Positions 1 through 64,000 of a stretch of 64,000 nucleotides of DNA are shown here, piece after piece. Both the position numbers and the translations under genes were made by a program. The DNA comes from Pinibacter soli (GTDB taxonomy: Bacteria > Bacteroidota > Bacteroidia > Chitinophagales > Chitinophagaceae), in contig NZ_JASBRG010000007.1 in NCBI RefSeq assembly GCF_029961145.1, positions 1,876,173-1,940,172 of the forward strand. The letters are read 5' to 3'. Each line of letters opens with the position of its first letter. Positions within the stretch are counted from its first letter, which is position 1. The notes beneath the pieces are model-generated. The model ran no database searches. It was not told the DNA's origin and saw only the letters and a list, made by a program, of their open reading frames with translations.

Positions 1-500
1 TCAGGAAGGTCGGTATAAACGACTTCTACCCTCGCAATGCTGGCCATGGTTGACTGCACCACTTTTGGATTGAAAACATCTGCAGATTCTTTGCTACAAA
101 CAACTTGCTCAATTCCGAACCAGTCAGCGATCCTCACCAGAGTTCCAAGGTTTCCCGGGTCCTGGATGCCATCAAGCGCAAGTATAATCTGATGATCCTT
201 GTCAACAAATGTTGGTTTCTTAAAAAGACAAAGCACTTTATTGGGAGTAGAAAGAAACGAAATGCGTTCAAGTTCTGATTCGCTAATAACATTTACCTGA
301 TCCTGTTTCAGCCCAGAAACCAGGCCACCATTGGTATCCAGCCATTCCTGCACCGCAAAAACTTCAACAGGTTGTATATTTTTACAAAGTAAAAGTTCAT
401 GAACAATTTTTGGGCCTTCTGCTACAAATACGTTTTCTTCGTCTCTTAGTTTTTTCTGGCTTAAACTTTGAATATATTTGGCCTTCGATTTTACCAACAT
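1..500 (-). CDS. TrmH/SpoU-family RNA 2'-O-methyltransferase, 3' end cut by window
   Basis: The minus strand reads open from an ATG at 498-500 to the window edge, giving the first 166 residues of a SpoU (SPOUT) class methyltransferase. These enzymes transfer methyl from SAM to a ribose 2'-OH in rRNA or tRNA using a deep trefoil knot. The N-terminal 90 residues look like a SpoU substrate-binding domain (AEGPKIVHELL near residue 27). SpoU motif 1 follows as LDGIQDPGNLGTLVRIAD at 109-126, and motif 2 begins as NPKVVQSTMAS at 144. The final motif 3 lies outside the window. The gene is divergent from the Omp85 lipoprotein gene, with only 24 bp between the two start codons. Whether the target is 23S rRNA (RlmB-like) or tRNA cannot be decided. 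Family is secure; substrate is not. Confidence 0.9.
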   Translation of the reverse strand, partial: MLVKSKAKYIQSLSQKKLRDEENVFVAEGPKIVHELLLCKNIQPVEVFAVQEWLDTNGGLVSGLKQDQVNVISESELERISFLSTPNKVLCLFKKPTFVDKDHQIILALDGIQDPGNLGTLVRIADWFGIEQVVCSKESADVFNPKVVQSTMASIARVEVVYTDLP

Positions 501-524
501 TTATTATTAGCGTTTACTTTCTTT

Positions 525-2891
525 ATGATATTTAAGCGGCAAGTTAATTCATCCACCTTCATTTACAGCACTTGCCTGGCATTGGTACTCGTTTTCTTTT
601 TGGGATCGTGCCTTACGGTAAAAAACTTTCCGCCAAACAAACCATTCGTCTTCAAATCAAATATAAAAATTGAGAGTAAGCAGCCAATTAACCAAAAGGA
701 TGAACTAAAGGAAAAACTGCTTATCCAGCTCGACGACAGCATTAAGAACCGCATTGTCACCAAATTACTTATCAGGCAAAAACTCGATAAACCACCTGTT
801 TTTGATACTTCGTACGCTGTTCGGAGCGCAACCTTCATGAAGGCCCTCTTAAAAAGCCAGGGTTACATGAGCGGAACCGTCACCTGGGACTCTACCCTGA
901 TCGTTAAAAAGAAGAAGAAAAAGCAACAACTCCGTGTTATAACAACGTTTACCGTTACACCGGGGATACTGACCAAAATTGACTCAATCAGCTATAATTT
1001 TAGAGATACATCTTTGCAGGCCCTTGTTATGCGCAGCTTACGGCGCTCAGATCTTAAAAAAGGCGATGCATACAAAAAAGAGGCGATCTCTGCCGAGCTG
1101 GACAGGTTGATCGACCAGTTTAAAAACAACGGTTATTACAAAATCAGTCGTGAAGATATTTACGCAGAAGTCGACACAGTAGAGGCCCGGCTCATTAACC
1201 CAAACATTGACATCTTTGAAAGAGCACGTTTGTTGGCTGAATTGCAAAAAAGAGGACAGAACCCAACTGTAGATATCGTATTTAAACAGCGGGCGAAAGA
1301 GAACCCTTCGCATCTAAAGAAATTCTACATTGACAAGGTTACCATTTACCCCGACCTTACCATTAGAGACGACACCGTGGAAACGGTTTCCAGGAAAGAC
1401 ACGATCAGAAACGTAACGATTATTTCCAAATACAATCTCTTTAAACCCAAATTCGTTGAAGCTCACAACTACCTGAAACCCGGCGCCCTTTACAGCCAAC
1501 GCAACTATATAAGAACGATAAACAGCTATAACCAGCTTGGCGCATGGCAGCAAACTGCCATTGATATTTTTTCAAATGATTCTCTTGGCAAGCTAAACAT
1601 GGATGTCCGTCTTTACCCGGCAGTAAGACGTAACCTGAACATTGGTTTGGAAGCGAGCAGGAACGAAAGCGACGTTGTTGCCACCAACTTGTTTGGCCTG
1701 GGTGTTACATTTGGCATTACCGATAAAAACATTGCGAAACAATCTGTACAAAGTAGCCTTAACACGCGTTTCGGTGTGGAATTGGGACAAGAATTGCTGC
1801 AAACCATTCAGACTTCCATCAACTACACGCTGCATTTCCCCAAGTTCATCCTGCCGTTTAAAGACAGCAGCCGCGTGAAGGGAAAAATCAGCACTGAAGG
1901 GACAAACCTTAGTATCAACGCCTCAAACACTTTGAGAAAGGATTTCTATACTTTACAAAATGCCAATATTTCATGGTCGTACGATTGGACAAAGGGCCGC
2001 GAGATTACAAGGAGAAATAAAATATACCTTTTCAACTATAGCCCAATAAATGTTGAATATCAGCACGTTATCCCAACAGACAGTTTAAGAATTCTCATTC
2101 GTGATGCCCCCAATCTCTACTATACATTCCAGGACGGGTTTATTGTAAGCCAGAACTTCAGGTTTCAGGTCATTACCACAAAGGGCAAACACACAACATC
2201 TGTAAAAACAGGTTTGGAGGAAAGTGGCGGACTACTTGGTCTAATAAAAACGCTCGATGTAGATGCTAAACTCTTTCGTTTTGTAAAAACTTTTTTAGAT
2301 TATAGTCACAATATTACTTACAAAAAAACGGCACTTGCCTTTCATGCTTATGGAGGTTTCGGTTTTTCCTATGGCGATACCAAAGACAGTTTGGGTAATG
2401 TTATACCTGAACAGGCATTGCCGGTAACCCGTGGATTTACTGCGGGTGGCCCAAACAGCATGCGTGCCTGGCGTGCAAGGCAGTTAGGTCCGGGCTCCTC
2501 AAAATTCTACGAAGAACTCCCCACCCCAAACCTCGATCGTTTTGGAGACATTCAACTGGAAGGAAACGCGGAGTATCGTTACAATTTATTTAATATAGGC
2601 AGCTTAAAGATCAAGAGCGCCCTTTTCCTGGATATGGGGAATATCTGGCTGCGTAATAACCAGGGCCAGGAGGGTTTGAATAATGGTGTTTTTAAATTGA
2701 ACAGATTATACAAGGACCTCGCAGTCGGCGCCGGTACCAGCTTGCGTTTCGATTTTGATTATTTCCTTATACGCCTTGACTGGGCCTACCAAATCAAAAA
2801 TCCACTATACGCCGACTACCACTACGGCTGGTTCCAGCAAATCAAATTCTGGGACGGACAGTTTCAGCTGGGGATCAATTACCCCTTTTAA
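525..2891 (+). CDS. tamL: Omp85-superfamily outer-membrane lipoprotein, TamL-like
   Basis: A 788-residue outer-membrane assembly protein of the BamA/TamA superfamily. From the ATG at 525 it has a signal peptide ending in a lipobox (FFLGSC, Cys29), so it is predicted to be lipid-anchored; Bacteroidota carry such a lipidated TamA, called TamL. Residues about 30-370 look like soluble POTRA-type modules. The rest is rich in alternating beta-strand pattern and contains the Omp85 barrel signature GGPNSMRAWRARQLGPG near residue 630. It ends in NYPF, an aromatic barrel terminus. An upstream ATG at 468 is in frame but would overlap the divergent methyltransferase start and bury the signal peptide, so 525 is preferred. 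The usual partner TamB is not next to it here. The stop codon touches the left arm of an intergenic inverted repeat. Role inferred: insertion of outer-membrane proteins or lipid transport with TamB. Confidence 0.85.
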   Translation: MIFKRQVNSSTFIYSTCLALVLVFFLGSCLTVKNFPPNKPFVFKSNIKIESKQPINQKDELKEKLLIQLDDSIKNRIVTKLLIRQKLDKPPVFDTSYAVRSATFMKALLKSQGYMSGTVTWDSTLIVKKKKKKQQLRVITTFTVTPGILTKIDSISYNFRDTSLQALVMRSLRRSDLKKGDAYKKEAISAELDRLIDQFKNNGYYKISREDIYAEVDTVEARLINPNIDIFERARLLAELQKRGQNPTVDIVFKQRAKENPSHLKKFYIDKVTIYPDLTIRDDTVETVSRKDTIRNVTIISKYNLFKPKFVEAHNYLKPGALYSQRNYIRTINSYNQLGAWQQTAIDIFSNDSLGKLNMDVRLYPAVRRNLNIGLEASRNESDVVATNLFGLGVTFGITDKNIAKQSVQSSLNTRFGVELGQELLQTIQTSINYTLHFPKFILPFKDSSRVKGKISTEGTNLSINASNTLRKDFYTLQNANISWSYDWTKGREITRRNKIYLFNYSPINVEYQHVIPTDSLRILIRDAPNLYYTFQDGFIVSQNFRFQVITTKGKHTTSVKTGLEESGGLLGLIKTLDVDAKLFRFVKTFLDYSHNITYKKTALAFHAYGGFGFSYGDTKDSLGNVIPEQALPVTRGFTAGGPNSMRAWRARQLGPGSSKFYEELPTPNLDRFGDIQLEGNAEYRYNLFNIGSLKIKSALFLDMGNIWLRNNQGQEGLNNGVFKLNRLYKDLAVGAGTSLRFDFDYFLIRLDWAYQIKNPLYADYHYGWFQQIKFWDGQFQLGINYPF

Positions 2892-3043
2892 ATTTGAGAA
2901 TTTGAAAAATGTGCTAATTTGAAAATGTAGGGTGCCGCAGCGAAACAATTGATTTTATCTTCTCGCTATTTAGAGATTAAGCGCCCCAAAGAAAGTCACA
3001 CACAAAGCATTTACAAATTTTCAAATCCTCAAATTTTCAAATT
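2891..3043. repeat. Family A intergenic inverted repeat between tamL and truB
   Basis: Left arm 2891-2926 is made of AATTTGA/GAAAAT words; right arm 3013-3043 is its approximate reverse complement. The tamL stop overlaps the left arm, and the truB stop codon (TGA) is inside the right arm. The spacer holds GGTGCCGC near 2930 and the second core motif (reverse orientation) at 2994-3012. The element separates two convergent genes and could serve as a bidirectional terminator. Confidence 0.8.
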
Positions 3044-3717
3044 GCCAAGTTTTGTTCAAAACTTGACAGGCTCTCCGCCAGATCAAGGGTAAACTCTCCA
3101 ATGCGTGTTCGGCACAGTTTACTTAAGTAGCCGCCGCAACCGAGCGCTGCACCGAAATCATTGGCCAGGCTACGTATGTAGGTGCCAGTGGAACAAACTA
3201 CTCTGAAATCAATTTTGGGAAGATCAATGGATGTAATCTCAAATTCTTTGATGGTTATTAGACGAGCATCGAGTTTTACCTCTTTTCCTTTTCTCGCTAA
3301 TTCATACACTCTTTTACCATCTACTTTAATAGCGGAATGTATTGGAGGCACCTGCATAATTTCGCCAGTAAACTGTTCAGTCGCTGCGCGAATCTGCTCC
3401 GGTGTAATGTGAGCATATTCTTTAAAGTCGATTGGATCGCTCTCGAGGTCGTAGGTTGGCGTAACGGCGCCAATGGTAATAGTACCCGTGTATTCCTTTT
3501 CCCTCGCCATGTATTCGTTGATCTTCTTGGTAAACCTTCCCGTGCATACGATCAGCAGGCCGGTTGCCAGCGGATCGAGTGTACCCGCATGCCCCACCTT
3601 CTTAATCTTGATCAGGTTGCGAATTTTCCTGATCACATCAAAAGAGGTCCACTCCAAAGGCTTGTCAATCAAGATCACCTGCCCCTCGTCGTACTTGTTT
3701 TTATAGATGCGTTCCAA
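3037..3717 (-). CDS. truB: tRNA pseudouridine(55) synthase TruB
   Basis: A 226-residue protein that isomerises U55 in the T-loop of tRNAs. The N-terminus has GQVILIDKPLEWTSFDV (12-28), and the catalytic motif GHAGTLDPLATGLL puts the nucleophile at Asp48. KEYTGTITIGAVTPTYDLES follows, with the RNA-binding IHSAIKVDGKRVYELAR and CSTGTYIRSLANDFG motifs later. It is shorter than the E. coli protein because the C-terminal PUA-like domain is missing, as is common in this phylum. The start is a TTG at 3717, since no in-frame ATG lies nearby upstream. The last residues (NLAI) and the TGA stop are supplied by a family A repeat arm. Transcribed away from the M48 cluster across a 166-bp gap containing another inverted repeat. 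Confidence 0.95.
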   Translation of the reverse strand: MERIYKNKYDEGQVILIDKPLEWTSFDVIRKIRNLIKIKKVGHAGTLDPLATGLLIVCTGRFTKKINEYMAREKEYTGTITIGAVTPTYDLESDPIDFKEYAHITPEQIRAATEQFTGEIMQVPPIHSAIKVDGKRVYELARKGKEVKLDARLITIKEFEITSIDLPKIDFRVVCSTGTYIRSLANDFGAALGCGGYLSKLCRTRIGEFTLDLAESLSSFEQNLAI

Positions 3718-3750
3718 GTGCTTTTTTTGCGAAAGTAAGATGTTGAAAGT

Positions 3751-3889
3751 AATTAATAATTAATAAAGGATAATTAATAGGGTAAGAGTCGCAACAGTTT
3801 GTAGTAACCTATTGACCATTACACTTTAATGTAGCTTGATATAATTTCGCTCACTATCCTATTAATTATTCTTTATTAATTATTCATTG
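3751..3889. repeat. Family I intergenic inverted repeat
   Basis: Arms 3751-3782 (AATTAATAATTAATAAAGG and on) and 3858-3889 are near-perfect reverse complements. The M48 protease stop codon (TGA, 3884-3886) lies at the edge of the right arm. The spacer contains GAGTCGCAACAGT near 3785, a partial match to the GTGCGACGCAACAG core seen in other elements. Confidence 0.75.
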
Positions 3890-4672
3890 TCCCTTCACAC
3901 TCTCCCACTCCTTTCCATCCAGCACTGGCATCGCAACCATTTTCGACGTTTTTGTTTGGGCTATAATGGCTTCTGAGCGGGCTTTTGCATTAGGATGTGT
4001 GCTAATCAGATAAGCAGCGCTGGGAAGTGCGCTTTCTTTATCCATTCGTTCCAGGAACCGGGCAAGATTGACGGGATCTATATTAGCATTCGTCATGTAT
4101 TGAACAGCGTATTCATCCGCCTCGCTTTCAAGTGTGCGGTCGTAAGCAGTTGAAGACAATAATTTGCTAATCTGTTTTAACACTGCCCCTCCACTACTTC
4201 CCGTGGACGAAAGGATAACAGACAATCCAAATTCTTTCAGTAATTTCTTAGCAACATGATTTCGTGTCATGTGCGCTATTTCATGCGACATCACTCCCGC
4301 AAGCTCTTCAGGATTTTTACAATCTTTAATCAATGCAGAGTAGATCACCAAATGATTTCCGGGCAGTGCAAATGCATTGATCTCCTTGTTTTCAAGCACA
4401 TGGATCTTTATTGAATCGGCAGGAATAGAGAGATGATTGCTGTTGCATATCTTATCTCTGATCTTGTTCAAGGCATTGGTGAGTGTATCATTTTCAATAA
4501 CTGTATTGGTTGTTTCAAATGCTTTCCAGACTTGTTTGCCAATTTGATCGACGCTCTGTCGCTTGATCTGTTTGATGTGTAACAGGCGAACAAAATCAAC
4601 TTTTGAAAGCATGAACCAAATTCCAAAAAAAGATAATAACAATATTAAAAATTGGGGAACGATCTTTTTCAT
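3884..4672 (-). CDS. M48-family zinc metallopeptidase, membrane-anchored
   Basis: A 262-residue protease with an N-terminal hydrophobic anchor (residues about 7-22) and an M48 catalytic domain facing the periplasm. The zinc motif HEIAH is at residues 130-134 (H130, H134, catalytic E131). The third ligand is E184 in the LESEADEYA helix. M48 proteins include HtpX, Oma1 and BepA; the anchor plus lack of a TPR domain suggests an Oma1/YcaL-like quality-control protease. It is the last gene of a four-gene minus-strand cluster, starting 1 bp after the stop of the DUF4870-like gene, so translational coupling is likely. The tight linkage suggests the protease acts on or with the three small membrane proteins ahead of it; this is inference. 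Confidence 0.88.
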   Translation of the reverse strand: MKKIVPQFLILLLSFFGIWFMLSKVDFVRLLHIKQIKRQSVDQIGKQVWKAFETTNTVIENDTLTNALNKIRDKICNSNHLSIPADSIKIHVLENKEINAFALPGNHLVIYSALIKDCKNPEELAGVMSHEIAHMTRNHVAKKLLKEFGLSVILSSTGSSGGAVLKQISKLLSSTAYDRTLESEADEYAVQYMTNANIDPVNLARFLERMDKESALPSAAYLISTHPNAKARSEAIIAQTKTSKMVAMPVLDGKEWESVKGQ

Positions 4673-4673
4673 A

Positions 4674-5120
4674 TCAGGGCTTGCAGATTAAGTTCGTTAA
4701 AGGACCATAGAACCACCACTGCACATGAATACCCTTGCGGGTTTTGATAGCAGTGTTAACGGTGGCAATAAAATCAGAGAGGTTAAAAATAATAACGGTG
4801 ATGATGTAGGCAATATAAGGGTTCGAAATTTCCCTGGTACCAAATACAATTGACATTGTCCAGTAAAAGCTCGCACTATTAATAAACAACAATGAAAATT
4901 GCGAAATAAAAGCCTGCGTACAATGCCAGCGGGTAAAGTAAGTACCCTTTCTGTTGCCCAGATAAAAAATAAGGGTTGCCACCAGGTTTATGATCGGTAA
5001 AGGCAGGCCGGCCATTATGGCAATGAGCGACATCAAATAACTGTTTGACGCCCTCTCCGCTTCATGATCGGAAGAGACAACGTATGTGTTGTCTGCACGA
5101 CGTAAATTTTCCGTTGTCAT
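4674..5120 (-). CDS. DUF4870-like small membrane protein
   Basis: A 148-residue integral membrane protein. After a charged N-terminus (about 25 residues) come hydrophobic segments near 30-53, 70-90 and 100-120. The pattern, in which a YFTRWHCTQAF-type segment follows the first helix pair and the last helix ends in a basic stretch, resembles the DUF4870/Tic20-like family; that assignment is from memory. It sits between the DUF2752 gene (7 bp away) and the M48 protease gene (1 bp away), so it is almost certainly co-transcribed. No catalytic residues are evident and its molecular role is unknown. Confidence 0.75.
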   Translation of the reverse strand: MTTENLRRADNTYVVSSDHEAERASNSYLMSLIAIMAGLPLPIINLVATLIFYLGNRKGTYFTRWHCTQAFISQFSLLFINSASFYWTMSIVFGTREISNPYIAYIITVIIFNLSDFIATVNTAIKTRKGIHVQWWFYGPLTNLICKP

Positions 5121-5126
5121 AACTAC

Positions 5127-5540
5127 TTATAAGTGTTTGTAAATATTCCAGATCCAATTGGCACTTATTAATGCAATAGCAGGAAGCGCTACCGCTTTTT
5201 GAGTAAGTTTTGTTTCTGCAAATGCATAAAAGCAAAAAAAACTATTTTGCTTTTTAAGCAAGTCCGTTGCAACCCATAAAGGCAAAACGATCAATGCCGC
5301 CAAAAGCAAAAAACCCAATGGATTAATAAGAAACGCATTTAAGAAATCTGCATGTAGAAGCGACATTACAGATCTCGTTGCACCGCATGCAGGGCAGGGA
5401 ATGCCTGTTAGCCACTTGAATATGCAAAGAGTGTAGTGTTCCTCACTGTGCATTGCATGATTAAACAAGTTCCAACCAAGCCAGGCATATCCCGCACTGG
5501 AAATGACAAGAATTAAGGTATATAGTTTTCTTCTTGTCAT
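5127..5540 (-). CDS. DUF2752 membrane protein
   Basis: A 137-residue membrane protein with an N-terminal hydrophobic segment (residues 7-26), a conserved cysteine turn GIPCPACGATRS at about 47-58 (C49, C52), and two further hydrophobic segments near 70-90 and 115-130. The CPxCGxTR signature followed by a helix with a conserved small residue and NPLG is the hallmark of DUF2752, a domain of unknown function abundant in Bacteroidota. The CxxC pair could bind metal or be redox-active. The gene lies between TM2 and DUF4870-like genes with gaps of 8 and 6 bp, indicating one transcript. Confidence 0.85.
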   Translation of the reverse strand: MTRRKLYTLILVISSAGYAWLGWNLFNHAMHSEEHYTLCIFKWLTGIPCPACGATRSVMSLLHADFLNAFLINPLGFLLLAALIVLPLWVATDLLKKQNSFFCFYAFAETKLTQKAVALPAIALISANWIWNIYKHL

Positions 5541-5548
5541 TATTCTAC

Positions 5549-5887
5549 TTAATAAAAAACGGTTTGAAGTAATTGCAGGTTCTTTTCTCTTGTTGCACCC
5601 TGGATAAGGAACCAGTCAACAATTGTCCAGATACCAAAGCCGCCACAGGTAAGTAATTTACCAATACCTATACCTGTATCTCCAATAATAAACCTGTCGA
5701 TGCCAAGCTGCCCCGCAAGTATAGAAACGATAAGGCTTGTAGTAGGATCTTTTAAAGAAATGGTTTGTAACAATATCCATTTTTCGTCAGGTAGTTCTAG
5801 TAGTCTTTCTCTGATAGTTGGGATAACATGACTTTCAAAAAACTTGGCGTTCGTCAAAATGTACATGTCTACTTTCTGAGCGTCCAT
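5549..5887 (-). CDS. TM2-domain membrane protein
   Basis: A 112-residue protein with a soluble N-terminal region of about 48 residues and a TM2 domain: two short transmembrane helices (about 50-66 and 78-95) joined by a tight turn. GQLGIDRFIIGDTGIGIGKLLT (59-80) is the usual TM2 core with its conserved D-R-F. A charged tail follows. It is the first gene of the cluster TM2-DUF2752-DUF4870-M48, and the promoter is expected in the 270-bp gap upstream. TM2 proteins are widespread but of unknown function in bacteria. Confidence 0.88.
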   Translation of the reverse strand: MDAQKVDMYILTNAKFFESHVIPTIRERLLELPDEKWILLQTISLKDPTTSLIVSILAGQLGIDRFIIGDTGIGIGKLLTCGGFGIWTIVDWFLIQGATREKNLQLLQTVFY

Positions 5888-6123
5888 TGGTGTTTAAAGG
5901 GTTTAGGTTATTCCTACTCGTTAGGCTTTTCGGATGCGCCGTTATTCAAAATAACAATTGGTTAATGTGTGAAGCTAGTTTAAAAATTGAATACAGCTTA
6001 AAATTAACCAGTACTTTTTTATTGCAATTGTTGAAAAATAAAACAGCGTATAAATAGAAACGCTTAGAAAAAATGTAAGAAGTAGATATACGGTGTCCGA
6101 TAGTCGTCGCAATGCAACTCTCA

Positions 6124-6160
6124 AAAGAATGATCTACACTGTACGTCGCACATCATTCTT
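6124..6160 (-). terminator. Stem-loop overlapping the stop codon of the DUF5686 gene
   Basis: On the minus strand the TAA stop at 6159-6161 overlaps a 9-bp arm AAGAATGAT, which pairs with ATCATTCTT at 6124-6132 (same strand) and is followed by TTTGAG. The 19-nt loop contains GTGCGACGTACAGT, related to the core found in other intergenic elements. It fits a terminator or mRNA 3'-end stem-loop. Confidence 0.55.
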
Positions 6161-8633
6161 ATTGCCTCGGCGGCGCCAAAAGATTAATCCCCAGCCTGAA
6201 TCCCGTATACGCTTTCTGTCCATATTCAAATCCCCATACAAAATCTGCGCGGAGGATGCGGAACACATTTTCCAGTCCCACACCAGCTTCAATGTAATTG
6301 CTGTGATCATTGATGTAAAATGTGTTCATGCTGCCCACTAGTTGCCAGTTCAATTTTCTGAACACAGGAATTTTATTGGTGAGAAAACCATTGAAATGAT
6401 GTTCGATATGCGCTTCCCCATATAACGTGGCAGTGTTGCTGAATTTGTAGTAAGGCAGCAAAAGGAACCCATTGAAGTAATTGGTCACCATAGTGATCTG
6501 GTTACCATTGAAATGCTTGTAATCCTGCACTTGTACCTGTTTTGCTTTATAGAAACCGCCGGCAGAAATATTGTATTTGAAAGTTCCCGCCAGTTTCAGA
6601 TTCAGATCATCGTTGATGCCTATGCGCCATTTTCCATAATCTACGTCGCTGCCGAACAATCCTTTTATCCCCATGGTTATGCCGGCGGTAAACGTTGGAT
6701 ATTTTGAACTGATTTCAAATCGTCTGTCCGGAAACTCAATGTAGCGGCTGCCGGGTCTCCAGCTAATGCCTAACGACAACATGGAAGCCTGGTGACGCTT
6801 AAAGTTTTCAGACATAAGATCCGTTGGATAATTGGGCGTATAACTTCTGGTATCCCATGCTTTCCATGATTGATCGGTTGTATTTTCCAGCGGTATTCTA
6901 TCCTGGTACTGGAACCCGATCCTCGCCGTAAGGCCGTCTGCAATGCCTTTTGAATAATCGATCCTGCCGCTCCATGCCTCATATATCTTCATGTAGTTGT
7001 GCATCCAGATGAGCGAGGAGAAGCTATTGAAAAGTGGATCGATCGGATTGTTGTTGTTGAATTGATAAACGTTTTTACCGCCGCCTGCCGAAAGGCTTGA
7101 TGGCCGTTTTTTGCCCACGTCATAGGAAGCCGTGAGATAGGCATTCAAATGCCCGTTGCTAAAGCCATAGCGTATAAGCGGTGAAATGGAAACCGATCTG
7201 CTAAAACCTGTTGAGTCGAGCCTTTTCGTATAGCTGACCCGGGCATTGATCACCCATCCTTCAACTGTATTAAAGCTAACTGATTGTGCCAGCGGGAAAA
7301 TAGTAAGCGTTGATCTGTCTTTTTGTTTGGAAATCGTTTGCCCCAAAAACAAAATACCGGGCACAGAAGGCTTGTTGCGGATCCTGTCAATAGAATCCAG
7401 GTACCGCGGGTCTTCACGCAACTTTTCTAAACTATCTTTTTTATGGTAGTCTCTTTGTTCTTCTGTCTGCAACGGAACCGGTCTGGTTGTATCCCAATAC
7501 AGACTGTCTTTTTTGTTACTTCCTTCTTCATATTTCAAAACAGTGTTGTCGAAGAATTTTTTCTGAAACTCCGGATGCACGTCAAACTTTGAATAGATAT
7601 TCACAAAATTGCCGTACACATCAAATCCAAAAACTTTAATGGCGGGATATACCACCTGCGTTTTTATCACCCACACATTTTTATCAAATGGCACATACAA
7701 TTGATTGATGCGTAAAGTATCAAGGAACTGCATTTGCGACTCCTTTGTAATTTGCAACTCCACACTGTGAATGCGCCAGTCATCATCTGTGATATTGATA
7801 TAACCACTGAACAACGGTTCGTACTTTCGTTTAGGTATTACCTTTATGCGATTGATCTCGCGGCCATCTTCAATAAAACTTCCTTCGAATTTGTACTTGT
7901 AAAAATTGAGTGCATTATCAGCAATTGGAGAAATAAAGCCACGCGGATTTAAGTTGGGACCAAGGTCCACATTGTTCTTATAAAAGGTTACAAACTGCGG
8001 CAAGCTGAATCCAAAACCGTCTCTTTGTCCGCTTACTTTGGTTGATAAAACCTCCACTTTTATTTTATCGGTTTGCGAAGAATATTTCATTACAGATTCT
8101 GAGAGGTACATCATTTTCTTTTTACTCGTGTCGCCATCCTCAAAATCTATTTTCTGTCCCATGAATTTGTTGGGATAATCACGTAATTGCATTTGCCCCT
8201 TAATGTACACTTCACATTGAAACGTATCGAGTTGTTTTAAATAAAAAGGACGCTTCTTTATAGCATTTCGTATTATTTCATACGCAGGATCTTCGCCGCC
8301 GGGCCTTACCACCACTTCTGCCAATGAAAGCTGCTGTCGCGATAATTGAAAGTTCAAAACAATATCTTCATTGCCTATCGTAATTTCTCTTTCTTTTCTT
8401 TCATAACCCACATACTGGCAAACAATGGTGTAAATGCCGGGCGATAATTGCAGGAAATATTTTCCTTCATTATTGGCTGTGGTGCCATGTGTGGAGTTCT
8501 TGATAAGTATAGAAGCGAAGGGCAAAATAGCACCTTTATCATCCGTAATGATTCCGCTTATTCTACCAGCATAGGTGAAGAAAGAAATATGCAAAAGCAA
8601 TAAGCTTGTAATGAAGCGTATGGTATGGTTCAT
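6159..8633 (-). CDS. DUF5686 / carboxypeptidase-regulatory-like outer-membrane protein
   Basis: An 824-residue exported protein. Residues 1-22 form a signal peptide. Residues about 23-110 form a CarboxypepD_reg-like beta-sandwich (GRISGIITDDKGAILPFASI, then GTTANNEGKYFLQLSPGIYT), as seen at the N-terminus of many TonB-dependent receptors. The remainder is the DUF5686 region: a soluble middle part with long charged stretches around 390-430, then about 350 residues with alternating aromatic strands typical of an outer-membrane barrel, ending GINLLAPPRQ. The architecture is a standard Bacteroidota family of unknown function. It is monocistronic: the upstream gap contains a family B inverted repeat and the downstream stop is fused to a stem-loop. 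Confidence 0.88.
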   Translation of the reverse strand: MNHTIRFITSLLLLHISFFTYAGRISGIITDDKGAILPFASILIKNSTHGTTANNEGKYFLQLSPGIYTIVCQYVGYERKEREITIGNEDIVLNFQLSRQQLSLAEVVVRPGGEDPAYEIIRNAIKKRPFYLKQLDTFQCEVYIKGQMQLRDYPNKFMGQKIDFEDGDTSKKKMMYLSESVMKYSSQTDKIKVEVLSTKVSGQRDGFGFSLPQFVTFYKNNVDLGPNLNPRGFISPIADNALNFYKYKFEGSFIEDGREINRIKVIPKRKYEPLFSGYINITDDDWRIHSVELQITKESQMQFLDTLRINQLYVPFDKNVWVIKTQVVYPAIKVFGFDVYGNFVNIYSKFDVHPEFQKKFFDNTVLKYEEGSNKKDSLYWDTTRPVPLQTEEQRDYHKKDSLEKLREDPRYLDSIDRIRNKPSVPGILFLGQTISKQKDRSTLTIFPLAQSVSFNTVEGWVINARVSYTKRLDSTGFSRSVSISPLIRYGFSNGHLNAYLTASYDVGKKRPSSLSAGGGKNVYQFNNNNPIDPLFNSFSSLIWMHNYMKIYEAWSGRIDYSKGIADGLTARIGFQYQDRIPLENTTDQSWKAWDTRSYTPNYPTDLMSENFKRHQASMLSLGISWRPGSRYIEFPDRRFEISSKYPTFTAGITMGIKGLFGSDVDYGKWRIGINDDLNLKLAGTFKYNISAGGFYKAKQVQVQDYKHFNGNQITMVTNYFNGFLLLPYYKFSNTATLYGEAHIEHHFNGFLTNKIPVFRKLNWQLVGSMNTFYINDHSNYIEAGVGLENVFRILRADFVWGFEYGQKAYTGFRLGINLLAPPRQ

Positions 8634-8651
8634 AGTTAAATATAAGAATTT

Positions 8652-8850
8652 TAGTGAGCACGCAGATGACGCTGATTAGACTGATTTACGCTGATCTTTT
8701 TCTGATTGTCGAAAGTTCAAGATTTTCTTTGATTTGATTGGCATACTATTTTCAAATCTTAGCCAATAATCAAAATCATAAAGATTTCGTTCCTTCAAAT
8801 CTTCTCATCTGTGTAAATCAGTCCAATCAGCGTCATCTGCGTGCTCACTA
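8652..8850. repeat. Family B intergenic inverted repeat
   Basis: Left arm 8652-8695 begins TAGTGAGCACGCAGATGACG; right arm 8805-8850 is its reverse complement with a few mismatches. The bioF stop codon (TAG) is the outer end of the right arm. The spacer carries a second, weaker pair near 8722-8735 and 8768-8792. Part of the family found again at 37.2, 38.1, 43.1 and 45.7 kb. Confidence 0.8.
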
Positions 8851-9933
8851 GTCGCTCAGACATTCAACCAGCTTCTCCACTTCTTCCCTGGTATTAAATG
8901 CATGTAGCACAATGCGCAGCCGCTCCTCTCCTTTTGGTACCGTTGGATATAATATAGGGCGAATGTCAAAATTATTTTGCTGCAATTGCGCAGCTACTTC
9001 TTTCACAGCTTCATTGCCCGGAACAATTACTCCTTGTATTGCGGTCGCGGATTGCATTTTTGTATAGCGAATAGGAGCATGTTGAAATTGTGCGATCAGC
9101 TCTTTTAAATGCATCCGTTCTTTATGCAAGGAAGGGATCAACTCATAACTTTTTTGAATCGCATTTACTGCCGCTTCGGGTAACGCTGTGGTATATATTA
9201 ATGACCTTGCATAATTGACAAGATAATTTTTCAATGCTTCGGAACCAACGATGGCCGATCCATGTATGCCCATCGCTTTTCCGAAAGTATAGACGCGTGC
9301 AAAACAATGCTGGTGCAATTGCGTGTGCTGCGACAACCCCTCTCCCCGATCGCCGATAACACCAATAGCGTGTGCTTCATCCACAATAAGATTTGCATTG
9401 AAACGGTCACACAAACTAACCAAAGTATGCATCGGCGCTAAGTCGCCATCCATTGAAAAAACCGTTTCCGTTACCATAAAAATATTTCCTTTTGCGAGGC
9501 TCAGCTTCTTTTCAAGATCAGCCATATCGTTGTGTGCAAATGAAAATGAATTGGCGAAACTTAACCTCAGCCCATCGCGTATGCTTGCATGTGATAACGC
9601 ATCGTAAATAATAGTATCGCCTTTTTGTGCGATGGAACTTAGCAAGCCAAGATTGGCATCAAATCCCGAATTAAAAATCAATGCGGCTTCTGCTTCATGA
9701 AATGTTGCTAACTGCTTTTCTGCATTTTCTATTAAAGCATAATTTCCTGCCAGCAAACGTGATCCCGCAGAACCGTGCTTCAAATTTTGATCAGGTTTGA
9801 TCAGGTTATTTGTTGCAATACCTAAATAATCATTGGAACAAAAATCAACCATGCCTTCCGTTAGCTTCAACGATCTGTAAGCTCCCGCTGCTTTTCGCTC
9901 TTCCAGTTTTTTATGCAGAAAATCTTCTTTCAT
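8848..9933 (-). CDS. bioF: 8-amino-7-oxononanoate synthase-type PLP enzyme (BioF)
   Basis: A 361-residue alpha-oxoamine synthase that condenses pimeloyl-thioester with L-alanine in biotin synthesis. Numbering from the ATG at 9933, the PLP Lys is K219 in TFGKAMGIHGSAIVGS. The VDEAHAIG motif gives the ring-stacking and phosphate-contacting D185 and H188. CSNDYLG and GSAGSRLLAGN near the N-terminus are signature motifs of the family. An in-frame TTG nine bases upstream lies inside a repeat arm, so the ATG is preferred. KBL and serine palmitoyltransferase are the main alternatives, but the presence of bioA at 30.7 kb supports BioF. It is not in a bio operon here; both neighbours are unrelated. 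The stop codon coincides with a family B repeat arm. Confidence 0.88.
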   Translation of the reverse strand: MKEDFLHKKLEERKAAGAYRSLKLTEGMVDFCSNDYLGIATNNLIKPDQNLKHGSAGSRLLAGNYALIENAEKQLATFHEAEAALIFNSGFDANLGLLSSIAQKGDTIIYDALSHASIRDGLRLSFANSFSFAHNDMADLEKKLSLAKGNIFMVTETVFSMDGDLAPMHTLVSLCDRFNANLIVDEAHAIGVIGDRGEGLSQHTQLHQHCFARVYTFGKAMGIHGSAIVGSEALKNYLVNYARSLIYTTALPEAAVNAIQKSYELIPSLHKERMHLKELIAQFQHAPIRYTKMQSATAIQGVIVPGNEAVKEVAAQLQQNNFDIRPILYPTVPKGEERLRIVLHAFNTREEVEKLVECLSD

Positions 9934-9940
9934 GAAAGGC

Positions 9941-10072
9941 AAGTTATAAGTTTTAAGTAGTAAGTTTTAAGTTTTAAGTCTCTATGTGTTGCTCTTTGTA
10001 AATTTTACTGACATCCATATATCGAAAAGCTGCACTCAACGACTTATAACTTACAACTTAAAACTTATAACT
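9941..10072. repeat. Family H intergenic inverted repeat
   Basis: Left arm 9941-9979 consists of AAGTTATAAG and TTTTAAG words; right arm 10042-10072 is the inverse (ACTTATAAC, AACTTAAAAC). It lies between the divergent bioF and miaE starts, so here the element would be in or near promoter DNA rather than at gene ends. Confidence 0.7.
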
Positions 10073-10098
10073 ATTTTTGCTCCATCTCAATCATTCAC

Positions 10099-10713
10099 AT
10101 GGAATCCACAGAATCAATAAACGTTAAAAACATATTGGGCCTGCAATTGCCCACAGATCCGCGTTGGGTGAACCTGGCGGAGATTTCGCTGGAAGCGGTT
10201 TTAACCGATCACGCTTATTGTGAGCAAAAAGCGGCCACCACCTGTATTTCGCTTATCCAGCGATATTCTGACAGAGTGGAGCTGGTAGAGGAACTTGCCC
10301 CAATCGTTACGGAAGAATGGGGACATTTCCGGTTGGTTCTGGCGGAACTTAAAAAAAGAGGTCTTAAGCTGGGCAAGCAACGCAAGGACCTCTACGTAAA
10401 TGCATTGCTGGAATTCCAGGTGAAGGGCGGCAGTGTGGATGACACTTTTCTCGACAGGTTGCTAACCATGGCCCTTATTGAGGCCCGCAGCTGTGAACGC
10501 TTCAAACGTCTGAGCGAGGGCCTCGAAGACCCATATTTGCAAAACTTTTATCGCCGCTTTATGGAAAGCGAAGCAGGACACTACAAACTGTTTATAGAGC
10601 TTGCAGAAATGTACATTGATAAAGAACGGGTGCGCAAACGCTGGAAAGAATGGCTCGATTTTGAAGCCGGCCTGATGGAGAGCATGGAAGTGCGCGGCGA
10701 CCGGATACATTAG
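10099..10713 (+). CDS. miaE: tRNA-(ms2io6A)-hydroxylase MiaE
   Basis: A 204-residue ferritin-like di-iron monooxygenase. MiaE hydroxylates ms2i6A37 in tRNAs reading UNN codons. The iron ligands are visible as E42 (DHAYCEQKA), E73 and H76 (EEWGH), a glutamate in LIEARSCERF near 128-135, and the EAGHY motif near residue 157-161. The LGLQLPTDPRW opening is typical of the family. Length is normal. The TAG stop is shared with the start of a family D hairpin repeat. The miaB or miaA partners are not in the window. Confidence 0.92.
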   Translation: MESTESINVKNILGLQLPTDPRWVNLAEISLEAVLTDHAYCEQKAATTCISLIQRYSDRVELVEELAPIVTEEWGHFRLVLAELKKRGLKLGKQRKDLYVNALLEFQVKGGSVDDTFLDRLLTMALIEARSCERFKRLSEGLEDPYLQNFYRRFMESEAGHYKLFIELAEMYIDKERVRKRWKEWLDFEAGLMESMEVRGDRIH

Positions 10714-10781
10714 TAGAGACGCGTTGAACGCGTCTCCGCACCAAACGAATGCAACAGAGACGCATTCAATGCGTCTCTACT
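10711..10781. repeat. Family D paired hairpins after miaE
   Basis: Two small perfect or near-perfect hairpins, 10716-10736 (GAGACGCGTTGAACGCGTCTC-like) and 10756-10778 (AGAGACGCATTCAATGCGTC and on), which are also inverted copies of each other with TAGTAG/CTACTA at the outer ends. The miaE stop is the first TAG. A second pair of the same family lies at 28.6 kb. Confidence 0.8.
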
Positions 10782-10828
10782 AACAACTTTTTCTTAGTTT
10801 TACACCCAACCAAAAAAAACTATCAACG

Positions 10829-11605
10829 ATGCAGGTTCCTGTAATGGCGGAAATGTTTGCGAACGGACAATCACCAGACGTACTATTTTGGGTTGGATGT
10901 TCGGGAAGTTTCGATCAAAGGGCTCAGAAAATAACCAAAGCTTTTGCTACCATTCTTAATAAAGTAGGAGTTAATTACGCCATTCTGGGAAAAGAGGAAA
11001 TGTGCACAGGAGATCCTGTTCGCCGCGCCGGAAACGAATTTATGTTTCAGATGATGGCGTATCAAAACATTCAGATTCTCAACAACTACGGCATCAAAAA
11101 AATTGTAACCGCCTGTCCTCACTGTTTTAATACACTCAAAAACGAATACCCTGATCTTGGAGGTAATTATGAGGTTATTCACCATGCTACTTTTCTGCAG
11201 CAACTGATTGACGAAGGAAAAATAAAAATGCAGGAAGGCGGTGTTTACAAAGGCAAAAAAATCACCTATCACGATAGCTGCTATCTTGGCCGCTCCAATA
11301 ATATTTACGAAGCTCCGCGCAAAGTACTGGAAGCCCTGGATGCTGAACTGGTGGAAATGAAACGCTGCCGCAGCAAAGGTTTGTGTTGTGGAGCCGGCGG
11401 GGCCCAAATGTTTAAGGAAGAAGAAAAAGGCGACATCCGCATAAATATTGAACGCACCAATGAGGCCTTGGAAACAGGCGCTTCTATAGTTGCTTCCGCT
11501 TGTCCGTTCTGCAACACCATGCTGACAGACGGCGTTAAAAACCAGGAAAAGGAGAACGATGTTGCGGTGCTGGACATTGCGGAGTTAGTGGCAATGTCTA
11601 TTTAA
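10829..11605 (+). CDS. CCG-domain Fe-S oxidoreductase subunit
   Basis: A 258-residue soluble protein made of two cysteine-rich CCG domains of the type found in HdrB, GlpC and LutA. The first has FWVGCSG (about residue 20-26) and TACPHCFNTL (about 95-104). The second has YHDSCYLGR (about 150-158), LCCGAGGAQM (about 191-200) and ACPFCNTML near 223. Such domains hold a noncubane 4Fe-4S cluster or zinc and mediate thiol/disulfide or electron-transfer chemistry. In Bacteroidota it often sits after a membrane Fe-S protein of a lactate- or quinone-linked complex. Here no partner gene is adjacent: it follows miaE after a repeat and precedes a hydrolase. Electron partner unknown. The TAA stop overlaps a family A arm. 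Confidence 0.85.
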   Translation: MQVPVMAEMFANGQSPDVLFWVGCSGSFDQRAQKITKAFATILNKVGVNYAILGKEEMCTGDPVRRAGNEFMFQMMAYQNIQILNNYGIKKIVTACPHCFNTLKNEYPDLGGNYEVIHHATFLQQLIDEGKIKMQEGGVYKGKKITYHDSCYLGRSNNIYEAPRKVLEALDAELVEMKRCRSKGLCCGAGGAQMFKEEEKGDIRINIERTNEALETGASIVASACPFCNTMLTDGVKNQEKENDVAVLDIAELVAMSI

Positions 11606-11750
11606 TTTGAAAATTTGAAAATGTGCTAATTTGAAAATTCAATAAGTACAGCATTCTTCTTTTTTGAAAATGCAGTAAGCCGAGCTTAACTAACAATGAT
11701 CAAACTGGAAACCCAATTTTCAAATTAGTACATTTTCAAATTTTCAAATT
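11604..11750. repeat. Family A intergenic inverted repeat, nearly perfect
   Basis: Left arm 11604-11639 and right arm 11715-11750 pair over 36 bases with a single mismatch. The TAA stop of the Fe-S protein gene overlaps the left arm, and the next start codon lies 11 bp beyond the right arm. The spacer includes AGTACAGCATTCTT, a weak relative of the second core. Confidence 0.9.
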
Positions 11751-11761
11751 GATTTGTCCTC

Positions 11762-12397
11762 ATGAAAGCTTACTTCATTTCCGGGCTGGGCGCCGATAAA
11801 CGAGCGTTTAAGTACATTAAAGTTCCTGATAAATATCAAGCCGTTCACATTGATTGGATCCAGCCCGTCAAGCAGGAAAATATCCAGGCATATACGAAAA
11901 GACTTTCCAGCGCAATTGATGATTCTGAGCCATTTATATTGATCGGGCTTTCTTTTGGCGGCATCATTGCGTGCGAGCTGGCGAAAATTACTCGTCCGCA
12001 AAAAGTGATCATCATTTCCAGCGTTACTACTCACACAGAGATTCCTTACGTTTATAGACTAGCCGGTAAATACAATCTTGATAAATATCTGCCCTACAAT
12101 TACATGCTTAAAGCAACCCCTGCCCTCTTCTGGCTCTTTGGGCCGTTAACGAACGAAGCGAGGGTGCTGCTGGGAAATATCATCCGGGAAACCGACCATC
12201 GCTTTTTCACATGGGCCATCAGCCAGATCGTCCGCTGGAAAAATGATACAAAACCCGAAAACCTCTTACAATTACACGGAAAAAAAGACAAGATCTTCTG
12301 GAACTCCCACGCCCACTGCTACATCGATGGTGGCGGACATTTTATGGTGTACACGCATGGAGAGATTATTAATAGTTTGCTTACCGAACTGCAATAA
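11762..12397 (+). CDS. Alpha/beta-hydrolase fold protein
   Basis: A 211-residue compact alpha/beta hydrolase. The nucleophile elbow GLSFGG puts the serine at residue 64. The acid is likely D176 (GKKDKIF) and the histidine H193 (GGGHFMV), in the normal order. FISGLGADKRAF at the N-terminus forms the oxyanion-hole strand region. No signal peptide, so cytoplasmic. Substrate unknown; a BioH-like pimeloyl-ester esterase role is conceivable because bioF is close by, but nothing in the sequence shows it. Both ends touch family A repeats: the TAA stop overlaps the next left arm. Confidence 0.82.
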   Translation: MKAYFISGLGADKRAFKYIKVPDKYQAVHIDWIQPVKQENIQAYTKRLSSAIDDSEPFILIGLSFGGIIACELAKITRPQKVIIISSVTTHTEIPYVYRLAGKYNLDKYLPYNYMLKATPALFWLFGPLTNEARVLLGNIIRETDHRFFTWAISQIVRWKNDTKPENLLQLHGKKDKIFWNSHAHCYIDGGGHFMVYTHGEIINSLLTELQ

Positions 12398-12538
12398 TTT
12401 GAAAATTTGAAAATGTGCTAATTTGAAAATTCTTTGTGTGCAGCATTCTCTTGCAACACATACTACAAGATAGTGCCAAACGGGGATGCCATACCTGAAC
12501 CCAATCTTCAAATTTTCAAATCTTCAAATTTTCAAATT
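12396..12538. repeat. Family A intergenic inverted repeat
   Basis: Left arm 12396-12431 is identical to that at 11604; right arm 12502-12538 is a shuffled complement (CTTCAAA and TTTTCAAA words). The spacer carries the second core at 12433-12447 (TTTGTGTGCAGCATT). The right arm ends 15 bp before the next start codon. Confidence 0.85.
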
Positions 12539-12553
12539 ACCTACCTTCGTTCT

Positions 12554-13063
12554 ATGAATCTCGAATACAAAAGTTTACTACCGGAAGGTTTTGCGGCATC
12601 ATCAAGAGTGTGGGTGTACCAGGCTAGCCGTTTGTTTTCAATAAATGAAGCGTTGCAAATAGAAGGTATGCTGGAAGATTTCGTAAGTGGCTGGAACACA
12701 CACGGAACACCCGTGAAAGGTTTTGGCGCATTGTTTTTCGGTCAGTTTATCATTTTGATGGCAGATGAAACTGCGGCCGGCGTAAGCGGGTGCAGCACAG
12801 ATAGTTCCGTTCGTGTGATAAAACAAATTGAGCAAACCTACCAGGTAAATATGTTCGACAGGCAAATGCTGGCATTTGTGGTGAAGGATAAAATTCAAAT
12901 GTTGCCACTTGCGCACTTGAACCACGCTATTGAAAATAATTTTGTAACGCCAGGCACATTGTATTTCAACAATATGGTGCTAAACAAAGAAGAGCTGGAA
13001 AACAAATGGATCATTCCGGTAAAAGATAGCTGGCTTGCGAAGAAGATCGCTAAAACAGCATAG
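12554..13063 (+). CDS. Conserved hypothetical protein, about 169 residues
   Basis: A soluble protein of 169 residues with no signal peptide or membrane segment. I recognise the general look of a small Bacteroidota-conserved protein (QASRLF, EGMLEDFVSGWNTHG, FIILMADETAAGVSGCSTDSS, ELENKWIIPV), sometimes loosely labelled an ABC transporter ATPase in databases. However, no Walker A, Walker B or signature motif is present, so that label has no support here. The pattern W-x-x-H-G plus a conserved CSTDSS could be a binding pocket. The ATG at 12554 is chosen because an upstream start at 12434 would translate a repeat arm. Function unknown. Confidence 0.75.
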   Translation: MNLEYKSLLPEGFAASSRVWVYQASRLFSINEALQIEGMLEDFVSGWNTHGTPVKGFGALFFGQFIILMADETAAGVSGCSTDSSVRVIKQIEQTYQVNMFDRQMLAFVVKDKIQMLPLAHLNHAIENNFVTPGTLYFNNMVLNKEELENKWIIPVKDSWLAKKIAKTA

Positions 13064-13065
13064 AG

Positions 13066-13208
13066 CAATTTGAAAATGCGCTGATTTGATAATTTGAAAA
13101 TTGGGTTCAGGTGTAACATCCTCGGTTGGCACGGTCGTTTCGTATGCACAGCTCGTGCACGTCATACATAGTGAATTTTCAAATCAGCACATTTTCAAAT
13201 TTTCAAAC
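13066..13208. repeat. Family A intergenic inverted repeat
   Basis: Arms 13066-13102 and 13173-13208, separated by a 70-nt spacer with a GTGCACG/CGTATGC-rich sequence. Located 3 bp after the stop of the hypothetical gene. Confidence 0.8.
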
Positions 13209-13635
13209 TAATCTATTATTTCTGTATTAAATACCACTCTTTACTCTTGACATAGCCTTTCTAAGTCTTTACTTTTACCTCGCCGTCCGCCCCAATCCAA
13301 CTATTCCCATCTAGCTTACATCAAAGATTTCACAAAGATTTTCACCCATTGAAGATCAGCAATAACATTCAGGTTATCAACCCCTTTTTTGCACCTAAAC
13401 CTCTTTTTATGAAACTTACTGCACACCTGTTTGCAAGGTATTCCTGTTGCAACTACATATTGTCAACCATTATCAGTAACGGCCCCTTGATGTCAGGGAC
13501 CAATTTTCTTCTTTAATGATTCTGAGAGAAAGAGTCTGTTATTTAAAGACAGACATCAAAACATTTGTCCGTACTCAATAAAACTGTTTTCACAACGGAG
13601 CATCTATCTATTAATACAAACCTAAAAACGAATTT
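13209..13635. other. Intergenic stretch of 427 bp without recognised content
   Basis: No open frame of note and no word-repeat arms. Presumably it holds the promoter of the lipoprotein pair that follows. A TTGACA-like hexamer occurs near 13247 and short imperfect palindromes near 13483-13500, but none is convincing. Confidence 0.4.
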
Positions 13636-14451
13636 ATGAAAGTGCGAATTTCAACTATTGCTTTAACACTGATTGTCATCTACAGCATGGGCTGTAAAAA
13701 AGTGTATGACTACATTGACAAAAACCCGACCGCAACCTGTGATGCGTGTAAGATCACACAATTTACTACTTACTACAGTTCCTTTAAAACGGTACGCGAT
13801 GTTAGCTATGATAAAAAGGGAAACATCATCAGCATAGTTGCGCAAACCTGGAATGTTCCCAACTATGACTATTACTTCCGTTACGATAACAAAAACAGAA
13901 TAGCAGAACGGATATCAGTGTACAGCGGCTCTCTTGGCGGCGCTATATCATGGGAATCTTACAGATATTTCAAGGACAAGATCGTTGATACCTTTTATCA
14001 ATATTCAGGAAACTATCACGACCCTGCGCCTCCGGTAAATGATTATGTCAATAAGGCTTACATGGTATTTCAGCAAGACGCTTTGGGAAGAATCACCAAG
14101 GGCACATGGATACTGGAGCCAGAAAATCCAAATCAATCCACCATTTACAAATATGACCTCTATTCAAACCTTTTGCACGACCCTGTATCACTTTATGACA
14201 ATAAAATCAATCCATACCGCACCAACAACATGTGGCAAATAACGATGAGAGATTTCAGCGCCAATAACGCTATCGACAATCCGGCGATAGCTGAACAGTA
14301 CTATCCGGAAATTGTCAGCTACAACTCCTACGGACTTCCTACTAAATATAGAGCAAATCGTTACACTGGCAATTTCCAGACAACGTTTGGCTTTTTCTAC
14401 GATTCGCTGGAAGTGAAGTACGATTGCGATTTGTCCAAAATAAATTATTAG
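13636..14451 (+). CDS. YD-repeat-like lipoprotein, copy 1 of a tandem pair
   Basis: A 271-residue predicted lipoprotein: signal peptide with lipobox YSMGC (Cys20) followed by KKVYDYIDKNPTA. The mature part contains YD-type strand motifs (YDKKGNIISI, YRYDNKNRI, YNSYGLPTK) as in RHS/YD-repeat and DUF4595-like proteins. It also contains the local signature YDNKINPYRTN-W-x-x-x-x-x-DFSANN. No enzyme motif. The next gene is a close paralogue 48 bp downstream with the same CDACKITQF or SDACKITQF segment, so the pair is a tandem duplication, probably one transcript. A more distant relative sits at 48.6 kb. Likely anchored in the outer membrane; function unknown. Confidence 0.85.
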   Translation: MKVRISTIALTLIVIYSMGCKKVYDYIDKNPTATCDACKITQFTTYYSSFKTVRDVSYDKKGNIISIVAQTWNVPNYDYYFRYDNKNRIAERISVYSGSLGGAISWESYRYFKDKIVDTFYQYSGNYHDPAPPVNDYVNKAYMVFQQDALGRITKGTWILEPENPNQSTIYKYDLYSNLLHDPVSLYDNKINPYRTNNMWQITMRDFSANNAIDNPAIAEQYYPEIVSYNSYGLPTKYRANRYTGNFQTTFGFFYDSLEVKYDCDLSKINY

Positions 14452-14499
14452 GATCCGTGCGCTACACGACTTTTTCATTAACCACTAAACTTAAAATGT

Positions 14500-15309
14500 A
14501 TGAAAGTTAAAACCCACATCGCCGCGACATTTGCCATTGTGCTATTTATATTAAGCAGCTGTAAAAAAGTATATGACTATGTAGAACACCATCCCACAGC
14601 TACCTCCGACGCATGCAAGATCACACAGTTTACAGTTTCTGAAGATGGATTAACTGTTATTTTCGATGTTACATACGACAAAAAAGGAAACATGATTAGT
14701 GTTGTGGCCAGAGAAGGTTATCGTGTTTACATGAACTTCGATCAGTACTACAGGTACGACAAACACAATCAACTAACGGACCAGATCATTGCCTATCATG
14801 GGTATTCCGTTCCAATTACCTGGCACTCTTATCAATATGCCCACAACAAGATCATCGATTCTGTCTATCAAAATAGCGGCAATCTGTCTGACACTAAGCC
14901 TCCGGTCAATGCGCCTGCAAGTGCCAAAGCTTATTACAACATCACAACGGATAACTTTGGAAGAATCGTAAGTTTCACCGCGAGCAACAACTACAGTGGC
15001 TCCTTCCAATATAACGACCAAGAAAATCTCATCCGCACTTTCCCGGCTACATACGACGATAAAATAAATCCTTACAGAACGAATCCAGTGTGGCAGCAGG
15101 TTTTCTGGGACTACAGCGCTAACAATCCAATTCTACACCTGGCGCCTCCCGATTACTCCCTTGCAAAAATTGTGAGCTACAATTCCTACGGCTTGCCGAC
15201 AAAATACGTGGCCTATGATGGGTTCCGCTATAATGGAGGCAGGTTCGGCTTTGGATTTGATACGCTGGAGATAAAGTACGACTGCGACATCTCGAAAGTT
15301 GGATATTAG
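14500..15309 (+). CDS. YD-repeat-like lipoprotein, copy 2 of a tandem pair
   Basis: A 269-residue paralogue of the preceding gene: lipobox LSSC (Cys21), KKVYDYVEHHPTA, then YDKKGNMISV, YRYDKHNQLTD, YDDKINPYRTNPVWQ, YSANNP and YNSYGLPTKY. The two proteins align along their full length, so this is a whole-gene duplication. Differences concentrate between the shared motifs. It ends 81 bp before the stop of the convergent histidine kinase, with a family G inverted repeat between. Confidence 0.85.
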   Translation: MKVKTHIAATFAIVLFILSSCKKVYDYVEHHPTATSDACKITQFTVSEDGLTVIFDVTYDKKGNMISVVAREGYRVYMNFDQYYRYDKHNQLTDQIIAYHGYSVPITWHSYQYAHNKIIDSVYQNSGNLSDTKPPVNAPASAKAYYNITTDNFGRIVSFTASNNYSGSFQYNDQENLIRTFPATYDDKINPYRTNPVWQQVFWDYSANNPILHLAPPDYSLAKIVSYNSYGLPTKYVAYDGFRYNGGRFGFGFDTLEIKYDCDISKVGY

Positions 15310-15319
15310 GGTTAGAAAT

Positions 15320-15383
15320 TAATACCTGAATAACTGAACTTGAACGTGCTGTTCAAATCAGTTGTTCAGGTACTCAGTTATTA
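15320..15383. repeat. Family G inverted repeat between convergent genes
   Basis: Short words CCTGAATAACTGAAC (from 15324) and GTTCAGGTACTCAGTTATT (to 15382) face each other across a 25-nt spacer; complementarity is about 16 of 20. Placed between the stop of a lipoprotein gene and the stop of a histidine kinase gene. Confidence 0.6.
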
Positions 15384-15390
15384 CACTACC

Positions 15391-16728
15391 TCAAAAATAC
15401 AACGTAAACACAGTACCCTCGCCCTCTCTCGACTGCACTTGAATGTTGCCTTTGTGTAGCAACATGATTTGTTTGCACAGGCTCAAACCTATGCCACTAC
15501 CCGTTTTCTTTGTACTGAAGAAAGGAATGAAAATCTTATCGGCCACTTCGGGAGACATGCCGGACCCGTTGTCGGCAATCTTTAAAACTGGCCTGTTGTT
15601 GGGTTGAATATAACCGGATAAAATGATCGATGGATGGGAAATTTCTTTTACCGCGTCAATGGCATTCACCAATAAATTAATAAGCAATTGTTCTATCAAA
15701 CTCGTATCAACATCTATCATTAGTGAAGGATCCTTCAACACAATATTCAATTCAATATTCTTATGCAAAAGTGTCGGCTGCATTAAGGTGTGCAGATTTT
15801 CGAAAAGATCGCGGATATAAACCTTCTGCAAATTGGGAGTGGTTATCTTATTGAAGTTGCGATAAGCTTCGGCAAACTTCAGCAAACCTTCACTGCGTTT
15901 TTTTATTGTTTCGACGCCCAGCGTAAAGTCTTCTGGTACTATGTTGCCATTTTCTTTTCCATAAACCTCCAAACGATTTTTCAAAGTTTCTGCTAAAGAA
16001 GAAATTGGCGCAATAGAGTTCATGATCTCGTGCGTCATCACACTTAGTAGCCGCTGCCATGCCTTGCTTTCCGTTTCATCCAAAGCTTCACTCACGTTTT
16101 GAAAAGCGATAAGTTTGAATATCTTTCCATCGGTTTGAAATAACGTTGCAGACAATAATATCTTTAACGAGCTTTGCTCCTTGTTGATCGTTACCACTTC
16201 ATGCTCATTGGTGTTTAGCCTGATCAAGTGCATGTACAGATTCTCATCACGTTTCTCCAACGAATGAACCGTCTTTAAATAAGGAATGCCAAACATTTTC
16301 TTGAATGACTCATTGATCCAGCCAATTTCACCTGTATTCAATTCGTAGGACAAAATTCCGGTATCAACCAGCTCTAATATTTTCTGCAAATATTGATACT
16401 GCGTTTCCCTCTCCTTTGTAATGATCTTAAAAGTTGAATTGATCTCGTTGAACCCTTTACGCAAAATCTGAAACTCAGACGGAGCGTGCTTTTCATCAAA
16501 GTACCTCGAAAAGTCGCGATACCGTACAGACTCAACAAATTGCGAAACCTCTGTTTCTGCTTTTTTATGAAAACGATAAAAACTCCAGACCAGGTAGATA
16601 ATAACTGGCAAACAAACAACTGCAAACAAATATTGCTGGTTGTTTACAAAGTAAGCTTCTGCGCAAAGCACAATAAAAAGAAGGAGCACCTGCAAAAGGA
16701 TTCCCCATTTGTAACGTCTAAATGTCAT
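15391..16728 (-). CDS. Membrane sensor histidine kinase (NtrY-like)
   Basis: A 445-residue kinase. Two transmembrane segments lie at about 9-28 and 32-50 with almost no periplasmic loop between them, so it probably senses the membrane or cytoplasm. A HAMP-like/coil linker (55-115) and a PAS-like domain (about 115-215) follow. The dimerisation helix has the phospho-acceptor H233 in SVMTHEIMNSIAPI. The ATPase domain shows LLVNAIDAV (N box), DNGSGM (G1), FFSTKKTGSGIGLSLCKQI (F and G2). The HEIMNSIAPI form is typical of NtrB/NtrY-type kinases that pair with sigma-54 activators. It overlaps the response-regulator gene by 11 bp and is translated after it. Confidence 0.93.
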   Translation of the reverse strand: MTFRRYKWGILLQVLLLFIVLCAEAYFVNNQQYLFAVVCLPVIIYLVWSFYRFHKKAETEVSQFVESVRYRDFSRYFDEKHAPSEFQILRKGFNEINSTFKIITKERETQYQYLQKILELVDTGILSYELNTGEIGWINESFKKMFGIPYLKTVHSLEKRDENLYMHLIRLNTNEHEVVTINKEQSSLKILLSATLFQTDGKIFKLIAFQNVSEALDETESKAWQRLLSVMTHEIMNSIAPISSLAETLKNRLEVYGKENGNIVPEDFTLGVETIKKRSEGLLKFAEAYRNFNKITTPNLQKVYIRDLFENLHTLMQPTLLHKNIELNIVLKDPSLMIDVDTSLIEQLLINLLVNAIDAVKEISHPSIILSGYIQPNNRPVLKIADNGSGMSPEVADKIFIPFFSTKKTGSGIGLSLCKQIMLLHKGNIQVQSREGEGTVFTLYF

Positions 16729-18079
16729 ATTTACTTAATCGGCGGTATAATGCGGTTCTTGTAAGGCCAAGCTCTTTGGATGCTTTTGTAATGTTGCCAT
16801 TGTGCTTTTCTATCACACGAAGAATGGTATTCTTTTCAACCTCACTCAATAAATTTTCATCCTTCTCATCATGCTGCACACTTGCATTTTCGATTGGTGA
16901 AAACAACAGATCTTTATCCTGCAGCAATGCATCCTCAGCCATGATCAATGCACGTTCTATTGTGTATTGCAGCTCACGTACGTTGCCTGGATAATGGTAA
17001 TTGATCAGTTTGTCGATCGCTTTTTCCGAAAACTCCATCTTTGGTTTCAGATATTTATTGGCGTACATGTTCATGAAATGCTCGGCCAGCATTGGAATAT
17101 CTTCTCTTCTTTTACGGAGAGGAGGCACCGTAATTTCAACTGTGTTAATGCGATAGATAAGATCTTTTCTGAAACGCTGCTCGTTGCTAAGCTCCTGCAT
17201 GGAAACGTTGGTAGCGCAGATCAGGCGAATATCTATTGGCGAAGGCTGGTTAGTTCCAAGTTTTGTAACCTGCCTGTTTTGCAATACTGTCAACAGTTTT
17301 GCTTGCTGTTGCAATGATATATTTCCAATTTCATCTAAAAAAAGCGAACCGGTATTAGCAGCTTCAAACCTTCCCTGCCTATCCTCACGTGCATCAGTAA
17401 ACGCACCTTTTTTGTGGCCAAACAATTCACTCTCAAAAAGCGATTCTGTCAAGGCACCAACATCTACTTTTACAAAAGGCTTATCTGCGCGAAGTGAACG
17501 CTGATGCACCGCTTTTGCTATCAAATCCTTACCCGTACCGTTTTCGCCAAGAATCAAAATATTGGCATCTGTTGGAGCGATCTTTTCGATCTTATAAAAG
17601 ATGTCCTGCATCAGCTCTGACTTGCCAAGCAGCTCCTTCCCTATCACAGAAGCCGTTTTGTCTTTATCTCCATTGTTCCCGTTGCCGCCCAAACTCTTTT
17701 TCAATGCATCTCTAATCGCATTGACCAATCTTTCATTGTGCCATGGCTTCACTACAAAATCTGTTGCTCCTTCTTTCAAACAACGCACTGCCAGATCAAT
17801 GTCACCGTAAGCAGTAATCATAATAACTGCACCCGTAAATTTCATTTCACGAATTTTCTTCAACCAGAAAATTCCTTCATTGCCTGTATTAATAGAACTA
17901 TTAAAGTTCATATCAAGCAGGATAACATCAAATGAATTTGAAGTCATCAATGACCGTATGTTTTCGGGATTCTTTTCTGTAATGATGCTCTTAGCCTCTG
18001 TCTTCAACAAGAGCCTCACAGCGGTAAGCACGTCAGTATCATCATCAATCACTAGTACGTTGGCGTTTTTCAGTAACAT
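16718..18079 (-). CDS. Sigma-54-dependent NtrC-family response regulator
   Basis: A 453-residue regulator with a receiver domain (phospho-acceptor D56 in DVILLDMNF), an AAA+ sigma-54 interaction domain and a C-terminal Fis-type helix-turn-helix. The AAA+ part shows Walker A GENGTGKD, the loop GAFTDA in place of GAFTGA, Walker B GSLFLDEIGN, and the sensor region around IRLICATN. The HTH is NGNITKASKELGLTRTALYRRL at the extreme C-terminus. ATG at 18079 is preferred to a TTG nine bases upstream. It is divergent from the efflux operon starting at 18.4 kb, whose expression it probably controls. The GAFTDA variant is common in this phylum and is expected to be functional. Confidence 0.95.
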   Translation of the reverse strand: MLLKNANVLVIDDDTDVLTAVRLLLKTEAKSIITEKNPENIRSLMTSNSFDVILLDMNFNSSINTGNEGIFWLKKIREMKFTGAVIMITAYGDIDLAVRCLKEGATDFVVKPWHNERLVNAIRDALKKSLGGNGNNGDKDKTASVIGKELLGKSELMQDIFYKIEKIAPTDANILILGENGTGKDLIAKAVHQRSLRADKPFVKVDVGALTESLFESELFGHKKGAFTDAREDRQGRFEAANTGSLFLDEIGNISLQQQAKLLTVLQNRQVTKLGTNQPSPIDIRLICATNVSMQELSNEQRFRKDLIYRINTVEITVPPLRKRREDIPMLAEHFMNMYANKYLKPKMEFSEKAIDKLINYHYPGNVRELQYTIERALIMAEDALLQDKDLLFSPIENASVQHDEKDENLLSEVEKNTILRVIEKHNGNITKASKELGLTRTALYRRLSKYDI

Positions 18080-18129
18080 GGGAAACAAAGCAGATTAAAG
18101 TAGTAGAGTATTTGTCTCTTCAAATGTAA

Positions 18130-18276
18130 GATTTGAATTTGGGATTTGAAATTTGAGGTTTGAAAATAACTGAGTAACTGAAGTTTGTGTGTAACATACA
18201 CCCCTGTTCCAACGTTTCTATTATCCAATAATTCAATGATTCAACCTTTCAGTTATTCAGTCATTCAGTTATTCAG
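18130..18276. repeat. Family A/G word repeats upstream of the response regulator
   Basis: Words ATTTGAATTTGGGATTTGAA (18130 onward) run into AATAACTGAGTAACTGAA (18166-18183). The facing arm TTCAGTTATTCAGTCATTC and on is at 18248-18276. Lies in the divergent promoter region between the regulator and the efflux operon. Confidence 0.6.
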
Positions 18277-18374
18277 CTGTCCTGTATTTCAAAAGCGTAC
18301 GGAAAATGTATCATTATCGAACAGTGCTTCCTAAAAATGAATTATAATTAATTGAAAAAAAGCAACTTACGATT

Positions 18375-18390
18375 TGGCACAGGTTTCCGT
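18375..18390 (+). promoter_or_regulatory. Possible but poor sigma-54 -24/-12 element
   Basis: TGGCAC at 18375-18380 matches the -24 box. The expected GC of the -12 box at the right spacing is CG/TC instead (AGGTTTCCGT follows). It lies 52 bp upstream of the small ORF at 18432 and faces the efflux operon that a sigma-54 activator gene adjoins. Context supports it; the -12 half does not. Confidence 0.25.
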
Positions 18391-18431
18391 GAAATTGGTG
18401 TACACAAAATTCGACAAGAAAATTTTCAGCC

Positions 18432-18629
18432 ATGAACCTTGTCACTAAAAACAGTTTGCCTGCAATCACGATCATCGTCATGATCATAGCATTCATTCCA
18501 ATTTTCGTGGTTGCTGGCAACTGTTCTAACAGATGTGCTGACGGCGTACAAAAGGTACAAGCGCAGCAAACAGAACAAGATGATATAGTGATCGGAAAGT
18601 TTCACGAATTGATTTTGCTTTACTTATAA
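18432..18629 (+). CDS. Possible small hydrophobic protein, 65 residues
   Basis: ATG at 18432 opens a 65-codon frame with a single strong hydrophobic segment (PAITIIVMIIAFIPIFVVAG, about residues 10-29), then a short cysteine-containing polar part (NCSNRCADGVQ) and an acidic tail. The stop is 12 bp ahead of the HlyD gene, in the same direction, which is the spacing expected of the first gene of the operon. I do not recognise a family. It could be a genuine small membrane protein, a leader ORF or a chance frame. The absence of word-repeats in this stretch, unlike the surrounding gaps, mildly favours a real gene. Confidence 0.4.
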   Translation: MNLVTKNSLPAITIIVMIIAFIPIFVVAGNCSNRCADGVQKVQAQQTEQDDIVIGKFHELILLYL

Positions 18630-18641
18630 AACGACAAAACG

Positions 18642-19901
18642 GTGGATAGACTAATAGAAAAAAAGAAGTGGACCTCGAAAAAAATATTAACGATCGGATC
18701 AATTACAGGCATAGTACTATTGGTGGGCGCCAGCGTTTATTATACGTCAGGCAATTCGAAGTTGAATGTAGATTCGGAACGCATAACTATTAGTGAAGTA
18801 AAGAAAGGACCGTTCCAGGAATCAATTCCGGTGAATGGCGTTGTACTTCCCATCACTACAATTTATCTTGATGCCGCCGAGGGCGGACGTGTAGAGGAAA
18901 AGTATGTGGAGGATGGAGCAGTGATGAAGAAAGGACAGCCAATTCTACGTCTTTCAAATACAGATCTTGCCTTGAGCCTCGTGAACCAGGAAACACAAGT
19001 GTATAACCTGTTGACACAAATGCAAATTGCACAGAACGCTGCTCAGCAAAACACTGTAACTAAGCTCAATCAAATGACCGACGTTGACAATTCATTGAAA
19101 GAAGCTGAACGTGTGTATAAACTAAACAAACATTTATACGAACAAAAAGCGATCGGCGCGCAGGAGTTTCGTCAGTCCGAAAACGCTTACAACTATCAGT
19201 TGCAAAAAAAGAAACTCTCTGAAGAAATTTTAAAACAGGATTCTATTTCCACCAGGCAAGGTGTTACGCAAGCGAAACAACTGTACAATGGTTCGCAAAA
19301 TGCACTTGACCTAACGAGAAAAAAAGTAGGCGATCTTGTGGTGCGTGCGCCGGTTGACGGACAACTAACTTCTCTTGATGTAGAAATTGGTCAAAATAAA
19401 AACAAAGGTGAAAGGCTTGGACAAATAGATGTATTGAGTGGCTACAAAGTTCGTGTAGATGTTGATGAACACTACATTTCAAGGATCTTTACAGGATTAC
19501 GGGGAACTTTTACTTTTGCCAATAAATCATACACACTTCAGATTAAAAAGATATTTACACAAGTAACAAACGGGCGTTTCCAGGTGGACATGGAATTTGT
19601 AGGTGAAGTACCGCAAGGTATCCGTCGCGGACAAACTTTACAAATATTATTGGCACTTAGTGATGAACGTCAGGCGTTGCTTGTGCCACGAGGTGGCTTC
19701 TATCAGCAAACAGGAGGAAGCTGGATATTTAAAGTAAGTGATGATGGTAAAACCGCCTACAGAGTAAACAACATTCAGCTGGGCAGCCAAAACACAGACT
19801 ATTACGAAGTGTTGCAGGGCCTGAACCCCGGCGATAAAGTGATTACTTCCAGCTATGAGAATTATGGTACGATGCAGGAGCTGGTGTTGAAGAAGAATTA
19901 A
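18642..19901 (+). CDS. HlyD/MacA-type periplasmic adaptor subunit
   Basis: A 419-residue membrane-fusion protein bridging an inner-membrane ABC pump and a TolC channel. One N-terminal transmembrane anchor (residues about 14-31) is followed by the lipoyl-like half-motif GGRVEEKYVEDGAVMKKGQPILRL. A long coiled-coil hairpin follows (about 105-225). The second lipoyl half is VVRAPVDGQLTSLDVEIGQNK, and beta-barrel and membrane-proximal domains complete it (RGGFYQQTGGSWIFKV, then GLNPGDKVITSSYENYG). The start is a GTG at 18642. It heads a pump operon with two ATPases, two MacB-like permeases and an outer-membrane channel. A family I repeat sits between it and the first ATPase, and the stop codon is part of the left arm. 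Confidence 0.92.
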   Translation: MDRLIEKKKWTSKKILTIGSITGIVLLVGASVYYTSGNSKLNVDSERITISEVKKGPFQESIPVNGVVLPITTIYLDAAEGGRVEEKYVEDGAVMKKGQPILRLSNTDLALSLVNQETQVYNLLTQMQIAQNAAQQNTVTKLNQMTDVDNSLKEAERVYKLNKHLYEQKAIGAQEFRQSENAYNYQLQKKKLSEEILKQDSISTRQGVTQAKQLYNGSQNALDLTRKKVGDLVVRAPVDGQLTSLDVEIGQNKNKGERLGQIDVLSGYKVRVDVDEHYISRIFTGLRGTFTFANKSYTLQIKKIFTQVTNGRFQVDMEFVGEVPQGIRRGQTLQILLALSDERQALLVPRGGFYQQTGGSWIFKVSDDGKTAYRVNNIQLGSQNTDYYEVLQGLNPGDKVITSSYENYGTMQELVLKKN

Positions 19902-20009
19902 GAATTAATAATTAACAGTGCATCAGTCACCAAATTTTCGAACATAGTGAACGATTGCAAAAGAATTACATGTCGCTCCTATTGATTTTTAATTATTAAT
20001 TATTAATTC
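19896..20009. repeat. Family I inverted repeat inside the efflux operon
   Basis: Left arm 19896-19915 (AATTAAGAATTAATAATTAA) includes the TAA stop of the HlyD gene; right arm 19987-20009 (TTTAATTATTAATTATTAAT) faces it. The spacer contains GTGCATCAGTCACC. Confidence 0.7.
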
Positions 20010-20047
20010 GAAGTATCTAACAACTATCAAACTCACAACTATCAAAT

Positions 20048-20725
20048 ATGATCAAGATCACCAACCTTGAAAAAATTTACCGGACCGAAGAAGTCGAAAC
20101 GATTGCGCTTAACAAGCTAACAATTGATGTGAAAGAAGGAGAATTTGTTGCCATCATGGGCCCGTCGGGTTGTGGCAAATCGACACTGTTAAACATACTG
20201 GGATTGCTGGATGACCCGGATGGTGGCAGCTTTATTTTCAATGGTGTTGAAGTAGCACATTTTAATGAAAGAAAGAGAGCCGATATGCGCAAACACAATA
20301 TTGGTTTTGTGTTCCAAAGCTTTAACCTTATTGATGAATTGACAGTTTTTGAAAACGTTGAACTCCCTCTCATATATACCGGTGTTAAACCTGCAGATCG
20401 CAAGAAACGCGTAGAACAGGTACTTGACAAGATGCAGATCATGCACCGCCGCAACCACTACCCGCAGCAGCTTTCAGGAGGTCAGCAACAACGCGTGGCT
20501 GTTGCAAGAGCAGTGGTGAACAATCCTAAACTGATTCTTGCCGATGAACCTACGGGTAACCTCGATTCATCAAACGGCAATGAAGTAATGGAACTTTTAA
20601 CCGACCTCAACGAACAAGGCACTACCATCATAATGGTTACCCACAGCGAACACGATGCACGCTTCAGTCATCGCATCATTCGCATGCTGGATGGTACGAC
20701 TGTTACGGAGAATATTTTGATTTAA
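20048..20725 (+). CDS. MacB/LolD-type ABC transporter ATPase
   Basis: A 225-residue ATP-binding subunit. Walker A GPSGCGKST at 38-46, Q-loop VFQSFNLIDEL, signature LSGGQQQRVAVARA, Walker B LILADEPTGNLD, and a switch histidine in MVTHSEHDA. This sequence style belongs to the LolD/MacB/FtsE class of mechanotransmission ABC systems, which pair with FtsX-type permeases; one follows directly. It should energise periplasm-to-outside export through the HlyD and TolC partners. Confidence 0.95.
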   Translation: MIKITNLEKIYRTEEVETIALNKLTIDVKEGEFVAIMGPSGCGKSTLLNILGLLDDPDGGSFIFNGVEVAHFNERKRADMRKHNIGFVFQSFNLIDELTVFENVELPLIYTGVKPADRKKRVEQVLDKMQIMHRRNHYPQQLSGGQQQRVAVARAVVNNPKLILADEPTGNLDSSNGNEVMELLTDLNEQGTTIIMVTHSEHDARFSHRIIRMLDGTTVTENILI

Positions 20726-20736
20726 TTACACCCTAG

Positions 20737-20899
20737 TTAATTAGGAATTAAGAATTCTGTGTGCGCAACATTCCTAATTAGCTATTGTCATGAATTTCTA
20801 GTAAAAGAAAAGATTTCATCTCTCTTTTAATGCCGTACCTACCAATGTAGCTGATCAACATTGAACAATTCTTAATTCCTAATTCTTAATTCTTAATTA
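20737..20899. repeat. Family E inverted repeat inside the efflux operon
   Basis: Left arm 20737-20756 (TTAATTAGGAATTAAGAATT) and right arm 20867-20899 (AATTCTTAATTCC and on). A fragment of the core (TGTGTGCGCAACATT) abuts the left arm at 20758-20772. Right arm ends 8 bp before the GTG start of the first permease. Confidence 0.75.
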
Positions 20900-20906
20900 C
20901 TCTGCG

Positions 20907-23306
20907 GTGTTAAAAAACTACTTCAAAATAGCCTGGCGCAATCTCACCAGGAACAGAGCATTCACCATCATTAATGTTCTCGGTCTTACACTTGGTGTTG
21001 CATGTTGTATACTGATCTATACACTGATCATGCACCATTTAAGTTTTGATAATTTTCATAATAATAAGGATAGAATTTATCGTGTGGTCAGCGAGTACCA
21101 TGATGGTGACGAATCAGGATATAATCAAGGTTTGACCTCTCCCGTTGGTAAAGCCATTCGCAACACAACCACCTTTGCTGAACAGGTAGCAAGAGTGATC
21201 AGTTTTGACAATGAGTTGATTTCACTACCCAAAGAAAAAGAAGTAAAAAAGTTCCAGGAACCCAGAGGTATCGCATTTGCAGAGCCATCATTCTTTTCGA
21301 TTCTTAATTACCCTTTGGTGATGGGTAACCAGAACACAATATTAAGCAGCCCTAACGCTGCGGTCATCACTCAAAAACTGGCAAAGAAATATTTTGGCTC
21401 TGAAGAAGCTGCGATGAATAAAACCATCCGCATTGAGAACAAAACAGACTTCATTATCACAGGCATTTTAAAGGATCTTCCAAACAACACGGACAGGCAT
21501 CAGGAGATTTATGTTTCCTATGCCAACCTGAAAGACTATAGCGAGTGGATGGCTGATGATGCAAATTCATGGCAGGGCACATATAGTGAGTGCCATTGTT
21601 TTGTGTTATTAAAGAAAGGTATAACGCCCGCTGTAGCAAATGCAGCATTGGCAGGAATAGTTGCAAACCATTACAACGGGCGTGAAGCCAAAGCAAGAAA
21701 ATTTACAGTGCAGCCATTGGCAGACATTCACTTCGACACAAAGTACGATGCCAATACTGATAAAAAATACTTGTGGGCATTGGCACTCATTGCTGTATTT
21801 CTGATCACAACGGCTTGCGTTAACTTCATCAATCTTGCGACTGCGCAGGCACTAAACCGCGCAAAGGAAATAGGCATCAGAAAAGTGTTGGGCAGCATGC
21901 GTTCACAACTTTTCTGGCAGTTCATTGTAGAAACGCTTATCATCACTTTGTTTGCTTTTTGCCTTGCGTACTGGATCGCGAAAACGACAGTTCCTTATCT
22001 AAACAATCTGCTTCATGTAGAAATGGAACTAACTTTTTTCAACAACTACAAACTGTTGTTGTTTTTACCGTTGCTGTTGCTGATCGTTGTTTTCCTGTCC
22101 GGCTCCTATCCCGGCCTTGTTCTGGCAAGATTCCAGCCAGCGCTTGCATTGAAGAGCAAACTTTCACAAAAACATATCGGAGGCTTTTCTTTGCGCCGCA
22201 TTCTGGTGATCACACAGTTTGCCATTTCACAAATGCTGATCATCGGAGCCATTGTGATAGCAAGCCAAATGCACTACTCACAAAACGCTGATATGGGATT
22301 TACAAAAGACGCGATAGTTGTTGTTCCTGTGCCAGACACCACTAAGATCAAAATGAGCAATATGCGCGACAGGCTCTCATCGTTGGCGGGTGTAGAAAAA
22401 ATCAGTTATTGCTTTCAACCTCCTGCCGCTGATCGCAACAACTCATCCGCCGCATTCTTCAATAATAATCCTGAACCTGAACATTGGTCTGCCAATCAAA
22501 AAAATGCAGACGAAAATTATTTAAGCACATTCGGTTTGAAATTGATTGCGGGCAGAAACTTTATGCCCTCAGACACTACAAGAGAATATGTAGTAAACGA
22601 AACATTCGTGAAGAATTTAGGTCTGCAACCGAAAGACATCATTGGAAAAAACATTAGCGTGAACGGACCGAACCACAAGTTCCCTGTTGTTGGCGTAGTG
22701 AAAGATTTTTACAACCACTCTTTTCATAACAAGATCGAGCCGCTTGTTATTTATCCGGACTATGGCCGATACATTGCAAGTGCTATTAAAATCAATATGA
22801 ACAATATTAAAACGATATTGCCCGCTATTGAAAAAATATGGAACGAAGAATATCCCGATTATGTTTACAGCCATGAATTTGTTGACGACAAGGTAAACAG
22901 TTTCTACGAAACAGATGTAATGATGCTGCGCCTCATACAAATATTTACAGGCATTGCTGTATTCATTGGTTGCCTTGGACTGTACGGCCTGGTATCTTTT
23001 ATGGCTGTTAGAAAAACCAAAGAGATTGGCGTAAGAAAAGTATTGGGTGCAAGCGTTCCAAACATTCTCTGGATCTTCGGAAAAGAGTTCTCAAAATTAT
23101 TGTTAATCGCTTTTGTAATCGCTGCACCAATCGGCTGGTGGGCAATGCATAAATATCTTGATGACTTTGTATATCGAATAAATATTGGTGCCGGCATTTT
23201 TATACTCTCCATACTGGCAACACTTATCATCGCTGCCATTACTGTAGGATATCGTTCAGCAAGAGCAGCGCTGGCCAATCCGGCGACGAGCTTGAGAACC
23301 GAATAA
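20907..23306 (+). CDS. FtsX/MacB-type ABC permease 1
   Basis: A 799-residue permease with the MacB_PCD plus FtsX plan, duplicated. Segments: N-terminal helix (NYFKIAWRNLTRNRAFTIINVLGLTLG), periplasmic domain to about 280, three helices about 285-420, a second N-terminal-like helix region (about 430-455), a second periplasmic domain, and three C-terminal helices. The cytoplasmic EIGIRKVLGSMRSQLFWQF and EIGVRKVLGASVPNILWIF coupling-helix motifs are visible. Such 800-residue double permeases are characteristic of Bacteroidota. Start is a GTG at 20907. It ends with the family signature ANPATSLRTE. Closely similar to the next permease, so an ancient duplication. Confidence 0.92.
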   Translation: MLKNYFKIAWRNLTRNRAFTIINVLGLTLGVACCILIYTLIMHHLSFDNFHNNKDRIYRVVSEYHDGDESGYNQGLTSPVGKAIRNTTTFAEQVARVISFDNELISLPKEKEVKKFQEPRGIAFAEPSFFSILNYPLVMGNQNTILSSPNAAVITQKLAKKYFGSEEAAMNKTIRIENKTDFIITGILKDLPNNTDRHQEIYVSYANLKDYSEWMADDANSWQGTYSECHCFVLLKKGITPAVANAALAGIVANHYNGREAKARKFTVQPLADIHFDTKYDANTDKKYLWALALIAVFLITTACVNFINLATAQALNRAKEIGIRKVLGSMRSQLFWQFIVETLIITLFAFCLAYWIAKTTVPYLNNLLHVEMELTFFNNYKLLLFLPLLLLIVVFLSGSYPGLVLARFQPALALKSKLSQKHIGGFSLRRILVITQFAISQMLIIGAIVIASQMHYSQNADMGFTKDAIVVVPVPDTTKIKMSNMRDRLSSLAGVEKISYCFQPPAADRNNSSAAFFNNNPEPEHWSANQKNADENYLSTFGLKLIAGRNFMPSDTTREYVVNETFVKNLGLQPKDIIGKNISVNGPNHKFPVVGVVKDFYNHSFHNKIEPLVIYPDYGRYIASAIKINMNNIKTILPAIEKIWNEEYPDYVYSHEFVDDKVNSFYETDVMMLRLIQIFTGIAVFIGCLGLYGLVSFMAVRKTKEIGVRKVLGASVPNILWIFGKEFSKLLLIAFVIAAPIGWWAMHKYLDDFVYRINIGAGIFILSILATLIIAAITVGYRSARAALANPATSLRTE

Positions 23307-23316
23307 TACGACTACG

Positions 23317-23440
23317 AATTAGGAATTAAGAATGCTTAATCAGCGACTATGCGCTACTAATGTTGAACACAAGAAGTCTGTAAAAAATAAGAAATGCTGC
23401 ACACAAAGCATTCTTAATTCTTAATTCCTAATTCTTAATT
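23317..23440. repeat. Family E inverted repeat between the two permeases
   Basis: Arms 23317-23334 (AATTAGGAATTAAGAATG) and 23410-23440 (ATTCTTAATTCTTAATTCC and on). The second core (AATGCTGCACACAAAGCATT, 23393-23412) sits at the inner edge of the right arm and is itself quasi-palindromic. Confidence 0.8.
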
Positions 23441-23481
23441 GAAAACCTAACAACTACCAACAATCAACTAACAACCACACC

Positions 23482-25863
23482 ATGATAAAAAACTATCTCA
23501 AAATCGCTTTCCGCAACTTATGGCGGCATCGCGTTTTTTCATTTATAAATATACTGGGATTAACAGTGGGCATGACTGCGTGCTTTCTTATTTTCCTGTA
23601 TGTAAAATTTGAGTTGAGCTATGACAAATTCAATTCAAAGGCTGCAAATATTTATCGACTAAATACGGATATCAAAACACCAAGTGAAACGATCAACACG
23701 AGCGTTACTGCGTGGCCGTTTGCACCAAACATTAAACGTGAGTTTCCTGAAGTGGAGACATTTACAAGAGTTAACAACGGAAGTTTCCTGGTAAGAAAAG
23801 GAGATGCAAAATTTCAGGAAGACAACACACTCTTTGCAGATTCAACTTTCTTCGACGTCTTCGATATTAAAATGCTCAAGGGAGATCCCAAGACCGCATT
23901 GAAAGACATGTTCAGCGTTGTGTTTACAGAAGACGCTGCGAAAAAATATTTCGGCAACGAAAATCCGATTGGCAAGCAAGTGCTTCTAACGGGTGACGGA
24001 ATTCCTGCAACGGTTACCGGCATTATTCAAAACATTCCCGAAAACTCTATTCTTAAAGGCGACATGCTGGTATCGATGACCACATTTACACAACGCCTGA
24101 ACAAAAATATCGACCAGCAATGGGGCAACTTTGGTGCTACATCATTTTTGCTGCTGAAACCCGGCGCTGATCCCCGTGCGATGGAAAAGAAATTCCCGGA
24201 CTTTATTGAGCGCAACAATGGCAAGGAAAGAAAAGAGAGCCAGATGTTTTACACCTTTACGCTCCAACCTTTAAAAGACATTTACTTATACTCCACAAGA
24301 GATGGTAATAAGTCAGGCAATATGAACAACGTTTATATTTTCTCGATCATTGCTGTATTCATTCTATTAATTGCCTGCATCAACTTCATTAATTTAACAA
24401 CAGCACGTTCATCCGAAAGAGCGAAAGAAGTAGGCATCAGAAAAGTGGTGGGTGCCGCAAAATCACAAGTAGCAAGGCAATTCATCGGAGAGTCTGTAAT
24501 ACTTTGCATCATTGCATTCATGCTTACGGTATTGTTATCAGTATTGTTGTTGCCTCTTTTTAATAAACTTGCGGGGAAAGTTGTGAGCCATGGCATCTTC
24601 ACGAACTGGCAATATCTTTTACTATTGTTTAGCGCAGCTATTAGTATTGGTGTATTGGCCGGAGCATATCCTGCATTAATATTATCATCATTCAAACCTG
24701 TCGTTGTTTTGAAAGGAAGATTTGCAACCGGCACAAAAGGCATTTTATTACGCAAGGGTTTGGTAGTAGCTCAGTTCTCTATTTCGGTGGTGCTTATTAT
24801 TGCAACACTTGTGGTGTATTTGCAAATGAATTACATGCGCAAACGTGATCTCGGCTTTTCAAAAGATCAAATGGTGGTAGTGAGTACGCAGGGCGATCCT
24901 GCTAGATTTGCTCTGCAAAATGCAGTAGGTGGTTTGCCCAATGTAAAGTCAACTGCTTTGTCATCAAGCGTTCCGGGAAGTGGAAATCCGGGGGCATATT
25001 CTGAAATAGAAAACAAAAAAGGCGACCTGCAGATTGCCAATCTCGACCTTTACTTTGTTGATTGGAATTACATTCCGCAATACAAAATTAAAATGGTGGC
25101 TGGACGATCTTTCTCTAAAGAGTTTGGCACCGATACCACCCAGGCGATGGTCGTAAATGAATCGGTTACGAAATTACTGGGCTACTCAAACCCGCAGGAA
25201 GCAGTGGGCAGAAAATTCAAACAATGGGGGCGCGAAGGAAAGATCATCGGCGTAATGCAGGATTTCCATTTCCGCTCATTGCAGCAACCAATCAAACCAC
25301 TCACGATGCGTATTGAACCAGATGGCTGTGATCTGCTGTCAGTAAACATCACAGGGGGCAACGTTCCTGCTACATTGGCAAGCATTGAGAAGAAGTGGAA
25401 AGAAATGATTCCCAATCGTCCGTTCAGCTATTTCTTCATGGATGAATTTTTCGACAGGCAATATCGCGGGGAAGAGCGATTTGGCAATCTTTTCCTGAAC
25501 TTTGCGATTCTTGCGATCTTCATTTCCTGCCTCGGCCTTTTGGGGCTTGCATCTTACAGCACAATGCAGCGCACCAAAGAAATTGGTGTGAGAAAAGTTT
25601 TGGGCGCATCTGTTGCAAACATCACCACTTTACTTTCAAGCGACTTTATCAAACTTGTTTTGATATCCATTCTTATTGCATCGCCTCTCGCTTACATTGG
25701 CATGCACAAATGGCTGGAAGGTTTTGCTTATCGAACATCCGTAAGCTGGTGGGTATTTTTACTGGCAGCAATAACCGCGATATTCATTGCGTTGTTTACG
25801 GTTAGCTTTCAGGCGATCAAAGCTGCGGTGGCGAATCCGGTTAAAAGTTTGAGAACAGAGTAG
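23482..25863 (+). CDS. FtsX/MacB-type ABC permease 2
   Basis: A 793-residue paralogue of the preceding permease with the same layout: NYLKIAFRNLWRHRVFSFINILGLTVG at the start, a periplasmic domain to about 275, helices 280-420, second half from about 425. EVGIRKVVGAAKSQV and EIGVRKVLGASVANI are the coupling-helix motifs, and the protein ends ANPVKSLRTE. ATG start at 23482. The presence of two double-length permeases and two ATPases means the locus could assemble two homodimeric pumps or one mixed complex; sequence alone cannot tell. Confidence 0.92.
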   Translation: MIKNYLKIAFRNLWRHRVFSFINILGLTVGMTACFLIFLYVKFELSYDKFNSKAANIYRLNTDIKTPSETINTSVTAWPFAPNIKREFPEVETFTRVNNGSFLVRKGDAKFQEDNTLFADSTFFDVFDIKMLKGDPKTALKDMFSVVFTEDAAKKYFGNENPIGKQVLLTGDGIPATVTGIIQNIPENSILKGDMLVSMTTFTQRLNKNIDQQWGNFGATSFLLLKPGADPRAMEKKFPDFIERNNGKERKESQMFYTFTLQPLKDIYLYSTRDGNKSGNMNNVYIFSIIAVFILLIACINFINLTTARSSERAKEVGIRKVVGAAKSQVARQFIGESVILCIIAFMLTVLLSVLLLPLFNKLAGKVVSHGIFTNWQYLLLLFSAAISIGVLAGAYPALILSSFKPVVVLKGRFATGTKGILLRKGLVVAQFSISVVLIIATLVVYLQMNYMRKRDLGFSKDQMVVVSTQGDPARFALQNAVGGLPNVKSTALSSSVPGSGNPGAYSEIENKKGDLQIANLDLYFVDWNYIPQYKIKMVAGRSFSKEFGTDTTQAMVVNESVTKLLGYSNPQEAVGRKFKQWGREGKIIGVMQDFHFRSLQQPIKPLTMRIEPDGCDLLSVNITGGNVPATLASIEKKWKEMIPNRPFSYFFMDEFFDRQYRGEERFGNLFLNFAILAIFISCLGLLGLASYSTMQRTKEIGVRKVLGASVANITTLLSSDFIKLVLISILIASPLAYIGMHKWLEGFAYRTSVSWWVFLLAAITAIFIALFTVSFQAIKAAVANPVKSLRTE

Positions 25864-26351
25864 ATGCTCAATTAAGAATAGTGATGTTAATTGAAAATTG
25901 AAAATGCATTGGATTGAAGTTTGTTTAAAAACGTTAATCATTCATTGTTCAATAAAGAACAAATGCTGAAGTGTGCGACGCAACGATGTCGATAGTAGTA
26001 ATACAGCTCAGTTCAAAATAAAAGATAAACCAACAGCGTATAACTTAATAAAAACCATTTTCAACTTTCAATTTTCAATTAAAGAAAATCGTACATCAAT
26101 TGTATCAAAAACGAACAGCACTTAATACGACCACTTCACAACAATCTGTCTTTCAAGCACAAACGCTTTTGGCGGCATATTTGGTTGAACTGGCATGGAG
26201 CTGGTTAATTGAAAATTGAAAGTTGAAAATTGAAAATGCTTTAGCGGTCTGGCAAAGTAAAAATATCGCGTTTCTTTTTGTCAAATCTTACTTTCAATTT
26301 CTAATTATCGACTCATTTTCAATTTTCAACTTTCAATTTTCAATTAAAGAA
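25864..26351. repeat. Two family F inverted repeats, one a perfect 34-bp pair
   Basis: First pair: 25889-25906 with 26056-26080 (AATTGAAAATTGAAAATG words), its spacer holding the first core GTGTGCGACGCAAC within 25960-25984. Second pair: 26205-26238 and 26314-26347 are exact reverse complements over 34 bases with a 75-nt spacer. The second pair ends 4 bp before the ATG of the next ATPase gene. Nothing coding is seen in this 488-bp gap. Confidence 0.9.
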
Positions 26352-27032
26352 ATGATTACACTTCGACATATTTCCAAGTGGTACAACGTTGGCGGAATAA
26401 GAGCCTTCGTTCTAAAGGATATCGATTTGCAGATCAATGCGGGTGAGTTCGTTTCAATTATGGGGCCATCGGGTTCGGGTAAATCAACGCTGCTCAATGT
26501 TATTGGCATGCTGGACGAACCATCTGAAGGAGATTACATTTTTATGGACCAACCGATGAATGCACTGAAAGAAAAACAGCGCTCAGCATTGTACAAGAGG
26601 CATATTGGCTTCGTGTTTCAGGCATACCACCTGATTGACGAGCTTACTATTTATGAAAACATCGAGACACCGCTTATTTACCAGGACATAAAAAACTCCG
26701 AAAGAAAAGCGCGGGTATCGGATATACTTGATCGCTTTAATATAGTTGGCAAGAAGGACCTTTTCCCTACACAATTATCAGGGGGTCAGCAGCAACTTGT
26801 GGGTATTGCAAGAGCCCTGATCAGCAATCCACAATTGATTTTGGCAGATGAACCTACTGGCAACCTGAACTCTAAACAAGGTGAAGAAATCATGAAGTTG
26901 TTCACAGAACTTAATAAAGAAGGCGTCACCATCATACAGGTTACACACTCAGAAAAAAATGCCGCATATGGAAGCAGGATCATCAATCTGCTGGATGGGA
27001 GGATAGAAGTTCAACCGGCAAGTGTACACTAG
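26352..27032 (+). CDS. MacB/LolD-type ABC transporter ATPase 2
   Basis: A 226-residue ATPase: Walker A GPSGSGKST at 38-46, Q-loop VFQAYHLIDEL, signature LSGGQQQLVGIARA (Leu where Arg is usual after QQQ), Walker B LILADEPTGNLN, H-loop VTHSEKNA. The Walker B is followed by N where D normally stands (D-loop SALD/GNLD), a mild deviation shared by some family members. The ATG at 26352 is used, since an in-frame upstream start would run through a repeat arm. Probably works with one or both permeases upstream. TolC follows after 31 bp. Confidence 0.92.
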   Translation: MITLRHISKWYNVGGIRAFVLKDIDLQINAGEFVSIMGPSGSGKSTLLNVIGMLDEPSEGDYIFMDQPMNALKEKQRSALYKRHIGFVFQAYHLIDELTIYENIETPLIYQDIKNSERKARVSDILDRFNIVGKKDLFPTQLSGGQQQLVGIARALISNPQLILADEPTGNLNSKQGEEIMKLFTELNKEGVTIIQVTHSEKNAAYGSRIINLLDGRIEVQPASVH

Positions 27033-27063
27033 CAAAATTCATATTTCAAAAGAGCAAAGAGCA

Positions 27064-28476
27064 ATGCGATACAAAAAAATTATTTGCGGACTGGCTTTGG
27101 TAATCGGATCGTTTACAACACACGCACAGGTTATGACATTGCAGCAATGCATTGAAACCGCAATTAAGAACAACATAGAGGTTCAACAGTCTGAACTGGA
27201 TGTACAAACTGCAGATGTTTATCATCAACAGGCAAAAATGAATTTGCTGCCTTCTATTTCAGGATACGTTGGGCATAGCAACAACAAAGGCCGCAGCATT
27301 GATCCGGGTACAAACAGTTACATCGATCAACAATTCACTTCTGCAAATTACAGTTTGAATGGTAATTTGATTTTGTTCAATGGCTTGTCATTGTTGAATT
27401 CTGTTAAGCAAAACAATTTGTTGTTTGATGCGAGCAAAAAAGACTTGCAACAAAAGAAAGACAACACGGCGCTAAATGTTGTAACCTCCTACCTGCAGGT
27501 GCTCGCAAATGAAGACTTGTATGTGATCGCACAAAACCAGGCATCGCTTACTAAGAGCCAGGTTGATCGATTGGAAATATTAAACAACGATGGCGCCATC
27601 GCTCCTTCTCTACTTACTGATTTGAAGGGACAACTCGCAAACGATGAGCTTACAATTGTAAATGCTAAAACTTCCGTAGAAACTGCCAAGCTTAATTTGT
27701 GCCAGTTGATGAACCTTCCTTACAATTCGAAACTCGAACTTGAACGCAGCGGCACAGAAACAGTTCCTGCGAAATACGATTACACCGCGCAACAAGTTTA
27801 TGAAACAGCCGAAAACAATTTACCAATGGTGAAAGCCGCGAACCTGCGTACACAGAGTTATAACAAAGCAGTTAAAGTGGCACAAGGATATTTGTATCCG
27901 CAGCTGTCCCTGAGTGGTGTGTATGCAACAAACTTCTCAAGCATTTTTTATAAACCGATTGCGGGCAAGGTTGTAGATGTGTCTACCCCGAACTATGTTT
28001 TCGTTAATGGCAACAAATCAAATGTCTATTCACCGCAACAGCAGTACGAAGATTATCAATATTTTGATCAGCTTAAAAACAATTACGGCAGTACGTTTAC
28101 ATTGGGTTTGAACATCCCCATTTTCAACAATCTTTCTGTTCGCAACAAAGTGAAGATTGCAAAGATCCAGGAAAAGAATGCAGGCTTACAAGAACAAAAT
28201 ACACTTTTGCTTTTGCGCCAGGCCGTTGACCAGGCGCACCTGAACATGACTTCCGCTTACGATCGTTACGGCATTTCTACCAAACAGGTAGCTGCGTTTA
28301 AAGAATCATTCGGAGCAGCTGAAGTACGTTTTAATGCTGGCGTCGGCACATCTGTTGATTACCTCACAGCAAAAAATAACATTGACAGAGCAAATATTAA
28401 TTTGACCACTGCGAAGTACGAATATATTTTCAGAACGAAGGTGTTGGATTATTATCAGGGCAAACAGTTGTATTAG
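27064..28476 (+). CDS. TolC-family outer-membrane channel
   Basis: A 470-residue outer-membrane efflux protein. Signal peptide 1-22 (ICGLALVIGSFTTHAQ), then MTLQQCIETAIKNNIEV, the usual opening of the outer-membrane efflux repeat. Two halves of helix-strand-helix repeats follow, with long alpha-helical hairpins (about 40-200 and 240-450) and barrel strands such as NGNLILFNGLSLLNSVKQNN and TLGLNIPIFNNLSVRNKVK. It is the exit duct for the HlyD/MacB pump encoded upstream. The ATG at 27064 starts a clean signal peptide; an earlier in-frame ATG at 27022 would overlap the previous gene. Confidence 0.93.
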   Translation: MRYKKIICGLALVIGSFTTHAQVMTLQQCIETAIKNNIEVQQSELDVQTADVYHQQAKMNLLPSISGYVGHSNNKGRSIDPGTNSYIDQQFTSANYSLNGNLILFNGLSLLNSVKQNNLLFDASKKDLQQKKDNTALNVVTSYLQVLANEDLYVIAQNQASLTKSQVDRLEILNNDGAIAPSLLTDLKGQLANDELTIVNAKTSVETAKLNLCQLMNLPYNSKLELERSGTETVPAKYDYTAQQVYETAENNLPMVKAANLRTQSYNKAVKVAQGYLYPQLSLSGVYATNFSSIFYKPIAGKVVDVSTPNYVFVNGNKSNVYSPQQQYEDYQYFDQLKNNYGSTFTLGLNIPIFNNLSVRNKVKIAKIQEKNAGLQEQNTLLLLRQAVDQAHLNMTSAYDRYGISTKQVAAFKESFGAAEVRFNAGVGTSVDYLTAKNNIDRANINLTTAKYEYIFRTKVLDYYQGKQLY

Positions 28477-28858
28477 GTTATCAATCGCGGACAACTGATG
28501 GTCAGGTTCCTGTGCTTCAAGAAAGTCTAAGTTTTTTTATGGGCCGGACAATTGTACTACTATTATGCAACTGTTGCGTCGCACCCTTCAGCAGTATATC
28601 TACATTGAAATGCAGCCGTCCGTAGTAGAGACGCGTTGAACGCGTCTCCGTATCACCCGAAACATGATACATTAAAAACGAAATCCCCACATTTTGGGTT
28701 ACACGTTGCAGGTGTTACTGAGACGCATTCAAGGCGTCTCTACAGGGATTCATGAACTGGGATCGGCAATTTGCGCGACGCATCCTAATACCGCTTTACG
28801 CCATCCACGTCTTTTTCGCTTTTTTTCCATAATTTGACCGCCAAATTAAACATACTGC
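28477..28858. repeat. Gap with a core copy and family D hairpins
   Basis: No gene is seen. The reverse-oriented first core occupies 28571-28593. Family D hairpins lie at 28628-28648 (GAGACGCGTTGAACGCGTCT and C) and 28720-28740 (GAGACGCATTCAAGGCGTCT and C), with CTAC on the far side to 28743. The remainder, including the stretch before the permease start, shows nothing recognisable. Confidence 0.75.
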
Positions 28859-30580
28859 ATGTCCAATTCTTTGTTCCGTAAGAAATCGATAGCTAAAATA
28901 GTTAAGGATGCCGAACAAGGTTTTGGCGATGGCCACGACGCCAGCGGTTTGCAAAAGATTCTCACTGTAAGGGATTTAACGTTTATGGGCATCGCCGCTG
29001 TGGTAGGCGCGGGTATCTTTTCTACCATCGGAACGGCAGCATTTAATGGCGGCCCGGGCATTTCTCTCCTATTTATTATTACAGCTGTCACCTGCGGATT
29101 TTCGGCGCTTTGCTATGCAGAGTTTGCGAGTCGCGTACCGATCGCGGGAAGTGCTTATACATATGCCTACGTGTCATTCGGCGAACTGATCGCGTGGATC
29201 ATTGGTTGGGCCCTGATCCTGGAATATGCCATAGGAAATATCGTAGTGGCCATTTCATGGAGTGGTTATTTTAATAATCTTTTGATGGGTTTAGGCATTC
29301 ATCTGCCCGGTTGGCTATTGAACGATCCTTCTACAGCTTTTAAAAATTTCACCAACGCAACTGCAGAACTCGCTTCCGGTAAAACTTTGACAGATGATGC
29401 ACGACAAATGTTTCAAAGTTACATTAGCTCATGGAATAACGCCCCTATTGTTGGGGGCAAACATTTCTTCATCAATTTGCCTGCGTTCATTATTGTTGTA
29501 TTGATTACAACCCTTGCCTACATTGGCATTAAGGAAAGCAAGAAGACCACTAACTTCATGGTGATCTTTAAAATACTTGTGATCATTTTTGTGATCATTC
29601 TTGGTTTCTTTTACGTGAAACCTGCTAACTGGCATCCTTTCCTGCCGAACGGATTTGGCGGCGTACTGGCAGGCGTATCGGCAGTGTTCTACGCCTATAT
29701 TGGTTTTGACGCCATTTCAACAACCGCAGAAGAATGCCGCAACCCGCAACGCGATCTTCCACGCGGCATGATCTATTCTCTTGTTATCTGTACAGTTTTA
29801 TATATTCTCATCGCTTTGGTACTTACCGGCATGGTAAATTATTCGGAACTAAAAGTACCTGATCCTTTGGCTTACGTTTTTCATAAGATCGATCAAAAGT
29901 GGATCAGCTACATTATCTCAATCAGTGCAGTAGTGGCTACAACCAGCGTTATGCTGGTGTTCCAGGTGGGTCAACCGCGCATTTGGATGAGCATGAGCCG
30001 CGATGGTTTGCTGCCAAAAAGATTTTCAGAAGTTCATAAAAAATATAAAACGCCTTCTTACGCAACAATCATTACAGGTATTGTGGTAGGCGTACCAACG
30101 CTGTTCATGCCTATGGATATGATGACCGATCTTACCAGCATCGGTACTTTGTTTGCATTTGTGTTGGTATCCGCCGGTGTTTTGTTATTACCAAAAAATG
30201 AAAACAGACATGGGGGCTTCCGTTTGCCTTATATCAATGGACGCTTCATCGTTCCTGTATTGTTTATCATTTTCATTTATCTCATGAAAGACAGGATCAT
30301 TACTTCTGCGCAAAATCTTGGTAAGGATAATTTGCAGGAAGTGTTGTTCCTTGTTTATATGCTGATAGGCACAATCCTTTCCGTATTAACATTTATCCGT
30401 TCCTATTCAATGATCCCGATCCTGGGCGTGTTATCATGCGCCTATTTACTTATCGAAATCCCAGCCATTTCATGGGTTTGGTTCTTCATCTGGATGGCTG
30501 TCGGGCTGGTGATTTATTTCTTTTATGGATATAGGAAAAGCCGCCTTGCCGCTTCGCAGCAGGGCAATTTGAAAATTTGA
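28859..30580 (+). CDS. APC-superfamily amino-acid permease
   Basis: A 573-residue inner-membrane transporter of the amino acid-polyamine-organocation superfamily, resembling the cationic amino-acid transporter/YfnA branch. About 12-14 hydrophobic helices. The first has the unwound substrate-binding motif GIAAVVGAGIFSTIG (about 43-57), and the sixth-helix region AVFYAYIGFDAISTTAEECRNPQRDLPRG is diagnostic. Substrate specificity cannot be read from sequence. The final residues GNLKI and the stop codon come from a family A repeat arm, so the protein has probably gained or exchanged its extreme C-terminus by repeat insertion. Confidence 0.92.
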   Translation: MSNSLFRKKSIAKIVKDAEQGFGDGHDASGLQKILTVRDLTFMGIAAVVGAGIFSTIGTAAFNGGPGISLLFIITAVTCGFSALCYAEFASRVPIAGSAYTYAYVSFGELIAWIIGWALILEYAIGNIVVAISWSGYFNNLLMGLGIHLPGWLLNDPSTAFKNFTNATAELASGKTLTDDARQMFQSYISSWNNAPIVGGKHFFINLPAFIIVVLITTLAYIGIKESKKTTNFMVIFKILVIIFVIILGFFYVKPANWHPFLPNGFGGVLAGVSAVFYAYIGFDAISTTAEECRNPQRDLPRGMIYSLVICTVLYILIALVLTGMVNYSELKVPDPLAYVFHKIDQKWISYIISISAVVATTSVMLVFQVGQPRIWMSMSRDGLLPKRFSEVHKKYKTPSYATIITGIVVGVPTLFMPMDMMTDLTSIGTLFAFVLVSAGVLLLPKNENRHGGFRLPYINGRFIVPVLFIIFIYLMKDRIITSAQNLGKDNLQEVLFLVYMLIGTILSVLTFIRSYSMIPILGVLSCAYLLIEIPAISWVWFFIWMAVGLVIYFFYGYRKSRLAASQQGNLKI

Positions 30581-30719
30581 AAATATGGTAATTTGAAAAT
30601 GCCTAGCTAGCTCAACATTCATAATTGAAAGGAGACATTCACAAAAGAATGGCTCCTTTTTTTATGCGGAACGTCGCACAGAAAGAATTTTCAATTACCA
30701 TATTTTCAAATTTTCAATT
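30565..30719. repeat. Family A inverted repeat overlapping the permease C-terminus
   Basis: Left arm 30565-30600 begins inside the coding region and contains its TGA stop; right arm 30685-30719 is the complement with few mismatches. A separate terminator hairpin is nested in the spacer, and ACGTCGCAC (30671-30679) resembles the reverse core. Confidence 0.85.
30628..30663 (+). terminator. Rho-independent terminator after the amino-acid permease
   Basis: AAAGGAGACATTC (30628-30640) pairs with GAATGGCTCCTTT (30647-30659) with one mismatch around a 6-nt loop, followed by a run of seven or more T. It is a classical intrinsic terminator nested between the arms of a larger inverted repeat. Confidence 0.85.
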
Positions 30720-30745
30720 CAAGCATCAGTTTTATCTTTGCTCCC

Positions 30746-32035
30746 ATGCAGACACTACAGAAACGTGACCAGTCCGTCATCTGGCATCCTTTTTCTCCGC
30801 TTAAGAATATGCCTGAGCCTATACCTATTGTAAAGGGTGAAGGTGTGTATATCATTGACGAGTCGGGCAATAAATATATTGATGGCATTAGCAGCTGGTG
30901 GGTAAATATTCATGGGCATGCACATCCTTATATTGCTGAAAAAATTTACAAGCAGGCGCTGCAGCTGGAGCATGTGATCTTTGCGGGCTTCACACATTAT
31001 CCCGCAGTTGAACTGGCAGAAAGATTATTGCCGATTTTACCCGGCAAATTTTCTAAAATATTTTATTCAGACAATGGTTCTACCGCCACGGAAGTTGCTA
31101 TTAAAATGGCGATTCAATATTGGTGGAACCAAAGCGACAATGAAGCGACGCAAAGAAAGAAAATACTAGCATTTGAGCACTCCTATCACGGCGATACATT
31201 CGGCGCCATGAGTGTGAGCGAACGCGGTATTTTCACTAAAGCATTTCATAATTATTTGTTTGACGTTGTTTTTATCGATACGCCAACTACAGATAACATT
31301 GACCAACTGACGTCCTTCATTGAAGCCAACGGTCATGAAATTGCAGGTTTCATTTACGAGCCATTGATACAAGGCTCCGGTGGCATGCGCATGTACGATC
31401 CTGCACTGATGAACATATTGCTGGAAACGGTTCAACAACATAATATCATTTGCATCGCCGATGAAGTAATGACAGGCTTTGGACGCACGGGAAAAATTTT
31501 CGCAAGTGAGCACATGCAGGTAAAGCCTGATATCGTTTGCATGTCCAAAGGCTTGACGGGAGGCACTATGGCACTTGGCATTACAGCGTGCAACGACAAA
31601 ATAGTGGAGGCTTTTACTACTGACGACAGATTGAAAACTTTCTTTCACGGTCACTCTTTTACTGCCAATCCTTTGGCATGTTCTGCAGCATTAGCGAGCC
31701 TTGATCTTTTGCAAAGAGAAGAATGTCTTGCTGCTATAAAAAACATTTGCGAGCAGCATTCAAACTTTATGAGAGTACTTGAACAAAAGCATAGCCCAGT
31801 CGTAAAAAACATTCGTCAAACAGGCACTATCATAGCATTTGAAATCAGCATTGGCAAGGATGAATATCTGAATACCGTAAACAAGGACTTCAGTAGACTG
31901 ATGATGCAACAAGGCGTTTACCTAAGGCCCCTTGGAAATACCGTTTATATCATGTCACCATATTGCATTACTACGGAAGAGCTGCAGAAAGTGTATAGTG
32001 CGTTGTTAGGTTGGATTTCATTAATTGAGAGCTGA
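30746..32035 (+). CDS. bioA: Adenosylmethionine-8-amino-7-oxononanoate aminotransferase
   Basis: A 429-residue class-III PLP aminotransferase that makes 7,8-diaminononanoate from KAPA, using SAM as amino donor. WHPFSP (residues 13-18), SWWVNIHGHAHP, DNGSTATEVAIKMA and FEHSYHGDTFGAMSVS are BioA signatures. D239 in IADEVMTGFGRTG contacts the PLP ring nitrogen and K268 in SKGLTGG forms the Schiff base. Together with bioF 21 kb away it shows a dispersed biotin pathway; bioB, bioD and bioC are not in this window. It is flanked on both sides by family A elements. Confidence 0.94.
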   Translation: MQTLQKRDQSVIWHPFSPLKNMPEPIPIVKGEGVYIIDESGNKYIDGISSWWVNIHGHAHPYIAEKIYKQALQLEHVIFAGFTHYPAVELAERLLPILPGKFSKIFYSDNGSTATEVAIKMAIQYWWNQSDNEATQRKKILAFEHSYHGDTFGAMSVSERGIFTKAFHNYLFDVVFIDTPTTDNIDQLTSFIEANGHEIAGFIYEPLIQGSGGMRMYDPALMNILLETVQQHNIICIADEVMTGFGRTGKIFASEHMQVKPDIVCMSKGLTGGTMALGITACNDKIVEAFTTDDRLKTFFHGHSFTANPLACSAALASLDLLQREECLAAIKNICEQHSNFMRVLEQKHSPVVKNIRQTGTIIAFEISIGKDEYLNTVNKDFSRLMMQQGVYLRPLGNTVYIMSPYCITTEELQKVYSALLGWISLIES

Positions 32036-32040
32036 CGGCG

Positions 32041-32149
32041 CAATTTGAAAATTTGAAAATATGCTAATTTGAAAATGAAAGGTGCCGCATCCAGTGTTAG
32101 ATGAGGCACCTTTCATTTTCAAATTTTCAAATTACTATATTTTCAAATT
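32041..32149. repeat. Family A inverted repeat with nested GGTGCC stem
   Basis: Left arm 32041-32076, right arm 32113-32149. The inner part GAAAATGAAAGGTGCC (32070-32085) pairs perfectly with GGCACCTTTCATTTTC (32105-32120), so the RNA would form one long stem. It separates the convergent bioA and DUF2911 genes and probably terminates both. Confidence 0.85.
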
Positions 32150-32151
32150 GA

Positions 32152-32649
32152 TTAACTTTTCACCGGAATTGCCACTTGCGTTTTATCCCATGTGATCAAA
32201 ATATCACTTCCTTCCACTTTTATAGTCAGCTGCTCAACAGAGCTGTCGATCTTTTTAGATGGCACTTTAACTTGTAGCACATCTTTGTCTTTGTTCTTGG
32301 CGTAATCGTAAGCACCCCACTGTTTCAACTGGCCGTTCAAAATGATTGTCCATTCTCCTTCTGTAGGAATGGTGAACAATGTATAAGTGCCGGCTTTAAC
32401 AGGTTTTCCGCCAAAAGTTGCGTCTTTTTTGAAGGTGATTTGAGTTGCTTCATCCGCACCGGTTCTCCATACTTCGCCGTATTTCACAAGACTGCCAAAA
32501 ATCTCTCTGTTCTTTTTATAAGGTCTGCCATAAGTAATCTCAATGTTCTTTGCACTAACTGTGTCATGAGGACTGGCTCTTTGTTTTTGCTGAGCAAATA
32601 CCGGAAGCACAAAAGCTGAAGCAAGGAATAAGAATAACAGGTGTTTCAT
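32152..32649 (-). CDS. DUF2911 periplasmic protein
   Basis: A 165-residue secreted protein: signal peptide 1-19 (LLFLFLASAFVLPVFAQ), then the DUF2911 fold. Motifs seen are ITYGRPYKKNREIFGSLVKYGEVWRTGADEATQITFKKDATFGGKPVKAGTYTLFTIPTEGEWTIILN in sequence order, shown here only by its recognisable blocks GRPYKK, VWRTGADEAT, KAGTYTLF and EWTIILN. The family is widespread in Bacteroidota and has no known function. Single-gene unit bounded by repeats. Confidence 0.9.
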   Translation of the reverse strand: MKHLLFLFLASAFVLPVFAQQKQRASPHDTVSAKNIEITYGRPYKKNREIFGSLVKYGEVWRTGADEATQITFKKDATFGGKPVKAGTYTLFTIPTEGEWTIILNGQLKQWGAYDYAKNKDKDVLQVKVPSKKIDSSVEQLTIKVEGSDILITWDKTQVAIPVKS

Positions 32650-32750
32650 TTTATAAATTTTATGTAAGCCAAAGTACGATCAATTCACAAATTATGCCAG
32701 AGAATGATTGATGAATTATTAATGAAGAAGGATGAATGGTTTAAGAGATA

Positions 32751-32922
32751 GAACGCAGATTTTCATGATTGTCACGATTTATTATGATTTTGTATTCTCT
32801 ATTCGCCGATAAGAATTCCAAATGCTGAAGTGTGCGACGCAACAGTAGCTGAAACCAGTTCTAACCTTGCATTCCAACAAAAAAATCAGTGCAAGTCGTG
32901 ACAATCATGAAAATCTGGGTTC
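32751..32922. repeat. Family C inverted repeat with first core in the spacer
   Basis: Left arm 32751-32791 (GAACGCAGATTTTCATGATT and on), right arm 32881-32922. The spacer contains the first core at 32819-32843, identical over 25 bases to the copy at 25960, where the arms are of family F instead. Confidence 0.85.
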
Positions 32923-32927
32923 TTTCT

Positions 32928-33413
32928 CTATTTTCTCAAACCTTGTTCTTTCAATTTCGCCAGGCTTTTTTCCATCACCGGGCCTAATTGCTGGTCGTAT
33001 ACCATGCTGGCTAGTTTTTCCCACGGGTACCATTTCACCTTAAAATCAAAGAACCATTGAACCGTTGTAATATTGTCATGGGCAACCAAATAATAACCGG
33101 AAGTAAATACTGTATTTTTCTGGTGCCATTCGGCTTTAATCGTACTATCTGAAACGGACGTGATATTGATATTCACTTGATCAGAAGTTAACGATGTTGG
33201 TGAAGGATATTGCCTGTTAGTGAACGTATCAACATACAAGTTCCATTTTTCCCAGTTACGGATGTCGGAAAGATATTTATACACCGAGTCATAAGGAGCA
33301 TCAATATCCGTTGCTCTTGAGACTTTTACCGAAGAGGGCATGAAGGAGGAAATGATAAATACTAATCCGAAAAGCACCACGGAACTGATGATGGCCAGTT
33401 TTAAAATTTTCAT
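32928..33413 (-). CDS. SRPBCC (START-like) domain protein
   Basis: A 161-residue protein with an N-terminal hydrophobic anchor (residues 4-24) and a helix-grip fold typical of the SRPBCC/polyketide-cyclase family: VSRATDIDAPYDSVYKYLSDIRNWEKWNLY is the hallmark first strand-helix-helix. Such domains bind hydrophobic ligands. Here an anchor puts it on the membrane, probably facing the periplasm. Ligand unknown. It has no obvious operon partners. Confidence 0.82.
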   Translation of the reverse strand: MKILKLAIISSVVLFGLVFIISSFMPSSVKVSRATDIDAPYDSVYKYLSDIRNWEKWNLYVDTFTNRQYPSPTSLTSDQVNINITSVSDSTIKAEWHQKNTVFTSGYYLVAHDNITTVQWFFDFKVKWYPWEKLASMVYDQQLGPVMEKSLAKLKEQGLRK

Positions 33414-33508
33414 GCTGCAAAAGTAAGGTTTAGGGCTGAAGGTCTTGGGCTAATAATCCAAATGAAAGGCGCATGGATGAAGCCGTTCGCCAAATGTCAA
33501 AATCCTAA

Positions 33509-33545
33509 CAAATCATCAAAATCATGATAATCTGCGTTCCATTCT
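33509..33545. repeat. Family C half element
   Basis: Only the inverted-orientation arm is present (AATCATCAAAATCATGATAA then TCTGCGTTCC), directly abutting the stop of the ABC-2 permease gene at 33546. No facing arm is seen upstream within the gap. Confidence 0.65.
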
Positions 33546-34652
33546 CTACTCCCATTTAAACGTTTTCACGGCAGCCGCATAAACCACTACTCCCCAGATA
33601 CCAAGAATGCCGATTTGTTGCCAGCAGTCTGTTAGATGAGCGCCTTCGAACGCTATTTTACGCATGGCGTCATTGAAATGTGTTAATGGCAAGATGCGAC
33701 AAAGGGGTTGCAACCACGCTGGAAAAGCGTCTATAGAAAAGAAAGTTCCTGCCAGTAAAAATTGCGGCAAGGTAATAATATTAGAGAGTAAAGGGATAAT
33801 GCTCTCGTTTGGAGCAAGACCACTTACGATAAAACCAAATCCCATAAATACAAGTAATGCAAGAAAACTTAGGATCAAAATCTCAACGAATGTTAACAGA
33901 CCATGAACCAGTGTGAAGCCAAAAGCGTAGTGACCCAGCGCTACAATTACCACTGCGGTGATCAATTGAAAAATTACTCTCGCCAGGCCCTCACCCAATA
34001 TGATCGAAGTGCGATTTATTGGCGTTGCAAAAAAACGCTTGAGTACCAATTGCTGGCGCATATTATAGAATAAAAATGCTACTCCAAACACACCTGCACT
34101 TAACAACGAGAAACCCAACTGACCGGGCAAAATAAAGTCGATAGGTTTGTATTCACGTACGGTTTCAATTTCAGGAACAATATGCGCTACAGATTGCCTT
34201 TCGGAGAATTTTATCTTATCGATCTTGGAAATGACATTTTCCAGTAGGGGCAAAAACGCCGAGAACTTATCTGCACTCGCCGTAGTTGATTTGAATTTCG
34301 CCAGATATTCAACATTGCTGTTTGGCTCGTTTACTTTTTCTATGGAGAGAATCCCGGTAATCCTTCCTTTCTCAAGGTCTGAGCGAATCTCCTGATCGGT
34401 TTTGCCTGTTATGAATTTTATGTTGGGGTAGTGCTTTATGGAATCAAGCAGAACATTATTGGTATCACTGTTTTTATCCAATACTATCTTAAATGATGGC
34501 CCTGAACTATTGCCTATGAAACCAAATACCAAAATGAAAATGAGTGGAAAAAAAATGCTGAAAACAACGGAGGTCGGACTTCTTAATATTGCCTTTAAAC
34601 TCGCTCTTGTAATCGCCAGCATTGCCCTGCCCTGGCTATATGATTGCTGCAT
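33546..34652 (-). CDS. ABC-2 type transporter permease
   Basis: A 368-residue permease of the ABC-2 class: N-terminal helix (about 25-45, SPTSVVFSIFFPLIFILVFGF), a periplasmic domain (about 50-170), then five helices including RQQLVLKRFFATPINRTSIILGE and a C-terminal block with IITLPQFLLAGTFFSIDAFPAWLQPLCRILPLTHFNDAMRK, cited here by blocks. This is the DrrB/YhhJ pattern. ABC-2 permeases need an ATPase, and none is adjacent: the upstream gene is sppA and the downstream gene is an SRPBCC protein. The ATPase may lie elsewhere or be shared. Stop is fused to a family C arm. Confidence 0.85.
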   Translation of the reverse strand: MQQSYSQGRAMLAITRASLKAILRSPTSVVFSIFFPLIFILVFGFIGNSSGPSFKIVLDKNSDTNNVLLDSIKHYPNIKFITGKTDQEIRSDLEKGRITGILSIEKVNEPNSNVEYLAKFKSTTASADKFSAFLPLLENVISKIDKIKFSERQSVAHIVPEIETVREYKPIDFILPGQLGFSLLSAGVFGVAFLFYNMRQQLVLKRFFATPINRTSIILGEGLARVIFQLITAVVIVALGHYAFGFTLVHGLLTFVEILILSFLALLVFMGFGFIVSGLAPNESIIPLLSNIITLPQFLLAGTFFSIDAFPAWLQPLCRILPLTHFNDAMRKIAFEGAHLTDCWQQIGILGIWGVVVYAAAVKTFKWE

Positions 34653-34697
34653 TCTGTATGGTTAAATTCGTGCAAAGCTAGGCATTTTGAAAAATCA

Positions 34698-34865
34698 GAA
34701 CGCAGATTTTCATGATTGTCATGATTAAACAAGATTTTATTTTTTTTGCCCTTGGAACCCAAGTCGTAGTAACCGTTATGATAAAAACTGATATTTTCTG
34801 ATAAATCAGAAATATTAATCATAAAAAATCATGACAATCATGATAATCATGATAATCTGCGTTCC
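34698..34865. repeat. Family C inverted repeat upstream of the ABC-2 permease
   Basis: Left arm 34698-34739, right arm 34822-34865. The spacer has its own hairpin CTGATATTTTCTGATAAATC and on (34789-34818) but no recognised core. Confidence 0.8.
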
Positions 34866-34880
34866 TGTATCATTTTCAAA

Positions 34881-36653
34881 TTATTCTACGATCATTTCAA
34901 AAGGCAGTTTCGCCTGTGCCATGCCCATCATAGCTTTTATACCTTTCAGGCTGTTGTAGGCACGGTATCCTTCTTCACCTACTTCCTCCTTAATCATGTC
35001 TTCTTTTACAGTGTTGGCTTTTGTAACTTTTTGGAACCCACTTAATAGTTTGTCGAGGAAGCTCACAGGCTCAGGATACTCTTTCACCCGGTATTCTTTT
35101 AGTTTCGCCATTCTTGCAGCACAATCAACCGCATCCTGAATATTGCCAAGTCTGTCAACAAGACCAAGCTCTTTACCTTTTGAGCCTGTCCACACACGGC
35201 CCTGCGCAATGCTGTCGGTATATGCAAATGACAAGCCTCTTCCATCAGAGACACGTGTAAGGAAAGTAAAATAAATGCTGTCGACATCGTTCTGAATGAA
35301 TCTTCTTTCAATATCTGATAGAGGCTGTGAAATGCTTGGGACCGATGCGTGCTCTGCAGTTTTTACGCCGTCGAAAGTTACGCCGAGTTTGTTTTTGAAA
35401 AATCCTGAGAGATTAGGCATCATACTGAACACACCAATAGAACCCGTGATGGTATTGGGTTCTGCAAAAATGCTATCTGCATCGCATGAAAGGTAATAAC
35501 CGCCAGAAGCTGCATAATCGCCAAAGCTTAGTATCACTGGCTTTACTTTTCTCACCAGCGAAATTTCACGCCAGATATTTTCACTCGCCAATGCGCTTCC
35601 CCCGCCAGAGTTGATGCGAAAAACCACAGCTTTTACCGAATTATCATAACGAACTTTGCGTAGGTACATACGAAATTTTTCGCCGCCAATTTGGCCTTCG
35701 CCTCCTTTCCCATCCACAATATCGCCTTGTGCATATATCAAAGCAATTCTGTCGGAACCGCTGCCATCTTTGAAATTCACGGCTGCTTCGTATTTGCCGA
35801 TAGGCACAAAATTGATTTTATTTTCCTGCTTTACGCCAAGCTTTTCTTTTAATTCAGCCTTTACTTCGTCGTCATATTTTCCTGCATCAAGCAATTTATA
35901 TTTTACCGCATCATTGGTAGATTGAATAGCCAGATCATTGGCGAGTTTATGCAGCGACGCTGTATCAACGCTTCTTTGCTCTGCAGTGTTTAGCAGGAAA
36001 CGCTCATAAAGATCATTCAATAGTTCCTGTGATTGCAGGCGGTTGGCATCTGTCATTTTATCAGCTCTGAAAGGCTCTGTGGCACTTTTAAATTTGCCTG
36101 CGTAAAATATCTGCGGATCGATTTCCAGTTTGTCCAGTGCATTTTTAAAGAACATATACTGAATGGAAAAACCCTTCCACTCCAATCCTCCTTTAGGATT
36201 GCAATAAATTTTATCCGCTATATTGCCCACGTAGTAAGCTTTCTGGCTCATCATGTCGCCGTAAGCATAAATAAATTTCTTCGTTTTCTTAAACTCGAGC
36301 AATGCGTTTCTAACTTCTTCGCATGTCGCAAATCCGTTGGGATTGTCGTTACATTTCAGGTAAATGCCTTTTATGGAGGAGTCGGTTTCTGCATACTTGA
36401 TCAGGCGGACCATGTCGTACAAACCGGGCGCATCATATTGCTCTTCGGAAGAAAGATCTGCGATTGGATTCTCCTGTTTTTGTTCACGGATGGGTTTGCT
36501 GAGATCGATGAATAAAACTGCCTTTTCGCCAACCTGAACATCTTTTTTTGCAGTAACGCTGCCTACTACTCCGGCCAAAATAAAAACTCCTACAACTGCA
36601 AAAACGATCAGGGCAAGCAGTGAAGCAAGAAAAAATTTCAAAAATTGTCTCAT
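34881..36653 (-). CDS. sppA: Signal peptide peptidase SppA, 67-kDa type
   Basis: A 590-residue membrane protease of the ClpP-like S49 family with two tandem domains. One N-terminal transmembrane helix lies at about 7-32. The catalytic Lys is in YAGKFKSATEPF (the second Lys) of the first domain, and the nucleophile Ser is in GDYAASGGYYLS of the second, as in the E. coli double-length enzyme. It degrades cleaved signal peptides in the membrane. The gene is followed divergently by folK and a deoxynucleoside kinase; sppA-folK-dNK is a recurring arrangement in this phylum. Confidence 0.93.
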   Translation of the reverse strand: MRQFLKFFLASLLALIVFAVVGVFILAGVVGSVTAKKDVQVGEKAVLFIDLSKPIREQKQENPIADLSSEEQYDAPGLYDMVRLIKYAETDSSIKGIYLKCNDNPNGFATCEEVRNALLEFKKTKKFIYAYGDMMSQKAYYVGNIADKIYCNPKGGLEWKGFSIQYMFFKNALDKLEIDPQIFYAGKFKSATEPFRADKMTDANRLQSQELLNDLYERFLLNTAEQRSVDTASLHKLANDLAIQSTNDAVKYKLLDAGKYDDEVKAELKEKLGVKQENKINFVPIGKYEAAVNFKDGSGSDRIALIYAQGDIVDGKGGEGQIGGEKFRMYLRKVRYDNSVKAVVFRINSGGGSALASENIWREISLVRKVKPVILSFGDYAASGGYYLSCDADSIFAEPNTITGSIGVFSMMPNLSGFFKNKLGVTFDGVKTAEHASVPSISQPLSDIERRFIQNDVDSIYFTFLTRVSDGRGLSFAYTDSIAQGRVWTGSKGKELGLVDRLGNIQDAVDCAARMAKLKEYRVKEYPEPVSFLDKLLSGFQKVTKANTVKEDMIKEEVGEEGYRAYNSLKGIKAMMGMAQAKLPFEMIVE

Positions 36654-36722
36654 TAATACTCAGGTGTTTGTGTGAAACTATTCAAAAATAAAGATATTTG
36701 AAGCGATCAATATTTTCAATAC

Positions 36723-37205
36723 ATGAATAAGGCATATTTGCTGATAGGCGGCAATGTCGGAAACCGGTTGCAAAATCTCGCCAGAGCGGCTAAAATCATC
36801 GCAGAAAACTGCGGAAAAATCACTCGTTTTTCTTCGGTTTATGAAACGTCGGCCTGGGGTATCGAGGATCAGCCGGCTTTTTTGAACCAGGCGCTGGAAC
36901 TGGAGACTTCCCTTGGTGCATCCGAACTGATGAGCCGTCTGCTGTGGTGCGAGGAAGAAATGGGGAGAAAACGGATGGAAAAATATGGTCCGCGAATTAT
37001 TGATATGGATATTCTTCTGTTCAACAACGAGATACATGCTTCATCACACATAACCGTTCCACATCCGGCACTGCCCGCAAGGCGCTTTGCCCTGGTGCCG
37101 CTCAACGAAATAGCTTCTTCGTATATGCATCCGGTTTTGCACAAAACCATTCAGCAATTATTGGAAGAATGCCCGGACAAACTAGATGTGAATAAATATG
37201 GATAA
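36723..37205 (+). CDS. folK: 2-amino-4-hydroxy-6-hydroxymethyldihydropteridine pyrophosphokinase
   Basis: A 160-residue HPPK that transfers pyrophosphate from ATP to the pterin in folate synthesis. LLIGGNVGNRLQNLARA opens the protein and FLNQALELET follows. LLWCEEEMGRKRMEKYGPRIIDMDILLF contains the substrate and Mg2+ residues (the D-x-D in DMDILLF). HPALPARRFALVPLNEIA closes the active site. Length is normal. It begins 69 bp from the divergent sppA start and is followed 174 bp later by a nucleoside kinase. Confidence 0.94.
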   Translation: MNKAYLLIGGNVGNRLQNLARAAKIIAENCGKITRFSSVYETSAWGIEDQPAFLNQALELETSLGASELMSRLLWCEEEMGRKRMEKYGPRIIDMDILLFNNEIHASSHITVPHPALPARRFALVPLNEIASSYMHPVLHKTIQQLLEECPDKLDVNKYG

Positions 37206-37250
37206 CATCTCGGAGACTGAAATATATATTTGCGGCTTCGAGGAATTGGC

Positions 37251-37291
37251 ACACAGATGACTCGGATTGGACGGATTTACACTGATTTTTT
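37251..37291. repeat. Family B single arm
   Basis: ACACAGATGACTCGGATTGG then ACGGATTTACACTGATTTTT, a lone forward arm between folK and the kinase gene; no inverse arm within this gap. Confidence 0.6.
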
Positions 37292-37379
37292 TATTAAAAA
37301 CCATCCATAAGTCTACACACTCCGTAAACTCAAACTATAACTGTTTTACGCCTTTGCTCCTTTGCGTGAAATAATTTTT

Positions 37380-38012
37380 ATGAAGTACAACTTTATTACA
37401 ATAGAAGGGAATATTGGTGCCGGGAAAACGACGCTGGCGCATTTATTGGCAAAACGTTTCAATGCAAGGCTCATTTTGGAGGAATTTGCAGACAATCCAT
37501 TTTTGCCCAAATTTTATGAAAACCCTCAGCAGTATGCTTTTCCGCTGGAACTTTTCTTCATGGCGGAAAGATTCAAACAGCTGAAAGAGCTGCTGCAGCA
37601 AAAGGATCTTTTCCAAACCGTTACCATTTCCGACTACCTGTTCACCAAATGTTTACTGTTTGCAAAAGTAAACCTGCCAGATGATGAGTTCCGTTTGTAT
37701 CAGCGTTTGTTTGACATTATACATCAACAACTTATTCAACCGGACCTTCTCATCTATTTGCATGCGCCTGTAAAAAAACTACAGGAAAATATCCGTCGCC
37801 GCAACCGCCCTTACGAGCAGGGAATTCCTAACGAATATCTGTTCAATATCCAGGAAACCTATACGCACTACATCAAACAGCATGATATTAAAACGCTTTT
37901 CATCGATGCGTCCAATGCAGATTTCCTGAGTAATGATATTCACATCAATGTCATTCTTGATGCACTGAGCAAAGATTATGACGACGGGCAACACTATTTA
38001 ACGCTGCCTTAA
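37380..38012 (+). CDS. Deoxynucleoside kinase (dNK family)
   Basis: A 210-residue soluble kinase that phosphorylates deoxynucleosides in salvage. P-loop GNIGAGKTT at about 10-18, EEFADNPFLPKFYENP as the substrate-binding stretch, ISDYLFTKCLLFAKVNL (the family's DR-S region degenerated to SDY), and the lid RRNRPYEQGIP with catalytic arginines. The ATG at 37380 is preferred to an in-frame TTG at 37362 because the P-loop then begins near residue 10, as usual. Substrate (dA/dG or dT/dC) not determinable. Confidence 0.9.
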   Translation: MKYNFITIEGNIGAGKTTLAHLLAKRFNARLILEEFADNPFLPKFYENPQQYAFPLELFFMAERFKQLKELLQQKDLFQTVTISDYLFTKCLLFAKVNLPDDEFRLYQRLFDIIHQQLIQPDLLIYLHAPVKKLQENIRRRNRPYEQGIPNEYLFNIQETYTHYIKQHDIKTLFIDASNADFLSNDIHINVILDALSKDYDDGQHYLTLP

Positions 38013-38351
38013 GCAGCGAATTAAGAATTAAGAATTGGGAATTAAGAATGCTTTCTGTGTAGCATTTAGACTGATGGCTGATATTTTTCGGTTCATCAAA
38101 TTGTATCGTTGATGGCCTTGTCAACAACGGATCCGTGTTAATCCGTCTAATCAGTGTCATCCCCGTCCGAACGGTTTCAGCTTGGCGGGCGCGTGCCATC
38201 TGTTTCAACTCAAGACTGACTAATATTTTTTGGGTAAAAATCAGCGAAAATCAGTTAGATCAGCGTCATCTGCGTGCCCTCTCCATTTTCAAATTTTCAA
38301 ATCTTCAAATTTTCAAATTAATTTCGCGTCGTTTAATATTCTAATACTATA
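38013..38351. repeat. Composite gap of family E, B, B and A arms
   Basis: In order: family E left arm 38018-38050 just after the kinase stop; second core 38047-38066 (AATGCTTTCTGTGTAGCATT); a family B reverse arm 38128-38162; another family B reverse arm 38235-38280; a family A right arm 38284-38320. No gene is seen. The arms do not match as simple pairs, as if several elements were chained or had recombined. Confidence 0.8.
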
Positions 38352-39599
38352 ATGGAAAGTCAGCAGCGAAAACCATCTCCTTTTGAAGTTTTATCAATTA
38401 AAGAGTTCAGATTTTATATAGTTCAGCGTCTTTTTTACACCATGGCTCTTCGCATGGTCACCACGGTGGTTGGCTGGCACATGTACCAACTCACAAAGAG
38501 CCCTTTTGCACTGGGTTTGATCGGTTTATCGGAAGTAATACCTGCGGTTGGTCTTGCACTTTATGCCGGACATTATATCGACAAAAATGATAAGCGAACG
38601 GTTCTGCTTCGTTGCATCGTAAGTTACCTCTCGTTGGCTTGCTGCCTTGTTTTTTTGTCAACAGGCTTCTCGGAGGCACATATTCATAAGAACATTATTC
38701 TTTCGTTATTTTATGTGATCATTTTCTTCACAGGTGTGGTGCGTGCATTTGCCGGCCCTACCTCCAACGCTATCGTGGCACAGATCGTACCACGTGAGAA
38801 GTTGCCAGGCGCCATTACCATGGGACAAAGTACTTACCTCACTGCTAGCATCTTGGGACACGCCTCAGCGGGTTTTTTCATTGCTTATGTAGGTTCTGCC
38901 ATTACGCTTTCAATAGTTTGTTTGTATGTATCCATTGCATCAATTGCAGTGGCATTGATCAAACCAAAACCAATTGTAAGCCTCGACGTGAACAAACGTA
39001 CATGGGAAAGTGTGAAGGAAGGGTTGCGTTATGTTTTCAAAACAAAAGAATTATTGGGCGCCATGTCACTAGACTTGTTTGCGGTGTTGTTTGGCGGCGC
39101 AGTTGCATTGATTCCAGTTTTCGCGTCGGATATTCTTAAAGTGGGACCAATAGGCTTCGGTTGGCTGAACGCCGCTACAGATATAGGTTCCGTGGCCAGC
39201 ATTCTTACAATGACCATATTCCCGCTGAAAGGTAAACAAGGAAAAATATTGCTCTTTGCTGTTGCAGGCTTTGGTTTGTGTATCATCACGTTTGGTTTAT
39301 CGCAGGTATTCTGGTTGTCGTTTGCTGCATTGCTAGTTAGCGGAACCCTTGATGGCATCAGCGTTGTAGTAAGGGGAACTATTCTTCAATTAAAGACACC
39401 GGATGAATTACGCGGTCGCGTATCTTCTGTGAGCTCTATGTTCATCAGCTCCAGTAATGAATTGGGATTGTTTGAAAGCGGCGTTGCCGCAAAATTACTA
39501 GGAGTTGTTCCTTCCGTAATCTTCGGCGGCTGCATGACTTTGGGAGTTGTAATCTTTACATGGTTCAAGGCGCCGAGTTTGCGGAAGATGGAGTACTAG
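38352..39599 (+). CDS. Major facilitator superfamily transporter
   Basis: A 415-residue inner-membrane carrier with 12 predicted helices, resembling the EntS/MFS_3 type of exporter. Between helices 2 and 3 the loop GHYIDKNDKRTVLL is the MFS motif A variant. PSNAIVAQIVPREKLPGA and RGTILQLKTPDELRGRVSS are typical of this family. Substrate unknown. It ends 13 bp before a family A element; the long repeat-filled gap upstream separates it from the kinase gene. Confidence 0.88.
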   Translation: MESQQRKPSPFEVLSIKEFRFYIVQRLFYTMALRMVTTVVGWHMYQLTKSPFALGLIGLSEVIPAVGLALYAGHYIDKNDKRTVLLRCIVSYLSLACCLVFLSTGFSEAHIHKNIILSLFYVIIFFTGVVRAFAGPTSNAIVAQIVPREKLPGAITMGQSTYLTASILGHASAGFFIAYVGSAITLSIVCLYVSIASIAVALIKPKPIVSLDVNKRTWESVKEGLRYVFKTKELLGAMSLDLFAVLFGGAVALIPVFASDILKVGPIGFGWLNAATDIGSVASILTMTIFPLKGKQGKILLFAVAGFGLCIITFGLSQVFWLSFAALLVSGTLDGISVVVRGTILQLKTPDELRGRVSSVSSMFISSSNELGLFESGVAAKLLGVVPSVIFGGCMTLGVVIFTWFKAPSLRKMEY

Positions 39600-39612
39600 A
39601 GAGCCAATGTGG

Positions 39613-39752
39613 CAATTTGAAAATTTGAAGATTTGAAAATGGAGCTGTGCGACTTCTTAACCGAATTCTTCTACTCTCGAAAAACCAAGATGTTTCAATT
39701 AAGAAATGACAGTCGCGCCAGAAGCATTTTCAAATTTTCAAATCTTCAAATT
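39613..39752. repeat. Family A inverted repeat between convergent genes
   Basis: Left arm 39613-39640, right arm 39725-39752. The spacer has AGCTGTGCGACTTC (39642-39655) and AGTCGCGCCAGAAGC (39711-39725), partial core matches on both strands. Confidence 0.8.
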
Positions 39753-39769
39753 TACACATTACAGGAATT

Positions 39770-41986
39770 TTAAAATCCCTGTATCTTCCTCTTGTCTCCC
39801 ACTATCCACACAATATCATCCCATGCAAATTCTGTATCTGAATGAGGGTTTAGAATGCGTTCGCCGTTTCTTTCGATGCCCACTACAAGACCGTTTGTTT
39901 TCTCCCGAAGGCCCGAGTTGCGTATTGTTTTGCCTGTTAAGTGATTGTGGCTGCCTACAATAATTTTATCGAGCACCATTTCATCTTCCTGCGTAGGTAA
40001 TTCTGATTTATGCGCTTCAATTACCGGTCTGAAATTTTGCATTTGCTGATCGGTTCCAATCACTGCAATTTTATCGTACGGATAAATAACTTCTTCGCGG
40101 GTGGGTGTTCTTATAAAGTTGTCACCACGTTCAATAGAAGCGATGTTGATGCCGTACTTTTCGCGCCATGCAAGATCAATCAACCGTTTGCCTATGAAAT
40201 CAAGATTCGGGCTAACATCAAAATAAGCAAGGTGTGCATCCCACGGAGAAAGATCTTCTTTGCCATCCACGTAATCAATCGTTTCACGATCATTCAGGTT
40301 GGTAATAAAACGCTTTTCAATACGCTGATAGAATGTTTGTAATTTCTTCGAAAAAATAAGTAACACAATGGCCATGATCACTGCTGCAATGCCGATGGAG
40401 AGCCAAAAAGACAAGAATTGTCTGAACAAAAATCCAACCAATAGCACTGCAATTACATTTCTCGAAACTTCAAGCATTAGCAGCGGACCGCGGTTGTATT
40501 TGTTATCCAGCCACAATGATCTCGAGTGCTCACTTCGCACTTGCTTTACCATTAACGCCCACAAGAAAGGCGACATGATTGCAAAAGCGATAATGATAGA
40601 AATAGCAGTAGCAAGCGCTGCATTGTTTATTTCGCGACTTATAAAAGGTGCTATATAATATGAGGTTAACAACACTACAGCCACTGTCATTACACCATTT
40701 ACGATGATGATGCTTCCATAAGCTCTTAAAACTTTTTTCCAATCGCTCTCAGCCTGGATAGTCTGTGTACCTGCACTATAGCGATCAATTGCTCTGAGCC
40801 AGCCATTTGGCAAAACTTTTACAAGCCAGTTGTAGAGCGGGTTTGCGAGCTTCATCATATAAGGCGTTGTAAATGTAGTGATCACGGAAACACCCACTGC
40901 AATGGGATACAAATAACTGCTGGTCACTTTCAAATCCAAGCCCAGCGTAGCAATAATAAAAGAGAACTCACCTATTTGCGATAAGCTAACGCCACTTTGT
41001 ACGGACTGTTTTAATGGCTGTCCCGATAACAATGCACCGACTGTTACGTTCAACGTTTTGCCAATAATCACCACCACAGTTATGAGTAAAACAGGTCCCG
41101 CATATTGCACCAATAATTTAGGATCGATCAACATCCCTACCGAAACAAAGAACACTGCGCCAAAAAGGTTCTTTACCGATTGAACAAGTTTATCAATCTG
41201 CTCTGCCACGGTAGTTTCCGCCAATATTGAACCCATTATGAAAGCACCAAGTGCAGCGGAAAACCCAACGCTGGCAGCAATTACAACCATTACCAAACAT
41301 AGCCCGCAAGACACTACCAGCAGTGTTTCATCAGTCATCAGATTGCGAACCCTCTTGAAAAAGGATGGCAACAAAAATATTCCCGCCAAAAACCAAAGGC
41401 AAAGGAAGAAAAATAATTTACCTATGGAAAATAGCAGTTGTGTTCCTTGAAAATCACGGCTCACGCTCAACGTGCTTAGCAGCACGAGCAACAATACTGC
41501 AGCAAGATCTTCGATGATCAGAATTCCCATTACAACCCCTGCAAAGCGTTTCGTCTTTAAACCAAGTTCATCGAATGCACGGAAGACAATGGTAGTAGAC
41601 GAAATGGCGATGATGCCGCCCAGAAACATGCAATCCATTTTCGGCCAGCCAAGAAATCTGCCGGTTACATAGCCTAATATGGTCATACAGGCAACTTCAA
41701 AAATCCCGGCAATTGCCGATGAACCGCCGCCTTTCGCAATTTTTTTAAAACTAAATTCAAGACCAAGTGCAAATAGCAAAAAAACCACTCCTATTTCCCC
41801 CCACGACTTTACGCCTTCCATATCACCAATGGTGGGATAAAGCGTCATTTTGGGCCCTACGAGCAAACCGGCAATAATATATCCAAGCACAACGGGTTGC
41901 TTTAATTTCTTAAAGATTAAAGTAACCATACCGGCTGATGCAAGTATTAAAGCTAAGTCTGTAATAAGTGTCGGTAGATGATTCAT
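39770..41986 (-). CDS. CPA2-family cation:proton antiporter with two C-terminal TrkA_C domains
   Basis: A 738-residue protein. Residues 1-390 form a 12-13 helix Na+/H+ exchanger domain of the KefB type (GYIIAGLLVGP, GVVFLLFALGLEFSF, ISSTTIVFRAFDELG, FAGVVMGILIIEDLAAV, GFSAALGAFIMGSILAET). A second hydrophobic region follows at about 430-560. Two soluble TrkA_C/RCK_C-like domains lie at about 585-655 and 662-738 (DKIAVIGTDQQM; DIVWIVGDKRKIQGF). The usual NAD-binding TrkA_N domain between membrane part and RCK_C is not seen. Likely a K+ or Na+ efflux antiporter; ion not determined. Confidence 0.88.
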   Translation of the reverse strand: MNHLPTLITDLALILASAGMVTLIFKKLKQPVVLGYIIAGLLVGPKMTLYPTIGDMEGVKSWGEIGVVFLLFALGLEFSFKKIAKGGGSSAIAGIFEVACMTILGYVTGRFLGWPKMDCMFLGGIIAISSTTIVFRAFDELGLKTKRFAGVVMGILIIEDLAAVLLLVLLSTLSVSRDFQGTQLLFSIGKLFFFLCLWFLAGIFLLPSFFKRVRNLMTDETLLVVSCGLCLVMVVIAASVGFSAALGAFIMGSILAETTVAEQIDKLVQSVKNLFGAVFFVSVGMLIDPKLLVQYAGPVLLITVVVIIGKTLNVTVGALLSGQPLKQSVQSGVSLSQIGEFSFIIATLGLDLKVTSSYLYPIAVGVSVITTFTTPYMMKLANPLYNWLVKVLPNGWLRAIDRYSAGTQTIQAESDWKKVLRAYGSIIIVNGVMTVAVVLLTSYYIAPFISREINNAALATAISIIIAFAIMSPFLWALMVKQVRSEHSRSLWLDNKYNRGPLLMLEVSRNVIAVLLVGFLFRQFLSFWLSIGIAAVIMAIVLLIFSKKLQTFYQRIEKRFITNLNDRETIDYVDGKEDLSPWDAHLAYFDVSPNLDFIGKRLIDLAWREKYGINIASIERGDNFIRTPTREEVIYPYDKIAVIGTDQQMQNFRPVIEAHKSELPTQEDEMVLDKIIVGSHNHLTGKTIRNSGLREKTNGLVVGIERNGERILNPHSDTEFAWDDIVWIVGDKRKIQGF

Positions 41987-42078
41987 TTGGCCTCTCAGTT
42001 TAAATTATTATCGTCTGTAAAAAATATCAGCAAGGTGTCGGATTACGATTGCGCTGTGATAAGGTTGGAATTGCGATC

Positions 42079-42149
42079 GTGAATCGTCAAAAGTGAACCG
42101 TGAATAAGGTTGAGGGAATCATTCACGATTCACCATTCACCTTTCACGA
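42079..42149. repeat. Family J inverted repeat
   Basis: Words GTGAATCGTCAAAAGTGAAC (42079 onward) face ATTCACGATTCACCATTCAC (42121 onward) with a short spacer. Lies between the divergent antiporter and ABC ATPase genes. Similar words occur at 58.0 and 59.0 kb. Confidence 0.65.
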
Positions 42150-42253
42150 ATAAGCAGAAGCGGTTTATGCAATAAAACTTAATTTTTACCATATAAACAA
42201 AAAACAAACGGCTTAATTATCTATTTGGTAAATTTCAGCTCTAAAATTTTGCT

Positions 42254-43021
42254 ATGAGCGTTATTCATATCAGCAATTTGAAAAAGGAATACAGTGGCAA
42301 TTACGTATTGAAAAATATCAATCTTAATTTTGACAGCGGGCAAATCATTGGTTACATAGGCCCGAATGGCGCAGGAAAAAGCACAACCATAAAAATTCTC
42401 ACCGGCATTATACAAGATTTCGAAGGCGATATAAATGTGCTCGGCATGGACATTCGTAAAAATGCAATCGATGTAAAACAACGCATCGGTTATATTCCTG
42501 AAAATGCTGTGCTGTATGAAGTGCTTACTCCAGTGGAATATTTGCGCTTTGTAGGCGGTTTGTACCAATTGAATGAAGCTACTATCGATCGCAAAACAAT
42601 TGAATTATTGCGTTTATTTGATCTGCATGATAAGGCAAATGTGCGTATGAATAATTTTAGTAAAGGCATGCGCCAGAAAGTGTTGCTTATCTCCGGACTC
42701 ATCCACAATCCTGACATTATTTTTCTTGATGAACCTCTAAGCGGACTTGATGCAAACGCCGTGATATTGGTGAAGGAAATTTTATTGCAATTAAAATTGG
42801 CGGGCAAAACCATTTTTTATTCATCGCATATTATGGATGTGGTGGAGAAAATAAGCGATCGCATTGTTATCATTAACAAAGGCGAAGTGATTGCGGATGG
42901 CAGCTTTGAAACGCTTCGCTCCGAAGCACACAAAGGTTCGCTGGAAACGATCTTCACTTCGCTCACAGGCAACGAGCAACACCAGTTAACGGCCGGCGAG
43001 TTCGTGGAAGCGTTGAAATAA
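42254..43021 (+). CDS. ABC transporter ATPase
   Basis: A 255-residue ATP-binding subunit: Walker A GPNGAGKST at about 39-47, Q-loop region YIPENAVLYEVLTP, signature NFSKGMRQK, Walker B IIFLDEPLSGLD, H-loop YSSHIMD. The GPNGAGKST/SKGMRQK style is that of ABC-2 exporters (NatA, CcmA, GldA). The permease in the next gene is the likely partner. The TAA stop overlaps the left arm of a family A repeat, and a 235-bp repeat-filled gap separates the two genes. Confidence 0.93.
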   Translation: MSVIHISNLKKEYSGNYVLKNINLNFDSGQIIGYIGPNGAGKSTTIKILTGIIQDFEGDINVLGMDIRKNAIDVKQRIGYIPENAVLYEVLTPVEYLRFVGGLYQLNEATIDRKTIELLRLFDLHDKANVRMNNFSKGMRQKVLLISGLIHNPDIIFLDEPLSGLDANAVILVKEILLQLKLAGKTIFYSSHIMDVVEKISDRIVIINKGEVIADGSFETLRSEAHKGSLETIFTSLTGNEQHQLTAGEFVEALK

Positions 43022-43249
43022 TTTGAAAATGTGGGGATTTGAAAATTTGAAAATGAGGGCACGCAGATGACGCTGACTAGACTGATTTACACGGATTTTT
43101 TTTTGAAAGGCACTATCAAATCTGACAAACAGAGTAAGCCCATGAATAAAAGTTATAGCGTTACACAGAATGAATTCTTAATTCCTAATTCTTAATTCTT
43201 AATTGATCTCATTAGCGAGTCCCCTATTAATTCTTAATTATTAATTACC
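43018..43249. repeat. Composite gap of family A, B, E and I arms
   Basis: In order: family A arm 43018-43055 (overlapping the ATPase stop), family B forward arm 43058-43103, family E reverse arm 43172-43204, family I reverse arm 43224-43248. The right-hand arms end 8 bp before the TTG start of the permease. Mixed arms within one gap argue for element chaining. Confidence 0.8.
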
Positions 43250-43256
43250 AACAGCC

Positions 43257-44918
43257 TTGAATAAACTGCTCTTAAAACTAGTCTACCTTTTCCGTCGTCT
43301 AATGCCCACCGAGATAGACTTCGACAAAATGATGATCATTGTAAATGCAAAACTTACGATGGATACACGTCGTGTGTATTTGAATTATAAGAATGCAAAG
43401 CAAAATGAAAACCGCAATCATCTCAATACCGTGCTGCTGATCTATGGTTTCTTCGGGTTGATGATTGGCGTTCTTGTTTTCGCACTGCCTTCCTTTCTGC
43501 TATGCATGATTATATTCCATACTTATGTGCTATTCATGATGGCGATGACGCTGATCACCGATTTCTCTACTGTTTTACTCGACACTGCAGATAACCAAAT
43601 CATACTTCCGCGTCCAATTTCCAGCAAAACAATTTTCATGGCGCGACTGGTGCATATCATGATCTACCTTTTACAATTCACCATTGCACTTAGTTTTTTC
43701 CCGGTTATTTTTACATTTTTTAAGTATGGAATACTTACCGGCATTGGCTTTTGCGTTACTACTTTTCTTACAGTATTGCTTGCGGTATTTACTACTTATC
43801 TTTTTTACCTCGTCATGCTTCGCTTTAGCAATGAGCAAAAAATAAAAGAAATCGTTACGTATTTCCAGATATTCATGACGATCTTCTTTGCTGTAGGTTA
43901 TCAAATTATTCCGCGTATTATCAATCTGAAATCATTGGCAGGGTCGTTTGAGTTGCATTGGTACGCTTATTTTCTTCCGCCGGTATGGATGGCTCTTTTA
44001 GTGGATGGCCTGCACACTCTTTCAGTTGATCGCTTACACATCGCGATGGCGGCACTTGCCATCGGAATACCAGTGATCACTTTTTGGGTGTTGAACAAAT
44101 ATCTTGCGCCATATTTTTCCAAAAAACTGGCGGTACTTAACAATGACGCAGTTGAAGGCTCAAAGCGAACAAAAAGCAATATTCAAAAACCTTCCATTTC
44201 ACAGAAACTTTCTACTCTCGTTTGCAAGAAAGGTTTTGAACGCAGCGCTTTTGAAATGACCTGGAAAATAACAGGACGGGATAAACAGTTTCGTTTACAG
44301 TTCTACCCCAGCCTTGCTTATATTCTCATTTTTGTGTTTGTATTTGTTTTCAGAAGCAACCAAAGTATCGGCGAAAGCTGGGAAAACCTGCCATCCAGTT
44401 CCAATTTTCTCGTGCTGATATATGTTCCGTTATTTACCATTTCTACAGGAATTTTGATAATGGCCTTCAATGAAAACTTCCAGGCCTCATGGATATTTTA
44501 CAGCACGCCGGTTAATAAACCCGGCGAACTACTCACCGGCTCGCTGAAAGCATTGTTGATGAAATATTTTTTGCCTGCCTACCTGATCATGTTTGCATTG
44601 GCATTGTATATCTGGCATTGGCCGATTGTTGATGATTTTCTTTTTGGACTTTGCAACAACCTGCTTTCCTTTTTCATCATCGCAGCACTCACACCACACT
44701 ATCTGCCATTTTCGAGGCAGCCAAGCACACAGCAACAAACGGGCAGAATTGTCATCGTACTTGTACAAATGGTTATGATCGGCGCACTGATTGGCATTCA
44801 TTATGTGCTCTTGAAATTCCCAACAATTTTCTACGCAGTAATTCCTTTTCTTGTTGCAGGCATTATCGCCATACTCAAGAACCTGCAAAAATTGCCATGG
44901 AGGCGAATTGCTGCCTAA
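43257..44918 (+). CDS. Multi-spanning ABC exporter permease (uncharacterised)
   Basis: A 553-residue membrane protein with about 12 hydrophobic segments in two groups: about 60-110, 125-215, 225-285, then 355-400, 435-480 and 485-540. No named family is certain, but position directly after an ABC-2 type ATPase, size and the two-block layout fit a large ABC exporter permease seen in Bacteroidota. The start is a TTG at 43257; an ATG at 43302 is the alternative and would remove 15 residues (LLLKLVYLFRRLM). It ends CCLIL-free, in KLPWRRIAA. Substrate unknown. Confidence 0.75.
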   Translation: MNKLLLKLVYLFRRLMPTEIDFDKMMIIVNAKLTMDTRRVYLNYKNAKQNENRNHLNTVLLIYGFFGLMIGVLVFALPSFLLCMIIFHTYVLFMMAMTLITDFSTVLLDTADNQIILPRPISSKTIFMARLVHIMIYLLQFTIALSFFPVIFTFFKYGILTGIGFCVTTFLTVLLAVFTTYLFYLVMLRFSNEQKIKEIVTYFQIFMTIFFAVGYQIIPRIINLKSLAGSFELHWYAYFLPPVWMALLVDGLHTLSVDRLHIAMAALAIGIPVITFWVLNKYLAPYFSKKLAVLNNDAVEGSKRTKSNIQKPSISQKLSTLVCKKGFERSAFEMTWKITGRDKQFRLQFYPSLAYILIFVFVFVFRSNQSIGESWENLPSSSNFLVLIYVPLFTISTGILIMAFNENFQASWIFYSTPVNKPGELLTGSLKALLMKYFLPAYLIMFALALYIWHWPIVDDFLFGLCNNLLSFFIIAALTPHYLPFSRQPSTQQQTGRIVIVLVQMVMIGALIGIHYVLLKFPTIFYAVIPFLVAGIIAILKNLQKLPWRRIAA

Positions 44919-45021
44919 TTTTAAAATTTTAAAATGCTTTCTGTGTAGCCTGTTAACTATTGATAACGACAGCTCGCATTCGCAGAATTTTCAAATTTTC
45001 AAATTCCCAAATTTTCAAATT
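44917..45021. repeat. Diverged family A element with second core
   Basis: Left arm 44917-44936 (AATTTTAAAATTTTAAAATG) and right arm 44994-45021 (GAATTTTCAAATTTTCAAAT and on). The second core sits at 44933-44949, overlapping the left arm end. Confidence 0.75.
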
Positions 45022-45032
45022 AATTTCGCTCC

Positions 45033-45698
45033 ATGGCTGTAAACATCGAAGCGTACAATAGCATAATTGAAGAACTGAAATCTAAAAGTGTACAACTGGT
45101 TGCGGTTTCTAAAACAAAACCGATGGAAGATATCAAGGCGTTGTACAATGCGGGACAAAGAGATTTTGGAGAAAATTATGTACAGGAAATCACTGAAAAA
45201 CAACCGGCTCTACCAGCAGACATTCATTGGCACTTCATCGGTCATTTACAGAGCAATAAAGTAAAATACATCGCTCCTTTCGTCTATCTCATTCACGGAG
45301 TTGACAGTTTAAAATTGCTGCAGGAAATCAATAAACAAGCTTCAAAAAACAATCGCGTCATTGATTGTCTTTTGCAAGTTTATATCGCACAGGAAGAATC
45401 AAAATTTGGATTGGATGAAAATGAGTTGCAGGAAATCATTGCCAATCTTTCATCACTGACGAGCGTGCGTGTTACGGGACTAATGGGAATGGCTTCCTTC
45501 TCCGATGATCTTTCAAAAGTGCGGAATGAGTTTCACAACCTGAAATCGATCTTCGATAAATTAAAATCGCAGGAATTACCTGCCAATTGCCAACCCTCCA
45601 TTCTGTCCATGGGCATGAGCGGGGATTACCAGGTTGCTGTTGAAGAAGGCAGCACAATGGTGAGAATCGGAAGTTTGTTGTTCGGCGCAAGGAAGTAG
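45033..45698 (+). CDS. YggS/PLPBP-family PLP-homeostasis protein
   Basis: A 221-residue PLP-binding protein of the YggS/ProsC family that buffers pyridoxal phosphate in the cytoplasm. VAVSKTKP near residue 24-31 carries the Schiff-base lysine. DFGENYVQE, WHFIGHLQSNKVKYIAPF, HGVDSLKLLQEINK, GLMGMASF and LSMGMSGDYQVAVEEGSTMVRIGSLLFG are the family motifs. Full-length single-domain protein. Its TAG stop is fused to a family B arm. Confidence 0.93.
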   Translation: MAVNIEAYNSIIEELKSKSVQLVAVSKTKPMEDIKALYNAGQRDFGENYVQEITEKQPALPADIHWHFIGHLQSNKVKYIAPFVYLIHGVDSLKLLQEINKQASKNNRVIDCLLQVYIAQEESKFGLDENELQEIIANLSSLTSVRVTGLMGMASFSDDLSKVRNEFHNLKSIFDKLKSQELPANCQPSILSMGMSGDYQVAVEEGSTMVRIGSLLFGARK

Positions 45699-45930
45699 AG
45701 AGCACGCAGATGACACTGATTGGACTGATTTGCACTGATTTTTTTTGATTATCTAGTTAAACTCTATCAGAGAGCCTTTCCAAAGAAAGATTTATCGGTT
45801 CCAAGCAGACAAAACATTTACAAAGAAATCCGTGCACATCCGTCCGATCAGTATCATCTGTGTGCCATCGATGCGTCCTTTCTTCAAAATCCGTGTAAAT
45901 CAGTCTAATCTGTGTCATCTGCGTGCTACT
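45696..45930. repeat. Family B inverted repeat with two right arms
   Basis: Left arm 45696-45748 starts in the YggS stop (TAGAGAGCACGCAGATGACA). Two inverted arms follow at 45825-45868 and 45886-45930. The double right arm suggests partial duplication of the element. Confidence 0.8.
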
Positions 45931-45977
45931 TCCTCACATTTGCTTAAATTCGCAGGCCCAAAAGGCATTTTTTAAAT

Positions 45978-47657
45978 ATGAGCGAGATTAAGAAAGAAGA
46001 AGAAAAATCACTCAATTTTCTTGAAGAAATTGTGGAAGAGGATCTAAAGAACGGTCGTTACAAAAGTATTTTAACACGTTTTCCTCCGGAACCCAATGGT
46101 TATCTGCACATTGGCCACGCCAAAAGTATTTGCCTGAACTTCGGTCTGGCGCAGAAATACGGCGGCAAAACCAATCTTCGTTTCGATGATACCAACCCTG
46201 TTACAGAAGATACAGAATACGTAGACAGCATAAAAGATGACGTTCGCTGGCTCGGCTTTGAATGGGCCGATGAGTTGTATGCGTCAGATTATTTCGAACA
46301 GCTTTACAATTTTGCAGTGGAGCTGATCAAAAAAGGGTTTGCTTATGTGGATGACAGTTCTGCTGAAGAAATAGCCAAACAAAAAGGTACGCCTACAGAA
46401 CCGGGCGTTGCCAACCAATACCGCTCAAGAAGCGGCGAAGAAAACCTTCAACTTTTTGCGGATATGCGTGCCGGCAAGTACAAAGACGGCGAGAAAGTTT
46501 TGCGTGCAAAAATTGACCTGGCTTCGCCAAACATGCATATGCGTGACCCAATTATGTATCGAATTAAGCATGCACATCACCACCGCACTGGCGACAAATG
46601 GTGCATCTACCCGATGTATGATTTTGCACACGGCCAAAGTGATAGCATTGAAAACATTACGCACTCCGTTTGTACGCTGGAGTTCATTCCGCACCGTCCG
46701 CTATACGACTGGTTCATTGAAAACCTGGCCATTTTCCCTTCTCACCAGTATGAATTTTCCCGCCTCAACCTTACCTATACGGTAATGAGTAAGCGCAAAC
46801 TGAAACAACTGGTGGAAGAAAAGCATGTTACCGGATGGGATGATCCGCGTATGTCAACCATCAGCGGGTTTCGCCGCCGTGGCTATACACCGCAAAGCAT
46901 CCGCACATTTGCAGAAAAAATAGGCGTTGCAAAACGTGAGAACCTGATCGATGTATCATTGCTGGAATTCTGCATCCGCGAAGATTTGAACAAAATGGCG
47001 CACCGCAGAATGGTGGTTTTTGATCCGTTGAAAGTGATCATTACCAACTACGAAGAAGGCAAGACTGAAATACTAAAAGGCGAAGACAATCCGGAAGATC
47101 CAAATACAACTTACCGCGATATTCCTTTTTCCCGTGAGTTGTATATCGAAAGAGAAGACTTTATGGAGGTAGCTCCAAAAAAGTATTTCCGCTTGGCACC
47201 GGGACAAATGGTTCGCCTGAAAAGTGCGTACATCATTAAGTGCGACGATTTTGTAAAAGATGCCGATGGTAATATTACAGAACTGCATTGCACTTATATT
47301 CCTGAAAGTAAAAGTGGTAGCGACACCAGCGGCATTAACGTGAAGGGCACCCTGCATTGGGTAAGTGCGCCTGACGCTATTCACGCGGAAGTTCGCTTGT
47401 ACGACAGGCTTTTCAGAGTTGAAGATCCATCCAGCGAAGAAGGCGATTTCAAAGATTACATCAACCCGAATTCTTTGGAAGTAGTCGAAACCGTTTATGC
47501 CGAGCCTGCATTGGCACATTCGAAATTTGAAGACCGCTACCAGTTTTTGAGAAAAGGTTATTTCTGCCTTGACAAAGATACGTCTGAGGAAAAGTTGATT
47601 TTCAACAGAACAGTGACGCTAAAAGATACCTGGGCAAAAGAAGTAAAGAAAGGATAA
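45978..47657 (+). CDS. glnS: Glutaminyl-tRNA synthetase
   Basis: A 559-residue class-I aminoacyl-tRNA synthetase that charges tRNA-Gln. HIGH motif at 44-47 in FPPEPNGYLHIGHAKSICLNF, here quoted by its parts PPEPNG and HIGHAKS. The KMSKS-like loop is VMSKRKLKQL near residue 265-275. DDTNP and CTLEFIPHRPLYDWF are typical of GlnRS rather than GltX. A two-part beta-barrel anticodon-binding region fills about 340-550. Length matches bacterial GlnRS. A gene of eukaryotic-like origin, common in this phylum. Confidence 0.96.
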   Translation: MSEIKKEEEKSLNFLEEIVEEDLKNGRYKSILTRFPPEPNGYLHIGHAKSICLNFGLAQKYGGKTNLRFDDTNPVTEDTEYVDSIKDDVRWLGFEWADELYASDYFEQLYNFAVELIKKGFAYVDDSSAEEIAKQKGTPTEPGVANQYRSRSGEENLQLFADMRAGKYKDGEKVLRAKIDLASPNMHMRDPIMYRIKHAHHHRTGDKWCIYPMYDFAHGQSDSIENITHSVCTLEFIPHRPLYDWFIENLAIFPSHQYEFSRLNLTYTVMSKRKLKQLVEEKHVTGWDDPRMSTISGFRRRGYTPQSIRTFAEKIGVAKRENLIDVSLLEFCIREDLNKMAHRRMVVFDPLKVIITNYEEGKTEILKGEDNPEDPNTTYRDIPFSRELYIEREDFMEVAPKKYFRLAPGQMVRLKSAYIIKCDDFVKDADGNITELHCTYIPESKSGSDTSGINVKGTLHWVSAPDAIHAEVRLYDRLFRVEDPSSEEGDFKDYINPNSLEVVETVYAEPALAHSKFEDRYQFLRKGYFCLDKDTSEEKLIFNRTVTLKDTWAKEVKKG

Positions 47658-47679
47658 TCTTCTTTTTGTAGCATAAAGC

Positions 47680-47730
47680 CAAACGCCTAATGCCTAACGC
47701 AAAGTCTCTGCGTTTAGCGTTAGGCGTTTG
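47680..47730 (+). repeat. Long hairpin after glnS
   Basis: CAAACGCCTAATGCCTAACG (47680 onward) pairs with the facing arm ending TTAGGCGTTTG at 47730, with about 19 of 22 matches and a 7-nt loop. A distinct word family (GCCTAACGC) seen once in this window. It may act as a terminator for glnS, although no long T-run follows. Confidence 0.7.
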
Positions 47731-47912
47731 ACATTCGGAGTCCTCCAATTATTAGAAAATTCCTCAACCTTTTGCTTCCCCTTTTTGTTATAACTATCTG
47801 TTAGCTAATTAGCAAAACCCTAACACAGTAACAGAAAAAATTCATTATCTTCAGATGACCGCCTACCCGTTAGTACCGCACCTTTTTACATCTCAGAACA
47901 AAAGAAAAATAT

Positions 47913-48527
47913 ATGAAAAAACTCTTTTTCGCCGTATTCCTGTCTTTTTCTGCCGCTGCGGTTTTTGCGCAGGCGACCGTTACAGAACAATTTCAAAAGA
48001 TCACTACAATGGAGCAGGCTCAAAAATTCATTGATGCCAATGCACCGCTTAAGCCTGTTATCTTTAATGTAGTGGCAGGTAAGGACACTACTATGATTGC
48101 AAAACGCCTTCTGCGTCAAACAAAGGGTAATGTGTTCAATGTCGGTTATACGACCTACAAAGTGCTGGAATCAAACGAATCAGTTAAATACCGCGCCAGC
48201 TACATTTTCCTGGATGGTGGAAGTCTCACACCTGCAGAAATTGACAGCATGAAAAAGATCATTACAAAAAAGGTCGACGCAGGACAATCATTCGATGCAT
48301 TATCGGATCAATACACAATGGATGGCAACACCACACACGGTGACACAGGCTGGTTCTTTGGTGAAGAAATGATGCCTAAGGAGTTCCAGGATGCCGTTTC
48401 CAAACATAAAACAGGAGAGGTATTTTATGTTGATGTTCCGGATAAACAATGGCACTACATTGTAAAGAAAACGTATGATGACGATCTTAAAAAAGAAATG
48501 ACTATTCTTCGCGCAAACGGCCGATAA
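47913..48527 (+). CDS. Parvulin-type periplasmic peptidylprolyl isomerase
   Basis: A 204-residue exported protein: signal peptide 1-18 (LFFAVFLSFSAAAVFAQ), an N-terminal alpha-helical segment, then a PpiC/rotamase domain at about 95-195 with FDALSDQYTMDGNTTHGDTGWFFGEEMMPKEFQDAV and GEVFYVDVPDKQWHYIVKKTYD, quoted by blocks. The GDTGWF plus HGDTG pattern is the parvulin active-site loop. Acts in periplasmic or outer-membrane protein folding. A strong terminator follows. Confidence 0.88.
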   Translation: MKKLFFAVFLSFSAAAVFAQATVTEQFQKITTMEQAQKFIDANAPLKPVIFNVVAGKDTTMIAKRLLRQTKGNVFNVGYTTYKVLESNESVKYRASYIFLDGGSLTPAEIDSMKKIITKKVDAGQSFDALSDQYTMDGNTTHGDTGWFFGEEMMPKEFQDAVSKHKTGEVFYVDVPDKQWHYIVKKTYDDDLKKEMTILRANGR

Positions 48528-48550
48528 CAAGAGCAACAATTTGCTAAAAC

Positions 48551-48586
48551 AAAATTCCCGCTAGTGATGAAGCGGGAATTTTATTT
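48551..48586 (+). terminator. Rho-independent terminator after the parvulin gene
   Basis: AAAATTCCCGCT (48551-48562) and AGCGGGAATTTT (48571-48582) pair perfectly over 12 bp with an 8-nt loop and T-rich flank. Being symmetrical with A-rich 5' side, it could also terminate the convergent lipoprotein gene. Confidence 0.88.
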
Positions 48587-48623
48587 TAAGGCATTCAAAA
48601 CTTATAATTCGTAGCTCACTATT

Positions 48624-49385
48624 CTATTTACTGTATTCAATTTTAACACGAGAGCCGGTTATTTGACCCAAAAAATAAGGATTATATTCGTAAATAGCCA
48701 TGTCGATGGGCAACCTTTTATTGTTGTATTGTATGGGGCCGCTGATCACATTATTTATACTGTAATCCAACTCAATAAATTGCCACACTTTGTTCAATAA
48801 ATGAGGGTTAAAATTGTTATCGTAGTTTGTTGTACTCCCATCTAAATTTCCCCTTTCGTCGTACACAAAATCCTGTACCAAAGGACTGTGGCCAAACCTG
48901 TCTACCAAAGTGGTCCTTATTACTCTGTCAAAAGCGTCGTACTCATACGTACTTGCATACGATGCGGCAACATTTGGCTTTCCGTCTACCATACTGCCGA
49001 AGATGTACGCTGAATCCCGAACAATTCTGTCATTTTTATCATAATAATAATGTCGCCAGCCCTCAAAACCTATTCCACCACTGTATAGGCCAATAAAATC
49101 GGATAGCCTTCCCTTTTTGTCATACCAAAAAGTGTAGTTCGGATTACCGGTCCCTACAAACTGCGGCGGCTTTATTATTGAAACCGGATCTCCAAATTTG
49201 TTATAATTTACAGTACCCATTAACGTTAGTGTATCAGTAAACATGTTGCCATAATACCGGTAAATTTTAGTGTTAGCCAAATCTGCAGGAATGCGTTTCA
49301 GATCAATCTCATCCTTTTTACAGCTAACGAAAAACGTCAGAAATAGCGCAGCAAGCACCATTGAAAACAATGAATTCTTTTTCAT
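48624..49385 (-). CDS. YD-repeat-like lipoprotein, distant third copy
   Basis: A 253-residue predicted lipoprotein with lipobox FFVSC (Cys22) followed by KKDEIDLKRIP. YNKFGDPVSI, YDKKGRLSDFIGLYSGG, YYYDKNDRIVRDSAYIFG, YEYDAFDRVIRT, YDERGNLDGS, YDNNFNPHLLNKVWQFIELDYSINNV and YNKRLPIDMAIY-like blocks parallel the tandem pair at 13.6-15.3 kb (YDNKINPYRTN-W, YSANNP, YNSYGLPTK). So it is a diverged paralogue. ATG at 49385 begins a clean lipoprotein signal; an upstream ATG at 49409 would add 8 residues. Function unknown. Confidence 0.82.
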   Translation of the reverse strand: MKKNSLFSMVLAALFLTFFVSCKKDEIDLKRIPADLANTKIYRYYGNMFTDTLTLMGTVNYNKFGDPVSIIKPPQFVGTGNPNYTFWYDKKGRLSDFIGLYSGGIGFEGWRHYYYDKNDRIVRDSAYIFGSMVDGKPNVAASYASTYEYDAFDRVIRTTLVDRFGHSPLVQDFVYDERGNLDGSTTNYDNNFNPHLLNKVWQFIELDYSINNVISGPIQYNNKRLPIDMAIYEYNPYFLGQITGSRVKIEYSK

Positions 49386-49627
49386 AATAGAGTGTTTAAA
49401 AATGTTCAATTGAAAATAGGCCTTTGAAGGGAAGCTGTATACAGGACATTGAAGGCTGTACGGAGTAGTATAAAACTAGACTATCCGGCTCAAAAACGCA
49501 AGCTGGAAGCCACGATTTATTTTGTACCTGTTAAAGCCATGGTGAGCGGCAAAAAAACATTTCCCATGTGCCGGGAATGAAGAATAATTGAATGTTGAAA
49601 GTCAAAGTGAATAATCGAATACAAACC

Positions 49628-49655
49628 TTCAGTTATTCAGTTACTCAGTTATTCA
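49628..49655. repeat. Family G single arm
   Basis: TTCAGTTATTCAGTTACTCA and on, abutting the stop of the serine-hydrolase gene. The facing arm is not obvious in the 271-bp gap. Confidence 0.55.
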
Positions 49656-49656
49656 A

Positions 49657-50904
49657 TCATTTGTCATACTGAATGACGAACCTGCTCAGATCCGGCGCAT
49701 TCTTTCTCTGACGCTGTAATTCGTAGTTGTAAATGATCCTGCCGACCTCTTCGAAAAAGGGGTAGCCGATGGTGTCGTAGTCGTATTTGTCGTCGTTTAA
49801 AATACCATCGCTGTTCGTGTAAATGGTTGCAGTAAGCATGAACTCTACGCCATTTAAAAAGTCGACAATGTAGGCCGCGTCGGTGAGAAAACCATAGCTC
49901 CATCCTGCCTTGTTAAACACTCTTATATAAGGTGGAATTTTTTGTTTGCCCGCTTTGAAGAAAAAGAACTTTGTGTAACTGTCGATATATTCTGTGGTAT
50001 CGTATTTGGGAGAACTTGTTTCGGAAGGATATTGCGACATGTATTTATACAGAAACCGATAATCATCTTCTGAAAGATCAAAACGTTTGGCGCTGTTTAC
50101 CGATGAAGGAAACAAAACGGCTTGCAACATTTGTTGCATGTCTGCTAATGCAAATTTGTTGTGCGCGGTAAAATCCATTGGCGCCTTGATCAGGCTATCA
50201 TTTCGATCCAAATGGCCGTTGCCGATTTTGATCTGTTTAGAAAAATCAAATTTGAAACTGCTGTAAGCAGCCGGCTGTGTGTAAAGCAGGTGATCGCCAT
50301 TTACAAATCTCACCTGGCTCGTGTGGCGGTTCTCATCTTCGTTCATTTGGGCAAATGAACGGGTTATAACAGTGTTCTTGTAACCTTTTTTCTGCAACGT
50401 TTCATTGATGTATTGTTGTCCGTCAAACTCGTACAATCTGTTGTAGGCTTCGTTATCGCTTATCAAAAATATCTTGCGAACATAGTGTGCAATAGAAGGT
50501 AATTTATTCTCGCTTGTAGAATCGATCCAGGCATCTGTCTGCTTGTTGTAAGAACTATCGAGCAACATCGTTGTGTATTTATCAACCATTGGAACATGCA
50601 GCTTGTGTAGCTTTTCCAAGGCCAGTAAAGCGATCGGTAATTTAACCGTTGACGCAGGGTTGAAATATTGTTCTTTGTCTACGTGTAAATAATAGCTGGT
50701 GAAGGTCGGTTTGTTGTGTTTGCTTCTGCTAATTTGTGTATAGATGATTTGGTATCGAAAGCTATCAGGTTTGTCAAGGATATTCAATAGTAACGAAGAG
50801 CCTTTTTCTATTAATAGTTTTTGGAGGAAGTCGTCTGCATTAACTTGTGCATGCAGGGATTGAGAAAAAGCGAAAATTAAAATTCCGGTCAGTAGATACT
50901 TCAT
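49657..50904 (-). CDS. Serine hydrolase with beta-lactamase-like active-site motifs
   Basis: A 415-residue exported protein: signal peptide 1-20 (LTGILIFAFSQSLHAQ), then a penicillin-recognising-enzyme fold. Catalytic S85 and K88 in PASTVKLP (SxxK), S149-D150-N151 in LISDNEAYNRL (SDN) and a K-A-G in VFNKAGWSYG near residue 330 match the class A layout SxxK-SDN-KTG. No clear Glu166-type omega-loop is seen and the protein is much longer than a class A beta-lactamase (about 290), so antibiotic hydrolysis is not implied. It is more likely a periplasmic peptidase or esterase. Substrate unknown. Confidence 0.85.
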   Translation of the reverse strand: MKYLLTGILIFAFSQSLHAQVNADDFLQKLLIEKGSSLLLNILDKPDSFRYQIIYTQISRSKHNKPTFTSYYLHVDKEQYFNPASTVKLPIALLALEKLHKLHVPMVDKYTTMLLDSSYNKQTDAWIDSTSENKLPSIAHYVRKIFLISDNEAYNRLYEFDGQQYINETLQKKGYKNTVITRSFAQMNEDENRHTSQVRFVNGDHLLYTQPAAYSSFKFDFSKQIKIGNGHLDRNDSLIKAPMDFTAHNKFALADMQQMLQAVLFPSSVNSAKRFDLSEDDYRFLYKYMSQYPSETSSPKYDTTEYIDSYTKFFFFKAGKQKIPPYIRVFNKAGWSYGFLTDAAYIVDFLNGVEFMLTATIYTNSDGILNDDKYDYDTIGYPFFEEVGRIIYNYELQRQRKNAPDLSRFVIQYDK

Positions 50905-50967
50905 TGTTTTGTCATTTAAACAACAAACAGAATCGTAATCTAAATAGAATACAACTTTAATATAATA

Positions 50968-50996
50968 AAAAATCCCCCGAAATACGGGGGATCTAT
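50968..50996 (-). terminator. Rho-independent terminator after sucC
   Basis: On the minus strand ATCCCCCG/CGGGGGAT (50985-50992 with 50972-50979) close a 5-nt loop and run into TTTTTTATTATA. It is a canonical intrinsic terminator for sucC, located between sucC and the downstream hydrolase. Confidence 0.92.
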
Positions 50997-51019
50997 ATAC
51001 AAATTGATTCTTTGTTTAA

Positions 51020-52231
51020 TTAAGCCACTGCTTTGTTTACAAGTGCTGCCGCTTCACTCAGCAAGATAGCGCTTTGTACTTTCAGGCCGCTCTCGTCGAT
51101 CAGCTTTTTAGCTTCTTCAGCGTTTGTACCTTGCAAACGAACGATGATTGGAACAGTAATGTTGCCCATTTTGCTGTAAGCATCGATAACACCTTGTGCA
51201 ACGCGGTCGCAACGTACGATACCACCAAAGATGTTGATAAGGATCGCTTTTACTTTAGGATCTTTCAAAATGATGCGGAAACCTGCTTCTACAGTTTGAG
51301 CATTTGCAGTACCACCTACGTCAAGGAAGTTTGCGGGCTCACCACCACTCAATTTGATCATATCCATAGTTGCCATCGCAAGGCCGGCACCATTTACCAT
51401 ACAACCTACGTTACCATCCAATTTCACGAAGTTCAGGTTGAATTTACCTGCTTCTACTTCAGTAGGATCTTCTTCGCTGATGTCGCGCATTGCAGCCAGG
51501 TCTGGATGACGAGTCAAAGCGTTATCGTCCAGGTTCATTTTACAGTCAACTGCTATGATCTTTTCGTCACTTGTTTTGAACAAAGGATTGATCTCAAGCA
51601 TGCCGCAATCCAAACCTACATATGCATTGTAAAGATTGGTTACAAATTTCACGCAATTTTTGAAAGCTTCACCGCTCAAACCGAGGTTGAAAGCTATTTT
51701 GCGAGCCTGGAACGCTTGTAAACCGCCGCCCGGGTGAACCCATTCTTTGAAGATTTTGTCGGGAGTGTTGTGTGCAACTTCTTCAATGTCCATACCACCT
51801 TCGGTGCTGTACATGATTACGTTTTGTCCTTTTGCACGATCCAACAGGATGCTCAGGTAAAATTCTTTTACCGGATTGGTGCCTTCATAATATACGTCTT
51901 GTGCTACCAATACTTTGTTAACCAGTTTACCGGCTTCGCCAGTTTGAATAGTTACCAAAGTGCCACCCAAAATATTTTGAGCGATCTCCTTAATAGCTTC
52001 TGCATTTTTGCCAATCGCTACACCACGTTGCTCTGTCCCACGAATTTTTCCTTTGCCACGGCCACCCGCATGGATCTGCGCTTTTACAACTGCAAAAGGA
52101 CCACCATACTGAGTTTTGATTTGTTTGTAAGCTTCTTCTGCTTCGCCGGGAGTGTCGCAGGCAATACCTTCCTGCACCGGCACATTATATTTCTTTAGTA
52201 GTTCTTTGGCTTGATACTCATGAAGATTCAT
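51020..52231 (-). CDS. sucC: Succinyl-CoA ligase (ADP-forming) beta subunit
   Basis: A 403-residue ATP-grasp protein of the TCA cycle that forms ATP from succinyl-CoA with SucD. N-terminal ATP-grasp: MNLHEYQAKELLKKYNVPV, VVKAQIHAGGRGKGKG-like GGRGKGKI, CGMLEINPLF. C-terminal CoA-ligase-like domain: NGAGLAMATMDMIKLSGG, GEPANFLDVGG, INIFGGIVRCDRVAQGV, VIVRLQGTNAEEAKKLI. Length is slightly above the E. coli 388 residues. sucD is not adjacent, as is frequent in Bacteroidota. A strong terminator follows. Confidence 0.96.
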   Translation of the reverse strand: MNLHEYQAKELLKKYNVPVQEGIACDTPGEAEEAYKQIKTQYGGPFAVVKAQIHAGGRGKGKIRGTEQRGVAIGKNAEAIKEIAQNILGGTLVTIQTGEAGKLVNKVLVAQDVYYEGTNPVKEFYLSILLDRAKGQNVIMYSTEGGMDIEEVAHNTPDKIFKEWVHPGGGLQAFQARKIAFNLGLSGEAFKNCVKFVTNLYNAYVGLDCGMLEINPLFKTSDEKIIAVDCKMNLDDNALTRHPDLAAMRDISEEDPTEVEAGKFNLNFVKLDGNVGCMVNGAGLAMATMDMIKLSGGEPANFLDVGGTANAQTVEAGFRIILKDPKVKAILINIFGGIVRCDRVAQGVIDAYSKMGNITVPIIVRLQGTNAEEAKKLIDESGLKVQSAILLSEAAALVNKAVA

Positions 52232-52551
52232 ATCAGAATATTTGAGTGCGAATTTAGGGTAAAATGATTAAACAGGAATTAGGAATTAGAAATTAGGAAT
52301 TAGAAAGTGAAAATGGGTGGAAGTGAAGTGTAAAACCTGCTTGTAAGAGGAGTTGTAAACAGAACTATTGAATTAACATTAAAATAATATCGCATAGCCT
52401 CACCGAATAAAAAAAAGGAGACCCGTTTTTAAAGCTCACGATTCTACTTTTCAATCATTTTTTATTTGCATTCCATTTCTGTTTGGGAGGGCGAATGCGA
52501 TTCGCCCCTACGTCATTTTCAACTTTCAATTTTCAATTTTCAATTCACGAT
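52232..52551. repeat. Gap with mismatched family E and F arms and a GGCGAAT hairpin
   Basis: No gene is seen. Family E-like left arm 52275-52307 (GGAATTAGGAATTAGAAATT and on), family F right arm 52514-52547 (CATTTTCAACTTTCAATTTT and on), and a perfect small hairpin GGCGAATGCGATTCGCC at 52490-52506. The outer arms belong to different families, so they do not pair well. Confidence 0.75.
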
Positions 52552-53430
52552 CTATTTCATTCTTGGCAATACGCTCCAATAGATCAACACCACTCTTCTG
52601 CGTTCATCGATGGGCTTATAATCATTAATTTTCCCTGCTGGCAGTTGTTCTCCTTTGCCTATTGAAAAGAATGACTCAGAAAGATTTGTAACCGGATATT
52701 TGCTGCGTTGCAGCCTGTATTGATTACGCAAAATGTTTGTGATAGAGTTAGCCCTTCTGTTGGACATTTCAACATTCAGCTGAATTCTGCCTGGGGACGA
52801 CCCAGGCATATCTTTTGCCAGGTCCTTGTACAACTCGCTTCCTGACGTGAAATTTTCCTCATCGGCATAACCCAGTACAATAAACGAAGCGTGCAATGCC
52901 CGATCAGAATGTTTTGCCGCGAAACTCAACACTTCATCGGTTACACTCCCAAGCATTTTCTCTGCCTCGGCATTGCTTTCAATTTTATATTGACCTGAAC
53001 CGAAGAACACTGCTGTGTTCAATTTGGCAAATGTGTTTGCGGCAAGGAGTTCGTCAAAAAACAGCACGTTTTCAAGATCAGCTTTGTACAAAGAGCTCAC
53101 ATGACTGAAATATTCCTGTGTCCTTCTATTTTTTCTCTTGTTCTTATATCCGGTAGAGGCGATTGCATCATATTGCTGAATATGACTTTGAATACTATCA
53201 CGCAACTGTTTGATGTACTGATACGTGACTGAATCAGTCATTTCATCTATTTCTCCATTATTCTTTTTTGAAATTCGCCTGGCATCGATCGAATCGAGCT
53301 TTTGCAAGAGAGCTGTTTGCTCATTTTTTTGTTGTTCAATCTGCCTTTGGAGACTGCTTGCCTTTTTGTTACTTATACAACTTGTCAGCGCAACAAATAC
53401 TAATGCGGCTACGGTTAGGTTTTTTTTCAT
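52552..53430 (-). CDS. OmpA-like lipoprotein with coiled coil
   Basis: A 292-residue lipoprotein: signal with lipobox ALTSC (about Cys18 from the ATG at 53430), an N-terminal coiled coil rich in Q, E and L (about 25-75), and a C-terminal domain resembling the peptidoglycan-associated OmpA fold. FFGSGQYKIESNAEAEKML, FIVLGYADEENF, NRRANSITNIL, GKGEQLPAGK and DERRRVVLIYW mark its strands and helices in order; the NxxLSxxRA-type motif is modified to NRRANSI. It could link the outer membrane to peptidoglycan. The first methionine (53448) would add 6 residues ahead of the signal. Confidence 0.78.
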   Translation of the reverse strand: MKKNLTVAALVFVALTSCISNKKASSLQRQIEQQKNEQTALLQKLDSIDARRISKKNNGEIDEMTDSVTYQYIKQLRDSIQSHIQQYDAIASTGYKNKRKNRRTQEYFSHVSSLYKADLENVLFFDELLAANTFAKLNTAVFFGSGQYKIESNAEAEKMLGSVTDEVLSFAAKHSDRALHASFIVLGYADEENFTSGSELYKDLAKDMPGSSPGRIQLNVEMSNRRANSITNILRNQYRLQRSKYPVTNLSESFFSIGKGEQLPAGKINDYKPIDERRRVVLIYWSVLPRMK

Positions 53431-53558
53431 ACAATTGGTCTTCATCAATTAAAACACGTAAGTGTTTATACTTATACGGATCGCAAAATTATAAGTATTC
53501 CTTATTTGACTGTATCAAAAAAGGACATAAAATATTTAGATCCACAAGATGCGTGACC

Positions 53559-54461
53559 TTATTTTTTTGACTGTAACCTGTCTTCCTCTTTGCGCATATC
53601 TTCACTGGTGTGGCGTGATCCATCATGGCTCCATCCCGGCGCTCCGAATAAATATCCCATTCGCGCCTTTAGCGAAATGTCTTTTTGCGTAGCATCTTTC
53701 CAAATGCTCACCCATTCATGAAAAACAAGGTATAAAGGACTTTGTTTCTCAAGCGGGGATGTTAACCCAAAACGAATCGGCTGATACTCTTCCACCGACA
53801 ACTCCTGCTGAAATGTTCCAAAAAGTTTGTCCCAGAAAATGAGTAACATTCCCATGTTCTTGTCAAGATATTTGGGATTTGAGGCGTGGTGTACTTTATG
53901 ATGCGAAGGGGTGACAAGAATATATTCAAGCAAGCCGAGCTTGCCCACTTTTTCAGTGTGTACCATAATACCCCATATCTGTGTGGCCGAGTAGATAAAC
54001 ACAATATCAAGAGGTTTGAACCCACAAAACGCCAGTGGCAAAAAGAAAATGAATCGGTATAACGGCTCAAATACCGATGATCTGAAACCTGTAGTAAAAT
54101 TATATTTTTGAGATGAGTGGTGGGTTACATGCACTGCCCACAAAAAGCGCAATGTATGATCCATACGGTGCAGCCAGTAATACATAAAGTCTTCAAACAA
54201 AACGAGGATGAGCCAGTATGCCACCACTTGATGAATCTCTACAATCCTGTGGGTGTAGCACCATACAAGTACCCCAACATAAACCGCCCTGAAAATCAAG
54301 TCGATACCGCCGTTCAGCAGCATCATATAAACATTTTGAAAGGTGTCCTTTACAGTGTAGGTTTCCTGTTTGCGAAGATTACTCAATACAATTTCCAGCC
54401 CGATAATGAATATGTATAGCGGAGTACTGATCAATAAAAGCAATTGTTCCCGAAAATGCAC
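53559..54461 (-). CDS. Sterol desaturase/fatty-acid hydroxylase superfamily protein
   Basis: A 300-residue integral membrane di-iron enzyme. Histidine boxes: HRMDH near 115-119 (HxxxH), HVTHHSS near 129-135 (HxxHH) and HHKVHH near 197-202 (HxxHH), the standard triad of the fatty-acid hydroxylase superfamily. Four or five hydrophobic helices flank them (about 5-27, 55-75, 82-103, 150-170). Its likely substrates are membrane lipids, such as ether lipids, carotenoids or sphingolipids. The start is a GTG at 54461. The exact lipid cannot be told. Confidence 0.88.
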   Translation of the reverse strand: MHFREQLLLLISTPLYIFIIGLEIVLSNLRKQETYTVKDTFQNVYMMLLNGGIDLIFRAVYVGVLVWCYTHRIVEIHQVVAYWLILVLFEDFMYYWLHRMDHTLRFLWAVHVTHHSSQKYNFTTGFRSSVFEPLYRFIFFLPLAFCGFKPLDIVFIYSATQIWGIMVHTEKVGKLGLLEYILVTPSHHKVHHASNPKYLDKNMGMLLIFWDKLFGTFQQELSVEEYQPIRFGLTSPLEKQSPLYLVFHEWVSIWKDATQKDISLKARMGYLFGAPGWSHDGSRHTSEDMRKEEDRLQSKK

Positions 54462-54586
54462 TACTGAGGTTTTTAATAGTTAGGAAAATAAACTGCAAAT
54501 TTGCAGTTTAATCGCCAACGAAACAAACCATTTCTCCTTATTAACCAGTCATTTATTTTATAATAACTTGTATTTCAATAGTTATC

Positions 54587-55069
54587 ATGAGCAAAGAGCT
54601 TCTTCATAATTGGGAAAAGAAATCAGCGGAAAAGCAAAAACAATATAAAAGTTTTTTGCAGCGGGCAGATAAGAACAAAGTGCTGAAACAGCTTCCTGAT
54701 CTGCACGAAGAAGCATTTACGCATGTTGATTGCCTTCAATGTGCCAATTGTTGCAAAACTTATTCTCCACGTTTCAAAACGCCTGATATTAAACGCATTA
54801 GCAAACACCTGAAACTAAAGGAAGGGGATTTTATTGAAAAATATCTTCGCCTTGATAGTGACGGTGATTACGTGGTAAAACAATCGCCCTGTCCTTTTCT
54901 TGGCAGCGATAATTATTGCAGTATTTATGAAGTGCGGCCCTCCGATTGTGAACGTTTCCCTTACACGGATGAGGATGTGATTTTAAAACGAATGAACATT
55001 ACACTAAAGAATTCCACTTTTTGTCCGGCGGTTTTTTATGTTCTGGAGAAACTGATGAAAAGTTGTTAG
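54587..55069 (+). CDS. YkgJ-type cysteine-cluster protein
   Basis: A 160-residue cytoplasmic zinc- or iron-binding candidate. Cysteine motif VDCLQCANCCKTYSPRF near 43-60 (CxxCxxCC) and a later set QSPCPFLGSDNYCSIYEVRPSDCERFPYT and FCPAVFYV define the YkgJ (UPF0153) family. Function unknown, possibly a redox or metal-site protein. It is a single gene, with a family F inverted repeat and terminator after its stop. Confidence 0.88.
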   Translation: MSKELLHNWEKKSAEKQKQYKSFLQRADKNKVLKQLPDLHEEAFTHVDCLQCANCCKTYSPRFKTPDIKRISKHLKLKEGDFIEKYLRLDSDGDYVVKQSPCPFLGSDNYCSIYEVRPSDCERFPYTDEDVILKRMNITLKNSTFCPAVFYVLEKLMKSC

Positions 55070-55071
55070 CT

Positions 55072-55175
55072 AATTGAAAATTGAAAATGGTTTTGACCGG
55101 AGAACTGAGAATTAAAAGTTATCCTCAATAAATGTCAAATTTTGAATCAATCATTTTCAACTTTCAATTTTCAAC
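55072..55175. repeat. Family F inverted repeat between convergent genes
   Basis: Left arm 55072-55089 (AATTGAAAATTGAAAATG), right arm 55152-55175 (CATTTTCAACTTTCAATTTT and CAAC). It lies directly in front of a strong terminator hairpin. Confidence 0.7.
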
Positions 55176-55206
55176 TAAAAAGTGCAACTTTCGTTGCACT
55201 TTTTTT
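55176..55206. terminator. Bidirectional terminator between the YkgJ and acyl-CoA dehydrogenase genes
   Basis: AAAAAGTGCAAC (55177-55188) and GTTGCACTTTTT (55193-55204) pair over 12 bp with a tight TTTC loop, followed by a T-run on the plus strand and preceded by A-rich sequence, so it can serve both convergent genes. Confidence 0.9.
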
Positions 55207-55222
55207 GCTTTTTTCTCCATGT

Positions 55223-56377
55223 TTATTTAAGAATCGCCCTGCTGATCACTATTCTTTGCACCTCGCTGGTGCCTTCGTAGATCTGGGTAATTTTTGCGTC
55301 GCGCATTAATCTCTCTACGTGATATTCTTTTACAAAGCCGTAACCGCCATGTACCTGAACGGCTTCGGTGCTGATCCACATGGCCGCTTCTGAAGCGAAT
55401 ACTTTTGCCATGGAGGAACTCAGTGTATAATCTTTCTTCTGATCTTTTTCCCATGCAGCTTTCAGGCAAAGCAGCCTCGCGGCTTCTACTTTTGTAGCCA
55501 TATCAGCAAGCTTGAATTGTATTGCCTGGTGATGCATAATCTCTTTACCGAAAGCTTTTCTTTCTTTAGAATATTTCAATGCCAGTTCGTAAGCGCCGCT
55601 GGCGATACCTAACGCCTGGGATGCAATACCAATCCGGCCACCGGCCAATGTTTTCATCGCGAATGTGAACCCAAAACCATCTGCACCAATCCTGTTTTCT
55701 TTTGGCACTTTTACATCGTTGAACAAAATACTGTGAGTATCACTACCACGTATCCCCATCTTGTTTTCTTTTGCACCTACGACAACGCCCGGCCAATTCT
55801 TTTCAACAATAAATGCGTTGATTCCGTGACTTCCTTTAGCAGGATCGGTTTGCGCAATTACGAGGTAAACAGAAGCTGAGTTTCCGTTTGTAATCCAGTT
55901 CTTGGTACCGTTTAAAAGATAATGGTCGCCCATGTCTTCTGCGGTGGTACGCTGCGATGTTGCATCGCTTCCCGCTTCGGGCTCACTTAAAAGAAAGGCG
56001 CCGATATATAGTTCTCCGTCCTTTTTGCCTTGTGCAAGAGGAACGAGGTATTGTTGTTTTTGTTCTTCGTTGCAATACGTTTCCAACCCCCAACAAACAA
56101 GACTGTTGTTTACGCTCATTGCTACACTTACACTGGCATCCACTTTACTCACTTCTTCCATTGCCAATACATAACTGATAGCGTCCATGCCGGCGCCGCC
56201 GTATTTCGGATCCACCATCATGCCCATGAAACCGAGGTCGGCGAGTTTCTCTATTTGTTGCTTAGGAAATTTTTGCAATTCATCTCTTTCGATTACACCT
56301 GGTAAACACTCCGTTTGAGCAAAATCCCTGGCTGCTTTTTGTATCATCAGGTGCTCTTCGTTCAATTGAAAATCCAT
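55223..56377 (-). CDS. Acyl-CoA dehydrogenase
   Basis: A 384-residue FAD enzyme of the short/medium-chain acyl-CoA dehydrogenase family. Oxidises acyl-CoA to enoyl-CoA. LLSEPEAGSDATSQRTTAE (signature 1), GIRGSDTHSILFNDVKVP, GRIGIASQALG and the final IYEGTSEVQRIVISR (signature 2) appear in order. E368 in YEGT is the catalytic base at the expected short-chain position. The isovaleryl- and butyryl-CoA types are the usual alternatives. Electron acceptor ETF is not in the window. Confidence 0.94.
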   Translation of the reverse strand: MDFQLNEEHLMIQKAARDFAQTECLPGVIERDELQKFPKQQIEKLADLGFMGMMVDPKYGGAGMDAISYVLAMEEVSKVDASVSVAMSVNNSLVCWGLETYCNEEQKQQYLVPLAQGKKDGELYIGAFLLSEPEAGSDATSQRTTAEDMGDHYLLNGTKNWITNGNSASVYLVIAQTDPAKGSHGINAFIVEKNWPGVVVGAKENKMGIRGSDTHSILFNDVKVPKENRIGADGFGFTFAMKTLAGGRIGIASQALGIASGAYELALKYSKERKAFGKEIMHHQAIQFKLADMATKVEAARLLCLKAAWEKDQKKDYTLSSSMAKVFASEAAMWISTEAVQVHGGYGFVKEYHVERLMRDAKITQIYEGTSEVQRIVISRAILK

Positions 56378-56456
56378 ATAGGCGTTTTGAAATTTATTGC
56401 CAAATATATGGAAAGTTGCTTCACTAACTAATGATCGTTAGTATTTTTTTATGAGT

Positions 56457-56632
56457 GGAACACGAATTTTCATGATTGTCATGATTTATCAAGATCCAGA
56501 TAGAATTTTTGAACCAGGGCGAGGAATGGATATCGAGATAGACTTCAGCTATTCTGGTCGTTTTTTGTTGAGGAAGCCGACGAAACAAAAAATCATGACC
56601 AATCATGAAAATCATGAAAATCTGCGTTCCTT
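56457..56632. repeat. Family C inverted repeat
   Basis: Left arm 56457-56498 (GGAACACGAATTTTCATGAT and on), right arm 56587-56632 (AATCATGACCAATCATGAAA and on). No recognised core in the spacer. It abuts the thioredoxin-gene terminator region. Confidence 0.8.
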
Positions 56633-56644
56633 CCCAAAAGAAAA

Positions 56645-56684
56645 GAGTCCCCAGCTCCTCAGGAATGAGGACCTTTAGGGACTC
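56645..56684 (-). terminator. Two-stage hairpin terminator after the thioredoxin-fold gene
   Basis: Outer stem GAGTCCC (56645-56651) with GGGACTC (56678-56684), inner stem TCCTCA (56656-56661) with TGAGGA (56666-56671). On the minus strand it is followed by CTTTTCTTTT, matching the end of the SusCD-to-thioredoxin block. Confidence 0.75.
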
Positions 56685-56764
56685 AGGTTAATAAAAACCA
56701 AATCACCGTGAGAAAAAGATTTTAGGGCTCTGACCACGGTGACATTTCGTGGTAGTCTTAAGGT

Positions 56765-57985
56765 TTATTTACTATTTGACACCGCCAGTTTTCTGCGGTT
56801 AAATTTTTCAAGTTGCGTATCGCAATCCGATATTGAAAAATCGGGATCAGCCTTCATTTTCAGCATCGCCATAATTTGTTGCTCTATCTCTATTCCTTTA
56901 TCGAAATTGCCGGTCTCAACAAGGAGGCTTGCGTAAGTATCCATGAAAACGGGTTTCTTATACTGCATTGACGTTTCGGCAAGTTTTATTGCTTTTTGCA
57001 ACACATACGGATCAGAAGATTTCTGAAGCAGCTTCCAGCATGTTGCATTCAACCACTCTATTTGGGTTGCTGTATCTTTTTTGGGATATTTAGTAAGAAT
57101 AGCTTCCATTGCATCAACATAGGCCTTCCAATCATTGCTACGATCTGCTGCGGCGGCATCGCATTCAAGTGCGAGCAGGTGTTTACCTGCAAAATTCATT
57201 TGATTGAGACTATCTTTCAGATCTTTTAAATCTTCAGCAGGAAAAATAGTGTTGGCCGCTTTTTGAATTGAATTGCGATAAACTTCTACAAAATAATCTG
57301 ACACAGAATCGGCCGAAAATTTTTGTTCGTAGTTTTTTTGATTTTTACGCACGTATTGAAAAACTGGTGATTCTTCTTTTCTGACATAGCGATTTATGAA
57401 GTACCAGTTTTCTTGCGTTTGCCATTTTGTTTGTGGCGTTTTGCTGAAATATTCTTCAATAATTGAAGAAGTGTTTTCATGAAGCCCTTCCATACGGGTC
57501 ATGAATGTTTTCATGAAACCCGGACTCCTGTCACCCTTTTTATATTGAGCCATCAACGATTCAAGTGATTGTCCTCCCACCGACATTTTTCCAACACGCA
57601 GAAACACCTTGCTGTCCACGGCCCCTATCTGCTGACTAATCAATTTACCCTCGGCATTAATAAACAACAGTGTTGGATAAGCGTGAACGTTATACTGTTT
57701 CGCCAATTGCGGACCTTCGCCTTTTTCCATGTCAATTGATGCATTAATGAAATTGGCGTTGTAGTAATCAGCTATTTCATTTCTTGTAAACACTTCCTTT
57801 GCAAGCTTTTTACATGGACCGCACCAGCTGGTATAACAGTCGAGAAAAATTGCTTTTTTTTCTTTGGCTGCCTTGGCTTTAATGTCGGCCCAGGAACTGT
57901 TATGCTCAAAGGCGATGGACCTGTCCTGCGCATGCAATGCTACACAGGTAAGAAGGCTAATTATGCAAAAAACAAGATGTTTCAT
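56765..57985 (-). CDS. Thioredoxin-fold protein with long C-terminal helical region
   Basis: A 406-residue exported protein: signal peptide 1-20 (LVFCIISLLTCVALHAQ), then a thioredoxin fold (about 25-150) with active site CYTSWCGPCKKL, cysteines at 55 and 58, and the cis-Pro region near 100. Residues 150-400 are alpha-helical with repeated hydrophobic-charged patterns, likely an oligomerisation or binding region, and no other domain is obvious. The CGPC site suits thiol-disulfide exchange in the periplasm. It is the last gene of a block with SusCD, an LRR lipoprotein and two TlpA-like proteins. Confidence 0.85.
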   Translation of the reverse strand: MKHLVFCIISLLTCVALHAQDRSIAFEHNSSWADIKAKAAKEKKAIFLDCYTSWCGPCKKLAKEVFTRNEIADYYNANFINASIDMEKGEGPQLAKQYNVHAYPTLLFINAEGKLISQQIGAVDSKVFLRVGKMSVGGQSLESLMAQYKKGDRSPGFMKTFMTRMEGLHENTSSIIEEYFSKTPQTKWQTQENWYFINRYVRKEESPVFQYVRKNQKNYEQKFSADSVSDYFVEVYRNSIQKAANTIFPAEDLKDLKDSLNQMNFAGKHLLALECDAAAADRSNDWKAYVDAMEAILTKYPKKDTATQIEWLNATCWKLLQKSSDPYVLQKAIKLAETSMQYKKPVFMDTYASLLVETGNFDKGIEIEQQIMAMLKMKADPDFSISDCDTQLEKFNRRKLAVSNSK

Positions 57986-58017
57986 GTTCTATTTGTGAAA
58001 CGAGAATGATGAATTGT

Positions 58018-58080
58018 CAAAACGTGAAGTAGCGATCATAGCTGTAATTTCTTCACGCATGACCATTCACCATTCACGAC
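58018..58080. repeat. Family J word repeats
   Basis: GTGAAGTAGCG-type words at about 58023-58035 and TTCACCATTCACGACT at about 58065-58080, similar to the family J element at 42.1 kb; pairing is weak. A related set is at 58964-59045 between the two TlpA genes. Confidence 0.45.
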
Positions 58081-58081
58081 T

Positions 58082-58951
58082 TTAATGACTTAAAAGTGTT
58101 TCAATTGTTTTATCCATCTCCGGTAGTCTGAACGGATTGTAAGCAGCCAGTCCAAATCTTATTATACCCGATTGATCAATTACGTATGAAGTAGGATATG
58201 TTTTTATTTTGTACTGAACCGAAATACCGTTTCTTTTAGCGGGTATCATGGTATAATTGAAATGACCCTCTGTAACAGCTTTGATTTTTCCGGGTGTGTT
58301 GTCGTTAACTTCAAAAGCTAAAAACACTACATTTTTGGATTTGTATTTTTCTACCAGTTTATTCAGTTCAGGCATTTCTTTTTTGCAAGGTGCACAACCA
58401 ATGAACCAGAAATTCAACACCACTACTTTTCCTTTCAATTCTTGCAGATCATATTTTACACCATCTACATCTACTACTGAAAACGATGGAGCCGGCTTGT
58501 TCATTTGCGATGCAATTATTTTCTCACGCTCGATGCTTTCAGGAGTTACAGCAAATACCACTTTTCTAAATTCTTCGATGGCTTTCGTTTGCTCTTCTTT
58601 TGTGGCCGCTCTGGCAACTTTAACTCTGATCACAGAGTTGGAGTCAACATAAGTATCTGTTGTCAGTTTATAGTCACTTTGATCAATCAGATTCGCAAAT
58701 TCGTAACGGTGCACTTTTTGGTATTCCTTTGACAGGCAAATAATATCAGCCTCTGAAACGTTTTTTGCATTTGTAATCGAATCTGCGTAATGCAATTCTT
58801 TAACAGAATTTACTTTTTGCAATCCTGACAAATACTTCACTTTTCTTGCTTCCACCTGGCTTACGCTATCAACTGCTGTCTGTGCTCGCAACACACCGAT
58901 TGAAGACAAAATAGCCAGAGCCGATAAACAAAATACTTTCTTACCTAACAT
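58082..58951 (-). CDS. TlpA-like thioredoxin-family protein, copy A
   Basis: A 289-residue exported thiol-disulfide protein. From the ATG at 58951 a signal peptide (KVFCLSALAILSSIGVLRAQ) is followed by a helical N-terminal extension (about 25-145) and a C-terminal TlpA/AlgP-type thioredoxin domain. Active site GCAPC, cysteines 186 and 189, in NFWFIGCAPCKKEMPEL. A longer reading from 59002 has no signal-like start. It reduces or isomerises disulfides in the periplasm. Next to a paralogue-like TlpA, it looks like a functional pair of SusCD-associated thioredoxins. Confidence 0.86.
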   Translation of the reverse strand: MLGKKVFCLSALAILSSIGVLRAQTAVDSVSQVEARKVKYLSGLQKVNSVKELHYADSITNAKNVSEADIICLSKEYQKVHRYEFANLIDQSDYKLTTDTYVDSNSVIRVKVARAATKEEQTKAIEEFRKVVFAVTPESIEREKIIASQMNKPAPSFSVVDVDGVKYDLQELKGKVVVLNFWFIGCAPCKKEMPELNKLVEKYKSKNVVFLAFEVNDNTPGKIKAVTEGHFNYTMIPAKRNGISVQYKIKTYPTSYVIDQSGIIRFGLAAYNPFRLPEMDKTIETLLSH

Positions 58952-59057
58952 GATTTGATTTTTATTAAGTCGTGAAACACCAACCGCGATCGCGAGTTTC
59001 ATTCACAGCGTGAACTACTTTCACGATTTCCTGTTTACGATTAGCGTTTTCCGATTA

Positions 59058-59978
59058 TTATTCTGCAATAAGTTTTGGAATCGTTTTTCCTAATTCTTCA
59101 AGACTGAAAGGATTGTATCCTACGTATCCCATGCGAACGATACCTTTTTTGTCGATCACGAAATTGGCTGGGAACACTTTTACCTGGTACAAATCGGCGG
59201 CTGCCTTACCACCTAAACCAACCTGATAAGTAAACGGCACTCTTTTCAGGAATTTCTGTACGTCAGCCGCTGTTGTTGCAGGAACCACCTCCGGTGCGAG
59301 GAACACAACATTTTTGTTGCCTTTATACTTGTCAACAAATGTGTTGAGTGTAGGCATTTCTTCTCTGCAAGGAGGGCATTGCGTGAACCAGAAGTTCAGC
59401 ACAATCACTTTTCCTTTTAGACTTTTAATGCTTACTTTCTTTCCATCAAGGGTGGTAACTGTAAAATCAGGAGCTGCATTACCAACAAGCTTACTCACCT
59501 CCACATCATTTTGAGCAATAGAAGTACCCTTTTTAGGTGCGTAGAATCCCTTAAGTGAAGCTACTTTCTTCTCCTGTTCTTCAGGCGTTGCCCTGCGAAG
59601 TACAATTGCTTTTCTGCTGTAGTTGATGTCGCCATACATGTCGTCAACCCATATTCCTGTGGGATCGAACAACAATTTTCTATATTGTTCGAATGGCACA
59701 CTAATGAACTCAGCTGTGTAATACTTCTGATCTGTCATCTTGTAATTCTTATCTGCAGCAGCTTCATTAAGTGCCTTCTTAAATTCTGGCGTAGCTGTGG
59801 CCAGATTTGTCAAACCATTCAACACGACCGCCTTTCTCGCTGCAATTGAATCAGCATTTTTGAAGGACGGAGCTGTTGAATCGATGTCCACAAACTTTGC
59901 AGACTGAGCAAAGCTACTCTGCGCATATAAGCCCAAGCCCAGCGCACAAACCAATAACTGTTTACGAGAGATTTTCAT
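59058..59978 (-). CDS. TlpA-like thioredoxin-family protein, copy B
   Basis: A 306-residue protein with a signal peptide 1-23 (LLVCALGLGLYAQSSFAQ), a helical extension to about 160 and a TlpA thioredoxin domain. Active site CPPC at 201-204 in NFWFTQCPPCREEMPTL. A CPPC pair is more reducing-balanced than CGPC, so the two paralogues may have different redox roles. It overlaps no repeat; its promoter probably belongs to the SusC operon. Substrate unknown. Confidence 0.86.
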   Translation of the reverse strand: MKISRKQLLVCALGLGLYAQSSFAQSAKFVDIDSTAPSFKNADSIAARKAVVLNGLTNLATATPEFKKALNEAAADKNYKMTDQKYYTAEFISVPFEQYRKLLFDPTGIWVDDMYGDINYSRKAIVLRRATPEEQEKKVASLKGFYAPKKGTSIAQNDVEVSKLVGNAAPDFTVTTLDGKKVSIKSLKGKVIVLNFWFTQCPPCREEMPTLNTFVDKYKGNKNVVFLAPEVVPATTAADVQKFLKRVPFTYQVGLGGKAAADLYQVKVFPANFVIDKKGIVRMGYVGYNPFSLEELGKTIPKLIAE

Positions 59979-60105
59979 TTTTATTTTTTTTTACTAAAGT
60001 GATGTTACATTTTACTCTATTGTTTTGACCTGTATTCTGATAAAAGATTTAACGGATCGAAACAATTTTCTTTTAATAGTGATTTATGCAAATTTTATGC
60101 TGTCA

Positions 60106-61590
60106 TTATTTCTTTACAAGATTTACCCCTGCATCTTTAAAAAGCGTTAATGCAGTGGAAAGCGTTGATGCATTTACCGTCTTAAATTTTGACCCCGAAG
60201 TAGAGCTGGAACTAACGTCTACTGTATAAGTAGTTTTTTTACATTGCGAAAGATCAACAGCTGCGCCACTGATACCCGCTGCATCATCAAATGGATTAGT
60301 CAGGAGGTATAGCCTGAATGTTGCCGCCGTTGGCGTCCATGGCAGCGTAAATGATGTCAGGGCATTATTATCAAGATATAAAAAGTAGCTTCCACTGGCA
60401 GGCGTTGCATTTGGAAGTTTTGAAGCATCTACCGAAGTGATAAAATTGAAAGAAAATTTCAAAGTAGCCAGCTTTGTAAGTGCCGTAAGGTCTGGTAGTG
60501 ATGTGAGTGCGTTATTAGTGCATGACAAAGTTGTTAAATTTGTCAGTGTTGCAATACTTGCCGGCAATGTTTGAGCATTTGTATAAGCGTATGTTAATGA
60601 GGTCAAAGCCGGAGTTTGTGAAAAATCAACTGAGGTTAGATTAGAAGGCCCCCCAAAATTAGCGGATCCTCCACCACACGATAATGTAGTTAAATTCGGA
60701 TTATTCAATTTCAAATAAACAAGGGCATAATTGGTTGAGCAATCCAAAGATGTTAATGCGGGACATTGTGTTACATCCAGTGAATCGATCTGATTGTTGG
60801 AGCAATTTATTTTAGTTAAAACCGGGTTGTTTAATTTCAATGACCGTAAATTAATTCCTCCCCATAAAGATTTACCTCCGTTTGTTGGTTCATTGCAAGC
60901 TAAGTTGGTTAACAGTGGACAATTCGAAACATCCAATTTAGATATGCTCGTGGAGCTGCAATCAACATTTGTCAATTTTGTGCAATTTGTCAAAGGCAAT
61001 AAGCCAACTCTATAGTTGTGAGAACATACGAGGTTCGACAAATTTGGAAGTTCAGCTACACTGGTTGACAATACTTGTATATCGTTGTAACTACAGTTTA
61101 GGGATGTCATCTCAGGCACTTTAGTAATATACAATGAAACAATATGTCCAACGCCAGCTTCCATAAAAGAGTTACTTGGATTATACCAGCTGGTTGAAGT
61201 GTTCATATTTCTATTTCCGGTACAATCTAAGGCACTTAAAGAATCACCGGTTATTGTAACCGTATAATCACCTAAACGTGGATATGTATGATAGGCCACT
61301 ACCGTAACACCTGATCCTCCCGGGTATAAAGAATCGACTCCGTCACCCCAACTCACTTTAATATTTTTTCCGTTCAGATTAAATGCTGGAGTAGCAACAG
61401 AAAAATCTCCTTTATTACTGCTGGTAAATGACCCAACTTGCGCAAGCTGTGCAAGTTGCATTGTTATTGAATGGTCCGCCAACGGAGCATAAGGAGGATC
61501 CTGTGGACTGTTTATATTAAACTTTTTACAAGAGAAAAAAATTATTGATGTGCTGATTATAGCTATGAGCAATGATGTAATTTTATTCAT
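60106..61590 (-). CDS. Leucine-rich-repeat lipoprotein
   Basis: A 494-residue surface-type lipoprotein. Lipobox FFSC (Cys21) and a PKD/immunoglobulin-like region with NITI-like strands (about 40-150) precede a leucine-rich-repeat region (about 150-410). The repeat has units such as LTSLDCSTN, LNNPNLTTLSCGG and LTNLTTLSCTNNALTSLPDL, LDVSNCPLLTNLACN. The repeat unit is about 20-23 residues with the LxxLxCxxN skeleton, and many Cys and Asn in the turns. A short C-terminal domain follows. Between SusD and TlpA genes, it may be the surface glycan- or peptide-binding component. Confidence 0.85.
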   Translation of the reverse strand: MNKITSLLIAIISTSIIFFSCKKFNINSPQDPPYAPLADHSITMQLAQLAQVGSFTSSNKGDFSVATPAFNLNGKNIKVSWGDGVDSLYPGGSGVTVVAYHTYPRLGDYTVTITGDSLSALDCTGNRNMNTSTSWYNPSNSFMEAGVGHIVSLYITKVPEMTSLNCSYNDIQVLSTSVAELPNLSNLVCSHNYRVGLLPLTNCTKLTNVDCSSTSISKLDVSNCPLLTNLACNEPTNGGKSLWGGINLRSLKLNNPVLTKINCSNNQIDSLDVTQCPALTSLDCSTNYALVYLKLNNPNLTTLSCGGGSANFGGPSNLTSVDFSQTPALTSLTYAYTNAQTLPASIATLTNLTTLSCTNNALTSLPDLTALTKLATLKFSFNFITSVDASKLPNATPASGSYFLYLDNNALTSFTLPWTPTAATFRLYLLTNPFDDAAGISGAAVDLSQCKKTTYTVDVSSSSTSGSKFKTVNASTLSTALTLFKDAGVNLVKK

Positions 61591-61657
61591 CTGCTAATAT
61601 TTTATTTTTTAAACAAAATTTCATTTAACGCCTGCTGGCTCTAAATGATAATTCTCT

Positions 61658-63358
61658 CTACCATCCTGGGTTTTGAGTTAATTTATTCCCTGGTATATCT
61701 ATTTCCGATTGAGGAATAGGAAACAGATAGTTTCTTGCTGCAAAAGTTTTTGAATTGTTGAAATTCGTACCATAGGAGTAAGTTTTAACACCTGTTGTAG
61801 CATTATAAGTAATAGTTACTTTCCGGGTCGGAGTGAATCCGGTAGCACTGTTAAACCAGGTAGCTGCCATGCCCCATCTTTTCGCATCCCAGTAACGTTG
61901 ATCTTCGAACGCCAGTTCAACACGACGCTCATGTCGTATGACTGTATCCATTCCCACCTGTGTTAAATTAGTTGCTACCTGTGGCATGCCCGCACGGGTG
62001 CGAACCTGGTTTATCGCAGCCTGAACGGAAGCGTCCGGGCCAACTGCTTTATTCTGCGACTCTGCATAGTTCAACAGCACCTCAGCATAGCGGATCAATG
62101 GCCAATTATAGCCACTTGCAGCAACAGAACCGCTTGGGGTAATACTTTCATTGATAAACTTCCTTAAATAATAACCGGTTGGAGTGGTAGCGTTAGAGTA
62201 TGCCTGTCCTGATGAATTGACCATGTCCTGGCCACCGCTATACATTTGCATATTCCGGTTTCTAAATGCTACTCCATCATATAAAATTGTTGCATAAAAC
62301 CTCGGGTCCCTGCCTGCATAAGGATTTGCAGCATTATAACCTGAACCGGAAGCGCTAGTTGCCAAACCTGTTTTCATCATCTCATAGTCATCAACTAAAT
62401 TTTGAGTGGGGCAAGTGCTGCCCAATCCGCCATAGTAAGGAGATTGGTTATTATAATCAAAATAGGTCGCCAATTCTGTATTATTAAAATTATGTTGTAC
62501 CGACAAAATCATTTCTGCATTGTTCGGAGTAGAGAAAATACTACTATAATTTTTTGCAAGAACTGATGAATCCGTGCTGGCAATAGTCAATAATGAGTTT
62601 GCTTTCAAATCCATAATACCCTTAGCGGTAGCTGCTGCTGCTGCCCAATCCTGTGGTGACTGCGTTGATGACGCCTTCATCATTTGTATCCTACACTTTA
62701 AACCCCACGCAGCTTGTTTTGTTATCCTGCCAAGATCGGCAGTTGAGTATTGAGCAGGCAGGTCATTTGCTGCCAGATCAAGCTCATTTGCAATAAACCT
62801 TTGGCATGAATCAAGTGTATTCCGAACAGGAAATAAAGTTGAATCACGTGGATCCTGAGCAACTGTAATAATAGGAACAGCCCCGTAGTATTGAACTAAG
62901 TCATAATAATAATATGCACGCAAAAATCTTACTTCTGCCTTTAATCTTTTATTCAATTGTGGATCGCCGGGTACGCCGTCAATTTTTGAAAGATAGATGT
63001 TGGCTCTGCGTATGTATGTATAACGTGAAGTCCATATTGGAGAAATCGTCCTGTAATAGGCATCGTAGGAGGAAGTAGAATAATATTTCTGAGCAGTACT
63101 ATTTGCATTTGCGGTAACTGCATCATCCGTAAGACAGCTCATTAACCATGCACCTCCTGTAATAATATTGGAACCACCGAACCCGGTTGTTAGCTGAGAA
63201 TAAAAATTATTAGTGTATAAAACTACGTTACTCTGATTTCCCCATAATTGAGGGTCAGTGATCTGGTCCAGAGGTTTCTGGTCCAGGACCTTGTGACAAC
63301 TTGCAAAAAGAAAAATACTCCAGGTTATTATTAGTGTCAAAAAAGCTTTAGCTCTCAT
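61658..63358 (-). CDS. SusD/RagB-family nutrient-binding outer-membrane lipoprotein
   Basis: A 566-residue lipoprotein with lipobox FASC (Cys21) and the usual VLDQKPLDQITDPQLWG start of SusD proteins. The TPR-rich fold is visible in YFSTYDAY-like segments, KAEVRFLRAYYYYDLVQYYGAVPI, TKQAAWGLKCRIQMM and LIRYAEVLLNYAESQN, then HERRVELAFEDQRYWDAKRW, and it ends in FPIPQSEIDIPGNKLTQNPGW. It caps the SusC transporter and delivers the ligand. 35 bp separate it from the SusC stop. The ligand is not readable; the neighbours are thioredoxins rather than glycoside hydrolases, so a polysaccharide substrate is not assured. Confidence 0.95.
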   Translation of the reverse strand: MRAKAFLTLIITWSIFLFASCHKVLDQKPLDQITDPQLWGNQSNVVLYTNNFYSQLTTGFGGSNIITGGAWLMSCLTDDAVTANANSTAQKYYSTSSYDAYYRTISPIWTSRYTYIRRANIYLSKIDGVPGDPQLNKRLKAEVRFLRAYYYYDLVQYYGAVPIITVAQDPRDSTLFPVRNTLDSCQRFIANELDLAANDLPAQYSTADLGRITKQAAWGLKCRIQMMKASSTQSPQDWAAAAATAKGIMDLKANSLLTIASTDSSVLAKNYSSIFSTPNNAEMILSVQHNFNNTELATYFDYNNQSPYYGGLGSTCPTQNLVDDYEMMKTGLATSASGSGYNAANPYAGRDPRFYATILYDGVAFRNRNMQMYSGGQDMVNSSGQAYSNATTPTGYYLRKFINESITPSGSVAASGYNWPLIRYAEVLLNYAESQNKAVGPDASVQAAINQVRTRAGMPQVATNLTQVGMDTVIRHERRVELAFEDQRYWDAKRWGMAATWFNSATGFTPTRKVTITYNATTGVKTYSYGTNFNNSKTFAARNYLFPIPQSEIDIPGNKLTQNPGW

Positions 63359-63393
63359 CTTTCTTCTTTTTAAAATTAGATTACTTGTATTTG

Positions 63394-64000
63394 TTAAAAT
63401 CCAACATTAAGACCCAAATTCAGTGAACGTTGAATTGGATAATAGCCACCGCTTTCCAAATTCACATTTAGCATTTCAGGATCGACAACATTTATTCCTG
63501 ATTTGGCCCATGACCACAAATTGGTTGCTCCTGCAGAGAACATCACATTGTTTAGTCCAATTTTTTTCACGGTATGAGCTGGCAAATGATACGATACTTT
63601 GAGGTTTTTAAATCTTATGTAATCTCCTTTAACCAACCAGAATGTGCTTGGATGACCAGACGCTGAGTTATTGGTTGAAAAAGCGGGATTGGAATAACGG
63701 GGATAGCGTGCATCTCTGCTTTCCGGTCTCCATGCATTTTCATAGCCATACTCTGTCTGATTTCCCGGTTGGAATTGTGCCACATTGCCGCCTGCTCCCT
63801 GGAGGAAGGTGTTAACAGTAAAATTTTTCCATTGGAACGTAAGATTCAATCCGAAAGAATAAGGAGGAAGATTGGTATTGTTAAATATGACCATATCTTC
63901 TCTATCAATTTTTCCATCGTGATTAAGATCTGCGTATTTTATATCTCCTGGCTTTAAGATTGTGTTTCCATACCCGTCCTGATTAACGGCATAGTTGTCA
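63394..64000 (-). CDS. SusC/RagA-family TonB-dependent receptor, C-terminal part
   Basis: The minus strand is open from the stop at 63394 to the window edge, giving the last 202 residues of a SusC-type receptor; the plug and most of the barrel lie outside. The loop ILKPGDIKYADLNHDGKID (near the window edge) is the hallmark of SusC proteins, with the last beta strands SFGLNLTFQWKNFTVNTF and ending in LNLGLNVGF, quoted by its parts. It forms the gated pore with SusD. The TonB box is not visible. Confidence 0.93.
   Translation of the reverse strand, partial: DNYAVNQDGYGNTILKPGDIKYADLNHDGKIDREDMVIFNNTNLPPYSFGLNLTFQWKNFTVNTFLQGAGGNVAQFQPGNQTEYGYENAWRPESRDARYPRYSNPAFSTNNSASGHPSTFWLVKGDYIRFKNLKVSYHLPAHTVKKIGLNNVMFSAGATNLWSWAKSGINVVDPEMLNVNLESGGYYPIQRSLNLGLNVGF

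Follow-up and report, generated by a model that had tools for sequence, protein, structure and literature searches.

Word-built inverted repeats in the intergenic gaps of Pinibacter soli and evidence for their mobility as units

The window analyzed here is a 64,000-nucleotide stretch of the Pinibacter soli genome (contig NZ_JASBRG010000007.1, positions 1,876,173 to 1,940,172), which contains 32 intergenic gaps of at least 100 nt between its positions 2891 and 56632. A sequence-only reading of the window had claimed that nearly every such gap carries two facing arms made of short repeated words, that at least ten word families occur, and that the arms lie about 30 to 170 nt apart. A word family was present in 28 of the 32 gaps, but a strong inverted repeat (score of at least 13) was present in 20, in 17 of which the spacer was at least 30 nt long; the first claim therefore holds for the words and less so for the arms. 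Four gaps contained neither. Twelve of 18 families were found in the window's gaps, which bears out the second claim, and arm spacings of 1 to 143 nt among the best 25 of 47 pairs by length show the third to be broadly right.

The individual elements were assigned from sequence, inverted repeats and copy comparison, and their orthologous gaps were compared in two congeners, G001 and G002 (86% DNA identity, colinear). Family A elements lie at 2892-3036, filling a convergent gap that has A in both congeners too; at 11604-11750, whose left arm shares bases with the stop codon of a gene that ends at 11605; at 30569-30717, whose spacer holds a terminator-like hairpin (G002 has D words and another such hairpin); at 32041-32150 (gap 134; M words in G001, E words in G002, with a different hairpin inside each); and at 39606-39760 (C words in G002). 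Two further A elements, 12395-12539 and 13060-13216, are inverted copies of each other around one gene, and the neighboring genes are not paralogous. The arms quoted earlier for 11604-11750 were exact (11604-11639/11715-11750, 36 nt, 97%, one mismatch), as were those of the family E element at 26205-26347 (26205-26238/26314-26347, 34 of 34 nt, 100%). Another E element lies at 55070-55222 (M words in G001). Family B and C elements, built of 9-9-10 words, were found at 8652-8850 (B, arms of 44 nt, 93%; the G001 gap, gap 117, lacks an element), 45701-45927 (B; C and B words in both congeners), 32744-32929 (C, arms of 48 nt, 85%), 34698-34864 (C; A words in G001), and 56444-56643 (C, as in both congeners). 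Family D is represented at 20726-20906 (H words in G001) and 23313-23430 (arms of 25 nt, 92%), family H at 3751-3888 (AATTAATA heptads, arms of 34 nt, 91%), D/H words at 19902-20020 (AAAGTCAAAAGT words in both congeners), and family K at 47675-47735 (AACGCCT heptads, arms of 30 nt, 80%, spacer of 1 nt). The gap at 43022-43256 is a composite of A, B, and D/H words. GTAG-tagged palindrome pairs of family F (REP type) were found at 10710-10783, where G001 has GAG-word arms of family M, and at 28625-28743 (arms of 42 nt, 83%). The family G element at 9942-10072 (arms of 31 nt, 94%) has TAAG words and both congeners have TGAG words; the parallel word change in both arms, seen in gap 9943-10098 and in gap 193, was striking and not above the control of the arm comparison.

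On a larger scale, 111 of 247 gaps of at least 60 nt in a 460-kb stretch of the genome reached a score of at least 13, compared with 0.4% of 741 dinucleotide shuffles. Seed words of the 18 families matched 153 of the 247 gaps and 1 of 638 coding stretches, in a test that was not blind, as the words had been drawn up after inspecting gaps of all three species. Word A had 70 matches across the genome; the families are thus not confined to the window. These results confirm that the repeated, word-built intergenic inverted repeats are real.

Same-family arms less than 250 nt apart faced inward in 344 cases and were otherwise arranged in 17. The repeated words are 7 to 10 letters long, mostly heptads with one odd word, and the heptad families in the gaps are E, D, H, M, J, N, I, O, K, and G. 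The word arms A to E and G to K are not palindromic and lack GTAG; families F and U do not have word arms but palindromic repeats of the REP type, the GTAG-bearing palindromic REP being found in F only. Among gaps with four arm clusters, five were nested, none side by side, one interleaved, and one arranged otherwise. The earlier proposal that a single, constant architecture underlies many arm vocabularies is supported. A conserved inner box beside the A, D, and H arms was considered and rejected: k-mer counts were weak (TTCTGTG in 7 of 78 spacers of the genome), and anchored logos did not exceed about 1 bit for D, built from 14 sequences, and could not be used for A, B, or C. The reading of TA as an insertion target, suggested by the base at -2 of the arm start, which was T in 51 of 131 A arms, 55 of 105 E arms, and 22 of 35 M arms, was likewise dropped, as the pattern was absent from D and H and no target duplication was found.

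In the strict set of orthologous gaps, which excludes gaps without a callable element in both species, 85 comparisons showed the same family, 36 a clean swap, and 14 a mixture; in 6 of 60 gaps the three species had three different families. A further 22, 35, and 25 gap pairs were of the type present versus degenerate or solo. Point drift without swaps or presence/absence polymorphism, which would have spoken against modular elements, was hence not what the congeners showed. Clean swaps made up 18 of 50 convergent, 17 of 62 tandem, and 1 of 23 divergent comparisons in this set. Spacers were homologous in 74 of 118 same-family orthologs versus 4 of 58 swapped orthologs, which shows that arms and spacer are replaced together as a unit. 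Swap partners were non-random (E-M, D-H, A-C, B-C) and swaps favored partners within groups, which gives a concrete handle on how elements get replaced. For a strain-level comparison, Parabacteroides gave no match or was too distant, and the genus of G071 is represented by one genome.

Whether the elements are mobile had been left undecided by the sequence-only reading. Dispersed copies of whole units exist and support mobility as a unit. In the Oscillospiraceae MAG G162, a 258-bp element with E-heptad ends occurs at 23 places, with 85 to 100% identity over at least 235 of the 258 bases. Homology begins at the arms and many flanks differ, and these copies offer the best evidence of unit mobility. 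The flanks contain other repeats common to several copies. The end analysis, done on one strand, gave matches for 18 of 30 loci, and both ends could be located for 13 of them. These 13 copies showed no target duplication, their ends being made less distinct by nested flanks. As with MITEs, copies sharing inverted ends are thus dispersed through G162, while those in Pinibacter are fewer and older: besides the pair in the window, a second pair was found (C11:2936740 with C11:2554220), and only 17 of 178 masked spacers had a relative in 28% of the genome, several of these being short pieces.

We consider it fairly probable that the elements are non-autonomous mobile inverted-repeat units of about 100 to 260 bp that are mobilized in trans, newcomers displacing older ones at gene edges. 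Each unit consists of an arm, a spacer, and a facing arm. The arm, an invariant run of 7-nt words or, in B and C, of 9-9-10-nt words, would serve as the element's end. An enzyme acting in trans would insert copies of the unit at gene edges, in AT-rich DNA, and the arms there may often provide the stop codon. Purifying selection would exclude elements from genes and mostly spare promoter gaps, and newcomers would displace older elements, so that each gap keeps an element, though not always of the same family. Passage through a single-stranded hairpin would be consistent with the lack of a target duplication. If the mobile-unit reading is true, a large share of the genus's intergenic DNA would represent the turnover of tiny mobile elements that define gene ends, and the word repeats for which cyanobacteria, Beggiatoaceae, and Bacteroidota are separately known may belong to one class.

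An alternative is that the elements are functional RNA or DNA signals under selection, such as bidirectional terminators or transcript-end stabilizers, in which forming a hairpin is what counts and different words can serve to form it. In gaps of at least 90 nt, strong inverted repeats were indeed commonest in convergent gaps (38 of 45, versus 55 of 134 tandem and 15 of 43 divergent), and terminator-like hairpins occurred within 17 of 82 convergent, 11 of 109 tandem, and 0 of 37 divergent spacers (1, 0, and 0 in shuffles). Arms were also better conserved than spacers (0.93 versus 0.79 over aligned bases, 65 pairs), and cyanobacterial heptad repeats have been discussed in one account as transcript stabilizers or terminators (PMC2670836). 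However, left and right arms changed together in 0.19 of 159 changed columns compared with 0.24 in the control, arms within an element matched no better than arms of different elements in eight of nine families (J, P=0.014), and the G162 copies likewise showed no co-change (one strand; matches at 20 of 30 loci, Mantel test on 10). Arms agree with the consensus of their family rather than with one another. Because arm covariation was negative in all three analyses, RNA-structural selection, an option of the earlier reading, is not supported and was set aside together with hairpin-templated correction. An Rfam search of the window gave no match, and the E pattern is patchy, occurring in 16 of 147 genomes of the taxonomic family. 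We therefore regard such signals as an unlikely explanation.

Still less probable are REPINs in the strict sense, mobilized by a RAYT, with the word arms as unusual REPs. The layout of inverted conserved ends and a variable spacer is the same, as REPINs are described (PMC3116915), family F combines GTAG with a palindrome, and the sought-after RAYT-like (Y1_Tnp) genes are present, three in the P. soli genome and one in G162. Yet the word arms are neither palindromes nor GTAG-tagged, and none of these four loci is enclosed by facing word arms: at L032 an A-word element merely adjoins the gene, and L033 is flanked by a different, palindromic repeat. G106 has E words and no Y1_Tnp match (genome 89% complete), and G131 has 15 Y1_Tnp and no E words. 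Neither Y1_Tnp nor RVT_1 distributions track the words across the genomes compared; RVT_1 had no match in the P. soli genome or G001 and four in G002, so that a need for the suggested reverse transcriptase is not supported. The Y1_Tnp results, with no enzyme found, also weigh against the mobile-unit interpretation, as does the absence of an autonomous version among 12 facing pairs with 300 to 2500 nt between the arms (2.64 Mb, of which the P. soli part is 28% of its genome), whose longest ORFs resembled ordinary cell genes where they were recognizable by reading. Further points against it are the few spacer relatives in Pinibacter, the repeats shared by G162 flanks, and the matches of E in other taxa, of which only 26 of 90 (strict pattern) have a facing partner and 28 of 90 overlap a mechanical ORF of at least 80 aa.

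The E 28-mer is found again, letter for letter, in at least four phyla (MAGs or genomes), and its word order A-A-G-A is the same at many loci and, with a patchy distribution, in other genera. A gap-by-gap mutational origin, with slippage creating heptad runs and palindrome correction matching the arms, would suit the heptad period, the varying word number among G162 copies with 90 to 97% identical spacers, and the predominance of heptads among the longer repeat units of many genomes (cited in PMC4679880, with polymerase slippage as the cause given), but is very unlikely, as independent slippage would not be expected to yield this order in several phyla and arms follow the consensus rather than each other. 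The shared order points to the copying of ready-made words rather than to low-complexity templating. The earlier interpretation is supported in part; its single mechanism for all families, with low-complexity words as template, stays conjectural, although the families share a grammar and their swaps favor partners within groups. That one mobilization system across phyla recognizes the grammar (heptads, one odd word, facing arms) rather than one sequence, with many end vocabularies coexisting and replacing one another at gene borders, is a doubtful extension.

A literature search with six word strings gave, within the literature and terms searched, a single match, which concerned a nematode. 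Small dispersed repeats of Nostoc were reportedly the subject of a study in 2008. As REPINs are presented in PMC3116915 and PMC3733652, they resemble the Pinibacter elements in having inverted conserved ends, a variable spacer, a mobile whole unit, and solos as remnants; the word elements differ in having no palindromic REP, no GTAG, and no RAYT enclosed by arms, and compensatory changes, reported to be common in REPINs, are not shown by Pinibacter arms. The BrickBuilt MITE of Porphyromonas gingivalis, as portrayed in PMC4596501, is likewise a short, intergenic, non-autonomous inverted-repeat element with tandem repeats in a member of the Bacteroidota. Its 23-nt tandem repeat lies inside, whereas in Pinibacter the tandem words are the inverted ends, and no target duplication (13 G162 copies) or parent transposase (12 candidate pairs) was found. 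Cyanobacterial STRRs, compared by their description in PMC2670836, are also intergenic, hairpin-capable 7-bp repeats, of unknown function; the heptad families are tandem repeats of this type and B and C are not, and Pinibacter differs in having at least 10 co-resident facing-arm families that are swapped at orthologous gaps. TAACTGA heptamers, according to the account in PMC4679880, occur in Beggiatoaceae, Cyanobacteria, and five Bacteroidetes and share with the Pinibacter words their intergenic position and patchy distribution. There most of them are arranged as direct repeats immediately before start codons, an inverted arrangement being reported once, in the BOGUAY genome, whereas facing pairs dominate in Pinibacter, whose family J contains TAACTGA.

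The word elements of Pinibacter soli are best explained as families of mobile, non-autonomous inverted repeats that end in strings of words. The analysis showed that the arms form facing units, that these units are replaced as wholes at orthologous gaps, and that dispersed copies of them exist. The sequence-only reading had placed facing arms of repeated words in nearly every intergenic gap of at least 100 nt. This holds for the words, which were present in 28 of the 32 such gaps at window positions 2891-56632, and less so for the arms, as an inverted repeat scoring at least 13 was found in 20 gaps, in 17 of them with a spacer of at least 30 nt. Four gaps contained neither a word family nor a strong inverted repeat, and both inverted repeats measured in that reading proved exact. 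In a 460-kb stretch of the same genome (5.9 Mb, 12 contigs), 247 gaps measured 60 nt or more, and 111 of them reached a score of at least 13, compared to 0.4% for shuffles. With the minimum gap length set at 90 nt, this score was reached in 38 of 45 gaps between convergent genes, in 55 of 134 between tandem genes, and in 15 of 43 between divergent genes. Seed words of 18 families, which were picked after the gaps had been read, matched in 153 of the 247 gaps versus 1 of 638 coding stretches.

The majority of families consist of 7-nt words plus one odd word. The E words are ATTGAAA ATTGAAA GTTGAAA ATTGAAA (the E 28-mer), the D words ATTAAGA with ATTAGGA, the H words ATTAATA, and the M words GTTGAGA with ATGGAGA; A words have about 8 nt, B and C words follow a 9-9-10 pattern (GATGACACT GATTGGACT GATTTACACT GATTTT), and F and U are REP-type palindromic repeats. 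Neighboring clusters of one family separated by less than 250 nt faced inward in 344 cases, stood back to back in 3, and had the same direction in 14. From the nearer gene edge, 434 of 470 clusters and 84 of 92 solos pointed inward. In convergent gaps the median distance between stop codon and arm start was 3.5 and 2 nt for the two stop codons. Of 164 arms, 60 started no later than the final base of the stop codon, and that base was the most frequent single offset (19 arms). Median spacer length was shortest in family K (15 nt) and longest in family B (111 nt). Terminator-like hairpins were present in 17 of 82 spacers from convergent gaps, 11 of 109 from tandem gaps, and none of 37 from divergent gaps. 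Covariation between left and right arms was found neither in Pinibacter elements nor in the copies of the Oscillospiraceae MAG SIG596 (G162), and no Rfam family was found in the window.

The proposed search of related Chitinophagaceae located the E/M pattern both within and outside the genus: 16 of the 147 family genomes contained it. Overlapping matches numbered 345, 724, and 974 in the three Pinibacter genomes and 51 in one other genome (G071), with few elsewhere. The C pattern was confined to Pinibacter, with 51, 78, and 159 matches in its three genomes.

The stretches of the three Pinibacter species are colinear and 86.3 to 86.4% identical. Under a looser definition, gaps with an element in both members of a species pair were assigned to a shared family in 44, 45, and 45 cases, counted as clean swaps in 19, 15, and 24, and as mixed in 7, 9, and 10. 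A stricter definition gave 85 same-family cases, 36 clean swaps, and 14 mixed ones, bearing out the family swaps that had been looked for; by gap type, clean swaps made up 18 of 50 comparisons at convergent, 17 of 62 at tandem, and 1 of 23 at divergent gaps. In the 60 gaps with an element in all three species, one family was present in 27, two in 27, and three in 6. The clearest swap was the gap after window position 32035, with A in the window, M in G001, and E in G002 (the two congeners), and the hairpin inside the element differs in each species. Presence/absence differences were likewise seen, in counts that are rough because several "absent" gaps retain a remnant arm or short words. Window region 50905-51019 has 115 nt versus about 850 nt in both congeners, two small genes apparently missing.

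A swap exchanges the entire unit, spacer included. Spacers were more similar than 99% of random pairs in 74 of 118 same-family orthologs versus 1 of 19 E-M/D-H and 3 of 39 other swapped orthologs, and BLAST with masked words detected related spacers in 11 to 12 of 32 to 35 same-family versus 1 to 2 of 16 to 27 swapped orthologs. Swap partners were non-random: E-M occurred 13 times (expected 5.1), A-C 12 (5.9), D-H 10 (1.9), and B-C 7 (2.0); A-E swaps were at expectation (8 versus 7.1). This bias might be due to recombination between similar arms or to shared gap requirements.

Within the window, elements 12395-12539 and 13060-13216 flank one gene as mutual inverted copies, and their spacers also match (52 nt, 79%). 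The genes at 11762 and 12434 showed no similarity when compared. As an alternative to whole-unit copying, this pair could have arisen by some duplication followed by a spacer flip via recombination between the arms. A search of the genome with element 12395-12539 yielded one more near-full-length match (C9:69588, 74%) and four matches at 69 to 72% for which the arms alone might account. One distant copy pair (C11:2936740 and C11:2554220) and one near pair (C11:2825430 and C11:2826090) were also found. Only 17 of 178 masked spacers had any relative in 28% of the genome. As the method detects only about one third of same-family orthologs, this count speaks neither for nor against the view that Pinibacter elements generally copy as whole units. 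The adjoining genes at window positions 13636-14451 and 14500-15309 are paralogous (47% identical). Another palindromic repeat with TGTCATCCCGACGAAGGAGGGATCTG has three copies of about 150 bp each (C11:1392540, C11:2333556, and C11:2622115), with spacers about 92% alike.

The strong case for whole-unit copying comes from outside Pinibacter, namely from G162, in which a 258-bp element occurred at 23 places, the query counted, with 85 to 100% identity over at least 235 bases. In three aligned copies the shared sequence starts at the arms and the flanks differ. The number and composition of arm words vary between copies whose spacers are 90 to 97% identical. At L344 a foreign heptad array is inserted beside the spacer. 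The exact E 28-mer was present in at least 112 stretches of the genome contig collection, with record titles naming Bacteroidales, other Bacteroidota, Clostridia, Oscillospiraceae, and one bin each of Lentisphaeria, Acidobacteriota, and Deferribacteres; the sources are mostly MAGs, and single odd bins may represent contamination. In the first 80 loci, a strict pattern, which misses variant arms (e.g., L224), assigned a facing partner to 26 of 90 matches, and 28 of 90 overlapped a mechanical ORF. Six viral contigs (L316-L321) carried the exact 28-mer, no viral contig carried C words, and the plasmid records with E arms were all Parabacteroides distasonis pieces bearing genes such as rpoN and purE. 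At L252, L231, and L227 (Oscillospiraceae SIG596), heptad arrays of GTGCTGA words are joined to short GC-rich palindromes, e.g., GGGGCTACGCCG, making mosaics with E arms. Arrays at L219, L264, L276, and L310 (Lentimicrobiaceae SIG104) alternate E arms with a GTAG/GAGACG-type unit, possibly linking word arms to GTAG repeats.

One or more putative enzymes would copy the units in trans. Neither enzyme suggested by the sequence-only reading could be tied to them: no RAYT enclosed by word arms was found at the three Y1_Tnp (RAYT-type transposase) loci of P. soli or the one of G162, and the reverse transcriptase domain RVT_1 had no match in P. soli or G001. Y1_Tnp number does not correlate with the words, the gene being present in 107 of 147 genomes and in 15 copies in G131, yet without E words there. 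No autonomous copy was found among 12 facing pairs with 300 to 2,500 nt between the arms in 2.64 Mb, and no target duplications were seen in 13 G162 copies with both ends found. Incoming elements may displace older ones, as clusters were nested in five and side by side in none of seven four-cluster gaps, and selection against promoter gaps probably contributes. The elements work like REPINs but fail their RAYT and GTAG tests, and they work like MITEs, but the parent and duplication of ordinary MITEs were not found here. Cyanobacterial STRR heptads (PMC2670836) and TAACTGA repeats (PMC4679880) resemble the word elements. At L033 (C9, about 119400-120070), a 217-aa Y1_Tnp gene lies between 50-nt inverted repeats (L033:1180-1229 and 1820-1869) containing palindromes; this arrangement, which differs from the word arms, looks like a classical RAYT accompanied by its own REP.
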